Source: Spisula solida (taxonomy: Eukaryota; Mollusca; Bivalvia; Venerida; Mactridae). Taken from it: a DNA stretch of 64,000 nucleotides. The DNA lies in contig OX365962.1 of NCBI GenBank assembly GCA_947247005.1, positions 4,685,201-4,749,200 on the forward strand. The letters are read 5' to 3'. A program made the position numbers and the translations under genes. Positions 1 through 64,000 of the stretch are shown here, piece by piece (positions within the stretch are counted from its first letter, which is position 1; every line of letters starts with the position of its first letter). Under the pieces are notes generated by a model. That model had not been told where the DNA came from and searched no databases. It worked only from the letters and a program-made list of their open reading frames with translations.

Positions 1-72
1 CACAGTCTTGGCGTCATGCGTTGGTGCTAATTTCTATCGGCCAATCAGAATGCAGAGTGTTATATTCTAAGC

Positions 73-177
73 CAGTTAGAACATATTAAGTAAATTTTAA
101 TGACTAAAAAAGACTCGCTTCGCTTCGCTCGCTCCGCCCTTTTTAATAATTAAAATTTACTTAATATGTTCTGACTG
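73..177. repeat. Palindrome P1 with GC-rich core
   Basis: Arms 73-100 and 150-177 are reverse complements over 28 bp with one mismatch. The ~49-nt centre carries CGCTTCGCTTCGCTCGCTCC, which on the other strand reads GAGCGAAGCGAAGCG. The stem is very AT-rich and the core is GC-rich. It is one of seven palindromes in the window with this kind of core. Foldback or MITE-like origin is inferred. Confidence 0.85.
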
Positions 178-719
178 TAACGTAAAGCAAAGTGAAAAAA
201 TGACGTCATTTGAGTTCTTTGTTAATTATGATGACGTCATGGATATGAAGGAAATTAAATAAAAGTAATTTTAACAAACGTTGTTGTCTTGACTTCAATA
301 CCCTGAACTAAAAAGATAATTAAAAGTAGTTTTTCAAGCATTGTTCACTTGGCTTGATCGCGTTTTTAAACGTTGGCAATGCTTTGTTCACGCTGTCATA
401 GAGCAAATAGTGGCGCACAATCTCCGCATTGTTCCAAACTGTCTAGCGGAAAAGATGGCCATTGTTCTATCTATACTGCTAATGGTAGACATTTGCTAAA
501 TTCACCCAACGTCAATTATGGTTTAGAACTTTGTGTTTGCTTAAGTATCATGTATGTTACTAATAAAGACAATAAATCAACAAGTTAACAAGCATATCTC
601 TTTCTGGAATGTCGTTGTTATTTCTGATGCTTTTGCTAATTAATACGTACGGAATATTGTGATATTTTGATATAAATACTACGAAAGACCAGCGGCAAAA
701 AATAAAAAATTCACAATTT
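178..719. other. Non-coding; two CRE-like octamers
   Basis: No credible gene is seen. Two perfect TGACGTCA octamers (201-208 and 232-239) lie 31 bp apart, matching the CREB/ATF site consensus. No gene start is recognisable nearby, so a regulatory role is unsupported. A 71-codon open stretch at 373-588 starts at TTG and resembles nothing recognised. Confidence 0.4.
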
Positions 720-935
720 CAATGCACGATCTTAAATATGTTTAGATGTTAAAGTGAAACCGCGAAGGGTTCAAATCAAATCGTGTGTAAATTCCTAAAA
801 CCGTGAAATTCTGATATAATTATATATATATTAGTGAAATCGTGAATGTGTTACTGAATTCTTGAAACCGTTATATCGTGAAATAAAGTAAAGGGAAATC
901 GTAAATTTGTATTTTCGTGAATATGGGTTTGGTAT
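720..935. repeat. Degenerate 'AAATCGTGAA' repeat tract
   Basis: Variants of GTGAAATCGTGAA and GGGAAATCGTAAATTTG recur every ~25-35 bp. A similar tract occurs at 12825-12965 (GGGAAATCGTGAGTTTGC, then GGGAAATCATAAGTTTGC). In both places a TATCAATTTTGTTGAAT segment follows within ~100 bp, so the two tracts look like copies of one repeat. Confidence 0.6.
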
Positions 936-939
936 TTAT

Positions 940-1011
940 TGTATCAATTTTGTTGAATGAAATATTACTTAACCGACGTTAAGTAATATTTCATTCAACA
1001 AAATTGATACA
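940..1011. repeat. Perfect 72-bp palindrome P2
   Basis: Arms 940-973 and 978-1011 are perfect reverse complements over 34 bp with a 4-nt loop (CGAC). One arm matches single, non-palindromic copies at about 5530-5572 and 13015-13060 (TATCAATTTTGTTGAAT, then AACCGAC). This palindrome is therefore an inverted duplication of a segment of a dispersed repeat, joined at its CCGAC end. Confidence 0.95.
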
Positions 1012-2539
1012 TGTACTATTAACATACAGATACAATAATAATTTCCAATTAATTGGAAAAATCACGTCGAAATTAGAAAGTCACGACGTGAGAATTATGA
1101 CGTCGTGTTGACGTAACGCTTATAGGCCAGTCATTCTAGCCCAAAAATGGCCTTAACCTAGACAAAATTGCAAAAGTTTTGTTTTGAGTATTTTTAAGTT
1201 TTTTAATGTCTAAACTTCTACCAGGAAAAAATCCCCTGTTCAGAAAGTTGCGGAAGTACCTTAAAAAGCGATTTTAAGAAGGTCACTATACTTTTCATAA
1301 TTTTATTCCATGAAAATTTGGGTATAACAGTTTATCAGTAGTTTAATGTTATACACACACGCAGGTTAAAATATCAAACCATGTTGTTGATAAAAGGAAT
1401 TTACAATCAAAATATTTTCAATAAACCATTTATTTCAATTTTTTAAGCAAATAATGTGAAAATGAAGGGGTAGATTTACCCCACCCACTTTTCAGAAAAT
1501 ATGATAATTATTTTTGTACCATAAAACATGAATTAATTTCTTTATTTTGGGTAAACATATCTAAATGAGAGTGTTTTATAAGTCATCAACTGATAAACAT
1601 GCATCAGGATCTTAATTTGACCTACATGCGTGTGTCCATCCGTTTGTCTGTAAACGCGTCGGTCAGTCATGCTCATCCGTGAAGAAATCTTTATTATATG
1701 ATTAAGTAAAATAATTTTCATGGTGTCGTTATTAAACTTAGTATGTGGAGAGGGGCCTATAAGGGGCTTGTCATGAGATAGTGAATAACATTTCATATTT
1801 ATATTATGACAACAATCCCGGTTGCTATGGAAACGAAAATGGTATGGTAGCATTAACTTCTATTTCACTGTTTAAGCTTTATATTCGATTTGTTTAATGT
1901 ATCGTCACGTAGGTGATTTCCGGACAATCCAGGTCAATTATAATATAATTTATGTTTGTGATACCTTGGAACTTATGAAGTGCAATCACAAGTCGGAGTT
2001 CCTTTTGCAATGAAGTTCATTTATGTCATAATAAATATACCAGTAATATATAAACACCAAAGTAGATTGAATGTATCTGACGTTTTATTAATAATAATCA
2101 TAATAAGGTTATGTTAGCAAATTATGACATTATGAAGTTGGACAAAGCAAAGTCTACGTTTGAGCTATAAAAACCACATGGTTAACTGATACTAGTCTAC
2201 AGGGGGTATGGCTATAGTCTGGCAGTTGGTTTCCTTGGTAACCCCGCAACAGCATTTAAAGACCGGTACAGAAATTTCTATGTTTTGAATCAGTAAAACA
2301 AATTTATCAGTTATGTTTTAGTACAAAACTGACCGTATCTGTAGATTTGTTTGGATGTATGGCAGACAATTTTTGAAAATGATGCGTTTGTCGGGACTAA
2401 CATTTAATGCTGGTCTGCGTTCAACCAACACATGTATACCAATGACACAGGGTGTGCGAAATGCCTAATTCATCAAGAACATGATCGCATCTACCAACAA
2501 CAACCGCGGTTGTTGCATGGACAGCAGTTTTTAAAATAA
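1012..2539. other. Non-coding, little recognisable
   Basis: AT-rich and without a supportable gene. The part at 1600-1860, read on the minus strand, has the layout of the repeat at 52460-52860: a CGGTTGCTATGGAAAC-type motif, an AAACTTAGTATGTGG-type motif, and a GTCCATCCGTTTGTC-like stretch. It is probably a diverged copy of that family. Nothing else is recognised. Confidence 0.35.
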
Positions 2540-3012
2540 TGCGAAACATCGCCGATGTGTCGGGAAACCTCTGGGATGCCTCGAAGAATTAGTTTTATCG
2601 CGGAAGCATCCCCGATCATTCCCCGAGGTTCTGGATACCTCAGGAATGCCTCCTCGGGATATTCCCGAATTTCGGGGATGCCTCCCCGAGATGTTCCCGA
2701 CATGACATCGTGAGTACATCGGGTAAAATTCAATACATACATTGAAATTTCCCGATGTACTCGCGATCTGACTAAATGTCTCAAGACTTCGGGGAGCTTC
2801 CATCAGACATCGGTGAACCTCCTGATGCCAATTGGCAATACATCCCGAAGCAGTTAGACCAACGCATAAAGTCGGGAATACATCGGGAGTTCGTCTGATG
2901 CCTCCCGATTCACAAATAGTTTCGAGACTGCCCCGAAGCTTCCCAAAGACCACGAGGATCATGCTCTCGATGTCTACCGAAGCTAATTTGTTTCTATCGG
3001 GAGTACATCACC
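2540..3012. repeat. GC-richer block of CATCGGG/CCCGATG motifs
   Basis: Short motifs such as CGGGATGCCTC, CCCCGAGA, ACATCGGGA and CCCGATG occur many times in both orientations. A clean hairpin (arms about 2709-2736 and 2740-2765, stem containing GAGTACATCGGG) sits in the middle. Overlapping minus-strand open frames (2491-2784, 2531-2962) exist only because the motif lacks stops. Their predicted residues are repetitive and match nothing I know. Confidence 0.6.
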
Positions 3013-3258
3013 GACGCAAAAAAGCTCAGGCTTTAACTGTCACACCTGGATAACATTTCAGTTAAAAAAGTGTGGGTTCACACATTAAACGTTAGCACCA
3101 GCGTTGTTTAGCGTTTCAAAGGTATAAACAAGAGCTGTCCACGAACAGCGCGCTCCTTTATTCTCAGTGGCATGCTAGGGTAGTATAATAATTATATATT
3201 CAAAACAAAATTCTTCATAGATGCAACATTTCCCTCTTCTGTATAGAGGTTGTGCCTT

Positions 3259-3593
3259 GCAGTGATTTTTTGGCCTCTTTGGGAAACGGTCCAGGTCCGT
3301 TCAGATTGGGAATTTTCGCGTCGTGACAACTTGAAATTGGGAAAAAATTTTAAGCAGAAAGGCCAAATAAAACAGAAAAAGTTATTACATGTGACTGCTT
3401 ACTGGTTTCTGTAAATTTTTATGCTTGATCTTTTGTCAAACATGTTCATAACTTCTTCATTTTATGTCCGATTTTGATTTTTTTTAAATTTCATTGGGAA
3501 TTTCTCACTTCAAATTTGGGAAAATAATAGCCTTTTTCAAATTGGGAAGGTACCGTTTACCGGCAGCAAACAAAGAAGGAAAAAAATCACTGC
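3259..3593. mobile_element. 335-bp inverted-repeat insertion (MITE-like)
   Basis: Ends 3259-3271 (GCAGTGATTTTTT) and 3581-3593 (AAAAAATCACTGC) are perfect 13-bp inverted repeats. The host element reads GTGCCTT on the left and CTTGTAC on the right. AAATTGGGAA-type motifs inside also occur at 6270 and 10470. It has no ORF. Insertion into the flanking element is inferred by comparison with the copy at 15165, which lacks it. Confidence 0.7.
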
Positions 3594-4131
3594 CTTGTAC
3601 GTATTTTATGTTTTCTGTGCTCGGTTGGTTCAGCTGGGCATCGTGCCTTGTGTGTTTTTAATTTTTCTGTGCTCGGCTGGTTAAGTTGAGTGCTGCCTTC
3701 CCTGTCTGACTTAATACTATCTTTTTCTAAGTCTAAAATGGCAGATCACATGATCAAAATGCTTGACAGAGTTACCTACTCATGTGTATGTCATGGTGTC
3801 ATGATGATGAACATGTATGCAAAGTATCAATTTAAAGCAGTATGTCAATGCACTTTGAATATATTACAGGTTACAAACCTTTTATCTAGACTTTAAGATT
3901 TGCATTTCTAAGCCCAAAATGGGGTATACTTTCAAGATAATGCTTGATAAAGCTACCTAACTATGTGTATGGGTTAGGGTACATGATGGTGAACAAGTAT
4001 ACAAAGTACAAAAGCAATATGTCACTCCGCTTTGAAAATATTTGATGCTAATACTTGTACCTAAACTTTAACATTTGCATTTCTTTGTCCAAAAGGCGGT
4101 ATAATTTCAACAAAAAGCTTGATAGATAGAG

Positions 4132-4650
4132 AATAATAGGTTAGTGCCGTGGATGAATAAGTTTATCTGGCAAGACGGAGGAATTTATCGGGTGAGCCGT
4201 AGGCGAATCCGATAATTTCCGCATCCAAGCAGGATAAACTTTTACTTCATTCACGGCACTAACCTATTATACTATTTATCCAGTCGCTTAATCTGCTCAG
4301 TAAGGGGATCAAACTCGGGACTATACTGTTACTCTTTATTAACTAGCGAACAACGTCACGTTCGTTCCGTGACGTCACGATAAACAACGACGTCTGACAT
4401 TTTGATAGACGTTGTGTAGACGCAGGGAAGTCGAAGAAAATAACCGATCAACTACCAGCTCATTTAGGATAGGAAAACCTCACCCTCGGTCACGGAAATG
4501 CAACCTGCGACTCTCTTATAAGAAGAAATCCGTCAGATCACATGGTAAGGTGACGGATTATCACTAGTCACATGACGAGGTGACCGAGTATAGCTAAGTT
4601 TAATCGGCCCCACGTTAACTCGCAGACTTAATTTGACGGAAGTGACTGGA
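4132..4650. mobile_element. Insertion headed by palindrome P3
   Basis: Positions 4132-4271 form an imperfect ~140-bp palindrome. The outer arms contain ATAATAGGTTAGTGCCGTG and CACGGCACTAACCTATTAT, and the core reads GTGAGCCGTAGGCGAAT. About 380 bp more follow, with GACGGATTATCACTAGTCA-type short repeats. It splits a ~178-bp unit of the surrounding element between GATAGATAGA and GGATAAAGTTCCC, which shows that it is a later insertion. It has no coding capacity. Confidence 0.7.
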
Positions 4651-4995
4651 TAAAGTTCCCTACCCGTGTGTATGAGTTGGTGTCATAATGTTGAGCAAGT
4701 ATGCAAATTATCAAAGAAACCTTGAAGATATTCGAGGTTTAAGAAATTGTACCTATACTTTAGCATTTGCATTAAGTTGAACAAAGGGGCATAATTTCAA
4801 CAAAATGGTTGATAGAGTTACCTACCCCTGTGTAGGAGTTGGGTTCATGATGGTGAACAAATATACAAAGTATCAAAACAACATGGCAAAGGAATTTGAA
4901 AATATAAGAGGGTACCTGTTCCTGTACGTCAAAATTAGTGCAAATAGTAGATCCAAGTATAAATTTTAATTTGTTCGACACACGGCTTCCCATAG

Positions 4996-5339
4996 TCGGG
5001 AAAAAAATCTCACGTGACCTTGTTTGAATATGCCTTTAAAATGTTTTAATTTGTTTATATGGAGAATTTCGATGTTTTACTATAGTTTGCATTGTGTGAA
5101 ATTTGAATTTGTTAATATGTAACATTTCATGTCGTCATAAACACAAGTATGGGACGCCGTTTTACATGAATTACTTTGTGCATTTTCCGAAAAACTGTCT
5201 TCATCAAATGCAAGAAAACGGCGAGGTCTATCGATGGGGATTTTTTTCTGTGACTATATGGGACAACACTCTTCACAAATATGTACAAAGAAATTCTTTT
5301 GCAATTTTGTCTAGGTTAAAACCTAGAATGACTGGACTA
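4996..5339. other. Non-coding, nothing recognised
   Basis: The only open frame (5103-5348, plus strand) starts at a non-ATG codon and shows no domain or composition suggesting a protein. It ends with TCTAGGTTAAAACCTAGAATGACTGG-like sequence resembling 1110-1170 in reverse, so this is probably more dispersed repeat. Confidence 0.3.
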
Positions 5340-6101
5340 TTATTTTAAAGCCCGGGTTCGTTGACGTTACGTTTATTTTCCTGCATGATACTGGAACCAG
5401 CTGCTAAAACAGTGAAAATAACAAAGTGGTAATTTCACTGTTGTTTTCACTGTTATTTTCACTGAAAAATCTCCATGATCCATTGAAAGAAAATAATGAT
5501 TTGGCTTTATTATTTTATCTGTATGTTAATAGTACATGTATCAATTTTGTTGAATGAAATATTACTTAACCGACTAAATACCAAACACATAGTATAAGTA
5601 TTTTAATGACATTTTTTTAGACAAGTTTAAATTCATAATCATACCGATACAATGTTTCAGCCAGACAATCATGTGACGTCATGTCCGTACCCTTGCTTAG
5701 AATGAGAAGGACGTAAGCACAAAAAAGCTGTTTTCAGAAAACAAGAAAAAACTGTCTGAAAACTAATATTTAGTTATGGAAAAATAAGCCTTTTCAACTT
5801 TAATTTGGTCAACATGACCTGTTTCATCGAAATAGGCTCAAACGAAGCGCCTTGTGATGCAGATTTCAAACATGTGTTATAAAGTCTTATAAAGTTGTAA
5901 TATAGCACTTTCGAGTAGTTCGCTACTTACAGTATTCAGTTTCAGACAAGTATGACCTCTTTGTCCTATCGTGACATTTTTCCAATTACTTGATTTGATT
6001 CCGGTAGTTCATTAGCTGCAATATTCAGCGTAAAGTAGCGTAGGGTGGGCGTAATCATAGTATAATCGAATAGCGATATCGTCAAACGTGTAATAAGAGT
6101 A
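5340..6101. repeat. Dispersed repeat F, long copy
   Basis: Three blocks recur in the same order elsewhere. TATCAATTTTGTTGAATGAA to ACCGACTAAATACCAAACAC (5530-5590) recurs at 13015. GACCTCTTTGTCCTATCGTG with GTAGTTCATTAGCTGCAATA (5940-6090) recurs at 13250-13400. GAAGGACGTAAGCAC with AAACAAGAAAAAACTGTCTG (5695-5900) recurs at 14702-14900. A TTTCACTG/CAGTGAAAATAAC cluster at 5410-5465 can fold. No coding capacity is seen. Confidence 0.7.
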
Positions 6102-7197
6102 ACAAGTCAAATAGTTCCTGCGAGCAAATGGTGTACCGACTTCATTTGACAGAGAATTATTGACAGGATCCTCGACCTTCTATCTGCATAATTCAATAGC
6201 TGATGTGTATAAAATTAAGCATGAAAATCTCAAAATTGTGAGAAAAAAATAAGCGCGATAGGCCGGTAGCTTTCAAATTGGGAAAACTATATCAACAAAT
6301 TGTTAAATAATTTCATGTATAACAAACCAATTTTCAAGACACTTTAATTGCATATTATGACTCCCTTGTTCCATATAATATTTATATGCCTATAAATAAA
6401 ACCTCGTATCAGTTCATTAAAAGGTATTATCATAAGACATGTGTTCAGTGTTCAATAATATCAAATATCATAAACCAATTCCGATAATTCCATGGCAATA
6501 GACAAGAGACATTTAGAATTTTAAGTCTCTGAATAGACATTAACACTGAATGGTAATTCTCCTTATATGACTTTGGAGACCAAAAGAAACTGTATACGTT
6601 GTTAATTTTATCAAGGGAAACAACCAGCACTAATTTTACCCGCTGATCCTAAAAAATCCAAAAAATAATTTACGGAGCGAAGTGCCGGGTACGAATTGTG
6701 TTGAGTACGAAAAACAATACTCAGGACGAACGATGGGAAGTGGTACGAAAGTGTTGAGTATGAAACGTTAGCGAAGAATTAATCCAACGATAAAATGATC
6801 TAAACTCGTGTTTTATACTCTTTTAATCGAATTGCGTGTACATTTTTATCGTAGGGACGGGTTTTGAGGATACTTTTGTAGTTCTTTCTAAGAATTTTGA
6901 CTTGCCCGGGCCGACATACGTCAGCCATCTTTTTGCGTAAGAAAATTATCGGTTGCGTAAAAATACCGATTAGGTGTTAACAACCGAAATCCCGTAATCC
7001 TGACACATTAACCATAGAACTAACCTATTTTCGTTCAAGAACAATGTAGAGCTGTGCTTATGCAGCTGCAGTCACCTGCTGTTTAGATCCATGGTCTCAA
7101 TATTGACTAGCGCTCACTGAAATTTCGGACAGTTCTGATTTCTTCGGTAAATAAACTATTGCAATGCGACAAAGACCGATGTTATCCGCATGGAATA
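6102..7197. repeat. Segmental duplication, copy 1
   Basis: Positions 6102-6497 match 10305-10722, and 7053-7197 match 10741-10880, both in the same order and orientation with about 95% identity by eye. Copy 1 has ~555 bp between the blocks where copy 2 has ~18. The extra stretch (6500-7050) contains short direct repeats of GAGTACGAAA and GTACGAA but no gene. Confidence 0.85.
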
Positions 7198-8314
7198 ATG
7201 GAATTAGTCTGGTTCATGACATTCGTTTGAATGACGTTTGCGACGTCCCTAAAAAGGTTGACGGGAGTGGTTTGTTTTAAAAGTTTATAACTTTGTAAAT
7301 ATATGTAATAACTTGTTCAAATTTTCAAAAACTGGTCATAATAGTATCGTATTTCTAACGATATTTTGTCATGATTTTCGTTTTTTTGTCACTAAGCCCG
7401 GTTTTCCTGGAGAACGGCTCATATATATGTTGTAAATTGTCCAAAGGCACATACTTTGCCGATTTTGATATTAAAACAATAAAATAATGGCATTTCGAGG
7501 ACGTACTCGTATGGTACTCCTTAGTGTCAGTATTTTGTACAAGTGTCGATAGCTAAGTGCTACCGCCTCATAAACACACCCGAAATGATGTATCTAAGAA
7601 ATATGGCTTTATAATGCTGGCCAAACAATAGATGAGATCAAACATAAGCTTCTGACACCATGGTTGTTATAAAACATCAATTTTCTATGACATAGTTAAT
7701 ATAAAAACGTCATAAAACTGTATACGTACATGCGATCTTCTTCATTTCCGTTCACGATGCGTGTTAAAACATATTTTACGCAAAGTTTTTTCCCTCGATA
7801 TAAATCTTGAATGCCACGACAATTTTACATCGTAATGGTCAGGACGTGTTTTAATGCAATATATTGAGTTGTTAACACTTTCCGTGAAAATGTTAGGCAC
7901 ATTATAATTTCAAGCCACGAGTGTTTGTTTTCAGTTGTGCATGGTTTTCTGAAAGTCCAGCATTCAGCATGCGTGGACATGTCATTTCGTGGTATTAGTA
8001 AAATAAAATTTCTTGTGGTTGTACAGTCGTGACAGTGCTCCATATTTGAGAGGTCAATTAATCGTGAGGATTAAGTGTTCGAGTTCAACCATGAAATCAT
8101 TGCAAATTTTACCTCCACGAAAAATAGGGATCTTACAGTTTATCACATACATACCGTGATATTCCATGTGAGAACAAATGACGGAACAATGTTCTCCAAC
8201 ACGTGTGATAACAAGTACGTGACGTCACCAGCTTTTCGGCGCGAAAACGTAACGTCACCAGCTTAAAAAGTTCTTATTGGCGTTGTATTGACTCGCTAAC
8301 TATGGTAATGTGAT
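7198..8314. other. Non-coding; CRE-like half-sites near 8220
   Basis: No gene is seen. Near the end GTGACGTCACCAGCTTTTC is followed 30 bp later by a partial repeat, AACGTCACCAGCTT. The small open frames (7825-8043 minus, 8075-8266 plus) lack supporting features. Confidence 0.3.
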
Positions 8315-8468
8315 AAAAAGAATCCGCCATTCGTTGTCTTTGGTGTCAACATTTCTTTAACTTGTCACGAAAAAAAAAATTAAGCTCGCCAAAGGCTCGC
8401 TTAAAAACCTTTGTTTTCTAGACTCGTTTAAGAAATGTTGATCTCCAAAGACAACTCATGACGGATCT
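8315..8468. repeat. Palindrome P4 with GC-rich core
   Basis: The arms (about 8320-8362 and 8425-8467) pair imperfectly: GTTGTCTTTGG against CCAAAGACAAC, CAACATTTCTTTAAC against GTTTAAGAAATGTTG, and GAATCCG against CGGATCT. The centre contains AAGCTCGCCAAAGGCTCGCTT. The outer flank ATGTGATAAAAAGAATC is shared with P7 at 38105, so P4 and P7 appear to be related copies whose stems have diverged while remaining self-complementary. Confidence 0.8.
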
Positions 8469-8615
8469 ATATATATCCAGAAGCGTTTATTTTTCTTGTC
8501 ATTTCAGCATGCCATCCAATATATTTCCAGTTTTTCTTCTCTTTTTCAATGAACTTTGTGTGGTATGAGGTCATGTTGGACAATCTGGTAATTGAATCCT
8601 GATATGTTTTATTGT

Positions 8616-8958
8616 CCTAGAGAATATATGATACAGATAAATACTGTTGATATCCTAGAGAATATATGATACAGATAAATACTGTTGATATCCTAGAGAA
8701 TATATGATACAGATAAATACTGTTGATATCCTAGAGACTATATGATACAGATAAATACTGTTGATATCCTAGAGACTATATGATACAGATAAATACTGTT
8801 GATATCCTAGAGAATATATGATACAGATAAATACTGTTGATATCCTAGAGACTATATGATACAGATAAATACTGTTGATATCCTAGAGAATATATAATAC
8901 AGATAAATACTGTTGATATCCTAGAGAATATATTGATACAGATAAATACTGTTGATAT
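8616..8958. repeat. 38-bp minisatellite, 9 copies
   Basis: The unit begins CCTAGAGAATATATGATACA and ends CTGTTGATAT. It repeats nine times in 343 bp, with one 1-bp insertion (copy 9) and a few A/C substitutions (GAGAAT against GAGACT). It is very homogeneous, which implies recent amplification or array homogenisation. Confidence 0.97.
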
Positions 8959-10304
8959 CACCAAAGTCCATTAGTACCATAGTTAAATCGGCTAATTTGT
9001 AGTTTTTTCTGAATATGTTTTATCTATTCGTTGATTTAGCTTATGCTCAGTCCTTCAGGGAAAGTGTTTTTAATTTACCTCGTATTCGTTGATGGCGCAT
9101 TTGTTGTAAGCATGCCTTAGGAAAGTCAAATACATGTTGATACATGAAGTTTGTAATTTGGATCCATGGTATTGAAATCATGTCAACGTTCTCGTATGTG
9201 TGTGTTAATAATCATTATAAATAATTATAACCAATGTCGGGTTAACTTATATAATTTACGTCATTGCACTGAAATCACGCCCACTTAATCATTATCAAAC
9301 CTACGCAAGCGTGCGTCATTATTATAAGCAATAATTATGATTAAAAAAATAACGGCCTTCTGAATTCGCAGCCATTAAAAAATATATCGAAGTTTGATCA
9401 TTACTAAGCATTACTGCTGACAATATCTAAAATAATATGACGTTTTGGGAAATTAAAGTTTGATCTCGATAAAAATCAAATACATGTTTCAATGAAAATG
9501 ACATTTTTTGTTCGCTTCCTTATAAGACGCAAACGCTGATACCGATTATTTTATTAGTAACGTAAAGGTTCTAAGTGCATATGTTATTCCATGTGAAATG
9601 TATAAATATTTATGCATAGAGCCGTTTTTAGACCGTCAATGATCGGACTTTAATGACGTAAATTTTAGCGGATATTGGATGATAAGTGGCGCTTATTTCT
9701 TTTTAAGTGATTTGGCGACGTTGTCCATCATATGAGCCCAACGGCGCTTGTTTTCACGGATTTTTGAAAAAAAAACCATACTCAATCTTGGCTAGAAATT
9801 TAGATTTTTTTCATTTTCTACCATCGTTTCTAGGCGGTCATTTGACAAAGATTTATCAGTGGACCTAAATTAAGTTTGACCTTGTATCTTGAGTCGTTCT
9901 TTACATTGGCTACCAAGACGGTGCCTATTACCAAATGCGCAAGTTCTTGAGTGTTTGGCAAATCAATTGAATGAATTAGTTAATACGCATGCGCAGTAAA
10001 CTTCTATTTTATCACGAGCTGACGCCTATGTGATTAGATTGCGCATATCCTCAACAATCATAGAAAAACAATAAAATCAAACAAAACCCGAAAAAAACCA
10101 CTTAAAATCATTGGAACGCAAAATGTATTATTTCGGGCACATATATTAATCATTGTACATATAGCTGTCACAGCAACTTGATGCATACTTCCCTGTACGA
10201 CTTATCATTATCTATTTTTGTACTACAGTATTCGCCTGCAAATTGAAAAAAAACGATGAAGCGTAGCTACTAAACACTGGCAAACAAATCCGATCCAATT
10301 ACAT
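8959..10304. other. Non-coding, nothing recognised
   Basis: AT-rich sequence with no ORF longer than background and no recognisable repeat termini. Clusters of ATAATTATAA-type motifs near 9210-9350 are low-complexity. Confidence 0.35.
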
Positions 10305-10880
10305 ACAAGTCATATAGTTCCTGCGAGCAAATGATGTACCGACTTCATTTGACAGAGAATTGACAGGATCCTCGACCTTCTATCTGCATAATTCAATAGC
10401 TGATGGGTATAAAATTAAGCATGAAAATCTCAAAATTGAGAGAAAAAAATAAGCACGACAGGCCGGTAGCTTTCAAATTGGGAAAACTATATGCACGATA
10501 ATTTGACATACGAAATTTATCAACAAATTGTTGAATAATTTCATGTATAACAAACCAATTTTCAAGACACTTAATTGCATATTATGACTCCCTTGTCCCA
10601 TATAATATTTATATGCTTATAAATAAAACCTCGTATCAGTTCATTAAAAGGTTTTATCATAAGACATGTTTTCAGTGTTCAACAATATCAAAGATCATAA
10701 ACCAATTCCGATAATTCCATGACGATTGACTGGGAAGCGATGTGCTTATGCAGCTGCAGTCACCTGCTGTTTAGATCCATGGTCTCAATATTGCCTAGCG
10801 CTCACTGAAATTTCGGACATTTATGATTTCTTCGGTAAATAAACTATTGCGATGCGACAAAGACCGATGTTATCCGATGT
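10305..10880. repeat. Segmental duplication, copy 2 (internally shorter)
   Basis: Matches 6102-6497 and 7053-7197 in the same order. It has ~30 bp (ATGCACGATAATTTGACATA region, about 10491-10520) that copy 1 lacks, and it lacks copy 1's 6500-7050. A reciprocal insertion/deletion history is inferred. No gene lies inside. Confidence 0.85.
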
Positions 10881-11548
10881 TATTACAAAATGCATCGTTT
10901 TTTATATTTTTTTTTTGAAATCGTAAACCATCGAGAACATGTCACGTGCCCCTCCATGGACGTTTTACTATATGCTATCCAATATACCTGCTCGCTCAAG
11001 ATTCGCAGGTAACAAAGGAAAAATGGAGCTATTCCCTCAGCTCAGCTGTCGTAAAACTCATTGTTAGCATGAGAGTAACAAACGTAAGATCTTCAACTAT
11101 CTGAGCGTAATAAGCTTCTACATACTGTAAAAATAACTTTTCGGGAGTTATTAATTTTCGCTTTATTATAAAAATCGATCAATTCTCAAAATGGTATGTT
11201 CGTGAACTTAAACAACAGTGGGAATACAACAGCAAGGTTATTTTGGAATGTATAAATCGCAAACATTTAACTTCGCAAAATACTTAAAAAATACAATTTG
11301 CGAAATTTTGACCTGACAAAAATTTTGGATTTTACGGTAGTTCTGGAAATTTTGAACTTTCTGAATCTCTTTGTAGAAATTGCTTTATGCGCATTTTGCT
11401 CTGAGGCTGAATACTCATATTGTTTTTTTTTCCAGCTGAGAGTATATTGAACTTGAAAGGGATAATTATTGTTTTGCATTGAAGCGGAACATCAAATAAA
11501 TTCGGGATATTTGTTTGTTTTGATTGAATATAGTTTATATCTCATCGT
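10881..11548. other. Non-coding, nothing recognised
   Basis: Contains poly-T runs and AT-rich sequence. The minus-strand open frame 11267-11479 has low-complexity basic composition and no motif, so it is not called. Confidence 0.3.
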
Positions 11549-11616
11549 GTAGTGATAACATTCAATATTTTCAAGAGCGCGTAGCGCGAGTGAAAATATT
11601 AAAATGTTATCACTAC
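11549..11616. repeat. Palindrome P5 with GC-rich core
   Basis: Arm GTAGTGATAACATT plus CAATATTTTC (11549-11573) pairs with GAAAATATT plus AAAATGTTATCACTAC (11591-11616). The core is AAGAGCGCGTAGCGCGAG. Flanking ATATCTCATC and GATAAA extend the pairing weakly. Confidence 0.9.
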
Positions 11617-11804
11617 AAGATAAAGCGAAAGGCAGCGAAAAATATAATAGAGAGTGACACAAAGAAATGGCCAGTCACAGTACATTCAACGTACATTCAA
11701 CGGAAAACCAGAGTGTGACTTGTCAGTTACACACGGCGACAGACTTACAGAACCACTTTTCCTGGATTGTATCCTAACATGTACTTCAAATGTACCTGAA
11801 CCTG

Positions 11805-12005
11805 GGGAGCGGTGACCTAGAGGTAGGGCGCACGCTTCGGGATCGCGAGGGACCAGGTTTGATCCCCGTCTGCGCCATAGTTTATTTGTCTGAGCAGAAA
11901 TAACCCCCATGCTACACTCGACCAAGGTGTAAATCAATATCTGTGAGGGCGATGTCTGTACATGTTCGATATTCCTGGGCGCCGCAGATCGATGTTGGCT
12001 GCACA
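11805..12005 (+). mobile_element. tRNA-derived SINE (family S1)
   Basis: The head resembles a tRNA gene: an A-box-like TGACCTAGAGGTAGGGCGC and a B-box-like GGTTTGATCCC, about 70 bp in total. The body follows with GAGCAGAAATAACCCCCATGC and CACTCGACCAAGGTGTAAAT. The same layout (GAGCAAG..TAACCCATG..AAGTGGG) appears at 57665-57795 on the plus strand and 49480-49612 on the minus strand. The tRNA cloverleaf is degraded, so it is a SINE rather than a tRNA gene. No flanking target duplication was identified. Confidence 0.7.
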
Positions 12006-12824
12006 CCCAATAGGAGAGAAATAGAAATAGACTCGAACGCAGGTTTCATAGATAGCGCAATGACCAGGGGACGTAAACATGTCAAATGGTGTCTGAACTG
12101 CTGAAAGCACCCCCGGAAATCGGCAACTTAATTTAGCTTACTAACTTATCCTTCCACAAGGACACAGCAACCTACCCTCATGAAGAGGCAGAATAACGCG
12201 CGTTGTCAATTTTTCATAGGACGGTATGACCAGTCCTGACGCGACTGGAAATTGAATTTGAGATAAAGTTCGAGGAAAAAATCAGCAAAATGATTTATTT
12301 TTATACGAATTTTGTGTCCAGCCTTCTGAATTAACACTAACCTAATGACGAATACTGAGTGTTAATCACTTTTGATTGACTATTTCAATTTGACTTGGTA
12401 ATCATTATTGTTGGTGGTGTTTGGTGCTTACGTGTAATATCACATTAAGCATCATTTCCTAGGTTAAACTTAAGATGGAACTTACAATACTTCATTTTAT
12501 AATTCCTATTTTGTAATTGCAAGAGGTACGGTATCTCTGCCTTTCTGCTGTCCTTCGAATTTTTATAATCCACGAAATAAACAAACTCACGATATTGTCA
12601 ATCAACTTTTGTTAAAATTACTTTTTTGTTTTATTTTTATATCCATGTCGTTATCATGGTATACAAATAACCTCAAATAACGTCATTTCCTTATTTAATG
12701 CACACTGATTTTTCCCTGTCTTTTACGGGTATACGGTACAGTAGTAAAATGTACGGATGTATGATAAAAAACAAATAATGTAAGATGAATTATTTTTCAT
12801 CAGTTTTAAATTTAATGATTGTGG
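12006..12824. other. Non-coding, nothing recognised
   Basis: No ORF or repeat boundary can be supported. It may include the 3' part of the preceding SINE. Confidence 0.3.
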
Positions 12825-13400
12825 TTAATTTAAATCTTGAATTCATGAAGCGTTTAACAGAATTCATGAAATCGATAAATCGTGAAATGTTAATGGGAAA
12901 TCGTGAGTTTGCATTTTCGTGAAATAATAAAGGGAAATCATAAGTTTGCCTGTTCATGAATTTTGAATGTCGTCGTAACTATCCGTAATATTTATTTTAA
13001 CTGCATGTTAATGGTATCAATTTTGTTGAATATAATAGTATTATACTAAACCGACAAAATACCAAACACATAATTTATTATAAGTATTTGATTTACCTAT
13101 TTTGAGACAAGTTTGACTTCATTATCATACCGAGACAATGTTTAAACCAGATACACGTAATGTTTGTCAGTAGTTCGTTACTTACAGCACAGGAATTTGA
13201 AATTCTATCCATATGCTAATTTCAAATTCCAGGGCTTACAGTATTCAGTTTGACCTCTTTGTCCTATCGTGACATTTTTCCAATCACGTGATTTGATCCC
13301 GGTAGTTCATTAGCTGCAATATTCACAGTAAAATAGCGTAGGGTGGGCGTAATCACGGTATAATCGTATTGCGATACCGTCAAACGTGTAATAATCACTG
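12825..13400. repeat. Dispersed repeat F, second copy
   Basis: Starts with the AAATCGTGAA tract (to about 12965), then GTATCAATTTTGTTGAATAT and ACCGACAAAATACCAAACAC (13015-13075), then the GACCTCTTTGTCCTATCGTG and GGTAGTTCATTAGCTGCAAT blocks (13250-13390). Compared with copy 1 it carries an extra ~45 bp at 13187-13235 that includes a perfect hairpin. Confidence 0.7.
13192..13230. repeat. Small perfect hairpin inserted in repeat F
   Basis: GGAATTTGAAATT (13192-13204) and AATTTCAAATTCC (13218-13230) are perfect 13-bp inverted repeats with a 13-nt loop. Repeat F copy 1 (near 5930) lacks this segment: TTACAG continues directly into TATTCAG. A TTACAG duplication flanks the insert. Confidence 0.85.
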
Positions 13401-14701
13401 AAACACTAGGAAGGTATGAAATCATTTTGGTGACGTCATAATTATCATTATGTGTTTGAAATGGTGACATTATTATTGTCATTGTCCGATGAAATTTTAT
13501 TAAACAAAAAAGTCCGAGACCATCCATGGAAACAGTATGTAACACTCAAATATCGTCCAAACAATATGCACGATTTTTAAATCTTTTAGGCACATAACAA
13601 TTGTTACGTAGTCCTCCTCAAGTAACATAAAGTCAACAAACGAAATCGTATAGTTTTCTAATTTTAATTAATAAGTTCATCGTTTAAATCATAATCTCAA
13701 ATCATCAGTGAGCATTTTAATTAATAATTGTATTTTACATTTCTAACTCTGAATAGTACTTCGCTCTTTCTCTTAACTCTGAGCTCTCTCTGTCTCTACT
13801 CTCTTCTGACTATTTTCAATATAACAATTAGTTTTATTAGAATTAAATTTGTTATTGACAGCAGTGGGTGTTATCCTTATTACCCAATGAAGTTTCAAAA
13901 CTGCAAGTCCCTTGACCAATGAAATTATATGTTAATTTTCTGATGCAATACTAATTTGGAATGTCATGTTTTAATGAGGGTTCCAAAAAGTAGCCAAAAG
14001 TTATGATTTGACGTCAATCAACTCCCCAGTAATTATTATATACTGCCTATCAATTATGAAATTGTTTATCAGTTTTATGGTGCAATGTAAACATCAAAAT
14101 ACCAATTAGTACAAACTGTCGCACGCTGACTTAAGTTGTTTACAGAGACTTGTTCTGCTGCCAATACATACATGTCTAACTTACTCGGTCATTATTAAAG
14201 TACAGACTGATATACAAATGTATGTCCCTTAAATTATATGCTCACTAATGATAATTTAATCAATGCAATCAAAGAAAATACACAATAAACATGGTGTGAT
14301 AGGCATTATGTTATACAATTATATTACGACTAAAGGCTAAAGATTAAAGACATTATACAACTAGGAACGACATAACAATGGTAATGCAAGTAATTAAACG
14401 TCAGTAAAGATTTGCTATCTTGCAGTTAAACACATCATCCTAATGTAAAGTAATATGTGCTTGTTTTGTAATCTTTTTTTAACTTCTTTAGACTATTAAA
14501 AATTTCCTAAGGTTTTGTAAGCGGTATACGACGTGCAAAAAGATAATATAAAATCGGGTAGGTATCGGCAGCAAGCATCAGAAATAGCAGAGCACGAATA
14601 GCACGGAACTGGAACATACAATAAAGTACACGCTACATTAACCAACACACAACTGAACAAGAAAAGAAAACCAAGTACAAAGTGCTACTTGTCGCTGGCT
14701 T
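13401..14701. other. Non-coding, nothing recognised
   Basis: AT-rich. Open frames at 13264-13545 (minus) and 13728-13922 (plus) are short, begin at non-ATG codons or lie in pyrimidine-rich simple sequence (CTCTCTGTCTCTACTCTCTT), and show no domain. Confidence 0.3.
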
Positions 14702-14900
14702 AGGTTGAGAAGGTCGTAAGTACAAAATCAATATTTTGAGATAACAAGAAAAAAACTGTCTCAAAACTTCTCTTTACGCATGAAAAACAAGCTTTTTCAA
14801 CTTCTATTCGGTCAACATGAAAATAGGCACTTACGACCTTCTAATTCAGCGATATGTCAATTGATTCAAACATGCTATAATCATATTTGTAAACGTTTTT
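14702..14900. repeat. Fragment of repeat F with terminal inverted arms
   Basis: GAGAAGGTCGTAAGTAC at 14706 is mirrored by GCACTTACGACCTTCT at about 14830-14845. Between them AACAAGAAAAAAACTGTCTC and CTTTTTCAACTT match 5740-5810. The block is thus a ~140-bp unit bounded by inverted repeats. In the 5.7-kb copy only the left arm (GAAGGACGTAAGCAC) remains recognisable. Confidence 0.6.
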
Positions 14901-15164
14901 AGACGAATTAAATCAATTTGATATTGTTTTATCATTATGTTCAGAGACAATAGTATTAAGATAACCGTTGAAGTTCTGATAATGCACCCTTTGGATGTTT
15001 GACGTTTTATAATGTGTGTGTGTATTTATTTGTATGAACTCAAAGCCTCAAAGGCTTATCTAACGTATTGTATATAAATACTGCACGGTATAAACTAGTA
15101 AACGTGGTCTTTAGTGCTGATTTCTATTCGTCATTTGCATTTTGCAAAATATAATAATGTCTAA

Positions 15165-15919
15165 ACAAGAGCTGTTCACGAACAGTGCGCTCCACTATTC
15201 GTAGCGCCATGCTAGGATAGAACAATCATTATACATATTCAAAACAAAATGCTTCATAACAGCAGCATTACCATCTGCTGTGTAGAGGTTAGGGCTTCTA
15301 AGTCGAAAAGGGGGGATAATTTGGACAACTTATGCAGGACCGTTACCTACTCATGTGCAGGTCCTCTTGGTCATGAAGGTAAACAAATAAGCATTTCTTA
15401 GTCCAAAAGGGAGCATAATTTCAACAAAATGCTAAATAGTTATCTTCTCCTGTGTAGGGGATGGGTACATGATGGTGAACAAGTATGCAAAGTATCAAAG
15501 CAATATATCAATGCACTTTGAAGATATTAGAGGTTAAAAGCCTGTACTTAAACTTTAACATTTGCATTTCCAAGTCCAAAAGGGGCATAATTTCAACAAA
15601 ATGCTTGATAGAGTTACCCACCCCTGTGTAGGCGTTGGGGTGATGATGGAGAACAAGTATGCATAGCATTATGTGAATGCACTTTGAAAATATAAAAGGT
15701 GAAAAACCCTATACCTAAACTTTAACATTTGCACTAAGTTGAAAAAGGGGGCATAATTTCACCAATATGCTTGATAGATTTACCTACCCCTGTTTATGGG
15801 TTGGGGTCATGATGGTGAACAAGTATGCAAAGTATGAAAGCAATATGTCAATGCACTTTGAAGATATAAGGTTAAAAAACCTGTACCTAAACTTTAACAA
15901 AAGTGTTACGCCAACGCCA

Positions 15920-15953
<34 letters not shown>

Positions 15954-16000
15954 TCGGGTGACTGCAATAGCTCCCCTTGTTCTACGAAAAGTGGAGCTAA
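15165..16000. mobile_element. 'ACAAGAGCTGT'-headed element, near-complete copy
   Basis: The head at 15165 (ACAAGAGCTGTTCACGAACA, CATGCTAGGATAG) is followed by about four ~170-bp tandem units (AAGTCCAAAAGGGGGCATAA-type starts near 15400, 15572 and 15741). A hexanucleotide run of CGCCAA/CGCCGA follows at 15908-15957, and the tail is GGGTGACTGCAATAGCTCCC to AAGTGGAGCTAAAA. The head motif GAGCTGT and the tail GGAGCTAAA are partly symmetric. No coding capacity is seen. The class (SINE, MITE or Helitron-like) cannot be fixed from one window. Confidence 0.75.
15908..15957. repeat. (CGCCGA)n microsatellite
   Basis: Eight hexamer units, two CGCCAA followed by CGCCGA copies, lie at the 3' side of the element at 15165-16000. 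Simple-sequence tails of this kind are common on mollusc non-autonomous elements (general knowledge). Confidence 0.9.
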
Positions 16001-16622
16001 AAACACAGACTCTCGTGTGATAGGGGCATATAACAAAAAATGTTCTATCATAATTTGGAGTTAGATACCTTTAAAGGAGCATTAATATTTTTGCAGCAAC
16101 TGATTAGTATATCTTGTATTTGACAGACTGTCTTAACATTTTAACTCCATTAGCTATAAGACTTCCAAATCGCATTAAAATCGTATGTTATCATTTTCAG
16201 ACTAGTAAACATAAAAGGCAATGTTTTTATGTTCGGTATATCACATTCTATCTGGAAACCAATATTTCCCCAAACATTTTACTAACATGCAATTGTCTTA
16301 AAGAGTATGCCTCCGGATATTTACATTGTTAAATCATCATTTGTAAGACAATTCATAGAGGATGTATTTTGGGTTCAAAATATTCGTAAAATATGGCAAT
16401 AGTCAAATGAATTTTAGTAGAACGATTGTGCAGTTCGTTATAGTTATTCGGGTATGTCACTTGTATACAAACACTGCACTATCATAACATAGTATTTTTA
16501 TTGTTTGTGACAATTTAATCAGATAAATAGACAGTGCAAACCAAATACTTTATCAACTAATCCACATACAATGTAATCATACATCTTTTGTTAAATTAAG
16601 ACATTTAAAGTGAAATTACAAT
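16001..16622. other. Non-coding, nothing recognised
   Basis: AT-rich. The plus open frame 16114-16332 has no start context or domain. Confidence 0.3.
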
Positions 16623-16706
16623 GTGTTTGTACATAATGTCATGTAGGCAGATGTTTGTACATAATGTCATGTAGGCAGGTGTTTGTACATAATGTCATGT
16701 AGGCCG
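16623..16706. repeat. 28-bp triplication
   Basis: Three consecutive copies of a 28-bp unit (GTGTTTGTACATAATGTCAT then GTAGGCAG), differing at one or two positions. Confidence 0.95.
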
Positions 16707-16890
16707 GGGTTACGCATGACACTTTGCTTTATGAAGGTTAACATTCATGCCAAATATAAGAGAGATTGGTCAATGTATGACAAAGTTATGGTCCGGACAA
16801 GCTCAATTTGATCTTTGACAACAAACTGTGACCTTGACCTTGGAGTTGTGCATACCAGAAACTGACCAGAAACTGACGGAACAAATTGAA
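16707..16890. repeat. Fragment of 'GACCTTGACCTT' repeat family
   Basis: Contains GTGACCTTGACCTTGGAGTT, GTTACGCATGACAC, ATGCCAAATATAAGAGAG and ACAAAGTTATGGTCCGGACA. The same landmarks in the same order occur in the array at 44740-45610. A single diverged unit is inferred. Confidence 0.55.
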
Positions 16891-17025
16891 ACCGCATTAC
16901 TCAGAGAATAGCTCCTAGTTGTGCTTTTGTACTTTAAACATTGCACTCCATATAGTCGAATCTAATAGATGTCAATATTTACCAAACTATATTAGCCAAT
17001 TTTCCCAAAAATGTTTGGAGTGTTA

Positions 17026-17243
17026 TATAACTCCAACGCGATAAATTGCAGTACAAAAACAAACACAATACTGTCTATATTTTTGTTATGGATTAATATC
17101 AAGGACCATAACATTTACCAATGAAAGCATTCAAACATTTGGCACAACATATAAAGTTTTCATGCTCCTAAATATTCAGAAACGATAAATATAGCGGATT
17201 TCGTGTTTGTTTTTGTATTGCAATTTATCGCGCTGGAGTTATA
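17026..17243. mobile_element. 218-bp MITE with 41-bp terminal inverted repeats
   Basis: Left end 17026-17066 (TATAACTCCAACGCGATAAA...) and right end 17203-17243 are inverted repeats over 41 bp with a few mismatches. The ends abut TA dinucleotides, as expected for Tc1/mariner-type target sites, though the superfamily is only inferred. The interior is AT-rich with no ORF. Confidence 0.85.
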
Positions 17244-17471
17244 CTCACACGTTTAAACGAATGTTTGCGGTTTTGCTTTTTATAAAAAGTGCTTACATAT
17301 TAAGCCGTATAAATATTTATAGATGCCCGGATGTAGGATCAAATAAACCAGTTGTGCAAGTTACACAAGTTATGTATTGATACAAACCATTTGGTGTTTA
17401 CATCTGGAATTCTCTGCTAAAATGTATCAATTTGAAAGTAACTTCTATGCACTTCTTTGTAAAATATCGGG

Positions 17472-17714
17472 CTTCTATAGTCTCAACTTCTATAGTCTCA
17501 ACTTGTCTCAACTTCTATAGTCTCAACTACTATAGTCTCAACTTCTATAGTCTCAACTTGTCTCAACTTCTATAGTCTCAACTTCTATAGTCTCAAATTC
17601 TATAGTCTCAACTACTATAGTCTCAACTTCTATAGTCTCAAATTCTATAGTCTCAACTTCTATAGTCTCAACTTCTATATCTCAACTTCTATAGTCTCAA
17701 CTTCTATAGTTTCA
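17472..17714. repeat. 15-bp tandem repeat, ~16 copies
   Basis: CTTCTATAGTCTCAA repeats through the block. Some copies are shortened (ACTTGTCTCA lacks the TCTATAG part) and others carry TACTATAG or ATTCTATAG variants. It is bounded by unique sequence. Confidence 0.95.
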
Positions 17715-18059
17715 GCAATGTTGTTTTGAATTATAGTTATACCTGAATACAAGATACAAATATAAAAAACGTGTTTAAATAAATTGTATTTAGCTTGATA
17801 TAATACGGAGAAAACGTGTACATTAACTGCAATATTGTACGAAAAAGGTGCGATAACTGTAATACTGCACTTTTTGGGTTGTTTACTACCACAGCAAACA
17901 CGCCCCCAGCCTTAAACTATGATACATACCAGATAGAAATCTAATAAACTATCATTCAAACCGAAACATTTTAAATTTCGATTTGCATGCTTTTATTTAT
18001 TACCGCTACTGATAACCTATACTGAGCGAGACCCCAGAATAGATAAGTCACTTTAATTT
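17715..18059. other. Non-coding, nothing recognised
   Basis: No gene is seen. GTGCGATAACTGTAATACTG and TTAACTGCAATATTGTACG are near-repeats of each other (about 17820-17870), 33 bp apart. Confidence 0.3.
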
Positions 18060-18295
18060 TTGGGGGGTAGTGCATGGTACAGAAGATGCCCCAGTTCCAG
18101 AAGCATCTGGGCTTACGTGCCTGATGTAAAGCATCATACACGGGACATCGGTTTTAACGTATCGTCTGAAAGACTATCGGTATTGTAGTTGTTAGGTGGG
18201 AAACACTGGAAAGCTTTCTACTTTATCCGGCTGAAGGCGGTATCGAATCAACAACCTTCGTATAAGCAGTCAGTAGCTCTTACCACTCCGAAACA
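18060..18295 (-). mobile_element. tRNA-derived SINE (family S2)
   Basis: On the minus strand the head reads GGAGTGGTAAGAGC (A-box-like), then GATTCGATACCGCC (B-box-like). The body includes GACGATACGTTAAAACCGAT, GTCCCGTGTATGATGC and GGCACGTAAGCCC. ACGTTAAA..CCGA.GTCCCGTGT is a segment I recognise as recurring in invertebrate SINEs. The tRNA part is degenerate, and no intact cloverleaf could be drawn. Confidence 0.65.
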
Positions 18296-18346
18296 TTTTC
18301 ACACAAAACATTTATGTGTTAATTGTTTTCAGCCACGCTACGTATA

Positions 18347-18449
18347 GGTTATCGATCATATATTAGAATAATGAACGAATTAAGTACAAGTGAGCGAAGC
18401 GAACGCTGTACTTAATTCGTTTATTATTCTAATATGTGATCTATAACCG
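18347..18449. repeat. Palindrome P6 with GC-rich core
   Basis: Arms of ~42 bp (18347-18388 and 18407-18449) include GAATAATGAACGAATTAAGT and its complement, with a few mismatches. The core AGTGAGCGAAGCGAACGC (18389-18406) is GC-rich inside an AT-rich stem. It is the longest clean stem among the cored palindromes. Confidence 0.92.
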
Positions 18450-20306
18450 GCTTATAGTTTACCCGCCCACTTTTTGGTGTCATTTCCAATGCTTTTGTTT
18501 GCAAACAATAGCATGCCCATTGATAGAGTAATCAGGGTAAAATAAGGCAAGATTGTATGTAGGAGGGATGATCAACAAATACACAGGAAAATACTTTGAA
18601 ATCTTTATAACATTGACCAATACTTAAAATTATTGGTCATATAAAAGATTGACGTATTACGAATACACAATGTACATAACTATAAAACATTAAACTCAAG
18701 GTAATATTTTTTTAAAAAAAACATTGAAACTGTAACGTAACTATGCTAACAATGGCCCAACGTCATCGCGGAGTTGGTACATATAACAGTATACATACTC
18801 ATTTGTGGCACAATTCATAATGTATCATGCAGTAAAACATTCTCAAAAATAGCTGTACAACTAGATACTCTTCATAGACATGTAAACCGAAAAATTCTGT
18901 ATCGCACTAATTTTCTGACAACGACTTTGATGCAAATAGTTCTTAAACGGAATTTGACATTAAAGCTTGTTTTTGAAATCATGACATTACATAATACATT
19001 TTTATAACCCAATCCTTTAGAAAATTACACAAAAATTGAATGCATCAATGCTACGTCATCGTTTGCTACGTTCAACGTTGCAAAATATCAACATTTGCAT
19101 AACGTCGAGTGCTGGAAATCACATCCGTTCTGACTTTGGTTAATATTGATGATAAGCGGTGAATCAACTTGAAATACATTTATCTTCATGTATTGAAAAT
19201 TTCATCCAATTACAATAACAAATAACGAAATTAGGGCGTTTTTCCTTGTATTTTTGATCACCCCTCGTATATAAGCTGGTAATATGCTAATATAGGAATA
19301 ACAGTACAATTTAGAGAGAAGGCGGGTCTAGTTTTCCATATATGGAAACAGCCAAATTGTCCTAATAAATGGATTTACTTCATGAACCACTTACTAGATA
19401 TTGTGCCCATTGCACTAATAAATGAATAGAGGTCCAACAATTTGAAAATTCCTGGCTTTTGATTGGACAAAGACGTAGGGTAAACTATAAAATACGTTAT
19501 AAAATGCGTTTACTGATTAAACGATAATAAGACACACATGCCGGAAAACATAATTTAGTGTATTCGTTAACAATGAACTTTTTTGTTATGATAAACAAAA
19601 AGTCATCATAACGTAGCATTTAGAAGAATATGGCCAATAAATAAAATAATTAATGACACTTTAAGTAACTTGGGCCTCATTTGGTTTAGTTCCATTTAAC
19701 ATTGTACCCATTCCAAACTTAATTGCAAAACTGATGCTAGTCATATTTACTGTATAAGTGGTTAAGATAGCGACGTGAAATAACGAATTTAGTGAATTTA
19801 CAAAATTTGCAGTAATATTACCTCTACCGTATATTTTCCCCTACAAACAAACTACAGTACAACCTCTCTAGAGCAACACCCTTTGGGAAACACAAAGATT
19901 GGTTGTTGTTCAGAAGTTGTTGCTCTGAAGATGTAAAATGTGTATTAAACGGAAACTATATGATTAAGATAGGCTCATGTTCTATACAGGGTCATTCTAA
20001 GAGACATTGCCTTGATAACTAAAAGAATATCGCAATTACGCAATTATTTCCGTACGCCAAATGTCAAACATTTAAAATCCGCTAACCTTTTGACCCTCGA
20101 AAATATTCAATTATTTGGTAGTTATTAGGCGAATTCACTAGCCTAGCTGTTACTGGAACTAGATGTAGTTTAATTAGCAAAAAACAAGAAGTGCGAGATC
20201 GTGCAAGCCCGTTTTTCTTTTAAACATATTTATAGCGCATTGCAAAAATGCATATGGACGATATGAGAACATAATGGACATCGATGTGAAGAATGATCAA
20301 GGACGT
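18450..20306. other. Non-coding, nothing recognised
   Basis: About 1.9 kb of AT-rich sequence. The plus open frame 18774-19007 has no homologous motif that I recognise and sits in ordinary composition. No repeat termini were found. Confidence 0.3.
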
Positions 20307-20846
20307 GTCGGCGTTAGCGCCAACACAATATTGTAAGCGTTACCCTTAGTGTCGGCGTTAGCGCCAAAATTACATTTTAAGCGTTAACGTTATATGTCGG
20401 CGTTAGTGCCAAAGCAACATTGCAAGCATTAATCTTAGTGTCGGCGTTAGCGTCTAAATTACGCTGTAAGCGTTAACCTTAGTGTCGGCGTTAGCGTCAA
20501 AATAACATTGTAAGCATTTACCTTAGTGTCGGCGTTAGCGTCAAAATAACATTGTAAGCATTAACCTTAGTGTCGGCGTTAGCGACAAAATAGCATTGCA
20601 AGCGTTAACCTTAGTGTCGGCGTTAGCGCCAAATAGCGTTGTAAGCGTTAACCTTAGTGTCGGCGATAGCGCCGAAATAGCGTTGTAAGCATAACCTTAG
20701 TTTCGGCGTTAGCGTCAAAATAACATTGTAAGCATTAACCTTAGTGTCGGCGTTAGCGTCAAAATAACATTGTAAGCATTAACCTTAGTGTCGGCTTTAG
20801 CGACAAAATAGCATTGTAAGCGTTAACCTTAGTGTCGGCGTTAGCG
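20307..20846. repeat. 44-bp minisatellite, ~12 copies
   Basis: The unit begins GTCGGCGTTAGCGCCAAAAT and ends GCGTTAACCTTAGT. About 12.3 copies with substitutions (GCGCC, GCGTC or GCGAC after GTTA). Within each unit GGCGTTAGCGCC and AAGCGTTAAC are partly self-complementary. The last, partial copy runs straight into Rep-A sequence at about 20847. Confidence 0.95.
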
Positions 20847-21770
20847 CAGATCTTGTCAAACATTAAAATAGGCTTATGTGACTTTATAGGCATGTTGCAT
20901 ATATAAACAATTGCAAAAAGGGTACATTTTATTTGGCAAACATGTCTTTTATGCGAATATCAAAATCGGCAGTAAAAAATTATAAGCGCCTATTTATCAG
21001 ATTCTACAGTACGCGTACAGTAAACACTGACCGAGCGCAGCTGGATTCCGATACCGAGACGCTAGGATATATCTGGTCAGTACTACGCTATAAGATTACA
21101 TAACCGATAACAGGCATTGCAGACGATACTAGGGTAATAGCAATTTATTCATAATAGCAAATTGATCACGTGTCCCTGTTCTGGAAGTAGTAATTTTCTG
21201 GACTGTTATTTGGTTAATACAATTACGTCTACATTGTATTATTTACACGGTGTTTATTTATATAGGCCTTATATTTCAGTTTCTTCTAGTGTGTAATACG
21301 TTTATATTACATGTAAATACTTCGGAACTACTTTGCTTAGTCAATAGTGTATATACTAAAAATAGCTTCTAACAGAACCTTCAATATAAGTTCTAAAAAT
21401 AGCTATGCAGTCGGGACATTTGATGGATACGTCATGCATAAATTATTCAAATAGCTATACAGCCGAGACATGTGATTAATACGTCATTTTCATATTATGA
21501 AACAAGTTCCATATGTTCTCAGCGGAATGATTATTTGCAAAAATATCGATTTAACGAACAGTTTGACAATATTTTTTCATCTTAAAATAAAAAAACATGC
21601 TGATTTAAGTAAAAAAGTTAAAATATTTGCAGAAACATATTTAATAATATTGAAAATGTTGACAGTTTCTGGAACTACTTGAATGCGGATTCACATAGCA
21701 GCCTAAAGGCGGTTCAGATTGTATTAAGAAATGGGCAATGGTAGTAATGAGAGGCTTAACGCCTCCCAAA
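20847..21770 (+). repeat. Rep-A copy A1 (plus orientation)
   Basis: Shares with copy B (28480-29219), in the same order: GATCTTGTC, AATAGGCTTATGTGACT, GCGCCTATTTATCAGATTCT, AAAAATAGCTATGCAG, ATTATGAAACAAGTTC, TTGACAGTTTCTGGAACTAC, TTGAATGCGGATTCACAT, AAGAAATGGGCAATGGTAGT and the hairpin end GAGGCTTAACGCCTC. About 0.9 kb and more diverged than B and C in its middle. No coding capacity is supported. Confidence 0.75.
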
Positions 21771-21774
21771 AACC

Positions 21775-22280
21775 CGGCTGTATAGCTATTTTTAGAATTT
21801 GTATTTCAGGTTCCAGATGTAGCTAATTTTAGAATATAGGAGTGTTACACCAAACTCCAGAACCAGGGTCACGTGATGGTTTTATGAATTAATTGTATAC
21901 CGTCTGCAAAGCACTGTTATGTAATCATATGGTGCGGCACTGACCCATATATAATTATACTAGCTTTATATAGACTGTCTCACGCTGTGAGGGAAGTGAT
22001 TACAAGACGGTACTGTAGAATCTGATAAATAGGCGCGTATTATTATTTTAGAGCCACTTTTGATATATGCATTCAATACATGTATCCCACATTAATTAAT
22101 ATGCCCCTTTTCTACAATTATTTAGACCCCCAACATGCCTATTTAGTCACATAGGCCTATTTTGACATTCAAGACAAGATCGGCAGTAAGAAAACGAACA
22201 TAAAACGTGTAAAAATTGGGTTGAGCTTGAATAGCAGCAACCAGATAGCCTCCCACCAACACTCACAGTGCTTTGATTAT
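21775..22280 (-). repeat. Rep-A copy A2 (minus orientation), truncated
   Basis: Reverse-complement Rep-A, beginning inside the element at CGGCTGTATAGCTATTTTTA and running through GGGTCACGTGATGGTTTTAT, GTGATTACAAGACGGTACTG, AATCTGATAAATAGGCGCG and ACAAGATCGGCAGTAAGAAA to the end AGTGCTTTGATTATT. It abuts copy A1 end to end, so 20847-22280 is a ~1.4-kb inverted duplication whose arms can pair for several hundred bases. Confidence 0.8.
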
Positions 22281-22681
22281 TACAGTGGCTAAACATTTCC
22301 GTTGCTTATAAAAGAAACGTTCAAGCTCAACAACCGGCTTTGTTTGATAAACAATGTATCTTTATCAGCGGCGTTAATCACTATTTTACCAAGAAGAGAT
22401 TTTACCTTAGGCCATGCAAATTAATTGCTAAAATATATCGAATGATTTCTTAAAATGTGGGAATTACTTTTTTTGAAAACCCGTAACTGCAATAACTGGG
22501 ACCATTTGTTTTGTCTACGGCCTGTGGTCTAATCTGGGATCTCCCGCAATAGAAGCCGGTGATCAACATGCTATCGAGGAGGAGGAGGTATCTTATTTAG
22601 AAAAGACTAAATAATTCAATCTAGTGTTAGTTTACACTAACTTATTTAAGGTCGATTGTGAAACAAGTTTTTCAAACTTAT
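22281..22681. other. Non-coding; degraded tRNA-like segment at the right side
   Basis: Near 22548-22628, GATCAACATGCTATCGAGG followed by CAATCTAGTGTTA matches, in the same orientation, TTCAACCACTAGGCTATCGAGG and CAATCTAGTATTA at 27513-27575. The two lie on either side of the 4.8-kb composite element. This may be a SINE split or duplicated by the insertion. Confidence 0.4.
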
Positions 22682-23399
22682 TAGTCCATGAGCCACCAAT
22701 AGAAGACCCTCCCCCCCTAGGGAATTTTGGTCACTATATTTTTCTGAAAGCATATGGTCCCTGGAGTATTTTCCTGAAGTCTGCACTTTGGCCATTGGGG
22801 CGTTAAGATTTTTTGGGGTAAAACGTCAGAAAATATAAACGAAAAGTACAAATTTTCGGAATCGGTTAACTACAATCTTATTTATTATGTTATTTTAAAA
22901 TAAATCTCTGTAACAGGTAGATATTAACCTGTCCTATCTAGACTGAAAAAATCAGAGTGCTGCTATTGTGCAAAATGGCTTTTTTGGGGTAAAACGCTAA
23001 AAATTATAAGAGAAAAGTGCGAATTTTTGGAATCTGTGGACTGCATTGGCATTTATTTATTTTTTTTATAAAAAATACTCTTATTGAAAGATATTATAGT
23101 GCAGTTTCATACTGCAAAAAATTAAAGCCATGTTATTATGCAAAGTGTGATATTTTTGGGGTAAAACATCAAAAAATATAAACCGAAAAGTGGGAATATT
23201 AGGAATCTGTAGATTACAATAAAACCATTCCTATGATAATTTTTTTGTAACTAAATAATATTAATGTGATAAATTTGTAGTAACATGCAGTTTAAGATTT
23301 CAAATATATATTGCCAGATGAGATACTTTGGGGGAAAATTACAAGAATAATAAATGGAAAGTGTGATTTTTGGGAATTGGTGTCCTAGTTGTAACTTAC
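22682..23399 (+). repeat. Left arm: ~180-bp TTTTTGGGGTAAAAC units
   Basis: About four diverged units, each starting near TTTTTTGGGGTAAAACG (22810, 22982, 23154, and a degenerate one at 23328), followed by AAAAATATAAACGAAAAGT and GGAATCTGTGGACTAC-like segments. Their complement is found in the right arm. Confidence 0.8.
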
Positions 23400-25845
23400 G
23401 ACCATCGGGTACGGACATTCCTAGTACTAATGGGTATTCAAAATTACATTCTAACCATATATAGGCAGTTCTGGTACTGTTGGGTAAATTATTATTAAAC
23501 CACTAAGTACATCCATACCTAGTCCTAATTGGTACATACGAATAACCATTACATGCAATATTGGTTCTATTCAGCACTAAACAACCCTATACAGACATCA
23601 GTTGTCCTATCGAGTATTAACCACCACCATGCACAGACAGTCCTAGTCTAATTTGATAGCATAGCCAATACCATTTCTAGTTCTATTTGATATTCAAAAC
23701 CACCATACTTATACAGATATTGCTGGTCAGGCTGGGTACCCATAACCACTGGTAGGTACATTCATTCCTCGTCTCAATGTGTAGTCACACTTACCATGTT
23801 CTAATTGGGTACTCGTAACTGCTTATTGAAGTACATACATGCCCAGTCATAGTGGTGACTTACATATCCATATACAGACAATCCATCCTGGTCCTATTTG
23901 GTACTCTAAACGACCATGTACAGGCATTATAGGTGCAATTGGGTACTCATTTCCACCATGTACATATATTGCTGGTCGTAAAGAATACTCATAACTAAAC
24001 TACTAGGTTCAGACATTCTCGTTGGATACTGCCGATCATCAATTGACAACTCAGGCGCGCATGCGGCTACATCCTTGGCCCTTTATTGACCACTCATAAC
24101 ATATGTACTACTCGAAACCTTCATGTACAAAATCAGTTGTCCGATTGGGAACTACCAACTACTAGGTGCGACCATTTGTTGTCCTATTGGGTAATCACTA
24201 CCCCCGTGTACAGACTGTGATGTTCTTATTGGATACTCATACATATATTCCTAGTCATAGTGGGTACCCCAACTACCATGTACATGCATGCCTGGTCCTA
24301 TTGAATACACAAAACCACAATGTACAGACATTTGTGACTGGGTTGGGCACTAACAACCACTAGGTGCAGTCATATGTTGTTCTATTTGGTCACTGCTACC
24401 ACCATCTACAGGCAGTCATGGCCCTATCAGGGATACATAACCACTAGATGCATACATTCACAGTCCTAGTGGGTACTCAAAACCACTATGTTCATGCATA
24501 AGTGGTGTAATCGAGTCCTCACAGCCACTATACTCAGCCATTATTGGTCCCTGTGGGTACTGACTACCATGCATATACATACATTCCTGGTCGTATAAGG
24601 TGCCAATAACCACGATTAACAGACATTCCTGTTTAGGATAGATACTGAACATCATCATGTTAAGACATCTCTCAATCACTAGTTACATACATTATTGGTC
24701 TTATTGACTACAGACAACTATTGGGATCACCCATTCCTTGTCCTATTGACACCATGTAGAGACATTCCTGGTCTTTAAAATTCAGCAGTGAGCATGCCTA
24801 ACCCTCAGCTGTGACCATTGTTTTCATCAAATTGGGTAATCACTAACCCCATGTACATGAAGCATGGTCTAATTAGATACTCATATCGACTAGGCACATA
24901 CATTTCAAGTCCTAGTGGGTACCCACAACTATCATGTCCCATGCATTCCTTGTCCTATTGGATACTCCAAACCACAATGTACAGACGATTGCAGACGGAT
25001 TATGTACTAACAACCACAAGGAGTGGTCATTTTTTGCCTGATTGGGTCATGATAACCACGATGTACAGACAGTCCTGACTTTATTAGGTACTCATAACCA
25101 CTGGATACATAAATTCCTAGACTAAGTGGGTACCCGTAACCACCATGTACATGCATAAGAAGTGTGATAAAGTACTTGCAGCTACAATACACAACCATTA
25201 TAGGTCCTATTGGGTACCCACTACCATCATTTACTAGTACATGTACATACATTCATGGTATTATTTGGTATGCATAGCCACTATTCCGGATCCTGTTATG
25301 TACATACATTACTGGTCGTGTTGGGTACAGACAACCATTAGGAGCACCCATTCCTTGTCCTATTGACGACTTGGTGCCTAAGTAGAACATTCCTGGTCTT
25401 GTTAGGCAATCATAAACACTGGGTAAATCAGTCCTAGTCCATGTATGTATTCACGACCACCTTGCACATAAACTCCTAGTCTTATTAGGTACTCATAACC
25501 ATTAGGTGCATCCATCCTAGTCCTAATGGGTACCCACAACCACCGTGTTCATGCATACTTGGTTGTATTTGGTCATCATAACCACTAAGCATCAATTAGA
25601 GGGTACCCAATACCACTAGGTACAGGTATTTATGGTGCTGTAGGGAACTGACACACACCATGAGCAGACAGTACTACTGGATACACACATCCATGGTCTT
25701 ATAGGATGTGCACTACCGGGTATCATGTGGTATCTCATTTATTGCACTATGTGTACTGGCAACTACAAGGTCGAGAGATTCCTGGTCCTCTTGGATACTC
25801 ACAACCACCCAGAACAGCCATTCCTGACACAACCATGATGCACAG
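23400..25845. repeat. Central array of ~57 degenerate 42-43-bp units
   Basis: The consensus by eye runs ACCACCATGTACATGCATTC then CTGGTCCTATTGGGTACTCATA. Units differ at many positions, with an alternate class ACCACTAGGTGCATACATTC. This is an old, poorly homogenised array, unlike the near-identical arrays at 8.6 and 53.6 kb. Short open frames inside are by-products of the repeat. Confidence 0.85.
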
Positions 25846-26311
25846 CCATTGTGTCACAAGGAATAGCTGTACAATAACATTTGAAAAAAATGAATGTATA
25901 TTTACCCCACACACTCTTGTAAAATACATGTAAGTATAATTTAACACAATCCATACAAATGTTACTGATTCCAACTATAACATACATTGCAAACAAGTGA
26001 AAAATGGAAATAGATTTCAAAATCATATTGTGAGTACTTGTAAATAAGTAGAACGGCTGTTTTCAATACTTTAGTCATTTTGGCGGCCATTTTGATGGCC
26101 ATTTTGATGGCCATTTTCCATAATAGACCCACCTTTTGTGCATTTAAATGTTAAAATACATTTTGGGAATATGCCTTTATTGGTATTCACAATTGCAATT
26201 AAAATACAGTAAGGCAGAATGTGTTATAGCATAGTTAAGTGAATACATCGTTACAATTTGTACACCATTTAAAAGCAGGGGAGAAAATCTTATTTTTGCT
26301 TTTCCTGCTGA
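25846..26311. other. Spacer between central array and right arm
   Basis: Includes a short direct repeat TTTGATGGCCATTTTGATGG (26090-26115) and AT-rich sequence. No gene: overlapping small open frames on the minus strand (25747-26026) have no start context or domain. Confidence 0.35.
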
Positions 26312-27336
26312 ACGCCCCAATGTCTGAAGTGCAGACTTTGGGAAAAGTATTGGTAGGTCAAAGCCTTTCATAATTACCAAAAAAAAAAAATCAATGAAAC
26401 TGTATTCTGCCATTAAAGTGTACCGATTCTCAAAATTTGCACTTTTTCATGTATTTTTTAATGTTTTACCCCAAAAATATCCCATTTGCATAATAACACG
26501 GGACTAAAATTTTGCAGATTTAAACTATGAGTTAATATCAACCCATGAAAGTGTTTAATTACAAAATAACTTACTAAATGTGATAGTAATTAACCAATTC
26601 CAGAAATTAACACTTTCGTTCATATTTTTAACGTTTTACCCCAAAAAATCTTACGCCCCAATGTCTGAAGTGCAGACTTTGGGAAAAGTTTTGGTAGGTC
26701 AAAGCCTTTCATAATTACCCCAAAAAAAGATCAATGACATTGTATTCTGCCATTAAAGTGTACCGATTCTCAAAATTTGCAGTTTTTCATGTATTTTTTA
26801 ATGTTTTACCCCAAAAATATCCCATTTTGCATAATTACACGGGACTAGAATTTTGCAGACTTAAACTATGAGTTAATATCAACCCATGAAAGTGTTTAAT
26901 TACAAAATAACTTACTAAATGTGATAGTAATTAACCAATTCCAGAAATTCACACTTTCGTTCATATTTTTAACGTTTTACCCCAAAAAATCTTAACGCCC
27001 CAATGTCTGAAGTGCAGACTTTGGGAAAAGTTTTGGTAGGTCAAAGCCTTTCATAATTACCCCAAAAAAAGATCAATGACATTGTATTCTGCCATTAAAG
27101 TGTACCGATTCTCAAAATTTGCAGTTTTTCATGTATTTTTTAATGTTTTACCCCAAAAATATCCCATTTTGCATAATTACACGGGACTAGAATTTTGCAG
27201 ACTTAAACTATGAGTTAATATCAACCCATGAAAGTGTTTAATTACAAAATAACTTACTAAATGTGATAGTAATTAACCAATTCCAGAAATTCACACTTTC
27301 GTTCATATTTTTAACGTTTTACCCCAAAAAATCTTA
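26312..27336 (-). repeat. Right arm: three tandem 342-bp units
   Basis: Units start at 26312, 26653 and 26995 with ACGCCCCAATGTCTGAAGTG, and a fourth partial start lies at 27337 (ACGCCCCAACGGCC). Units 2 and 3 are almost identical by eye; unit 1 differs by a poly-A expansion and scattered substitutions. Each 342-bp unit contains two copies of the ~170-bp TTTTACCCCAAAAA block found in the left arm, so it is a higher-order repeat. Confidence 0.92.
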
Positions 27337-27457
27337 ACGCCCCAACGGCCAAAGTGCAGACTTTGGAAAAATACTCTACTGGTCATACGCTTTCAGAAAA
27401 ATATAGTGTCCGAAATTCCCTAGGGGGGGAGGGTTTACCCCACTGGCCCATGGACTA

Positions 27458-28264
27458 TATATTATTCACTCTCGACACATCATTCCTGATGTTATCTATC
27501 GCCACGAGGGTATGAGAGAAGCGAACGTTCAACCACTAGGCTATCGAGGGGGCGCTGTACAATCTAGTATTAAAGGAACTCCTTAGTTTTCTATATAAAG
27601 CCTATTGGTGGTTTTGAAACATATATGAAATATCGGAGCGGCCTGAACAAACTACGAATAGGAGTGTGTTGGGTGATAAACTCATAATTAATTGATCATG
27701 GCCTAATGGAAATTGCAAAGAATTTCTACATTATTATCAAGGATTTAAATTTATTTTCATTTATCATTCCCTTTATCTAAGTCAAGTTAATCTGATGAAA
27801 ATATACGAGTTACCTAAGCCGAGTTTATCGGACGTCTAAATAGCGCTGTTATCATATCCGTTATAGGGAGGCTGTTATAGTCCGTCTAGTCTATTTCATG
27901 CTTGAACAATTGTACAAAATCCTACAGCTGATAAGCCTTTATCTCACCACTATCAGGAAATCGTAATCAAAATAGAAAGGAAAAAGAAAACGAAAAACTC
28001 GTACATCAGCATTACTGTCTGACTTCTACTTAAAATAGTTTAAAATACACAAAATCCATCATGTTCTGTCGAATGTGATCGTCTTGTAAAATCAACAATT
28101 TTCGAGGAGGGGTTTTTCAGTTCATTTCGTTGGCGAAGTAGTAACTGATGTTTATGTACAAATCTACTTTTCTAAGACGTTTGAAAGCTCTTTATGTTTG
28201 TTGCTATAGCAACCCACTAACGCATGACCAGTCTTAAGGAAAATGATATGCTTTCCTCGAGATA
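27458..28264. other. Non-coding; tRNA-like remnant at 27493-27555 (minus)
   Basis: On the minus strand CCCTCGATAGCCTAGTGG and GTTGAACGTTCGCTTCT resemble the 5' half of a tRNA (A-box region and D-arm), but no B-box follows. A SINE fragment is inferred. The remainder shows nothing recognisable. Confidence 0.4.
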
Positions 28265-28410
28265 TAGGATTCTTGTCAGCAGCTGTGTCGTTTGTCTAGC
28301 ACCCTGTGAAACTTTGAAAAAAGATGGCTTGCAGTTGAAGAAGTCTGATCTCATATAACCACTCCGATGGTTGCACAGGGTACTGGACAAAACGGCACAT
28401 CTGTAGAAAC
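28265..28410. repeat. Imperfect palindrome H1
   Basis: The left arm (GCTGTGTCGTTTGTC, AGCACCCTGTGAAAC) pairs with the right arm (GCACAGGGTACTGGACAAAA, CGGCACATCTG). The same signals in the same order occur at 51468-51560 (ACCCTGTGAAACC; CAGGGTAATGCACAAAACGG; CACAGCCGCTG), so the two are members of one palindromic family. The internal loop is longer here. Confidence 0.7.
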
Positions 28411-28479
28411 ATTCTATACTTCGTGCATTTCCTTGTTTACTTAGACTGGCGTATAATTCACTGAAATCGATGTAGAAAT

Positions 28480-29219
28480 AAATCAAAGCACTGAGAGTAC
28501 CGCTGGGAGGCGATCTGGTTGCTGCTACTTAAGCTTAAACCGACTTTACACGTTTAATGTTCGTTTTCTTACTGCCGATCTTGTCTTGAATGTCAAAATA
28601 GGCATATGTGACTATATAGGCATGTTGGGTATCTAAATAATTGTTAAAATATGCATATTAATTTATATGTAATACGTGTATTGAATGCGTAAATCAAAAG
28701 TGGCTTTAAAATAATACTACGCGCCTATTTATCAGATTCTACAGTACCGTCTTGTAATCACTTCCCTCACAGCGTGAGACAGTCTATAGAAAGCGACTAG
28801 CTAGTACAGCGACACCATATGATTGCATAACAGTACTTTGCAGACCGTATACGATTCATTGATAAAACCATCACTTGACCGTAGTCTGAAGCTTCTAAAA
28901 ATAGCTTTACAGCCCGGACATTTGATGAACAGGTCATTTTCGTATTATGAAACAAGTTCGGTATCGGCCGGTGTAGTGATTTTTTTGCAAATATATATCG
29001 ATTGAACGAACTGTTTTAAAATAATTTTTGATCTTAGAATAAACAAATGTTGCTGATTGGCTTAAATCAGTTAAAAGATTTGGAGAAACATATGTAGCAG
29101 TATTGGGAATGTTGACAGTTTCTGGAACTACTTGAATGCGGATTCACATGGCAGCATAAAGGCGGTTAATTTTGTATTAAGAAATGGGCAATGGTAGTAA
29201 TGAGAGGCTTAAACGCCTA
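28480..29219 (+). repeat. Rep-A copy B, apparently full length
   Basis: Runs from AATCAAAGCACTGAGAGTAC through CTTACTGCCGATCTTGTC, GCGCCTATTTATCAGATTCT, TTGTAATCACTTCCCTCACA, GATTCATTGATAAAACCATC, GAACAAGTTC-like and TGACAGTTTCTGGAACTAC to the hairpin end GAGGCTTAAACGCCTAA. Copy C (45612-46342) is its reverse complement over the whole ~735 bp. Shared open-frame residues in B and C are short and absent from A, so coding is not claimed. It could be a solo LTR or a MITE; neither TG..CA ends nor internal TIRs are evident. Confidence 0.8.
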
Positions 29220-29619
29220 AAACGGCGATTTGTAGCCTTTAGTGATGTAAAGGTCACGTGGTATTGCTACACAATATATCAGCCCTACGTTCAAGGAAAT
29301 TACCTGCAAACATGTTTAAAAATCACGGTTTTTTATCGCTATAATCCTTCGTTGTACGCTTCGTTTGCGACAAACAATAAATACCCGTTTTTCCGTTCTC
29401 AGTTCGAAATATGTACAGATGCACGCGTTGATTGTAAAGATCGAGAACCAGGCTTGTTTGCCTCTGTCCGCCATTTTGTTTAATAACACAAATACTCGCA
29501 CACCACTTCCGGATATGGTTAGCCAAACTTGGCGCACGTGACAAGCATGTTTTTTAAACATACCGTTCAACGAATAACAGGTTCGTACCAGGTACGAAAC
29601 GTGCGTCACGTAATTATGT
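29220..29619. other. Non-coding between Rep-A and Helitron remnant
   Basis: This is where the C-terminal PIF1-type helicase of the Helitron would be expected, but neither strand shows Walker A (GxxGxGK[ST]) or other helicase motifs. The minus-strand frame is open but low in resemblance to anything known. Confidence 0.4.
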
Positions 29620-31533
29620 GAGAGGGCTTCTGGGCCATTGCGCCTTCTCTCAACACCTATGTCCTCTCCTATGTCATAGTCTACAAATTCATTTGACCCC
29701 AAACCTGGGTCAAAACAGTCCAAATCACTAGTTCTACAACTGTACTCTTCCATTTCATCTCCATTTTCATGACAAGACCCAGCATTAACAGCACCTGGTA
29801 TACACTCTGCATCAATGGCATTCATTGATTCATATTCATCAAATTCACACCTTTCATAACACTGTTTGTTTAAATTGATCTCATCCAGCTTAGCATTGTA
29901 ACTTTCTTCAAAAGTGTGGTATTCACATAATAAGTCTGTTTCATCATTTCTCCAGTGTGTGTACAGCATTATTTTCTGCCGAATGTGTTCCGCTCTATCT
30001 TTGTTTAAAGGAGTTATATGAGAGTATATAACTTTCTGTTTGTTTCTTTAACGTACACGAGTACCACATGGAAATCCAACACATACATCAAGTTCTAAGT
30101 CAACATCATCATCTTGGCCATACACATACTCCGTCTCAGGAAGTTCTTCATTCAACACCATTTTATCAGTTTTTTTTACCTGAAAGTTGACACAACTGAT
30201 ACCATGAAGCAAAGTCTGCATAGCACAGCATTCCCAACGAGTTTGAACGTATCTTGTACCTCTTTAAGGTATTGTCCATCTCAATATCACTGGAGTTCCC
30301 TGGCATTTCCTTCAGCTCAGACACTGGCTTTATTAGACTTGTTCTCTCATCTGGCCTTTTGGTATCAACAAAAATAACATCACGTGTGCATCGCCGAAGC
30401 GGTATTTGTAATACCAAATAGACTGCCTCTTGTGCACCAATTTCTACAGTAGATAAAAACTGATTACCTACTCTCCTGACCTGTTGTCTTATATCACTGT
30501 CAGATTGTTGAGCTTCTAAGCTAGCTTTTTTCAAAAAATTAGAAAGCCCTCTTTGTCACTTTGATATGTATGACACTATATAGGAAACGCATGAATAAGG
30601 ATCCAAGACAAACTGCAAATCCATATTTTCCATCCAAGATTTCAATAAAACAGTATTGTAGCTATTGATTCTACTTTCTCCAACAGATCGTTTCAACAAG
30701 ATTGTAGGTCTACTTAGAGTAAACCGTACTGTATCTGTATAAGTGCAAATCTGTATTTGTTTTATGCAGGTCGTTTAAAAAAGAAATTGTTTTCTTTACA
30801 CAAGTGGGATGATCCCTTGACATATGTTTTCCTTCAAGTGGATACAATACTATTGTTTCCGGCAAATGAAACAATGGGAAGTTGAACCGGCAAATATCCT
30901 TCCCTTTTTTCCTGCAGTTGGTGGCATGCCTATGCGTTTGGTAATTGGTCAAAGAGGGCATAGTTTCATATTTTAGCAGGTTACATATTGATCAACAAAT
31001 TCAACTTTGGAGGAATCAAAGCAATGACCATGAGCATTTTTTAATCCATATGAGACAGTGTATGTGAGGTGAACCTCGCTGTTGAAACTCAACACGATAA
31101 AAGAAATCAGCAACTTCAGCAATAGGGATGGATGCCTCAGTACATTCTTTATGAATGCCTGCACCTTGTAATCAAAATAACGTGCACAAGTAACTGGGTC
31201 TGACTTAATAAGGTTGCTTTTTTCTGTCCAAGATAGTGCTTTTACTTCTTCAAGAGTAATGTTTTTATGTACAAGTTTTGATAGGGACTGTAGTAAAGGC
31301 TCCCATTTTGTTTCAGCAGCAGAGAAAGAACAAAACCAAGTCGGAATTCCAAGTTGCCTGACCATTGAGAAAAGATCTCGCTTAGCTTGTTCCCAGTATG
31401 GAGGTGACCCACGCATTGTTCTAAGAACTCTATAGCCATCATTTTGCATAGTCAAATTTTCCACGAAACCAGGCGCTAAAAAGTCACCTGCTGTAATTGT
31501 ATAGCCCGTTTGCAGCGAAAAAAATCGTTTCAA
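29620..31533 (-). pseudogene. Helitron Rep/helicase polyprotein, decayed and truncated
   Basis: Successive minus-strand frames spell the conserved core of Helitron replicase-helicases. The Helitron-like N domain (31533-30973) has PGFVENLTMQNDGYRVLR, RGSPPYWEQAKRDLFSMVRQ and [12 protein letters not shown]. After a frameshift near 31090 the HUH nuclease motif is still legible as SPHIHCLIW (His-Ile-His codons at about 31058-31066). Next come the Cys/His segment HRHATNCRKKGKDICRF (30930-30870) and LDPYSCVSYIVSYISK followed by a stop (about 30556). Then come AQEAVYLVLQIPLRR (30430-30385), LCYADFASWYQ (near 30200) and WRNDETDLL (29950). The protein's extreme N-terminus and its PIF1/RecD helicase half are missing. 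Family enzymes nick and transfer single strands for rolling-circle transposition; this copy cannot. Helitron identity is confident. Confidence 0.9.
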
Positions 31534-32439
31534 TTATGAATGGTTAAAAATCTATTGAACAGATGTTGATAAAAATTTACGTAGAATCATAATTACATTC
31601 TACCTACTCCCATTTCAAATTTCATAATTTTTAATTACTTATTTAAACAAGTTTATTCTTTATTGTATATATATATATATATTTTTTTATTATTTTTTTT
31701 AGGTGGAGTGATTGTTTATTATCCTCGTCAATAGGTGTGCCTGGGTCGAGGGCATCCCAGTACACACCTTACAAATTCTGAATTAGTATATATATATAAA
31801 TGTGAATTAGTAAAAGAGGTAAAATATAATATATAGCACAGCTTGCAATGATAATCATGTACATGTAGTTATAACGTTTAGAATACACAATCTCCAAAAT
31901 ATCAACAATTTCATGCATTGAAAATTTGAAAACATGTTGTTATATAATGCCAGAATATAGATGGAACTTGTGTTACCTATAAAACAAAACACTATCCTCA
32001 GTCTTATAGAAACAAATGACAATGTGACATTTTCAAAAAGTATACTGGTTCCGGTTTTGTGGGGTATCTTACATATTTGTAAATATAAGTGTCTTATCTG
32101 GACATTCAGCAAAAAAGGTCGGTTATTTCATTCCAAGTATCATTGAAATGGCTGACGGTGTGATTTTTAACAGCTATTTCTTTTATTATATTGTATTGAT
32201 ACCTAATATAGTGCTTAGCGTACTGAATGGTTGGAACTGTCTCTTTTAATCTGCAGTTATATATATATATATATATCTTTTGGTGTAGTAGAATAAGAGA
32301 TTTAATGCTATACAGTTTTTGTGTCGTATTCCTAAAATAAATTTTCTCTATTGAGATGGTTGGTTACAACGGCATTATGCAAAAACATATGTTTTAAAAA
32401 ACGTGTTGTTATTGGGCATTGCCAAAATAAATGTTCAAT
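31534..32439. other. AT-rich non-coding with TA microsatellites
   Basis: Contains (TA)n at about 31666-31683, 31785-31798 and 32256-32275. Positions 31700-32440 may hold the 3' UTR of the LINE fragment to the right (minus strand), but no tail is identifiable. Open frames at 31855-32112 and 31961-32146 are not supported. Confidence 0.4.
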
Positions 32440-33040
32440 TGTTTCTGATGATATTTACAAAAAGAGCAGTGTTCACTTTGCTTAATGTTAATTTTAAATA
32501 AAAATGAATTAGTTCCGAGTATTCTATGTATTCTTCTGTATTAGAACCACTGGATATTGGAATCCCTTGTAATTTCAAAGGGTATAGCAAAGATCGCGAG
32601 CCAGTCTTTATCATTAAAGCTAATATTTATCTTTTCTTTCCATTTTGATTTGCACGTAGGCGCCAATTGAGATTGTGTCATAGTGTCGTACATAGGTTGC
32701 GTACCTTTTTTGAATTTTAGAATGTCTTTGTAGCACGGTGGAAGGAATGGTTTATTAAGCACAGTATTATATTTATTTTTGTGTTCTAACAAATATTTAG
32801 TGACCGAATTTTTTACGCCATAAAATTGAATGAAGTCAGTTTGAAGACTAAACTTGGACAAAATGGCGACTGAAGTTTTTCTTCTGCGCACTGAACCAAG
32901 ATGATATTCATACGCACTATTAAAATATCTTAAAAATAGTTTGTCATAACTAATAGTGTTTGAGCGCCTCTCGGAACTAACAAAGTATTTTAAACATTAT
33001 AAGAATATTGTATTTTTTTCCAAAATCAATTTCTCAACTA
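32440..33040 (-). pseudogene. Non-LTR retrotransposon C-terminal fragment
   Basis: The minus-strand frame from about 33040 to 32460 is open apart from a stop at about 32536. It reads, in order, SLQTDFIQFYGVKNSV, PFLPPCYKDILKFKKG, ITRDSNIQWF, stop, then HRILGTNSFLFKINIKQ and HCSFCK. The R-HRIL-TN-FL-KI--K-S--C-FC pattern is typical of the region after the reverse transcriptase in L1/Tx1-like LINE ORF2 proteins (established knowledge; clade inferred). The catalytic RT palm is not present, so this is a dead 5'-truncated copy. It is unrelated in sequence to the LINE at 38-43 kb. Confidence 0.75.
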
Positions 33041-33562
33041 AAAAAATAGCATTGAAAAACGAACTACTTCTTGCGCAGTAAATCAGTTTTTATTTTAACC
33101 ACCATGACTTCATACGTTAAGAATCACTGCGCTATTTATTTTAATTCATTCATATTCTATTATTTATTTACCTTCTTTGAAATTTAAAAACCTTGTTATG
33201 AGATTCGAATCATCAGCATAGTTAACTCCTATGAGAAAATATATTTTTATCACACAAAACGCATATACACTTGACGAATGTTCTAAGTACACACTTTTAG
33301 AACTAGAATAAATCAGGAACATAATTATCTAAACTCACTAAAACTGTATAGATATCATAAGTGGGTGATTGTATTTAATACAGAAGAAGAAAAATCAAGA
33401 TCTACGTAAAAATCATTGATACCTGACGAAAATGATAAAATTACATTTTTCTCGTGCAAACATCTCAAATATGTGTAAATTTGTTCAAAGCATTTAATAC
33501 ACGATCAACGTTCGACCCCCCAAACATAAAGCCATAAAATTATTTCGTATTATATGACGTAA

Positions 33563-33652
33563 ATGACGACTAAGGAGTGCGCAAGTGCGATAGGACTGCT
33601 TGAAACCGGCATGTCAACAAGACGGGTAAGATTTAAGCCATTAATTGTCTGT
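33563..33652 (+). pseudogene. Tc1-like transposase, N-terminal remnant
   Basis: From ATG 33563 the frame reads MTTKECASAIGLLETGMSTR. This matches the start of the first helix-turn-helix of Tc1-type transposases (pattern RG-AIGLL--GMS-R-VA). Similarity is lost after ~25 residues. It lies about 300 bp inside the left inverted repeat, as expected for the start of the gene. Confidence 0.7.
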
Positions 33653-34069
33653 TTTGGGGTTCCTAACTCATGCACATAATTATTATCATAGTAGCTGCAT
33701 TGAATTCACGAAAAGAATGCATGTTTATATTGACTCGATTAAAAATTGAGACGTCACATGACGTCATTTATATTAAGTCGTTGAATGCGTCAAAACATGA
33801 TTATGACAACATCTGACTGATAGTTGTATCACTTTAATATCGTGAAATAAGGTGGAATCGTTGAATTGAATAGGATATGTCCATTCATTTGTATGGAGCA
33901 ATTTGAGTTTGAGCATGGAAGTAACTTTCAATAGGCATTTATCATCCGAATTACTACTACAGTTTAACAAAACTCACTTTTTTCTATCAATCATGTCTTT
34001 TGTAAGATACGAACACATTCTCAACACATGGACTTTGATTTTAATGCAATATTTTAATTAGGTTGCACG

Positions 34070-34300
34070 ATGGTATGGCCGCCTTGTAGCCCGGACCTAA
34101 ATCCGATAGAATACGTATGTGATGAGTTTGGGCGTCGCATCCGAGCACGACGACAACACCAGACCGTATAGGAACTCATAACGCACCCTTTACTTGAACT
34201 GAATGCACTAACGCAGCAATTGGTACACATCTTTATCAATTCAAAGCCTCAGAGATGCAAGGCTATCAACAGGGCAGACTGTGGTCATACACGATATTGA
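34070..34300 (+). pseudogene. Tc1-like transposase, C-terminal remnant
   Basis: The frame at 34070 reads WPPCSPDLNPIEYVCDEFGR. This contains the SPDLNPIE signature that holds the third catalytic acid (E) of the DD34E triad. A stop interrupts at 34169-34171, after which the same frame continues to SKPQRCKAINR, GHTRY and a natural stop at 34298-34300. The first two catalytic aspartates are absent, so there is no activity. Confidence 0.92.
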
Positions 34301-34504
34301 TGTGCGACTTCGTTGTTTTAAGCAGTGAACTAAATGGTCGTTTTCTTATATGTTGTTATTATGTTTTAGAATGGTAATTAACTCAACGTGATAGAAAATA
34401 GTTTCCTGATTCCAATGGTATATTCGATTCACAGATAGGTCTAATATTTTTTCAGTGAAATGAAAAATACAAAGTGTGTACTTAGAACATTCGACTAGTG
34501 TATA

Positions 34505-35639
34505 TAGAACTACTTTGTCTTCAAATGAATTTTCTGGACTACATTCGCTTAGATATTAAGGAATCGCGTTTGAAATTGACTTCTGTATTTGTTTGGGAAA
34601 CCCAAACAAATAAAAATCACTAACGAAACGCTAACGATAGTCGTTATGCTAACGATAGCTTCGAGGTACTGACCCCAGTCACAGTTTGGCCATTTGAACA
34701 CGAATTGTTACTTGCGGGTATTATGGAATGCATAAAGCGATTTGACTATGGAGGAGCACATGATGACCGCGTATCAATGCTCGATTGGCTAATTGTCGGT
34801 CTGGCTTACGAATTCAAATTAAAGGAAGTATTTTGTTAGAATGTCGTGAATCAGAATAATTCAATTTCTCATCCAGACCATATTGCACAGAGCCACGTGA
34901 TCATTCTGGCTTTTTTAATGAATGATTAGTGTTATCGTCTCCTTGGATTGATACGTAATCATATAGTGTGATACTGACTTATGCACGCATTAGCTTTCTC
35001 TAGACACGCAATTACGGTGTAGGGTCTGCTTCATTATAATGAAGATGAGTGGCTTATACATTTAGTTAATGTGTGTGAAGAGCGGTACGCGGAACGCTGT
35101 AAAGAATGTCAGGTTATTCAACCCAAGCCTATTAAACCCAGAACTGCAAGTACTATTCAACCCCAACCCTATTCGTACAATTCAACACAAATGCCTTTTA
35201 GACCCCAGGATTTAACGGTTTGTTCTACATTGGTAGAGAAGTGCCAGAATCATGAGTTCTGATTAGCCGAGCTTCCTACGTAGTACTAACTGAAGTATCA
35301 AGGCGCCCGCACAGCAGACAGCAGCTTAATAACAATCCATTTACGGTGGTTCCAATATTCAACTATGAGCCGTAGAAATTTGAGATTAATAAATAAATTA
35401 ATACGGACTCCTTTATAATGATTTGTATTATGAAATGTTATAGCTCGCATCGAACAATATACAATATTACAACATGACTTGCTGTACGATTCCAAATCTA
35501 TTTATGCAACTGTTTTTGTCTATTAGACATTGATTATCATGTTCTTCATATATTTACGCCAAACCGGGATTGATTAGAATCTTGATTTGTTAGTGGTTGA
35601 ACATATACAGAGCAGACCGTCGCGAATTACAAAATTATA
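34505..35639. other. Non-coding, nothing recognised
   Basis: About 1.1 kb without a supportable gene. An open frame at 35071-35262 (plus) contains repeats of an AACCCAAGCCTATT/AACCCCAACCCTATT motif, but has no start context, splice context or domain that I recognise. Confidence 0.3.
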
Positions 35640-36090
35640 GTATTTTGAGGCGTCAGGGGTATCACTCCCAAACAGCAACCGTCAGGGGTATCATAGTGGT
35701 TATTTGTTTATTTTGCCTCATAATTTGGCTGTATCGAACTAATTTTGCAAAATGCATATCTAGAATAATGTAAACAGCGAAGTTGGCCACATCAAACAGC
35801 AACACACCATGCAAATCGGCAGAAATTGGTAATAATATAGACAGGTCGTCAGGGGCGCAGTAACCAAAACCGCACTAGAATTGAGTGTTCTCCTTAATCA
35901 TAGGTTTAGGGGAAATGGGCTTGGTCTGAAGGTAGCGACAGGGCCAGGTACGCTGGGCTGGTTAATTTCATTGATAACGTCTGGCAAAACAAAGAAAAAT
36001 CAAGATTTACTTACCGAATCGATGAAATTTACAGTCGAAAAACTGTCAGGGGTATCACTTCCGTTCTATACGTTATCCCCAGTGGTGTTA
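35640..36090. repeat. Interspersed 'GTCAGGGGTATCAC' motif
   Basis: CGTCAGGGGTATCACTCC (about 35652), CGTCAGGGGTATCAT (35681), GTCGTCAGGGGCGCAGTAAC (35847) and CTGTCAGGGGTATCACTTCC (36045) recur at irregular spacing. The function is unknown. The plus open frame 35881-36111 overlaps the last copy and is not called. Confidence 0.6.
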
Positions 36091-36733
36091 ACCCCATTGT
36101 TTACACAATAAACGGTGCTGTGCTGGTGTCATTCGCGTTCATAAACATTATGCAACCGGGAAATATTTGCCCAAGTCTTACATACAAGAAACTTAACTAA
36201 AATAATATAAAATACCGTTTCTACACGGTCACTGTTAATATACTAATCTATTAATATAGAGAACAGTTTCTGCACTGCCACCTTAACTTGACTAGATAAC
36301 CAGGTCGGCCCGTATCATTCTGTCTGAAGAATTATTAATGTCCTAACAATGGAACAAAGTGGCCATTACGTCGTCTGACTGCGGTTTAACAAGTCCCAAC
36401 TATTTAAAAGTAAATACAATGTCTCGTTATTATGTTTTTATCGCAGACCATTTAGTTAGCGCACGTATCTTATACTACAAATAACTCTCAAAGCTCGTTT
36501 AATCACGTAATAGAAGAAATACAGTGAAACGATATGAGTAATAAATTAGTCTGGGTTATTCATATCATCGGATTAATGGTGTAGTGTAAATCAGTCATAT
36601 TGATACTGACTATGTGCGCAACCGTGTTTGGTGTTCACGATTCGATGGCCGAGTGATCCAATGCGTGCTTGTCGATGGCGCTTTTCAGTATAGGTTCGCC
36701 TTCCACTATAAGTGCCAAAATGTTGCTTTAAAA
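36091..36733. other. Non-coding, nothing recognised
   Basis: AT-rich. A small TTAATATACTAATCTATTAATATA self-similar stretch lies near 36236. No gene is seen. Confidence 0.3.
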
Positions 36734-36814
36734 TATGGCCACCAGTTCAGACAACTTTGATATGGCCACCAGTTCAGACAACTTTGATATGGCCACCAGT
36801 TCAGACAACTTTGT
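36734..36814. repeat. 27-bp triplication
   Basis: Three exact tandem copies of a 27-bp unit (TATGGCCACCAGTTCAGACA then ACTTTGA), the last differing only at its end. Confidence 0.97.
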
Positions 36815-38114
36815 AGTAAACTTCCTTAACTAAAAGTCATTTGGTGGAAATGACAGTTTAAATATGTAACCCAAAATCCACATCAATTCTGTGACTACAT
36901 CAATTTGTAAATGTCATTCAAATCCCTGAGGGTTTAAATCGATTCAACAACTACGCTACCCTCCAAAAACAATTAAGGGTTTGATCAATTAGTGAATTAT
37001 ATATCTTATATATTACATCTATGGGACTTTTTAAAGACCACAGCATGTCATAAATATGCCAGGCAATGTCCCTAAGGTTTGCAACGTTAATTGACATTGT
37101 CAAATAAAAGCCAAATTTACGTAATATAAATCTTGCCTTATATTAGCTATAGAACGTTTTAGTCAGAATGTAAGACTCAGTCCTGGCAATTATGTTAGGA
37201 TATAGAAGATTATTTTATCTCTTGTTTATGACATTCAATACAGCACAATGTTGATTGCATGGATTGATTATACAGACATTCTGTTTTACTTTATCTTGTA
37301 ACTATATTGTTTTATCACATAAAATAGGCTCTGGGAGTTTAATAAACCCATTACATAAAAGTCATAATACACACGTGTAATAAACATGCAAATGAGGTAT
37401 ATACAAGGGCGAGTCACTTTATTTATGTATTCATACACGTTGTCAAAAAAGTAAAAGAATACATTTTTAGAATAGAATAAATTCTATATCCGATTATGAG
37501 CACTCTAGGGCATGTTATAATCACACAATAACAGATGTACAAGAACTTAAGAGATATGACTGCAAGTAAACATGACGGTAGGTCCGTTAAACGTGGGTAC
37601 GAATAAGATCGGGACGAAATGTACATACCAAATATCTGGCATCTACACAAACACAGCATCGGATGTTGATTTCATTGTATAAATCCGTTAATTTTGAGTA
37701 TTAAAGACGATTTTCCTTGCTTACCAAGTACTTGCATCGTGTACAATCAGTTATTTTCGGCTATTCAGACGAATCGCGAATAAATTCACGCGGAAAACCT
37801 AGTTACTTCCCCTGTCCTTGGTTGTTACTAAAACCCGGAACGGAACACGGAACAGAACAGAATACGTTGTGTTGCTGCGGTCCTAGATTTAATTATTTAC
37901 TCTGTTAAGCGTAGTTTAACATCTGCAGGATTTTAGATACCCTAAAAATATTATTTTCAAAGGCAGAAAAAATAACATATTGGAGTATACATTGTTGCAC
38001 TATTTTCTTAGCTTTTTCAATGAACCGCTTTACTCCTATGGAGTTTATTTGCTAAAGGGGAAGTGTGTGCATTCTTGACAAACTTTTACTGTGTATTTAG
38101 TTTATGTGATAAAA
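36815..38114. other. Non-coding, nothing recognised
   Basis: About 1.3 kb without a gene. CCCGGAACGGAACACGGAAC (37833) resembles, on the other strand, TTGTTCCGCTTTCACGTTCC at 48160. This hints at a shared diverged repeat, but the match is too weak to call. Confidence 0.3.
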
Positions 38115-38259
38115 AGAATCTTACATTCGTGTCATTCCATATTAAATTTATTAAACTCGTTGAATAAAAGTGATAAAATGCTCGGCCGAGCCTCGCATTT
38201 TATCATTTTATCCAACTCGTTTAATAAATTCAATATAGAAAGACACTCATGTAAGATCC
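38115..38259. repeat. Palindrome P7 with GC-rich core
   Basis: A ~145-bp palindrome. The inner stem GATAAAATGC / GCATTTTATC is perfect, and the outer stem pairs AATTTATTAAACTCGTT with AACTCGTTTAATAAATT and ATCTTACAT with ATGTAAGAT. The core is TCGGCCGAGCCTCG. The left flank ATGTGATAAAAAGAATC is identical to that of P4. It lies just beyond the 3' end of the LINE. Confidence 0.88.
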
Positions 38260-38733
38260 TCTATATATTGTATATAATAGAGACTTTTGTAAACAAATGA
38301 TTTTGAAGATGAGTATCAATGAATTAATAATAACTTTTATTTTCCTCCATTTTGGAGAGCATAACATATTTACAAAACATAACAAAACATTAATATACAA
38401 ATATAAATAAACATTTGAATATGAATGATATATTTACATATGGCGCTGTATATTAACTACTGGATACAATGTACAATGTATATCAATATTAGCCACATAC
38501 CTTGGCTTACGGGGCGAAAACGACAATAAAGAAACGTTGTGGCATGTATGCAATAAGATATAGTAATACGATATACATCTAGATTTAGTGTGAAATTGTC
38601 ACAAACGTTTGGCTTAGAAGGCGAACAGCTATAACAACATCGTAATCATCAGAGTACAATCATAGCAGTTGAAAAAGAATACTGATATAAACGTACACAC
38701 ACACATACAACAGTTTACATTATACAGTATTTC

Positions 38734-41700
38734 TTACTTTGACAAAAGCTTAACGACCTGCGTTGTGAAATGCATGTAGACAAATGAGCTATCATCTGTT
38801 AATGAAGCAATACTAAATATAGTTCTACACTGATCAATGGGTGGTTGTCGTATAAATGTAATGAAATTATTCACACCATACATATTAAGCATAATATCCC
38901 AAAGCTGTTTCTGATAGACCACATTTGCATGGCAGTATAATAACAAGTGGGCCGGTTCATTATCAGTTCTTAATGAGCACATTTGACATGAGCGCATGTA
39001 TCTCCGGGAAACAAAGAGTCCTATATATCGCATAAGTGTCTTGCATATATTTGCATAATGTGTTGAGGCCTGAGCTATAGACCACATGGGTGATATCCAT
39101 TTACTGTCCACTATAATGTTTCTCAACCACGAATGGTCATTAACTTCCATAACATTAAGATTGTTCATATGCTCTGAGTTGACAATTTTTCGAAGTATCC
39201 TTTTCCATGAATGTATCGACGGAAATTCCCCTGATTCAACGAACCGCGCCAAATATTCAAGCAAAGAGTATCTTGCCAGTAGTCGATATATATCGGGTAT
39301 GAAACCCGTAGATTGTCTGTCTCCATCATAGTAGCGTATGAGACGGTTCACAAATACAGCCTTCGATAGATAGTGAGGCTGCAAACGACATAGTTGGCCA
39401 AAGAGTGTCAGTTTCTTGTAATTAACCATTGTCTCTATGGGTGTTGTACACAGACATGTGAATGCAAATAATGTGCTCGTTGACGTAAAGAGTCCTTGTA
39501 TTCGTTTTACACAGTGTCTATGAGCACGTTCTAGGATAAGCATATCTCGTGATGAATAAATGTTCCACAACTAGCATGAATACAATGCTTTCGGGATTAT
39601 CACACTGTAGTATATGCTTCTCAATGTTGCGGGGCTTATCATTGACGGATGTATACCACTAGTACGTATTTGCGCAAATGCTCCTCTCAGTTTAGTGGCT
39701 GCATCCCGGGTGTTACCTCCAGACGAGAGATGTTTATCACAAACCAGTCCAAGATGACAGTACTTCTCAGTTTCATTTAGGAGTTTATCACCAAGCATAA
39801 ATTTTGTTTGCTGCATGTTTTTATCGTTAAACACTACCACCTCACATTTGTCATTGTTATAGAGATATCTCCATCGTTGTGAATACGCGTTGCAGATGTT
39901 AAGCATTCGTGACATTCCGGCTTTCGATAGCGACACAAGGACCATATCATCGGCCACCGTCGGAGATCCTAACGACATATCATACATAATCAGGCCATCT
40001 CCACAGTCCCTGAGTTCTTCTATGAGTCCATTGATGTACACCAAGTACATAAGAGGAGAACTTTTACCTCCTTGACGCGTTCCTTGTGATATCGGGAATT
40101 CAGTGGATAGTTTACCCATAAACCGGACCTTGCTGCGCACGTCAGAATACATGTTTCTAAATGCCAGCAGCGTTGTATCGTCTACGCCCATCAAAATTAG
40201 TTTGTAAAACAGACCATCTGTCAACACACGATCGAATGCCTGTCTGGCATCTAACTAGCCAATGTATACCTTAGAAGAGAATTCTCTAGCAAAATGTAGG
40301 CACTCGCGAAACATGAATGAAGTCATTTAGCAGCCTAATCCTTTTTGAAATGCGCCTTGCTGGGGGTCAAGTTTACTGAGAATCTGTTCTTGGTACAAGT
40401 TCATATAGGTTAAGAAACACAGATGACAACGTGATGTCCCTGTAATTATTCGGATCATCTTTTCTTTTTCTTTCGCCCTTGTGAAGGGTCACAATGACTC
40501 CGCTTTTCATATCTGACGGAAAATGCGATGTCCGCAGCATGTTCGTGAATAGATTTCAAAGCACTATAGACATAACCTCTTTGCTGTGTATTAAATGTTC
40601 GTACACGACTCCATCATTGCCACCAGATTTACCACGAGGAAGTTTGGTGATGGCGTCCTGAATATCTGTCACTGAAACTGTAGCGTTTTAATCCGGCTCC
40701 AGCCGGCTCATAGTGTCCTGCACAACAGTACGCACGGTGTTCTCCCATCCGGCATCGAAACTTTGGGATTGCGAAGGTGAATAAAGATTAGCAAAGTACA
40801 TACTCCACTGTGTAATACCAGACTATCACGATCACGATAGGTCTCTCCCTTAAACTTGATACCGGCTCCAACAGAGTTCGATGTACCTGAGCGGCGCTTA
40901 ACATGACGCCAGAACGACTGGCTGTCCTCACGGCCATGGTCTCAAGGTTACTGTCTAACTGGGACAAGAAGACCTCCACACATCGACGATGAATATATCG
41001 GAAGCCACTCTTTGCTGTCTTATAAGACACGTAGTCGGGGTGTAGTGGACCCCTCGGTCTCCCAGCTCGACACCACTGCCTCTTCGCGGCCCTCATGACA
41101 AAATGGGAACGGGATAAGTCGTTATTCCAGTATGGTTTCACAAATTTACGAAAGCGTTTCACAGGCAGCGAAGCATTAGCACAATAAATAATTTCCTGAC
41201 ATATAGTATTGTAAGTATAGTCTATATCACCCGGACTAAGTTCACAAGACCGACTTAGTCGCTGCACAATTGCCGTGTTTGCAAGTAACTGTTCATAGTC
41301 TCGTAACTGCTGTTCACTGCATTTTCTCCAATGAATAGGATCACCGTGGAAAGATTCACTCGGCCCACCTTCACACACACACTTTATTTAAACCAAACAA
41401 AATAGGCCTGTGACGAGACACATTTAGGCAACAATCGTCCGCTAATTCACAGTATGTAATAAAGTCAGTATATTCAACTGGCAGGCATACGTAGTCTATC
41501 ATCGAAGTATGTTTACCATCATATGAGACAAAATAATTATTAGCTCCTTTACAAATTGGTAATAAATTTGCAGCACAATAGTTACAATTATACAAAAATT
41601 GACGAAAGAGTGAATCACAATGTTTTACATGTGGTGTTAGCAAACTTGCGTTAAAGTCACCCATAATAATTATCAAGCCTTTGTCATTGTATGTATGATA

Positions 41701-42097
41701 CAAGTCGTACAATAGAAATATATTTTGTTCAATGATTGCTACATGGTAAATATACCTGAAAAATATAGATATATGATTGATTTTTACACTCAACCTGAAT
41801 TCCAACAATTCTATCACTGTCAATGTTTATAGGAACAATTTGCATATTATATGTACGTTTCCACATAAGCGCTACACCGCCTTTACCACGACCCACAGGG
41901 CTGGTAAGACTGCTATCAAAGGCAGCATGAACACTGTAATTGCTAGATATTGAATTAAGAAAATGCATGTTATGGGACGACAACCAATGTTCTGATATGC
42001 CACAAACATCAATATCACCTTCAGTTAATACGTCACACAAATAAGAAACATTCGACATAATACCAATTACATTCCATGTAATAATATTCATAATCAC
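38734..42097 (-). pseudogene. LINE ORF2: APE endonuclease + reverse transcriptase
   Basis: The endonuclease starts at 42097 with ITWNVIGI and ISEHWL. After a frameshift near 41770 it continues with IIMGDFNASL, SMIDYV and SRHRPI, giving the metal-binding and catalytic Asn/Asp/His set of APE-type enzymes (N in GDFNA, D in IDYV, H in SRHRP). The linker frame 41378-40788 follows. The RT frame shows QQGAFQKGLGC (near 40340) and LDARQAFDRV (motif A with its Asp, about 40240), separated by stops near 40320 and 40256. SQGTRQGGKSSPL (about 40085-40045) and TVADDMVLV (motif C Asp pair at about 39950) follow. A single stop at 39571 separates the last part, which has CQMCSLR and HLLLYCH (zinc-knuckle-like). 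This would have nicked DNA and reverse-transcribed the element's RNA; it is now inactive. Confidence 0.92.
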
Positions 42098-42108
42098 AAA
42101 TAATTAAA

Positions 42109-43140
42109 CTATAATGCACAGTAATACAACATGTCAATAATGTATCTCAGTAAGAATTTACAGTTCTCGTTACTATCATTCACCAGTAATGTGAATCTAC
42201 TCTCTCTGGAGTAAGTGTTTTGTCTCTTAGATGTTCCCGGCCCATGTGACAACACACTCGTATATTGGTGCTCGGGACTGAATCTAGGTGGTACCTCCCA
42301 CCGCTGGGACACTCGCCTCATTCCATTACGCGATTCCCACGGTCGACAAATAATATAAGAAGGCCAGAAACCTTCATCTAGTAATAAACACGCGAACTCA
42401 TCTGCGAGCACGTTAAGTCTTACCACTACTTTAGAAGGATTACGTCGGCACGGGAACACTCGGATGTTTGTAACACTCGGCCCCTTTCTTTCAATCACTC
42501 GCGTAAGGATGTCAGTTTTTAAACTTGAACTAAGGCCTAGCACACAATAGCGTTTAGTGTGTCTTCGCATAGAAACGCTAAACCCATCACTATCGAGTTC
42601 AGATACACGTCGCGATTCAAACTTATCTTGTCGCCTTGTGATATGCACTGGTATGTGTTCACCAACAATCGGTGTATACACTTCTTCGTCGTAGTCTGTG
42701 ACAGTTGGCGTAGATACTTCATCATCATCAGTAGTGACTGTGTGAAGCATCTCTGTGGTAGCAGCAGGATTGACTTCAGGTGGTACAACATGTGCAGTAT
42801 ATGTAGGTGGCTCAATCAAGACGGTATCCACTCGTTCTTCCACGTCCAATGAAGATGCGTTCATTGGTATAGTCGACTCTACCATTTCCTCCAGTAGTCT
42901 CACTCTGTCCTCGAATTCGATAACATCACGCATGAGTGAACTGGTTAAGCTCTGCACCTTTGCCAGCACATTTCCAGTAAAGTCTCTTACACTACCACTA
43001 CATGATATCACACATTGTTGCAATTCAAGCATCCCTGATTTTATTTCATCGACTTGTTTGGATCTACGACTATTATGTACGTGGTTTGTCTGTTTGATAA
43101 GTAAAATATCAGCTTGTTAAGAGGAAACAGTGTCTCTGAG
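42109..43140 (-). pseudogene. LINE ORF1-like protein, C-terminal part
   Basis: Open from about 43124 to 42109 (ATG at 43032), immediately upstream of ORF2 with an 11-bp gap. The N-terminal third (RVRLLEEMVE region) is charged and looks coiled-coil. The middle is acidic and Thr-rich (TTDDDEVSTPTVTDYDEEVY). The C-terminal third (VLGLSSSLKTDILTRVIERK to VVVRLNVLADEFACLLL, FWPSYIICRPW) resembles the RNA-binding C-terminal half of ORF1 proteins in mollusc LINEs; this is inferred from position and layout. A stop near 43125 separates it from upstream sequence in the same frame. Confidence 0.65.
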
Positions 43141-43225
43141 TATGTTTATATCCGAGCTACAGTTACATTTTGACGCAGGCTTAGCGGTAGATCATTGTTG
43201 GGATCTGGTATGATGAGTGCGACTT

Positions 43226-43741
43226 TTACACAGGAAGGCAGGCCTTCTGCTTTTGCGTCCTAACCATGTTTTTCAACAAATTAGGATCACCACCTTCGGT
43301 AACTTCTATAATTGTGTAAATATCCTGTGCTAAGCGTACTGTCACCGGTTCCCCTGTACCAGTAAGCATTCTTCGCTTAAGACAAACATTGTGATCAAAT
43401 GGGAAATGTTGGCCAGACTCTTTCAAATACTCAAAGTACATATCTCGCACACGCGCTAAGTCACTCTCACTGGAGACAAACGTCTGGTTAATTCTAGCTA
43501 CGCACATGTCCTTCGGTAACTCCCTGTATAGTTTCACCAACCCTCTATACTCTTCAAGTATCTGTATATTTTCCCGGAAGTCATCTTCACTAAATGTAAA
43601 CACACTATCGTCATGGTCACCATCACATGACCCATGACCACCGAGCCGCGAAAGATCAACCTCAGACGTCTGGCAAGACTCGTTAAGGATGTTGTACAAT
43701 AAATGGTCGCCACTGTGTGTCAACTCCTGATCAGTAACCAC
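43226..43741 (-). pseudogene. LINE-linked ORF of unknown function (ORF1 N-terminal part?)
   Basis: A 171-codon open frame with no ATG at its beginning; it opens on GTG just inside the presumed 5' end of the LINE. Residues are acidic at first (GDHDDSVFTFSEDDF), then ELPKDMCVARINQTFVSSES, and end KNMVRTQKQKACLPV. No family is recognised. Orientation and position suggest it is the amino-terminal part of ORF1, separated from 42109-43140 by a frameshift. A separate small protein of the element is possible. Confidence 0.5.
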
Positions 43742-43799
43742 CCTTGTTACCCTGATAAAACAACATGATTGGATATTCGCAACATGATTGAAAAATGGC
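43737..43799. repeat. 63-bp inverted repeat, left member
   Basis: The reverse complement of 46923-46985 with one internal mismatch (GGATATTCGC against GGATAATCGC). It contains the repeated word CAACATGATTG twice. It sits at the 5' boundary of the LINE. Confidence 0.9.
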
Positions 43800-44001
43800 G
43801 GATGTATGTTTACATATTCATCGCATTTTCGGCCAATTCTTCAAAATCTACGGGTTTAACCACCTTCTGATGCTGTATAAAGATAAACTTGTAAATTCCT
43901 TCCATGAAACTAAAACTTTTTATCCATATGTTTGTGAATGTGATACACAATACGTTAAAAAGTTAGAACAATCTGTGTTGGATTTATTTGACAGTCTATA
44001 A
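43795..44001 (+). CDS. Possible small protein or first exon, unknown
   Basis: Starts with AAAATGGCGG, a favourable initiation context, and encodes 68 residues (MADVCLHIHRIFGQFFKIYG to VKKLEQSVLDLFDSL) before TAA. Composition looks protein-like (mixed aromatic, charged, Cys), but no family is recognised and there are no neighbours to support it. The first few bases overlap the 63-bp inverted repeat at the LINE boundary. It could be chance, or a fragment of a captured exon. Confidence 0.2.
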   Translation: MADVCLHIHRIFGQFFKIYGFNHLLMLYKDKLVNSFHETKTFYPYVCECDTQYVKKLEQSVLDLFDSL

Positions 44002-44149
44002 AACATATATATTGTTGTTTATTTAGGGTTAAGACCTTTTGTTTATACAGCTCATTCATTTCACTATCAGACTTAGTTTAGAGTAAGTTATTTACATTTG
44101 CCGTTTCTACGTGATAACTATTTAAAGTAACCCATGTGTGAAAAATGGA
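44002..44149. other. Non-coding, nothing recognised
   Basis: Short AT-rich spacer between the small open frame and repeat units. Confidence 0.3.
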
Positions 44150-44480
44150 TAAAAACCAACATGATTGAGGATCTAAGTGCATGTTCATATTGCTGTGATA
44201 CTTTGCATACTTGTCAACCGCCTTGACCACAACATCTGCACTCTATCAAACATGTTGTTGAATGTTATGCCCCATTTGGACTAATGTACTTAGAAATACA
44301 AAAGTTTACAGTTTATGTACACAATTTTAACCTCTAAGACATGTATCTTTGATACTTTGCATACGTTATCACCATCATGACGCCATGACCTCCACATGAA
44401 TAGGCAACTCAAATATATGTTGAAATTCTGTCCTCTTTTTTAAATTAGAAATGCAATTTGGCACCATTCAAGACATGCTC
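44150..44480 (-). repeat. Units of the 'ACAAGAGCTGT' element, minus orientation
   Basis: TTGATACTTTGCATACTTGT, GACCACAACATC, TATGCCCCATTTGGACT and ACAATTTTAACCTCTAAGAC are complements of the ~170-bp units at 3718-4990 and 15400-15900. About two units are present. Neither head nor tail is evident, so it is a fragment. Confidence 0.65.
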
Positions 44481-44739
44481 ACAGCGTTTAGCCTGGTCCC
44501 CATAATTCACTGTTCCTATTCCCGGTGAATTTTGCACATTTAGATACATGTGTTAAATTTACCTGTCTTGACTTATTATGAATTTTACCAACATATAGCA
44601 GAAAAAAGTATTTAACTAGAAATATGTCCACATGACACGGATGCCCCCGCTAAAAGCTGTCATCAGACACCCAATTATAAAGCTATGCAAATGGAATAAC
44701 TTGAAACAAGTTTGTAATTGCTTAAATGTGACATTGAAC

Positions 44740-45611
44740 AGCAGACAAGAGCTGGGTCTGTAAGTGTGACCTTAACATTTGAGTCAGGGTGTAAATGCGA
44801 ATGTAACCAAGTAATTGTAAAATCCAGAACGAAATAACAAAACAAAAACCAGACCAGAAGCGTATACTTGTGCCTTTTAACTTTTAATCTCTAAGTATGA
44901 CCTTGACCTTTGCGTTAGGGACCTGGGTTTTGCGCAAGTCACCTCGTCTTGATGATGTGAATATTTGTGGCAAGTAATATTAATATCAAATAAGAAATGA
45001 CATAGTTACAGAGCTGACATGAATCACATGCCTATTTGATAATTTTAACTTTTGATCTCTAAGTGTGACCTTGACCATTGAGTTAGGGACCTGGGTCTTG
45101 CGCATGACACCTCGTCTTGATGATGTGAACATTTGTGGCAAGTAATATTAATATGAAATAAGAAATGACATAGTTGCAGAGCTGACATGAATCACATGAC
45201 TATTTGAGCCTTTTTACCTTCGATCTCTAAGTGTGACCTTTACCTTTGAGCAAGGGACCTAGGTCTTGCGCATAACACGCCGTCTCGATGTGGTGAACAT
45301 TTGTGTTATAAATATCCAATAAGAAATGACATAGTTACAGAGCGGACTTGAATCACATGCCTATTTGAGAATTTTCACTTTTGATCTCTAAGTGTGGGTC
45401 TTGCACATGGCACATCACCTTGATGTGGTGAACATTTGTACCAAATATTATAAATATCCAATAGGAGATGACAAAATTACAGAGCGGACACGAATCACAT
45501 GCCTATTTGAGCCTTTTAACCTTTGACCTCTAAGTGAGACCTTGACCTTTAAGCTAGGGACCTGGGTTTTGTGCATGACACATCGTCTTGATGTGGTGAA
45601 CATTTGTACCC
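44740..45611. repeat. ~168-bp tandem repeat, 'GACCTTGACCTT' family
   Basis: Landmarks TGACCTTGACCTTTG, GGGACCTGGGTCTTGCGCAT, GACACCTCGTCTTGATG, GTGAACATTTGTG, AATAAGAAATGACATAGTTA and GAATCACATGCCTATTTGA recur with starts at 44899, 45067, 45235, about 45399 (deleted) and 45538. There are about five to six units. A single diverged unit lies at 16707-16890. The array is interrupted at its right end by Rep-A copy C. Confidence 0.88.
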
Positions 45612-46342
45612 ATTTTTGGTAGGCGTAAGCCTCTCTATACTACCATTGCCCATTTCTTAATGCAACCTGGACCGCCTTTAGGCTGCTATGTGAATCCGCA
45701 TTCAGGTAGTTCCAGAAACTGTCAACATTCCCAATACTGCAACATATTTTCTTCAAATTTTTAAACTTATTTAATTCAATCAGCAACAATTGTTTATTCT
45801 ACGATCAACAATTATTGTGAAACTGTTCGTTGAATCGATATTTTTGCAGATAATCACTCAACTGGGGAGATATCGAACTTGTTTCGTAATATGAAAATGA
45901 CGTGTTCATCAAATGTCCCAGCCGTATAGCTATTTTTAGAAACTTCAGACCAGGGTCACGTGATGGTTTTATCAATGAATCGTATATCGTTATGTTATGC
46001 AATCATATGGTGTGGCTATACTAGCCGCTTTCTAGAGATGTCTCACGCTGTGATGGAAGTGATTACAAGACGGTACTGTAGAATCTGATAAATAGGCGCG
46101 TAGTATTATTTTAAAGCCACTTTTGATATACGCATTCAATACACGTATGACATATACACCAATATGCCCCTTTTTACAATTATTTAGATACCCAACATGC
46201 CTATATAGTCACATATGCCTATTTTGACATTCAAGACAAGATCGGCAGTAAGAAAACGAACATTAAACGTGTAAAGTCGTTTAAGCTTTAGTAGCAGCAA
46301 CCAGATCGCCTCCCATCAGCACTCTTAGTGCTTTGATTATTA
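45612..46342 (-). repeat. Rep-A copy C, full length, inverted relative to B
   Basis: Begins with GGTAGGCGTAAGCCTCTC (complement of the hairpin end) and finishes at CTTAGTGCTTTGATTATT. It carries every landmark of copy B in reverse order, including CAAGATCGGCAGTAAGAAAA and AATCTGATAAATAGGCGCG. With B it forms a ~735-bp inverted pair bracketing 16.4 kb. It appears inserted into the 168-bp tandem array, whose unit breaks after GTGAACATTTGTACC. Confidence 0.82.
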
Positions 46343-46922
46343 AATGTCCTAAAAGCATGTGCTATATACTGGGTGAAAAATGCCTTACATCGGGTATGCT
46401 CATAAACCTGCTACCACAATTCATGAGCACACTTCTTTAATGTACAATTATTTGTACCTTGAGAATCCAATTGGCAAGATTTCAATTGGTAATGTTGGTT
46501 TTTATCCACAATCATGTTGGCCAGTATCCTAATAAATTTAACAATCACGTCGGTCAGTATCCAAAAAATACTATACATGTTTGAATTATTGTTTGTGAGC
46601 GTTAATTTATCTAAGATTTTAAAAAATTGAAACGTCCAAATCATAGTTTATACAACTGCCGATACTTCCCAAATGATATTCATTACATAGAGTCCAATAA
46701 ATTAGTTTTACAACGTTTTTAAGTACAAAACTCATTCTCAAATGCAAATCCACACATTCTGTAAGGCTTTACATAGTGAAAAATATTACCTATATGCAAA
46801 TTGTTTAGTGCAAATAGTACATTTTCTTCATATGTTGATTATGTAATATTGAAATAAACAATCTGGATAGTTTATATGGAAAATATTGCAAAAACAATGC
46901 ACTTACCACATTTTTCATGTCG
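46343..46922. other. Non-coding, nothing recognised
   Basis: AT-rich; no gene or repeat boundary can be supported. Confidence 0.3.
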
Positions 46923-46985
46923 GCCATTTTTCAATCATGTTGCGATTATCCAATCATGTTGTTTTATCAGGGTAACAAGGGTGGT
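46923..46985. repeat. 63-bp inverted repeat, right member
   Basis: Mirrors 43737-43799. Beyond it the sequence (GTGGTAACGGTTTGTCCAGC) differs from the LINE-side flank, so the homology ends sharply on both sides. Confidence 0.9.
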
Positions 46986-48270
46986 AACGGTTTGTCCAGC
47001 CTGAAGCAACGTATCATCAGCCGGACACAACTGACCGTTATATCCATTCTCCGTATAGTTTTTTAACACAATAGACAACGGTGCAATATAACTGTCCGTT
47101 TAGCAATGCGGATCGATCATGCCTGACGAAAATCCGAGCGTAGATTGGGTGAAATCATCTCATGAAAATTCACAACTTTGACATCATATATTGATTTCAA
47201 ATACAAACATAGATATTAAAAGTCTTGTCTTTAACGAAATTATGACCATGTAAGCACAGTTACTAAACAATATTCAACGTCAGCAGAGAAAATCAACTTA
47301 TCTCAAATAATATTATCCAATATTTATCCAATTTATATTGAATCTAACGCACTATTATAATCCAAAGTCAGCAATCACAAAAACAAACACTCATCAAACA
47401 AACACTCATCAAGTTCGCTATTGAGACACAACTTATCAGTCACAAGAATCACATATATCGTATATCACACAATAATCCGTTAGTACATGTTTTATGGGAA
47501 TTTTACAAGATGTAAAACATATTTAATACACTTGTTACTATATATAGTAACAAAAATAAGCCTTTTTGCGGCTGATTATGGCCATCACGTGATTGATTAT
47601 CGCCTATCCGCCCGGTCGCAATCTCATAATCATAATCGGACCGGCTGAACGGGCGCACGTTACGTTATCCATGTAATAATGAGGTCACGTTGGAGCCAAA
47701 ATGACGTTACGTTGCTCATATGCAAGATTTCATTGCCCATTTTATTAACTCCAGGTTCAAGTACTGATAACTGCACTTTTTTTCTCGACTACATTTTTGT
47801 TCCTTTTTCGTAAAGAATATGAAGACATTGTTATAAAGCCATTTAATTATTTTAAATTATTATTTTGACTTTTCATACCAAATGTAAAGTTTTTCATGCT
47901 TCGCTGTTTTTATTATATTTCTTTCCTCGGACCAGTATTTATTTATATTTTACAGAATCCAAACTTAAACTATTGTCAAAGATTTTTGACTTCACTTGGT
48001 GTGGTGGTTGACGACCCGTCAGTTTTGACTGTCTCTGAAGAGTGTTTATTGCAATATCTAACGCCAGGGTTTGTGTCACCAACAGTTATACATTAAAATA
48101 TACTGTTTTAGGCCGGTGTCGGTATTCCAAGTGCACGCGTCCGTGCCCGCTTCCTTGTTCCGCTTTCACGTTCCACATACTAATAAATCGCTCATTATTA
48201 AATACATTCTAGGAAATGCATAACTTTCTTGTGTAATATTACTTGAACAAGCAATTTGAAAAAATAAAAA
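46986..48270. other. Non-coding; small palindromes and a doubtful exon-like ORF
   Basis: TTGTTACTATATATAGTAACAA (47532-47553) is a perfect 22-bp palindrome. AATATTTATCCAATTTATATT-type repeats occur near 47310. A plus open frame (47896-48096) includes an acceptor-like TATATTTTACAG at about 47946-47957 and then ~46 codons to TAA. No donor, upstream exon or known motif supports it. Confidence 0.3.
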
Positions 48271-48346
48271 AGTGACGACACCAAGGATCGAACCTAGAAA
48301 AGTAAGTCTCATAAGACATCGCCGTATCCATTAGGCCACGTATTCA
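48271..48346 (-). pseudogene. tRNA-Arg-like pseudogene or SINE head
   Basis: On the minus strand TGGCCTAATGGATACGGC matches the D-arm/A-box typical of tRNA-Arg, and CTAGGTTCGATCCTTGG forms an acceptable T-arm with a B-box. The acceptor stem (GAATACG against TGTCGTC) does not pair, and the anticodon arm is distorted (GTCTTATGAGAC gives a 4-nt loop). It is not a functional tRNA. No SINE body could be identified. Confidence 0.55.
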
Positions 48347-48884
48347 GTTACTAACAGAAATTACTTATTTAACTTATGTTGGTATTGCTTATATATACGT
48401 ACCCTTGAAGGGGGAATCAACTTTGCTGCATAAATTAGTCACGGCTCAAAAAACATGGTTCATCTTCTGATATTGTTTTTATTATTCATTTTTGTTCAAG
48501 ATTTTTACAAAATCGGAGATGGATTCTGTATTGTTCACTTTAAAAACAAAAATAAAACAGTTAGAAATGTCAAGATGTTAATTTGATTTTCTCACGTCAA
48601 GTAACGGTTCTACGTCTCAAAGGTCTAAGAAGCTTAAATGAATACGGGCCCTGTTTGCATATATGCTGTTAATGTTGGTGTTGTTTGAATGAAATATCTA
48701 GAATAGTTTAGATTCTGATTTCTTTTATCTAAGACAAACCTGTCCTGGGCGGCAACAGAAGCGCCATAGTGACGTAACGTTAATCCAGACTGTCCTCTTG
48801 ACATTTGAAGTAAATCGACTGGGATGTCTCTGTCAGTATATATTAATATCAATCTAGGAAAACTCGATAATGATTGTACACAAT
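48347..48884. other. Non-coding, nothing recognised
   Basis: The minus open frame 48634-48852 has no recognised domain; no repeat boundary is seen. Confidence 0.3.
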
Positions 48885-49022
48885 GTTATATAAGAGATTT
48901 CATACAATAATAAAATATTTAAGAGGTTTCATACAATAATAAAATATTTAGAGGTTTCGGACTGTCATGGAATGTTAAGAAGATTTCAGACAATAATAAA
49001 ATGTTAAGGAGATTTCAGAGTA
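48885..49022. repeat. ~29-31-bp tandem repeat, ~4-5 copies
   Basis: AGAGGTTTCATACAATAATA then AAATATTTA repeats with length and base variation (AAATGTTAAGGAGATTTCAG variants). A related piece, AATAAAATGTTAAGGACATT, occurs at 51427. Confidence 0.8.
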
Positions 49023-49479
49023 TTAATTGGTACAGACATCACAATCTTACACCACTGTTTCATTGTTTGACCCAGGTTAATAACCCACATGAACAACCCG
49101 GGTAGAGGTTGTTCATGTTAGCTTACTAACCTACGCATGTGCGCGGGTTGTTCAAGTTTGGTTACTAACCCGTGCCCGTGCACATAAAGACCTTCACGTG
49201 CTGAAAAGTATTTAAATGAGTACATAAAGGATTAACAGTTACGGAGAAATGGCTTAGCTACCTTGTTACAACAACAGTCGTGTATTTTAAAAAACCACTC
49301 GAATTATTTTCAATTGAATTTAACCTGTTAAGAAATACCACCTGTAAACAGAAAGCACTATTTTGTTGTTCCCGTTGGTGGTTTTTATAGACAAGTTTGA
49401 CTGTATCAGGTCAAATCACCAAATTAAAGTATATTTTTGGCCATGTGTCTATTCAACCGACTGTACATTTACACCCGTC
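49023..49479. other. Non-coding; clustered GTTGTTCA inverted motifs
   Basis: CACATGAACAACCCGGG and GAGGTTGTTCATGT (49089-49120) are inverted, and GCGCGGGTTGTTCAAG follows at 49141. The related words ATGAACAACCCGCGCACG reappear at 49983. It is probably a degraded repeat. Confidence 0.4.
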
Positions 49480-49612
49480 CTTTCATACATCAGGGTAAAA
49501 TGGAACATGGTGGGTTACTCTCGCTAAGGGCCATTAAACAGTGAAACAGACGGGAATCGAACCCGAGACTTCTTGATCTCAAAAAAGCACCATACCCTAG
49601 GTCACCACTCCC
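49480..49612 (-). mobile_element. tRNA-derived SINE (family S1)
   Basis: On the minus strand: GGGAGTGGTGACCTAGGGTA (A-box region), TCGGGTTCGATTCCCGTC (B-box, good T-arm), then the body TTAGCGAGAGTAACCCACCA. This is the same head and body layout as 11805-12005 and 57665-57795. The B-box is the best preserved of the three copies. Confidence 0.7.
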
Positions 49613-50172
49613 AACTCAAAAAGATGCCAACAAAAACATTGTTGCTGTTCCTCTTGGGGGGTACTTTTAGACTGTAAACAGAAATCGCACAAAACATAAA
49701 CGCCGGTGGCAACGGTTACACTTACATATCTTTACAGTGAAATTAAAATATTAATTTGTTATAACTGCAATAGAATCATAATTATGTTTAATTTTAAGTA
49801 ACAAATGTGCAATTAAATTAACATTACAATTTTTCCTGTACGTTTTTGTTGGCTTCATGCTCGTCCAAAATGTCAAACTCTTATTTGAATCGAAGTTTAT
49901 GTCATGTATGATGCACATTGTTGTCAGCATTTGTGTGAGTTAGTTATTGTTCCTCGTATTCGATATACAAATGTACCTGAATATGAACAACCCGCGCACG
50001 TAAAACCGTTAAACACGTACGCGGTTCAGGTATACCTCATACTCGATCAATAACAATTACATACTATATACATTCATGTCTCTATATCTAAATTTCATGT
50101 TCACTGAAAGTTAATCTTACCGAAACGAAATGTAAGGTAAAACAAGTGAGTTACCCTGAAAATAACTTGATA
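49613..50172. other. Non-coding, nothing recognised
   Basis: No gene is seen. It may contain further SINE-like debris, but nothing can be delimited. Confidence 0.3.
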
Positions 50173-51200
50173 ATTTGAAGTTCTACCAATAAAATATTAT
50201 ACAAGTCGGTCCATCACAAATCACTCTATACGTATATATAATACTGAAGGAACGCAACGCCTCCCCCCTCCAAAATGGAATCCCGTAGCCAGTGCTAACA
50301 AAATAAAATATACAAGCGATCAAGTTAGCTCATTCGACGAAGAATATTTATATGTACCTCATGCAATCGAAAATATTCACTTTCGTCTGATATTACGAGA
50401 TATTCCTTATTTCCTTCACGAAATGCTAATATCTAGTATATCGTCGGTGCCATTCTGTCATTTGGTGTCGTCACTAAACCACGCCTTCAGGCAAATATTA
50501 AATTACATTTAAGGGGATAGGGTAGACGAGCAAGATTTGCAATGAAAGTGTTGCCAAGCTTTGATAAATATGCTTTATTAATGCGTATTTGCTTATTAAC
50601 TCTATGGGCATGTGTACTGTATAGTACATTGTAATGCTTTGTTTGTTATGCCCACCAACTTTTAATTTGAAGAAAAAACTCTTTCTGAAAACATGCACTA
50701 TCGCACTATAGAATGCCTTTAAGTATTTCTACAAAGTGGGAGTGAATCTAGACTTCCAAATTGATCATTTTGCATTTATGTACAACCGTTGCACGTTTTC
50801 CTCGTGGCAAATAATGGACCGATGTGTTAAAAATAACAAAATCAACTGACCGTGAGTGGAAAGTACAGGGTTTCACATATAAAAACTCAGCCCGGGGCGT
50901 GGTTTGTGAAGAGACAGAATGGCACTGACGATGTACAAGATATTGAACTTTGGGAAGTAAATCACGAAAAGTTCGCGTAACTTCAGGAAAATATATTGAT
51001 TGTCGATTATATTGGGTACATTTAAGTTTTCTTCGTCAAATGCGCTAACTTGATCGCTTGTATCTTTTATTTTGTTAGCACTGGCTACGGGATTCCATTT
51101 AGAGGGGGGAAGGCGTTGCGTTCCTTCATTATTATATATACGTATAGAGTGATTTGTGATGGACCGACTTGTACAATATTTTATTGATAGAACTTCAAAT
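50173..51200. mobile_element. 1.03-kb long-inverted-repeat element
   Basis: Arms 50173-50486 and 50895-51200 are inverted over ~310 bp. The outer parts are near-identical (ATTTGAAGTTCT, ACAAGTCGGTCCATCACAAA, TCACTCTATACGTATATATA, CCGTAGCCAGTGCTAACAAA); the inner parts are more diverged but still aligned (GTGCCATTCTGTC, AAACCACGCC). The ~408-bp spacer has no ORF longer than 66 codons. It is a foldback-type MITE or an inverted duplication; no target duplication was recognised. Confidence 0.9.
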
Positions 51201-51467
51201 GCCTGTGCTCTGATAAATATAGCAACTGCCCGTACTCAGAATGCAACCTAGCTATAAATGTATTATAGCACGTTAAACAAGCTTGCACACAGCTAAAGCA
51301 ATGTGTACATTATGTAATACGACACCATTATTACTAACAGCGAGATCCAGAATTAACCTTCACTGGTCTATCATATTCGTGTGTATAAGTTTCATGTACG
51401 CATTGTATCTGATACAGTATATCAATAATAAAATGTTAAGGACATTTCGCACAGTAATGAAATGTCT
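51201..51467. other. Non-coding, nothing recognised
   Basis: Spacer of ordinary AT-rich sequence. Confidence 0.3.
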
Positions 51468-51560
51468 TTTTCAGCAGCTTTACCGATGTTTTCATTACCC
51501 TGTGAAACCTACACGTTCCGCAGGGTAATGCACAAAACGGCACAGCCGCTGAAAAAGATT
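51468..51560. repeat. Imperfect palindrome H2
   Basis: CTTTTTCAGCAGCTTT pairs with GCCGCTGAAAAAG, and CATTACCCTG with CAGGGTAATG. The centre contains GTGAAACCTACACGTTCCG. The same words, arranged the same way, occur at 28265-28410. Confidence 0.8.
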
Positions 51561-52459
51561 TTATATTTCATAGAAAGAAAATAATGTGTCCCTTAGCGTA
51601 GCGTATATTTCATAGAAGAAGAAATAAAATACTTATGGCTTTTTTATTATCCAATGTTTACAAATTTCGCCTTGGAAATGTGGCCAAAAGTTACGTGGTA
51701 TTGTTACACTGATCCAGGTAGTTTAGTGGATTTTGGGCGAAAACGATAAATTACGTTGCGTGGATAGTACTCATTTTTTGCTTGAGCATAATAAGAATAA
51801 AAGAATTAACTATTTTTATATAGAATAATAAACTACCTACGGTTGATTTTTACTTTGTGTTGGGCAGATTTGTACTTGCGTTCTTAGCCAAAAATTACGT
51901 CACATACAACATGGTATGTCGACACCGATGCTTGTGCCTTTGAAATGACCCCAATATCACAAAGGAAGTGAATGAAGAATGGCTGAAGAGACCGTTGATT
52001 TTAATTATTGATATGACTTTATTAATCGATGTAAACTTGGTTGGGTACTAGCTTCAAAACTTATTGCTGAAATCAGCGTTTTTTAAATAAATTTTCTATT
52101 CTAACATTATTGACGCGTGCAATATGTGGTGCTAACTCATCACAAACGTCTTATTTCACATTTCTCGTGTCTATCCAATTCGATAGAAATTCCAAATTGA
52201 TATATTTCTTCAACAAATTGTATCGGCATTCCAATCGAGTTATGCCATCAGCCCTCTTTACGATTACGCGATCTCATTCCTTCCAATTAATTTCAAAAGA
52301 AATAGCATACCTTGAAGACACATGTTTGGAAAGATATCTTGCGCGACTGAAAGCAACGCTGATAATTTTGGAAAGATAATTGGAATGGTTTGCATGTTTC
52401 ATTTCCGAAAATTCTATACTTTTTGTCGGAAATGATTGTTGTAACCGGAAGGTGATAAT
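51561..52459. other. Non-coding, nothing recognised
   Basis: The plus open frame 52110-52379 starts at a non-ATG codon and has no recognised domain. No repeat ends are visible. Confidence 0.3.
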
Positions 52460-52860
52460 TTTGAATAGTGAGGAGACTATATGCGTGCCATCCGTCCGTC
52501 CGCCTGTCGGTTAAAAAATCTGGATCCTGACATAACCCAAACAGTTTCCAAGCTAGGTTTATGAAACTTAGTATTTGAATAGGGGGCAATACCGGAATAA
52601 TGCACGTCTAATATTAGTTTAATTTTGATAAATTATGTGGTTGTTATAATGGAGACAAAAAAAGTGAAAACATGTCCAAAATCTGGATCCTGCCATAACT
52701 CAAACAGTTTTCAATCTATGTTTATGACACTTGGTATGTGGGTAGGTGCCAATAAGGAAATTATGCCCATAATAATATGTTTTATTCTGACAAAAATTGT
52801 GGTTGCTATGGCAACAGAAACATTAAAATAATTTAAAAGTTATGGCTTCAAACCGGTAGG
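52460..52860. repeat. Dispersed repeat with internal duplication
   Basis: Two ~185-bp units share AAATCTGGATCCTG, CATAACYCAAACAGTTTYCA, TTTATGAAACTTAGTAT / TTTATGACACTTGGTAT and a GTGGTTGYTATGGMRACA end. The head CATCCGTCCGTCCGCCTGTC and the GTTGCTATGGCAACA palindrome are features of a repeat I have seen often in mollusc sequence. A possible reverse copy lies at 1600-1860. Confidence 0.65.
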
Positions 52861-53632
52861 GGACTTCTATATTGCTTGCAATTCTTAGTGACTTGTTTTT
52901 ATAGGAGTTGGAGCGTTTAACCAGGAGTGGATAATTAATGGTCTGCAAACCGTAATTCATTTCCGATATTTCATATTTTTGCATTTGACTGAGAGAGTGC
53001 ATGGCCATTGGGTAATCGACCAATGACCTCCGGCTCTTAGGAACAGATATTTCATTAATTTTGTCGGAAATGAAGTTTTCAACCGGAAGTGGAATGTGTT
53101 AATCATTCGATCAATGTTCTAAATCAATCAAGGAGCAGAGTTCCTGTCTGCTTTTGCATATCAAGTCGGTATTTTGCTGACGTTTAAAAGTTTAAAAAAA
53201 CTTGATTTGTGCACCGCAAAATTCGCATCGTAATTTCCCGACGCCTTATCATTTTGACATTTGTCGTTAATGTTACAGAAAATATGGGAATTCTTTGAGA
53301 CCAATTTGAACATTGAATTCGTTTTCCTGGTTAGGACACGAGTAACATATTTTTCTATTGAAACGTGCACTCTTCAGCGAAGGTAATAGTTAGTGATACA
53401 TCAATACCGTGAACAAGCATATTTGTCTCGAAAATCATAGATGCCTCGAAAAAGTTCTCCGGGCCCGGCTAAGTCTCTCCATTATTTATAATTGTAAATA
53501 TGTTATGTATAAAAATGGATATTGTTTTATTTCTATTGTTATATGAATAAATTAATTTAAAAAAAAATTGATACTCGTGCATTAATTATACGCACGTATT
53601 AATTATGCAATGTACAAACTATATAATCAACA
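52861..53632. other. Non-coding, nothing recognised
   Basis: The minus open frames (52823-53023, 53161-53370) are short and unsupported. Confidence 0.3.
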
Positions 53633-55546
53633 TACATGTATGGTAGGCCTACACGTCACGTCCGGCAAGTGTTCAATACATGTATGGTAGGCCTACACGT
53701 CACGTCCGGCAAGTGTTCAATACATGTATGGTAGGCCTACACGTCACGTCCGGCATGTGTTCAATACATGTATGGTAGGCCTACACGTCACGACCGGCAA
53801 GTGTTCAATACATGTATGGTAGGCCTACACGTCACGGCCGGCATGTGTTCAATACATGTATGGTAGGCCTACACGTCACGGCCGGCATGTGTTCAATACA
53901 TGTATGGTAGGCCTACACGTGACGACCGGCATGTGTTCAATACATGTATGGTAGGCCTACACGTCACGGCCGGCATGTGTTCAATACATGTATGGTAGGC
54001 CTACACGTCACGTCCGGCATGTGTTCAATACATGTATGGTAGGCCTACACGTCACGGCCGGCATGTGTTCAATACATGTATGGTAGGCCTACACGTCACG
54101 TCCGGCATGTGTTCAATACATGTATGGTAGGCCTACACGTCACGTCCGGCATGTGTTCAATACATGTATGGTAGGCCTACACGTCACGTCCGGCATGTGT
54201 TCAATACATGTATGGTAGGCCTACACGTCACGTCCGGCATGTGTTCAATACATGTATGGTAGGCCTACACGTCACGTCCGGCATGTGTTCAATACATGTA
54301 TGGTAGGCCTACACGTCAAGCCCGGCATGTGTTCAATACATGTATGGTAGGCCTACACGTCACGTCCGGCATGTGTTCAATACATGTATGGTAGGCCTAC
54401 ACGTCACGTCCGGCATGTGTTCAATACATGTATGGTAGGCCTACACGTCACGTCCGGCATGTGTTCAATACATGTATGGTAGGCCTACACGTCACGTCCG
54501 GCATGTGTTCAATACATGTATGGTAGGCCTACACGTCACGTCCGACATGTGTTCAATACATGTATGGTTGGCCTACACGTCACGTCCGGCATGTGTTCAA
54601 TACATGTATGGTAGGCCTACACGTCACGGCCGGCATGTGTTCAATACATGTATGGTAGGCCTACACGTCACGTCCGGCATGTGTTCAAAACATGTATGGT
54701 AGGCCTACACGTCACGTCCGGCATGTGTTCAATACATGTATGGTAGGCCTACACGTCACGGCCGGCATGTGTTCAATACATGTATGGTAGGCCTACACGT
54801 CACGTCCGGCATGTGTTCAAAACATGTATGGTAGGCCTACACGTCACGTCCGGCATGTGTTCAATACATGTATGGTAGGCCTACACGTCACGGCCGGCAT
54901 GTGTTCAATACATGTATGGTAGGCCTACACGTCACGGCCGGCATGTGTTCAATACAGGTATGGTAGGCCTACACGTCACGTCCGGCAGGTGTTCAATACA
55001 TGTATGGTAGGCCTACACGTCACGTCCGGCATGTGTTCAATGCATGTATGGTAGGCCTACACGTCACGTCCGGCATGTGTTCAATACATGTATGGTAGGC
55101 CTAAACGTCACGGCCGGCATGTGTTCAATACATGTATGGTAGGCCTACACGTCACGGCCGGCATGTGTTCAATACATGTATTGTAGGCCTACACGTCACG
55201 TCCGGCATGTGTTCAATACATGTATGGTAGGGCTACACGTCACGTCCGGCATGTGTTCAATACATGTATGGTAGGCCTACACGTCACGTCCGGCATGTGT
55301 TCAATACATGTATGGTAGGCCTACACGTCACGGCCGGCATGTGTTTATAACATGTATGGTAGGCCTACACGTCAGGGCCGGCATGTGTTCAATACATGTA
55401 TGGTAGGCCTACACGTCAGGGCCGGCATGTGTTCAATACATGTATGGTAGGCCTACACGTCACGGCCGGCATGTGTTCAATACAGGTATGGTAGGCCTAC
55501 ACGTCACGGCCGGCATGTGTTCAATACATGTATGGTAGGCCTACAC
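53633..55546. repeat. 44-bp satellite, ~43.5 copies
   Basis: The unit begins TACATGTATGGTAGGCCTAC, continues ACGTCACGTCCGGCATGTG and closes TTCAA. Copies differ mainly at one site (CACGTCCGG against CACGGCCGG) and at CAAGTG/CATGTG; a few have single changes. The first three to four copies favour CAAGTG, and the 3' third is richer in the GGCC variant. The palindromic words TACATGTA, TAGGCCTA and CCGGC recur once per unit. Because 44 is not divisible by 3, long open frames here are artefacts. Confidence 0.99.
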
Positions 55547-56281
55547 ACGACTTGCATACCTAACATGCATCAAACAGGTAGATTGCTCCGGTCCAAAATT
55601 ATTTTCCGGTCCGAAAGTAGATCGATGCATTGAAGTTCTGCAGTAAACTAACTCATTGTGAACAGTTTATTGTAATGTGATATAAGAGAAGTTGTCATGT
55701 GAACGTGTACGACAACTTGTACGTATATAGTTACACCTACATTATATGTTGCAATGAAAATTGTGCGTGTAAAATTACTTGACAGGTGTAACGTGATTTC
55801 TTGGTGAATCGATTATGAGTGTTTATACAAACCCACTGAGACCACAGGCGATACAATTTTGGGTTTCCCGTGCGTGCGCATACAGGTCAACATAGGTCTG
55901 TGTGACGTAGTACACATTATATTTACGTATGTCACTAGTTCGTTACTTGTAGAAACTACATACCTGGATGACGAACTACCCCAAAATAGTATTCACGTAG
56001 ACGAACACGTTACATGTTGCCTTTCGCAACCTCTCTATTAGTTACAATATACCATCGGAGTGGAGGGGATACCTTAAATTGATGATGGTAGTGAGTCAGA
56101 ACCATAGCAGTAGTTACCTCCCTTTGCAGTACATTAAATATAACTGCAAGTAATGGAACCCCTGTAAGGGGTTTTTGACGTGGACATTCGTGACTACTTG
56201 GGGTTTTCCGTCGATGCCAATCCATGTTATGTCATTATAAATGTCCGAGTGGTCCCGATTGGAGTTTGGGAGTGTGGTGGT
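55547..56281. other. Non-coding, nothing recognised
   Basis: Small open frames (55859-56041 plus, 56010-56338 minus) lack support. The sequence is less AT-rich than average. Confidence 0.3.
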
Positions 56282-56294
56282 GGGGGGGGGGGGG
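56282..56294. repeat. Run of 13 G
   Basis: A homopolymer G run preceded by GTGTGGTGGT. Such runs can form quadruplexes and are prone to length error in sequencing. Confidence 0.95.
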
Positions 56295-56854
56295 TGACCG
56301 TGGTTACACCAGTTTGGTGACATGCAAGTCCCACCCAAGTCAAATTCTATTACATAGAGCTACACAAATTATTGTATTGTTCATATGTATCTTCCCACGG
56401 CCACTCATTTTTTAATAAAAGTTATTGATAATATTTATATAAATTTTGTAATTTTGAACATATTATCAATGCGTATACCTATCCTGGTCATGTAAAAATA
56501 TGATTTTAACGTCATGTAATTATATAGTAAATCTGTCGGTTCATTGTCATTTATAATAATATTGACATTAACACGTTATTCAGAACCTGTCACGTGACCG
56601 GTCAGTGTGTCTTAGTCTAGTTACTTAAAGCAATACATGGACCAGGTGCGGTTAAAAAGTTTTAACACCGGTCAAATTGCGTTCCACAAACGTATCTATT
56701 TGCATAGGCATTAAATTTGGTAAACTTGCACTTTTGCGAGTTGTAAAGAATTTCGTAGATGAAAATTAAGGGAGCGGGAATATCACTGGTCCGTAATTGG
56801 AGGTCGATTAATTGAAGGGCTTAGATTTCGTGGCCAAATTCGAAAATGGGTCTT
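56295..56854. other. Non-coding, nothing recognised
   Basis: AT-rich; no gene or repeat boundary. Confidence 0.3.
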
Positions 56855-57130
56855 GTAGCTCCGTAGCTCAGAGGTTAGAGGGCTTGACGTCTAATTTGGC
56901 GACTCGGGTTCAAATACGGGTGGAGGCACTCGTATGCCTCCCATATTTCAGCATAAAAATGCGGGAAAGAGGAGCAGCTACTAGACACAATCCAATTTAC
57001 TTCAAATCTGTCCCAATCTGGAGGAAACACGACAGGAAATTCAATTGGCTCCTTCCAGACAACATGATAGCAAAAACTCGGACAGGGAAGGAAGCACTCA
57101 ACAGAAACAGTCGAGCACAGAAAACATAAA
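56855..57130 (+). mobile_element. tRNA-derived SINE (family S3)
   Basis: The head reads CTCCGTAGCTCAGAGGTTAG (a near-canonical A-box/D-arm) and ACTCGGGTTCAAATACGGGT (B-box/T-arm). 3' GGAGGCA pairs partly with 5' TAGCTCC. The anticodon arm (CTTGACGTCTAATTTGGCG) does not fold properly, so it is not a working tRNA gene. The following ~200 bp (AGGAGCAGCTACTAGACACA onward) may be the SINE body. It is the best-preserved tRNA-like head in the window. Confidence 0.65.
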
Positions 57131-57664
57131 ACACACACGGCACAAAGCCCGACTCACAACGGTACTAGAAACGAGAAAGTCCAACTTTCAGCTTTCAAAA
57201 GTCACAGTTGTCAAAAAGCTGTGGTGAGCTATCAGCAACATACAAAATACGGTGCAGTTCATCACCTTATCCAAACTAAAGATTTAAATAGACCAGACAA
57301 GATAGAACGAAGACGAAGACTCCGCGGTATCAGGGAAATAGTTAACCCCCACAAAAAATAACGATTTTACTTCACACATTTTTTCCGTTTTACGATTTAA
57401 GTATATTTACATATCGTACGTATTTTCACCGCAAATTTGTCGAAGGCAAATATTGTCGTATTGGGGTACTGAAATGAAAGTGGGTACTTTAATAGATGAG
57501 AGCTTATAGGTAAATGTAAAACTATATATGACTAAGTGGCAAATATTTAACCGCTACTGTTAAAAGTAAATACAAGTACGACACACTTGTGACTTTTGAA
57601 GGTCAATACGATAAAGTGTTGGATTCGGTTACAACGATATAATCAGTGGTGTTTTACATTCGAT
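57131..57664. other. Non-coding, nothing recognised
   Basis: AT-rich spacer between two SINE copies. Confidence 0.3.
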
Positions 57665-57795
57665 TTAATCTGTGTGGAGCCTATAGGTACGATGCGCTTT
57701 TGTGTCAAGAGGTCCCGGTTCGATCCCGTCAACGCCTATGAAAAACTTCTCTAAGCAAGACTAACCCATGTGCTCAACACTTAAGTGGGTAGTAT
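57665..57795 (+). mobile_element. tRNA-derived SINE (family S1)
   Basis: The A-box is degraded (GTGGAGCCTATAGGTACGAT) and the B-box is clear (CCCGGTTCGATCCCGTC). The body has TAAGCAAGACTAACCCATGT and CTCAACACTTAAGTGGGTAG, aligning with the S1 copies at 11805 and 49480. Confidence 0.7.
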
Positions 57796-57833
57796 AGTTA
57801 TTGCAGACATTATATAAATAACATATGACTGAG

Positions 57834-57942
57834 AGGGTGATAGTAAATACAAATGTAATACCAACCCGAGAATTGTAATATCACCCGAGGCGAAGTCGAG
57901 GGTGTATGACTATTCAAGGATTGGTATTATTTACTGTCACCC
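57834..57942. repeat. Palindrome P9 with GC-rich core
   Basis: The outer arms GGGTGATAGTAAATA and TATTTACTGTCACCC, then TAATACCAA and TTGGTATTA, pair. The inner stem CACCC / GGGTG encloses the core GAGGCGAAGTCGAG. CACCCGAG recurs just outside at 57938. Pairing is imperfect between arms and core. Confidence 0.78.
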
Positions 57943-58650
57943 GAGCAGCCATGTGTTATTTATTTTATTATACCAAAATAAATTACACACATTTTACAAA
58001 ATAAAATATCAACAAATGTAAGCAGCACTAAGAATGCCGTTATGATAATTTTACATACAAGTACAATCTCAGTCCGTATAAGGTGGTTGAAATTGACAAG
58101 ATTTACCAAAAATAGCATATGAAATATACACAATTATATAAATAGCATACGGATACTCTCAAGCAGGGTATTTCCAGACAAATAGTACAAAATTCTATAA
58201 ATAGCCCAGCCTCGTTTTTGTGTGGCGTAAACGCCACACAATGATATTACCACTTTTCAGCTTACGACCAATTTAACGCATTAGGCCTCGGCAAATAAAT
58301 AGTTCTATGATTTGAACAATATTACAAGCATGCAACACAGGTTACACGTATCATTGGACCTGATTTGTTTACATTACCAACATTTACTTATATTAAGACC
58401 AACAATTATATCAGACTTTTATTTTTAGAGGATTTTTATAGCAAATCATTCCGCAACGGACTATATTTTTACTACCAACGAATGTTCTCACTGGTGGCGG
58501 GAATCTAATAGTTCCCACGGTTTTCAATCGTATACTGTAACGTATGTAAATCACTCCGCCGCTGCACATTGCGGACGATGACCTAATTATGTTGTATACA
58601 AACATTGATGCTATATATAGCTGGTGAGGGGAACTGAAATAGTTCTACGT
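57943..58650. other. Non-coding; tight 22-bp palindrome at 58219-58240
   Basis: TGTGTGGCGT and ACGCCACACA are perfect 10-bp arms around AA. Nothing else is recognised. The minus open frame 58411-58605 is unsupported. Confidence 0.45.
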
Positions 58651-59048
58651 ACATATCGATCGGCCGATTAACGATGTTACCGCGGTAAGCGTTAAACGCA
58701 CTAGTCAATTTCTACCGTGCTTTATATAAGACCTCATAATTTTCGTATCTATTATCCAATTTTGAATATTTAAAGCTTGTAATGAAGCAGAGATATATGT
58801 CTCTCTTTGAGACAACATTCAACACGATACCCTAATTAGTTAATCCACGGCGACGAGTAGGAATCCGTCCCGCGTAAAAGTAAGTTTAAAATATCCCGTT
58901 TTATACCAAATAAACGGTCGAAAATCATCAATTATTAATTTAATATTCGATCGATTTTGTTCGTTAAAGCTTGTTTTAAAAGCTAATACTTAAAGGTTTT
59001 ATAAAATGTAAAACTTTTTTTAAAGCATTAATCGGCCGATCGATATGT
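58651..59048. mobile_element. 398-bp segment bounded by 21-bp inverted repeats
   Basis: ACATATCGATCGGCCGATTA (58651) and its complement TAATCGGCCGATCGATATGT (ending 59048) are perfect over 21 bp. Each arm itself holds the palindrome ATCGGCCGAT. The interior is AT-rich with no ORF. MITE-like nature is inferred; no target duplication is seen. Confidence 0.75.
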
Positions 59049-60245
59049 GTGAGCGACGCCATGTTTACCCCTTTTACATGCGTTAATATAGAGTGTCATT
59101 TAATTAACATGCGTGGTCATACGGAGAATAAACAGTCACTTATCTTGACACTGGTCGAATTCTCCAAGTCGTTAAAAATGGTATTTGTAAATATCCCTTC
59201 ATTGATGCTCAGCATAGTTACTTAAGTAAGTTCCAGGTAACTGCTGGTTCTCTTGGTGTCTTTAGCAGCACAAATGTTTGAGTAAGGGTGGGCTTATCAG
59301 AACTGTGACATAAAATTATGATACAACCTGGATTCGATATTGGATTTAATGGCATCAGTACGCCACACACAAGTACTTTCAGTGCTTTGATTACTAGTAG
59401 TGATCGAACAAAATATCACACGGCAGGTCTATGGGGAAACTACATTGAGAGGTGACGTGAGGTATAATAAAGCCATGGGTTACACGTTTATTATCCGACA
59501 TAAGTTGGTCAAGTAATCAACTTTCTTGTCCTACTACGTTAACTGAACACAACCGATTAAGAAAGCGTTGTGCAAATATTGAAATATCATCTAATTTGCC
59601 ACGAAATTTCGAAGAATTTATGTGACGCATTTGGTTTCCATTAACGTAATGTGATATTTTTCAGGTTACTGATAAGCCCTATTCGCATGGACTACAGTGG
59701 CAAGAATACTATGGAATTGTTGTCCCTTTCCTATTCTCATATTGTGTAAGACCCAAAATGCAAAACCACCTGACCACATTCTGTTATCACAGAGGTTTGA
59801 ATGCAGCACGAACCTTTTACTAAGGTTGGGCTTATCAGCACTTAGACATTAAAATTTGAAGCAATCATTATTCGTTCATTATTGCAGATGTAACATTATC
59901 TTTCATGAAAGGTCCATCAGAACATCATCCAAGTTACGAAATATTCACAAGAAACAATTGCAATTGTTGACCGTTATCAAATTTTGAGTAGCATATTTCC
60001 AAATGGATAGAGTTCGATATAAATATTATTCGTAATATTGATATAGCGAAATTATTCGTAGATCTACAACACGTCGTATAAGCGAGTTATTATTTGCTTT
60101 CAATGAATTATAGAAATGTTTCAGTGAAAATAACAGTGATTTTTTTTCCAATTTCGACGTGATTTATTCCAATTAAGCCAGTAACGGCACATTTTAAGAT
60201 AATTTGAGGCATATAATATACAGAGAATTTGTTGATTTTTGGTGT
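59049..60245. other. Non-coding; diverged repeat pair
   Basis: GTAAGGGTGGGCTTATCAGA, ACTGTGACATAAAATTATGA (59282-59325) and CTAAGGTTGGGCTTATCAGC, ACTTAGACATTAAAATTTGA (59820-59858) are related segments ~540 bp apart. CTTTCAGTGCTTTGATTACT near 59367 matches the terminal word of Rep-A (AGTGCTTTGATTA) and may be a short Rep-A end. No gene is seen. Confidence 0.4.
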
Positions 60246-60319
60246 AAGATCAATTTTATTTCACTCGTGATCACAAAATGTTGATTTTCTGTGATCACTC
60301 GGTGCAATAAAATTCGATC
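60246..60319. repeat. Imperfect palindrome, 30-bp arms
   Basis: AAGATCAATTTTATTTCACT and CGTGATCAC on the left pair with GTGATCACTCGGTG and CAATAAAATTCGATCT on the right, around AAAATGTTGATTTTCT. It has no GC-rich core of the P1-P9 type. Confidence 0.8.
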
Positions 60320-60520
60320 TCTATCCTCTATATATTCGGTATAGCCGTATTTGACTGTACGAATGTGTTTATAAGCAAAAATGTGGTCTTATACCTTTAG
60401 ACTACAAACGATGTTATACGATTTTAAGTATTGACTCTTCCTTTTCCGATATGCTTCTAACACCCCCACTTATGTTTCATAGCACGTTTATATATTTAAC
60501 GACACTACTCCTTACTCCGC
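60320..60520. other. Non-coding spacer
   Basis: Nothing recognised. Confidence 0.3.
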
Positions 60521-61115
60521 TCATACAGGCGGCGAGGGCGAACATATCCCTCATACAGGCATATCCCGGTGGCGAGGGCAAACATATCCCTCATACAGGT
60601 ATATCCCGGTGATGAGGGCAAACATATCCCTCATACAGGTATATCCCGGTGGCGAGGGCAAACATATCCCTCAGACAGGTACATCTCGGTGGCGAGGGCA
60701 AACATATCCCTCATACAGGTATATCCCGGTGGCGAGGGCAAACATATCCCTCATACAGGTATATCTCGGTGGCGAGGGCAAACATATCCATCATACAGGT
60801 ACAAAAATGTATATCCCGGTGGTGAGGGCAAACATATCCCTCATACAGGTATATCCCGGTGGCGAGGGCAAACATATCCCTCATACAGGTATATCCCGGT
60901 GGCGAGGGCAAACATACAGGTATATCCCGGTGGCGAGGGCAAACATACAGGTATATCCCGGTGGCGAGGGCAAACATACAGGTATATCCCAGTGGCGAGG
61001 GCAAACATATCCCTCATACACGTATATCCCGGTGGCGAGGGCAAACATATCCCTCATACAGGTATATCCCGTAGGCGAGGGCAAACATACAGGTATATCC
61101 AGGTGGCGAGCGCAA
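60521..61115. repeat. 40-bp minisatellite with 31-bp short units
   Basis: The full unit begins TATATCCCGGTGGCGAGGGC and ends AAACATATCCCTCATACAGG. Several units near 60900-60990 and 61080 lack the 9-bp TATCCCTCA, giving a 31-bp period. One unit has an inserted ACAAAAATGTA (about 60800). Copies are highly similar. Long open frames across it on both strands are artefacts of a stop-free unit. Confidence 0.97.
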
Positions 61116-62907
61116 AGAAATCCAATATACTTTTGTTTCAAATTACCGCAAACTTCTTTTAGCCTCGCAAGACTTTTATGAAATATAACACCTTATTAAT
61201 GATCGAATTTACGACTGTCAATTGTCAATCGTAAACAATGTCGAACAAAATAACGAGAGTTAAGTTGTGAACAAAACTAAAGTTAGAAACGTTGTTATCG
61301 TATAATATCGGGTTAAATTGCTGTGAACGTTTTTTGTGTCGGGTTTAAATGTACAATGTTCTCGTATTTTAAACGCATTTGTAGTCGTTTTTTCACTTGT
61401 TTGAAACCTTAACCGGATAATTGGAAGAAAAGTAAATTTGTAGAGATTCGTATCGGAAAATATTGTGAGAAAGTTGAGGTATCGTATATAAATGAACATT
61501 ATAATAATTCCCTAAATTGGTATGCGAGAATTTATGAGCAGTTTGCATTTACAGCGGAGTTATCAAGTGGAATTAATGCACAAGTTAGCGGTGTAAAGTA
61601 AGCGCGGATCGTTTAAGCGTGGATCGCTCTTCGTTTATGGACCAGACTTTGGATTCAGATGTGCTAGTTATACAAAAAATATCTGAATCTGAAAGTTGAA
61701 TTTCTTGGAATCATATTCTGTGCAGATTACAAAACATTGGCAACAAATGTGTGGCGCGTTTATCAAAGTCTGATAGCGCCGTACATTGCTTGTAAGATCT
61801 GGCTATTCACACACAAACGGACAATATTCTCAGACTCGTAGACTTTGCCACATAGTGTTTCCGTGTGCTGAGAGTACGGATAATAAAGAATTGGATTTTT
61901 CGTGTATTTTAAAAGCGATTTTGTCGGCATTAGCGTTCATTTGTATTTTAATAAGTTAAACGTAATGGGTGATGTTGGGGGAAAATTGTGGTTAATTTAT
62001 CGTTTTCTGGAAAAGAGAATTACTAGTATATAATATATCGCATAGCTAATGAAAATAATAGAAATTCGCTGCAAGTTTCGGATAGTTCATTGCTTGATTT
62101 CCGTGTTGAGTAAACAATGGTGTTGTGCGCTCTATAGAAGTCACGTGGTTACTTTTAACGTCAGTTACAAATTAAAACAAATACCAGTATCAGAGATTGG
62201 CTGTAAGAATTATTTGGGAGAGTGTCTCATAAAACAATATCAGTATCTGATTTTTTAAAATAAGAAAATAAAAGGTCGGTAAATTCGATATCGTGATGTT
62301 TTAGCATTGCAAAGGCTTTGAGAAACATTTAAATTGGAGTTAGTTACGTGGGTTGAATTAAACTTCTAATTGTGCAATGTAATTAGAATCTGTTGTTTTG
62401 TGTTTGAATTTTTTAACTGTTCAATGCGGATTCGGATTTTATATTTAGTTTCGTGATGTTAAGACATTTTTTCAAAACAGTGAACTGAGGGAGGTTATCG
62501 TCACATGATTGCCGTGATGTAAAACAAATATATGAGTACATGATAAAACGTATTACAGTGCATCATATATAGTAATTTATTAGATGTTGAATTATATGGA
62601 TAATATATGTGGAATTGGATAATAATAAAATATATTGACTGTGCGAGAAAGTGGAGTTACTTTATATGACATAAAGGGACTTTGGAATTAAACATACATA
62701 CTTATTTAAACGAACATTGTAACATTATTACACGATATACATGGAAGATGAACTCGTGTGATTTAATGTTCAATTAATTCCAATTCTACAGAACGGATTA
62801 TGTGAGATTACGGACTAGACTAATGACTTGTCCATATAGTCTTCTTGTTGGATTATTATGTACTATTTTAAGAAACTAGTTTACAAAAATGTCCACTTGC
62901 AAATAAG
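61116..62907. other. Upstream region of the receptor gene
   Basis: About 1.8 kb before the first coding exon. No convincing TATA box, CpG-rich promoter or other exon could be fixed. TATATAATATATC near 62028 is AT-rich enough to mimic one. Mobile elements with clear ends are absent, unlike the rest of the window. Part of this may be 5' UTR. Confidence 0.4.
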
Positions 62908-62937
62908 ATGGCTGTCCGTCGGAAGTATAGCAAATAA
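62908..62937 (+). promoter_or_regulatory. Short upstream ORF in strong start context
   Basis: AAGATGG (A at -3, G at +4) opens a 9-codon frame, MAVRRKYSK, ending at TAA 62935-62937. This is 26 nt before the receptor's ATG and in a different frame. If it lies in the transcript's leader, it could reduce initiation at the main start. Whether the region is transcribed cannot be told from sequence. Confidence 0.4.
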
Positions 62938-62963
62938 TTAATTGTACTTTGTCCAGTAAGATC

Positions 62964-63344
62964 ATGTTGTACGTAAATTCAATTGTGCTGGTGTTGTCAT
63001 GTGTAATGGTTATCTGGGCTGTAGGGAACACATTAGGGGTGAATGCTCAGGACAACAATACAGAGACCCTTAAATTATCTTTCATGAGCTCGACCAGTGG
63101 TGCTGGTAAACTGTTCGCTGGTGCTTTCTTCCTGGCTTTGGATTACGTGAATACCAATACCTCAATGCTGAAGGGATACACGTTGGACTATTATTTTAAT
63201 GACACCAAAGGGCGCTCAGCCAATGCTATTAATGCTATGACGTCACATTATGGCAAAGAAACAGTGGGTTTTATTGGACCGGATGCCACGTGTTTATGTG
63301 AGTCGACGATCGCTGATGCGTGGAATTTACCCATGATTGGTTAT
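62964..63344 (+). CDS. First coding exon of an ANF-receptor-domain membrane receptor, probably receptor guanylyl cyclase
   Basis: Encodes 127 residues from ATG 62964 to a GTAAGT donor (63345-63350), phase 0. An in-frame TAG at 62928-62930 and no intervening ATG support this start. Residues 1-28 form a signal peptide (hydrophobic IVLVLSCVMVIWAV, probable cleavage after VNA). From ~35 the extracellular ligand-binding fold begins: LKLSFMSSTSGAGKLFAGAF, then LALDYVNTN, YTLDYYFNDTKGRSANAINA, VGFIGPDATCLCES and WNLPMIGY. This order (helix of A--LA-D-VN, Y-F-DT-G----A, GFIGP---C-CE-T----WN-PMI-Y) is that of PF01094 receptors. The GP..C..E..I...WN-PMI-Y portion is most like invertebrate receptor guanylyl cyclases of the Gyc76C/natriuretic-receptor type, which make cGMP at the plasma membrane after ligand binding. 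N31, N65 and N79 are glycosylation sequons; C110 and C112 could form disulfides. The transmembrane, kinase-homology and cyclase exons lie beyond the window. Metabotropic glutamate or GABA-B-type receptors share the fold and are less likely. Confidence 0.82.
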
Positions 63345-64000
63345 GTAAGTAACTTTTTCTGTTACTATTTCATTCGTTGTTTTCTCTTAGGCCAATATAA
63401 ATCTTTATTGTGGTTCTGGTAACATGCTGAAAAATAGGGTAGGTGGAAAAGCATTTGTATTTGATATATTACTGATATTTTGCTCTGAGTAATCAACACT
63501 CCACAGTGACCTCCAGCAAAATGCCATACAGTATACAGGATAGGAACAAAGCGTATATGTATGGTAGGTAGGCATATCAGTCCATCTGAACCACGTTTTG
63601 ACCTTATTTTTGTATTACTTGTTTCTCGTGCAAAATCGCTGCTTTTGCTGGTCAAAAGTACATGTTTATTATGTACAAGCACAATAATCAGACTCCAACT
63701 GCCACTAAAGGGCTTACTGATGATTATCGGGTAGCATTCTTTGAAACCCACAACTCATTCGTAAATCATGCAATATATCCGTTCAAACATCCATGGCATC
63801 CGTGGACAACATTTCAAGATTTCTTATGAACATCATGTTTATAACATTACATACAATTGTGAAATGGGTCAAACTAAGTGACCCCTGATCACAATATCAA
63901 CATACATATCTTTCTATATAATCGTATTGGTGTCAAGGTCCAAACAGACGGGAAAATACTTAAAAGTAAAAGTCATCCACTAATCTATAATTAATCAAAT
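63345..64000. other. Start of intron 1, continuing past the window
   Basis: Begins with the consensus donor GTAAGTAAC. The frame stays open for 78 bases to TAA at 63420-63422, but these residues (VSNFFCYYFIRCF) do not resemble the family, whereas the spliced boundary after IGY does. No acceptor plus family-like exon is seen before 64000. The minus open frame 63365-63751 is unsupported. Confidence 0.65.

Follow-up and report, generated by a model that had tools for sequence, protein, structure and literature searches.

Why should palindromes whose arms do not resemble one another carry like centres? The question is raised by a stretch of 64,000 nucleotides from the bivalve Spisula solida (contig OX365962.1, positions 4,685,201 to 4,749,200), referred to here as the window. 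A preliminary description had reported seven palindromes in it with mostly unrelated stems and a shared GC-rich centre that was not expected by chance. Two origins were considered for them: one foldback family whose arms are homogenised within each copy, or a core that nucleates inverted duplication of whatever DNA flanks it.

Results

All seven palindromes were recovered, six of them with ends within ~7 bases of those first given and P9 with arms ~25 bases longer on each side (Table 1). None of three dinucleotide shuffles of the window yielded any hairpin at the threshold used. The window also contains palindromes without the common centre (for example P2 and those at 2707-2767, 51456-51567 and 60247-60320). 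An Rfam search of the window at the gathering threshold returned one tRNA match and none on the palindromes.

Table 1. Positions and strands of the palindromic features discussed in the text.
Feature	Positions	Strand	Details
P1 hairpin	73..177	minus	cap GAGCGAAGCGA at 120-130, within a ladder-like run of GC pairs with GA/GA steps
P2 palindrome	940..1011	no strand	perfect, without cap; comparison case
P3 hairpin	4118..4283	plus	cap GAGCCGTAGGCGA at 4194-4206; CAAG/CAAG internal loop 20 bp out
P3-bearing insertion	4128..4650	plus	read along the cap strand, P3 lies 5' in it; bounds approximate
P4 hairpin	8315..8473	minus	cap GAGCCTTTGGCGA at 8386-8398; loops CGAG/CAAG 25 bp and TGAG/CGAA 57 bp out
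P5 hairpin	11490..11621	plus	cap GAGCGCGTAGCGCGA at 11575-11589; belongs to a high-copy element of ~575 bp
P6 hairpin	18347..18448	plus	cap GAGCGAAGCGA at 18392-18402
P7 hairpin	38109..38266	minus	cap GAGGCTCGGCCGA at 38182-38194; rungs CGAG/CGAG 23 bp and TGAG/CGAA 53 bp out
P9 hairpin	57809..57968	plus	cap GAGGCGAAGTCGA at 57887-57899; CGAG/CAAG loop 17 bp out; three-purine mismatch ~50 bp out

The seven centres are indeed alike, but what they have in common is a fold of one strand rather than a sequence word. Each reads GA-[stem of 2-4 bp, mostly GC]-NNN-[stem]-GA (7/7; the P9 cap stem contains one G·T pair), which on a single strand only forms a tandem G·A mismatch above a very small hairpin, whose loop is in most cases a GNA triloop (5/7 caps). 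Triloop cap sites with all-GC stems number eight in the window, six inside palindromes and two outside, whereas 300 shuffles averaged 1.6 and peaked at 7. With stems of at least 3 bp the count is four, where the shuffles averaged 0.12 and reached at most 2. The core is found in 7 of 14 window hairpins (17 detected rows, of which four fall in a tandem array and are discounted, with P4 added because the detector missed it), with a rough binomial probability of 3e-11. Chance was rejected as an explanation on the basis of these shuffles and this binomial. GNA triloops are known for their high stability in DNA. DNA folding prefers the GA strand in all seven cases, P1 by just 0.2 kcal/mol, and RNA folding does so in six of the seven. 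The one-strand design of the cap suggests that the folded single strand, not the double helix, matters to the elements.

A sample of 190 kb, drawn at regular spacing from the 932 Mb assembly, contained 14 palindromes, four of them capped (rough binomial 9e-6) and three of those with a GNA triloop. Two of the capped sample hairpins, L706 and L714, were compared with six window elements other than P5 and matched none of them at E 1e-6. Since the cap recurs in a regular genome sample, including hairpins unmatched by the window elements compared, the capped palindromes are a genome-wide class of several families. Three families are dispersed, with alignable relatives elsewhere in the genome: P1 (L670, L676 and L680), P5, and P4/P7/L702. 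The stems are unrelated for the most part, with the exception of P4 and P7, two homologues (69.5% over 174 columns, E 1.5e-6) that form one family. The P5 family is both high in copy number and homogeneous like a MITE, with 25 of 30 ungapped copies at least 97.8% identical to the consensus, and by eye P3, P5, P7 and L702 share a similar AGAG(G/A)AT start. The genome-wide count of a loose core pattern lends no support to enrichment, with 1413 + 1458 forward matches and 1535 + 1576 in a backward control that we judged unclean, as ladder-like repeats match in both directions. In 20 fetched loci, 15 of 22 core sites of the loose pattern had arm scores below 16; this partly fits the case that the preliminary description named as refuting it, in which core hits are mostly not palindromic.

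Element boundaries can be made out in the families of P1 and P5 and at the P3 locus. There the palindrome forms a hairpin at a single terminus of a longer element, the 5' terminus when read along the cap strand, and these elements are not classical TIR MITEs. The P3 insertion (~0.5 kb) is missing from five sister copies of a ~165-bp repeat and is flanked by GATAGA/GATAAA. MITE-type TIRs were not found in it, an 11-bp inverted pair (4279-4289/4640-4650) sitting off the 5' end. Matching TIRs of this type were not found in the P5 element either, where the 3' end matches, by eye, just a ~15-nt stretch inside the hairpin. The window copy of P5 lacks the outer right arm and the interior, its 3' part being missing and its 5' part present. 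Some copies do form alignable, high-copy families, which partly fits the other refuting case of the preliminary description, a few ordinary MITE families with alignable TIRs and target duplications. Inspection by eye of five P5-family loci revealed a target duplication of 8 bp at L653, which also has an A-rich 3' end, and unclear flanks at L654, L656, L657 and L659; a head-to-tail dimer is present at one locus. The hairpins (about 80-190 nt) are not the short terminal stem-loop of Helitron/Helentron type, and the arms do not fill the element as in a classical foldback, non-palindromic DNA following the hairpin in both of these families (P1, P5) and in the P3 insertion.

Additionally, the long stems carry tandem G·A "rungs" that, counted from the cap, recur at ~17-26 and 44-57 bp. 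Stem loops of 2x2 bases with the form Y(G/A)AR on both sides make up 6/8 in the window and 3/8 in five sample hairpins; the rungs of L706 lie 17 and 44 from the cap, and in L714, by eye, a GA/GA step accompanies a triple mismatch near 26. We rejected the idea that GA/GA 2x2 loops are general in inverted repeats of the window, where the count was just 2 of 31, P7 accounting for both, and each of 20 shuffles had none or one. Outside the cap, the stem mismatches of the window are biased toward one strand: read on the cap strand, G·T outnumbers A·C 18 to 6 and A·G outnumbers C·T 18 to 5, a bias equalled in 2 of 128 per-hairpin orientation flips. Pooling the window with four of five hairpins from its own genome, the decayed L717 having been dropped beforehand, gave 29:10 and 33:9 (family-level flips, 2/256). 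When L717 was retained, the counts for the five hairpins of the sample by themselves were 13:8 and 16:6, and the pooled p was 0.016. The counts behind this bias are small, and P4, P7 and L702 contribute heavily.

The arms turn over in different ways. In an alignment of paired columns of P4 and P7, a procedure that leans to double changes and left gaps in 16 of 73 columns, 12 of the columns paired in both hairpins had changed, 10 of them on both sides; a plain MAFFT alignment, misregistered, retained only 12 common pairs, four changed on both sides and one on one side. The 30 copies of the P5 family, fetched by exact cap and uninformative on cap conservation, carry 117 single-side changes and two doubles (one compensated), where independence predicts 2.0 doubles; in their stems G·T exceeds A·C by 27 to 16, which is not significant (p 0.13). 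Homogenisation of arms within each copy is partly supported: it is in keeping with the double changes of P4 and P7, but there are several families rather than one and the P5 copies argue against general rapid homogenisation. Duplication of the flanks in situ around the core is not supported, given the empty P3 sites and P2, an inverted duplication without the GC core. Compared with single-arm copies around 5507-5574 and 12992-13040, P2 looks derived, and its 4-base loop is inverted. An outward gradient of stem mismatches, as expected of self-priming from the tip, was not found: the rate is 0.21 near the cap and 0.17-0.21 farther out.

Discussion

We propose, at roughly even odds (about 0.5), that the capped palindromes are terminal hairpins of several non-autonomous mobile families whose functional form is the folded cap strand. 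The GA-bearing strand would act when folded and single-stranded, its tip being a mini-hairpin, mostly C(GNA)G, beneath a tandem G·A step, and additional G·A rungs would follow at about 20 and 50 bp from it. The arm sequences would be free to drift provided that pairing holds, and cap and rungs would be retained as needed by a putative enzyme or by the fold itself. The folded strand may be the substrate of mobility, and P6 and P9 probably belong to the same class as the other capped hairpins. A fuller version, in which an animal class of non-autonomous transposons is recognised by a putative enzyme as folded ssDNA, through a GNA-capped hairpin and G·A rungs at set distances, as an independent counterpart of REP and attC, is tentative and rather doubtful.

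The hairpins may instead have no function, a stable tip nucleating self-primed template switching during replication, with one arm re-copied and the tip spared. We regard this as unlikely, although the inverted loop of P2 relative to its two single-arm copies is the signature of a switch, the double changes of P4 and P7 fit, and switching primed by a hairpin has been proposed to preserve the loop while correcting the stems (accessible text of PMC8794818). Such switching would account for P2, and possibly for arm matching, but alone should predict neither rungs nor one-strand bias. Moreover, P2 has no GC cap, the mismatch rate is flat with distance from the cap, the rungs of P4 and P7 persist amid changed surrounding pairs, and the P5 copies are not homogenised.

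The copy number and homogeneity of the P5 family and the similar element starts are what one would expect of ordinary palindromic MITE-like families from a single ancestor, with cap and rungs inherited neutrally. This is improbable, however, since the P5 element and the P3 insertion have a hairpin at one end only and no MITE-type TIR pair, a target duplication is clear at one of five P5-family loci, L706 and L714 keep the cap without matching the window elements compared, and neutrality would not be expected to let the cap outlast arm similarity. We give an equally low probability to the GA strand acting as RNA, with structured transcripts that begin with the hairpin being retroposed or processed. 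The G·U-tolerant bias toward the GA strand, the RNA folding preference and the A-rich 3' end and duplication of L653 are consistent with it; the window P5 copy, in contrast, is short of its 3' part, not its 5' part, and DNA folding prefers the GA strand throughout, if barely in P1. We lean weakly toward ssDNA because most caps are GNA triloops, very stable in DNA, and because of the head-to-tail dimer.

Among known systems, recognition of a folded strand is documented in bacteria for REP and integron attC (PMC8266576, as far as its accessible text goes). REP sequences of the TnpAREP/RAYT system are short palindromes of 20-40 bp with GTAG/CGTC tags, thought to be non-autonomous and processed as a folded single strand, and in E. 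coli conserved stem mismatches and strand identity are required (accessible portions of PMC3733652 and PMC8266576). The bivalve arms reach about 30-90 bp and reside in an animal host. Streptomyces telomere hairpins similarly have GNA-triloop-capped palindromic stems with sheared G·A pairing and compensatory stem changes, but serve telomeres, and tandem G·A rungs are not described in the accessible text (PMC7205883). Helitrons/Helentrons and HINEs have a near-end palindrome and non-autonomous partners, theirs moving by a rolling-circle mode, and a Helitron_like_N ORF lies in the window at 30976-31533; the HINE 3' palindrome, however, is 5-10 bp in mite families, far shorter than the bivalve hairpin, and TT is targeted without target modification (PMC4067079, accessible text). 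The 8-bp flanking duplication at L653, unlike rolling-circle Helitrons, also speaks against our explanation. Pearl-family MITEs are likewise bivalve and non-autonomous, DTC84 having a conserved palindrome near a repeat junction, but as described in the available part of PMC5139131 they bear no long capped hairpin. Among the matches listed in literature searches on the topic, this cap is not described; for short core strings, the titles and abstract openings of the matches listed look unrelated, and a text search with longer prokaryote-repeat strings gave no match.

If selection keeps cap and rungs on one folded strand, animal mobile elements would share a mode of recognition documented in bacteria. 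This would account for palindromic repeats with unrelated arms but like centres, and would offer a fold-based route to families overlooked by sequence clustering.

Some viral contigs and some repeats of prokaryotes have the same cap with unrelated arms, which makes it directly testable whether stability alone drives this design. GA/GA hairpins were found at 8/41 viral cap-scan loci and 1/12 prokaryote loci, both seed-masked; they are not prominent among unselected viral hairpins (2/19 control-scan loci). The prokaryote repeat TTCTGAGCGAAGCGAAGAA, which we call REP-like, has the identical cap GA-GC-GAA-GC-GA, but its arms are short and nearly fixed in sequence, and we do not claim homology. Its variants keep GA/GA while the arms and inner stem covary.

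Capped palindromes in the window

Dispersed palindrome families with unrelated arms have a one-strand fold design in common. The preliminary description had claimed seven palindromes with GC-rich centres, and all seven were present in the window (P1, P3, P4, P5, P6, P7 and P9). Each centre can be written as GA-stem-NNN-stem-GA with a stem of 2-4 bp, mostly GC. On the strand reading GA, here called the cap strand, this cap is a tiny hairpin closed by a tandem G·A step, and the opposite strand carries a tandem T·C mismatch at the same place. GNA triloops were found in five of the seven caps (rough binomial 1.2e-5); PMC11292364 cites d(GCGAAGC), among its references, as a DNA hairpin of extraordinary stability. 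GA-core sites with an all-GC stem and a triloop number eight in the window, six of them inside palindromes, and 300 shuffles of the window gave a mean of 1.6 and a maximum of 7. Of the repeated-dinucleotide closures compared, GA, which reads TC on the opposite strand, ranked first both in total sites (8) and in palindromic sites (6).

Mismatches in the seven stems were counted from arm-to-arm alignments, with scoring symmetric for both strands and the cap left out. Read on the cap strand, the stems held 18 G·T and 6 A·C, 18 A·G and 5 C·T, 7 A·A and 6 T·T mismatches, a pooled bias equalled in 2 of 128 per-hairpin orientation flips. DNA folding energy was lower for the GA strand in all seven hairpins (by 0.2 kcal/mol in P1) and RNA folding energy in six, with P5 the exception; the cap itself contributes to both.

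Tandem 5'-YGAR-3' steps form sheared pairs. Six of the eight 2x2 loops outside the cap read Y(G/A)AR on both sides, and these rungs lie 20 bp from the cap in P3, 25 and 57 bp in P4, 23 and 53 bp in P7 and 17 bp in P9; the other two loops lie at 24 bp in P3 and 20 bp in P4. The CAAG form may be a decayed CGAG. By eye, P9 also has a three-purine mismatch ~50 bp from the cap. The stem alignments of P1, P5 and P6, all shorter-stemmed, showed no 2x2 loop beyond the cap.

Element anatomy and arm evolution

In P1, P3 and P5 the hairpin position is one-ended, and the cap strand enters the element through the hairpin in all three. Read on the cap strand, a ~575-bp element has the P5 palindrome as its 5' end. 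Five loci are alike between about -80 and about +490 relative to the cap, and in one of them (L656) the interior is rearranged. By eye, the 3' end is an inverted repeat of ~15 nt from just inside the hairpin, and one of the five loci (L653) has a flanking duplication of 8 bp. At another of the five, L657, two P5-family elements stand head to tail with an AATAAAT junction common to both. Relatives of P1 differ 5' of the hairpin and have the interior 3' of it in common; in the window this interior continues past the left edge. P3 occupies the 5' terminus of an insertion (see table).

P4 and P7 belong to one family. Of the columns paired in both, 37 kept the same pair; in 10 both sides had changed and in 2 just one side, each time from A-T to G·T. 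This count comes from an alignment of paired columns that leans toward double changes; a further 16 columns hold gaps, and 8 lack pairing in at least one of the two hairpins. Across 30 ungapped P5-family copies there were 117 single-side and 2 double changes, where independent sides would give 2.0 doubles; one of the two, the window's own copy, is compensated. These copies had 27 G·T versus 16 A·C and 21 A·G versus 10 C·T mismatches, and they are uninformative on cap conservation because they were retrieved by exact cap.

Own-genome sample and core sites

Nineteen regularly spaced 10-kb stretches (190 kb) of the 932-Mb, 36-contig own-genome assembly held 14 palindromes after removal of simple repeats. 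Four were capped: L702 (P4/P7 family), L719 (P5 family), L706 and L714. The last two had no match at E 1e-6 to P1, P3, P4, P6, P7 or P9, P5 being outside this comparison. A further locus, L717, looks like a decayed capped palindrome. With L717 included, the five sample hairpins gave G·T:A·C of 13:8 and A·G:C·T of 16:6 (pooled p 0.016); window and sample together, without L717, gave 29:10 and 33:9 over eight families, a bias reached in 2 of 256 orientation flips. Rung-type loops made up three of the eight 2x2 loops in the five hairpins. L706 has TGAA/TGAA at 17 and TGAG/CGAA at 44, and L702 has CAAG/CGAG at 22; by eye, L702 also has a larger loop holding GA/GA near 53, and L714 a triple mismatch including GA/GA near 26.

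The first eight loose-core loci from this genome comprised seven P5-family copies and one armless site. At 22 sites in 20 further loci, the arm score was at least 16 in 7 and below that in 15. The core word alone is insufficient for a palindrome. By eye, four loci (L664, L665, L677, L678) hold a dispersed repeat with GAGCGAGCGAAGCGAG or similar and no palindromic arms.

The cap-less palindrome P2 bears on inverted duplication. From its two single-arm relatives, the palindromic copy looks derived, by a recent inverted duplication with loop CGAC inverted to GTCG; inverted duplication therefore happens in this DNA without a cap. P2 looks like a template-switch mutation, in agreement with the template switching set out in PMC8794818.

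Similar hairpins elsewhere and proposed mechanism

The working form would be a folded single strand, and we lean slightly, on weak grounds, towards ssDNA over RNA. Cap and rungs would serve as recognition or folding signals; their counterpart would be the mismatches of E. coli REP, which act as such signals according to PMC8266576.

A purely physical account, in which cap stability drives the likeness, is still a live alternative in view of similar hairpins in viral contigs (IMG/VR) and prokaryotes. We scanned viral contigs for GAGCGAAGCGA, the cap in its exact form, flanked on each side by two fixed AT bases, with one control in which the step was reversed to AG. Among the matches listed, with identical copies removed, the arm score was at least 10 at 12 of 206 distinct cap sites versus 0 of 183 control sites (Fisher 4e-4); 194 of the 206 listed cap sites lay outside clear palindromes. 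Capped palindromes there include L264 (arms 25 bp), with a second one of core GACTCCGAAGGAGGA, and L470 (20). Two earlier scans gave arms of at least 12 in 4 of 45 loci, the best being L151 (24) and L184 (25), the latter with two capped palindromes of different arms; the first scan, with another core form, found long ungapped arms in none of 21 loci. Among the matches listed, GA/GA hairpins made up 8 of 41 hairpins outside the seeds in cap-scan loci, but only 2 of 19 in control loci and 1 of 12 in prokaryote loci. In prokaryote genomes TTCTGAGCGAAGCGAAGAA had at least 120 matches, with ~2 expected by estimate at equal base frequencies, and 38 of 48 non-seed capped hairpins among the matches listed had a GNA loop, with varied arms and inner stems. 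The homologous viral-contig sites L531 and L533, the sole such pair among the matches listed, differ by two double and no single arm changes. The likeness of the palindromes described here to the hairpins of viral contigs and prokaryotes argues for cap stability as one cause of the common design.

Other features of the window

Features located in the window, by position
Feature	Position	Strand	Details
P2, cap-less palindrome	940-1011		perfect; loop CGAC
Insertion with P3	roughly 4128-4650		absent in five sister copies of ~165-bp repeat
P2 single-arm relative	near 5507-5574		
P2 single-arm relative	near 12992-13040		
Inverted repeat	17026-17243		arms 57 nt (86%), spacer 104 nt
ORF with Helitron_like_N domain (Pfam)	30976-31533	-	
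LINE-like remains	39571-42097	-	one ORF with RVT_1, one with Exo_endo_phos
Tandem array	53632-55546		44-bp unit, 43.5 copies, 97% matches; within the GC-richest 2-kb bin
ANF_receptor fragment	62949-63422	+	

The window's GA-core site listings have no site at the inverted repeat. The ANF_receptor fragment has 15 homologues; the three named ones are all from Dreissena polymorpha (51-62% identity), on which basis the host is taken to be a bivalve, and one of them is annotated as a receptor-type guanylate cyclase.
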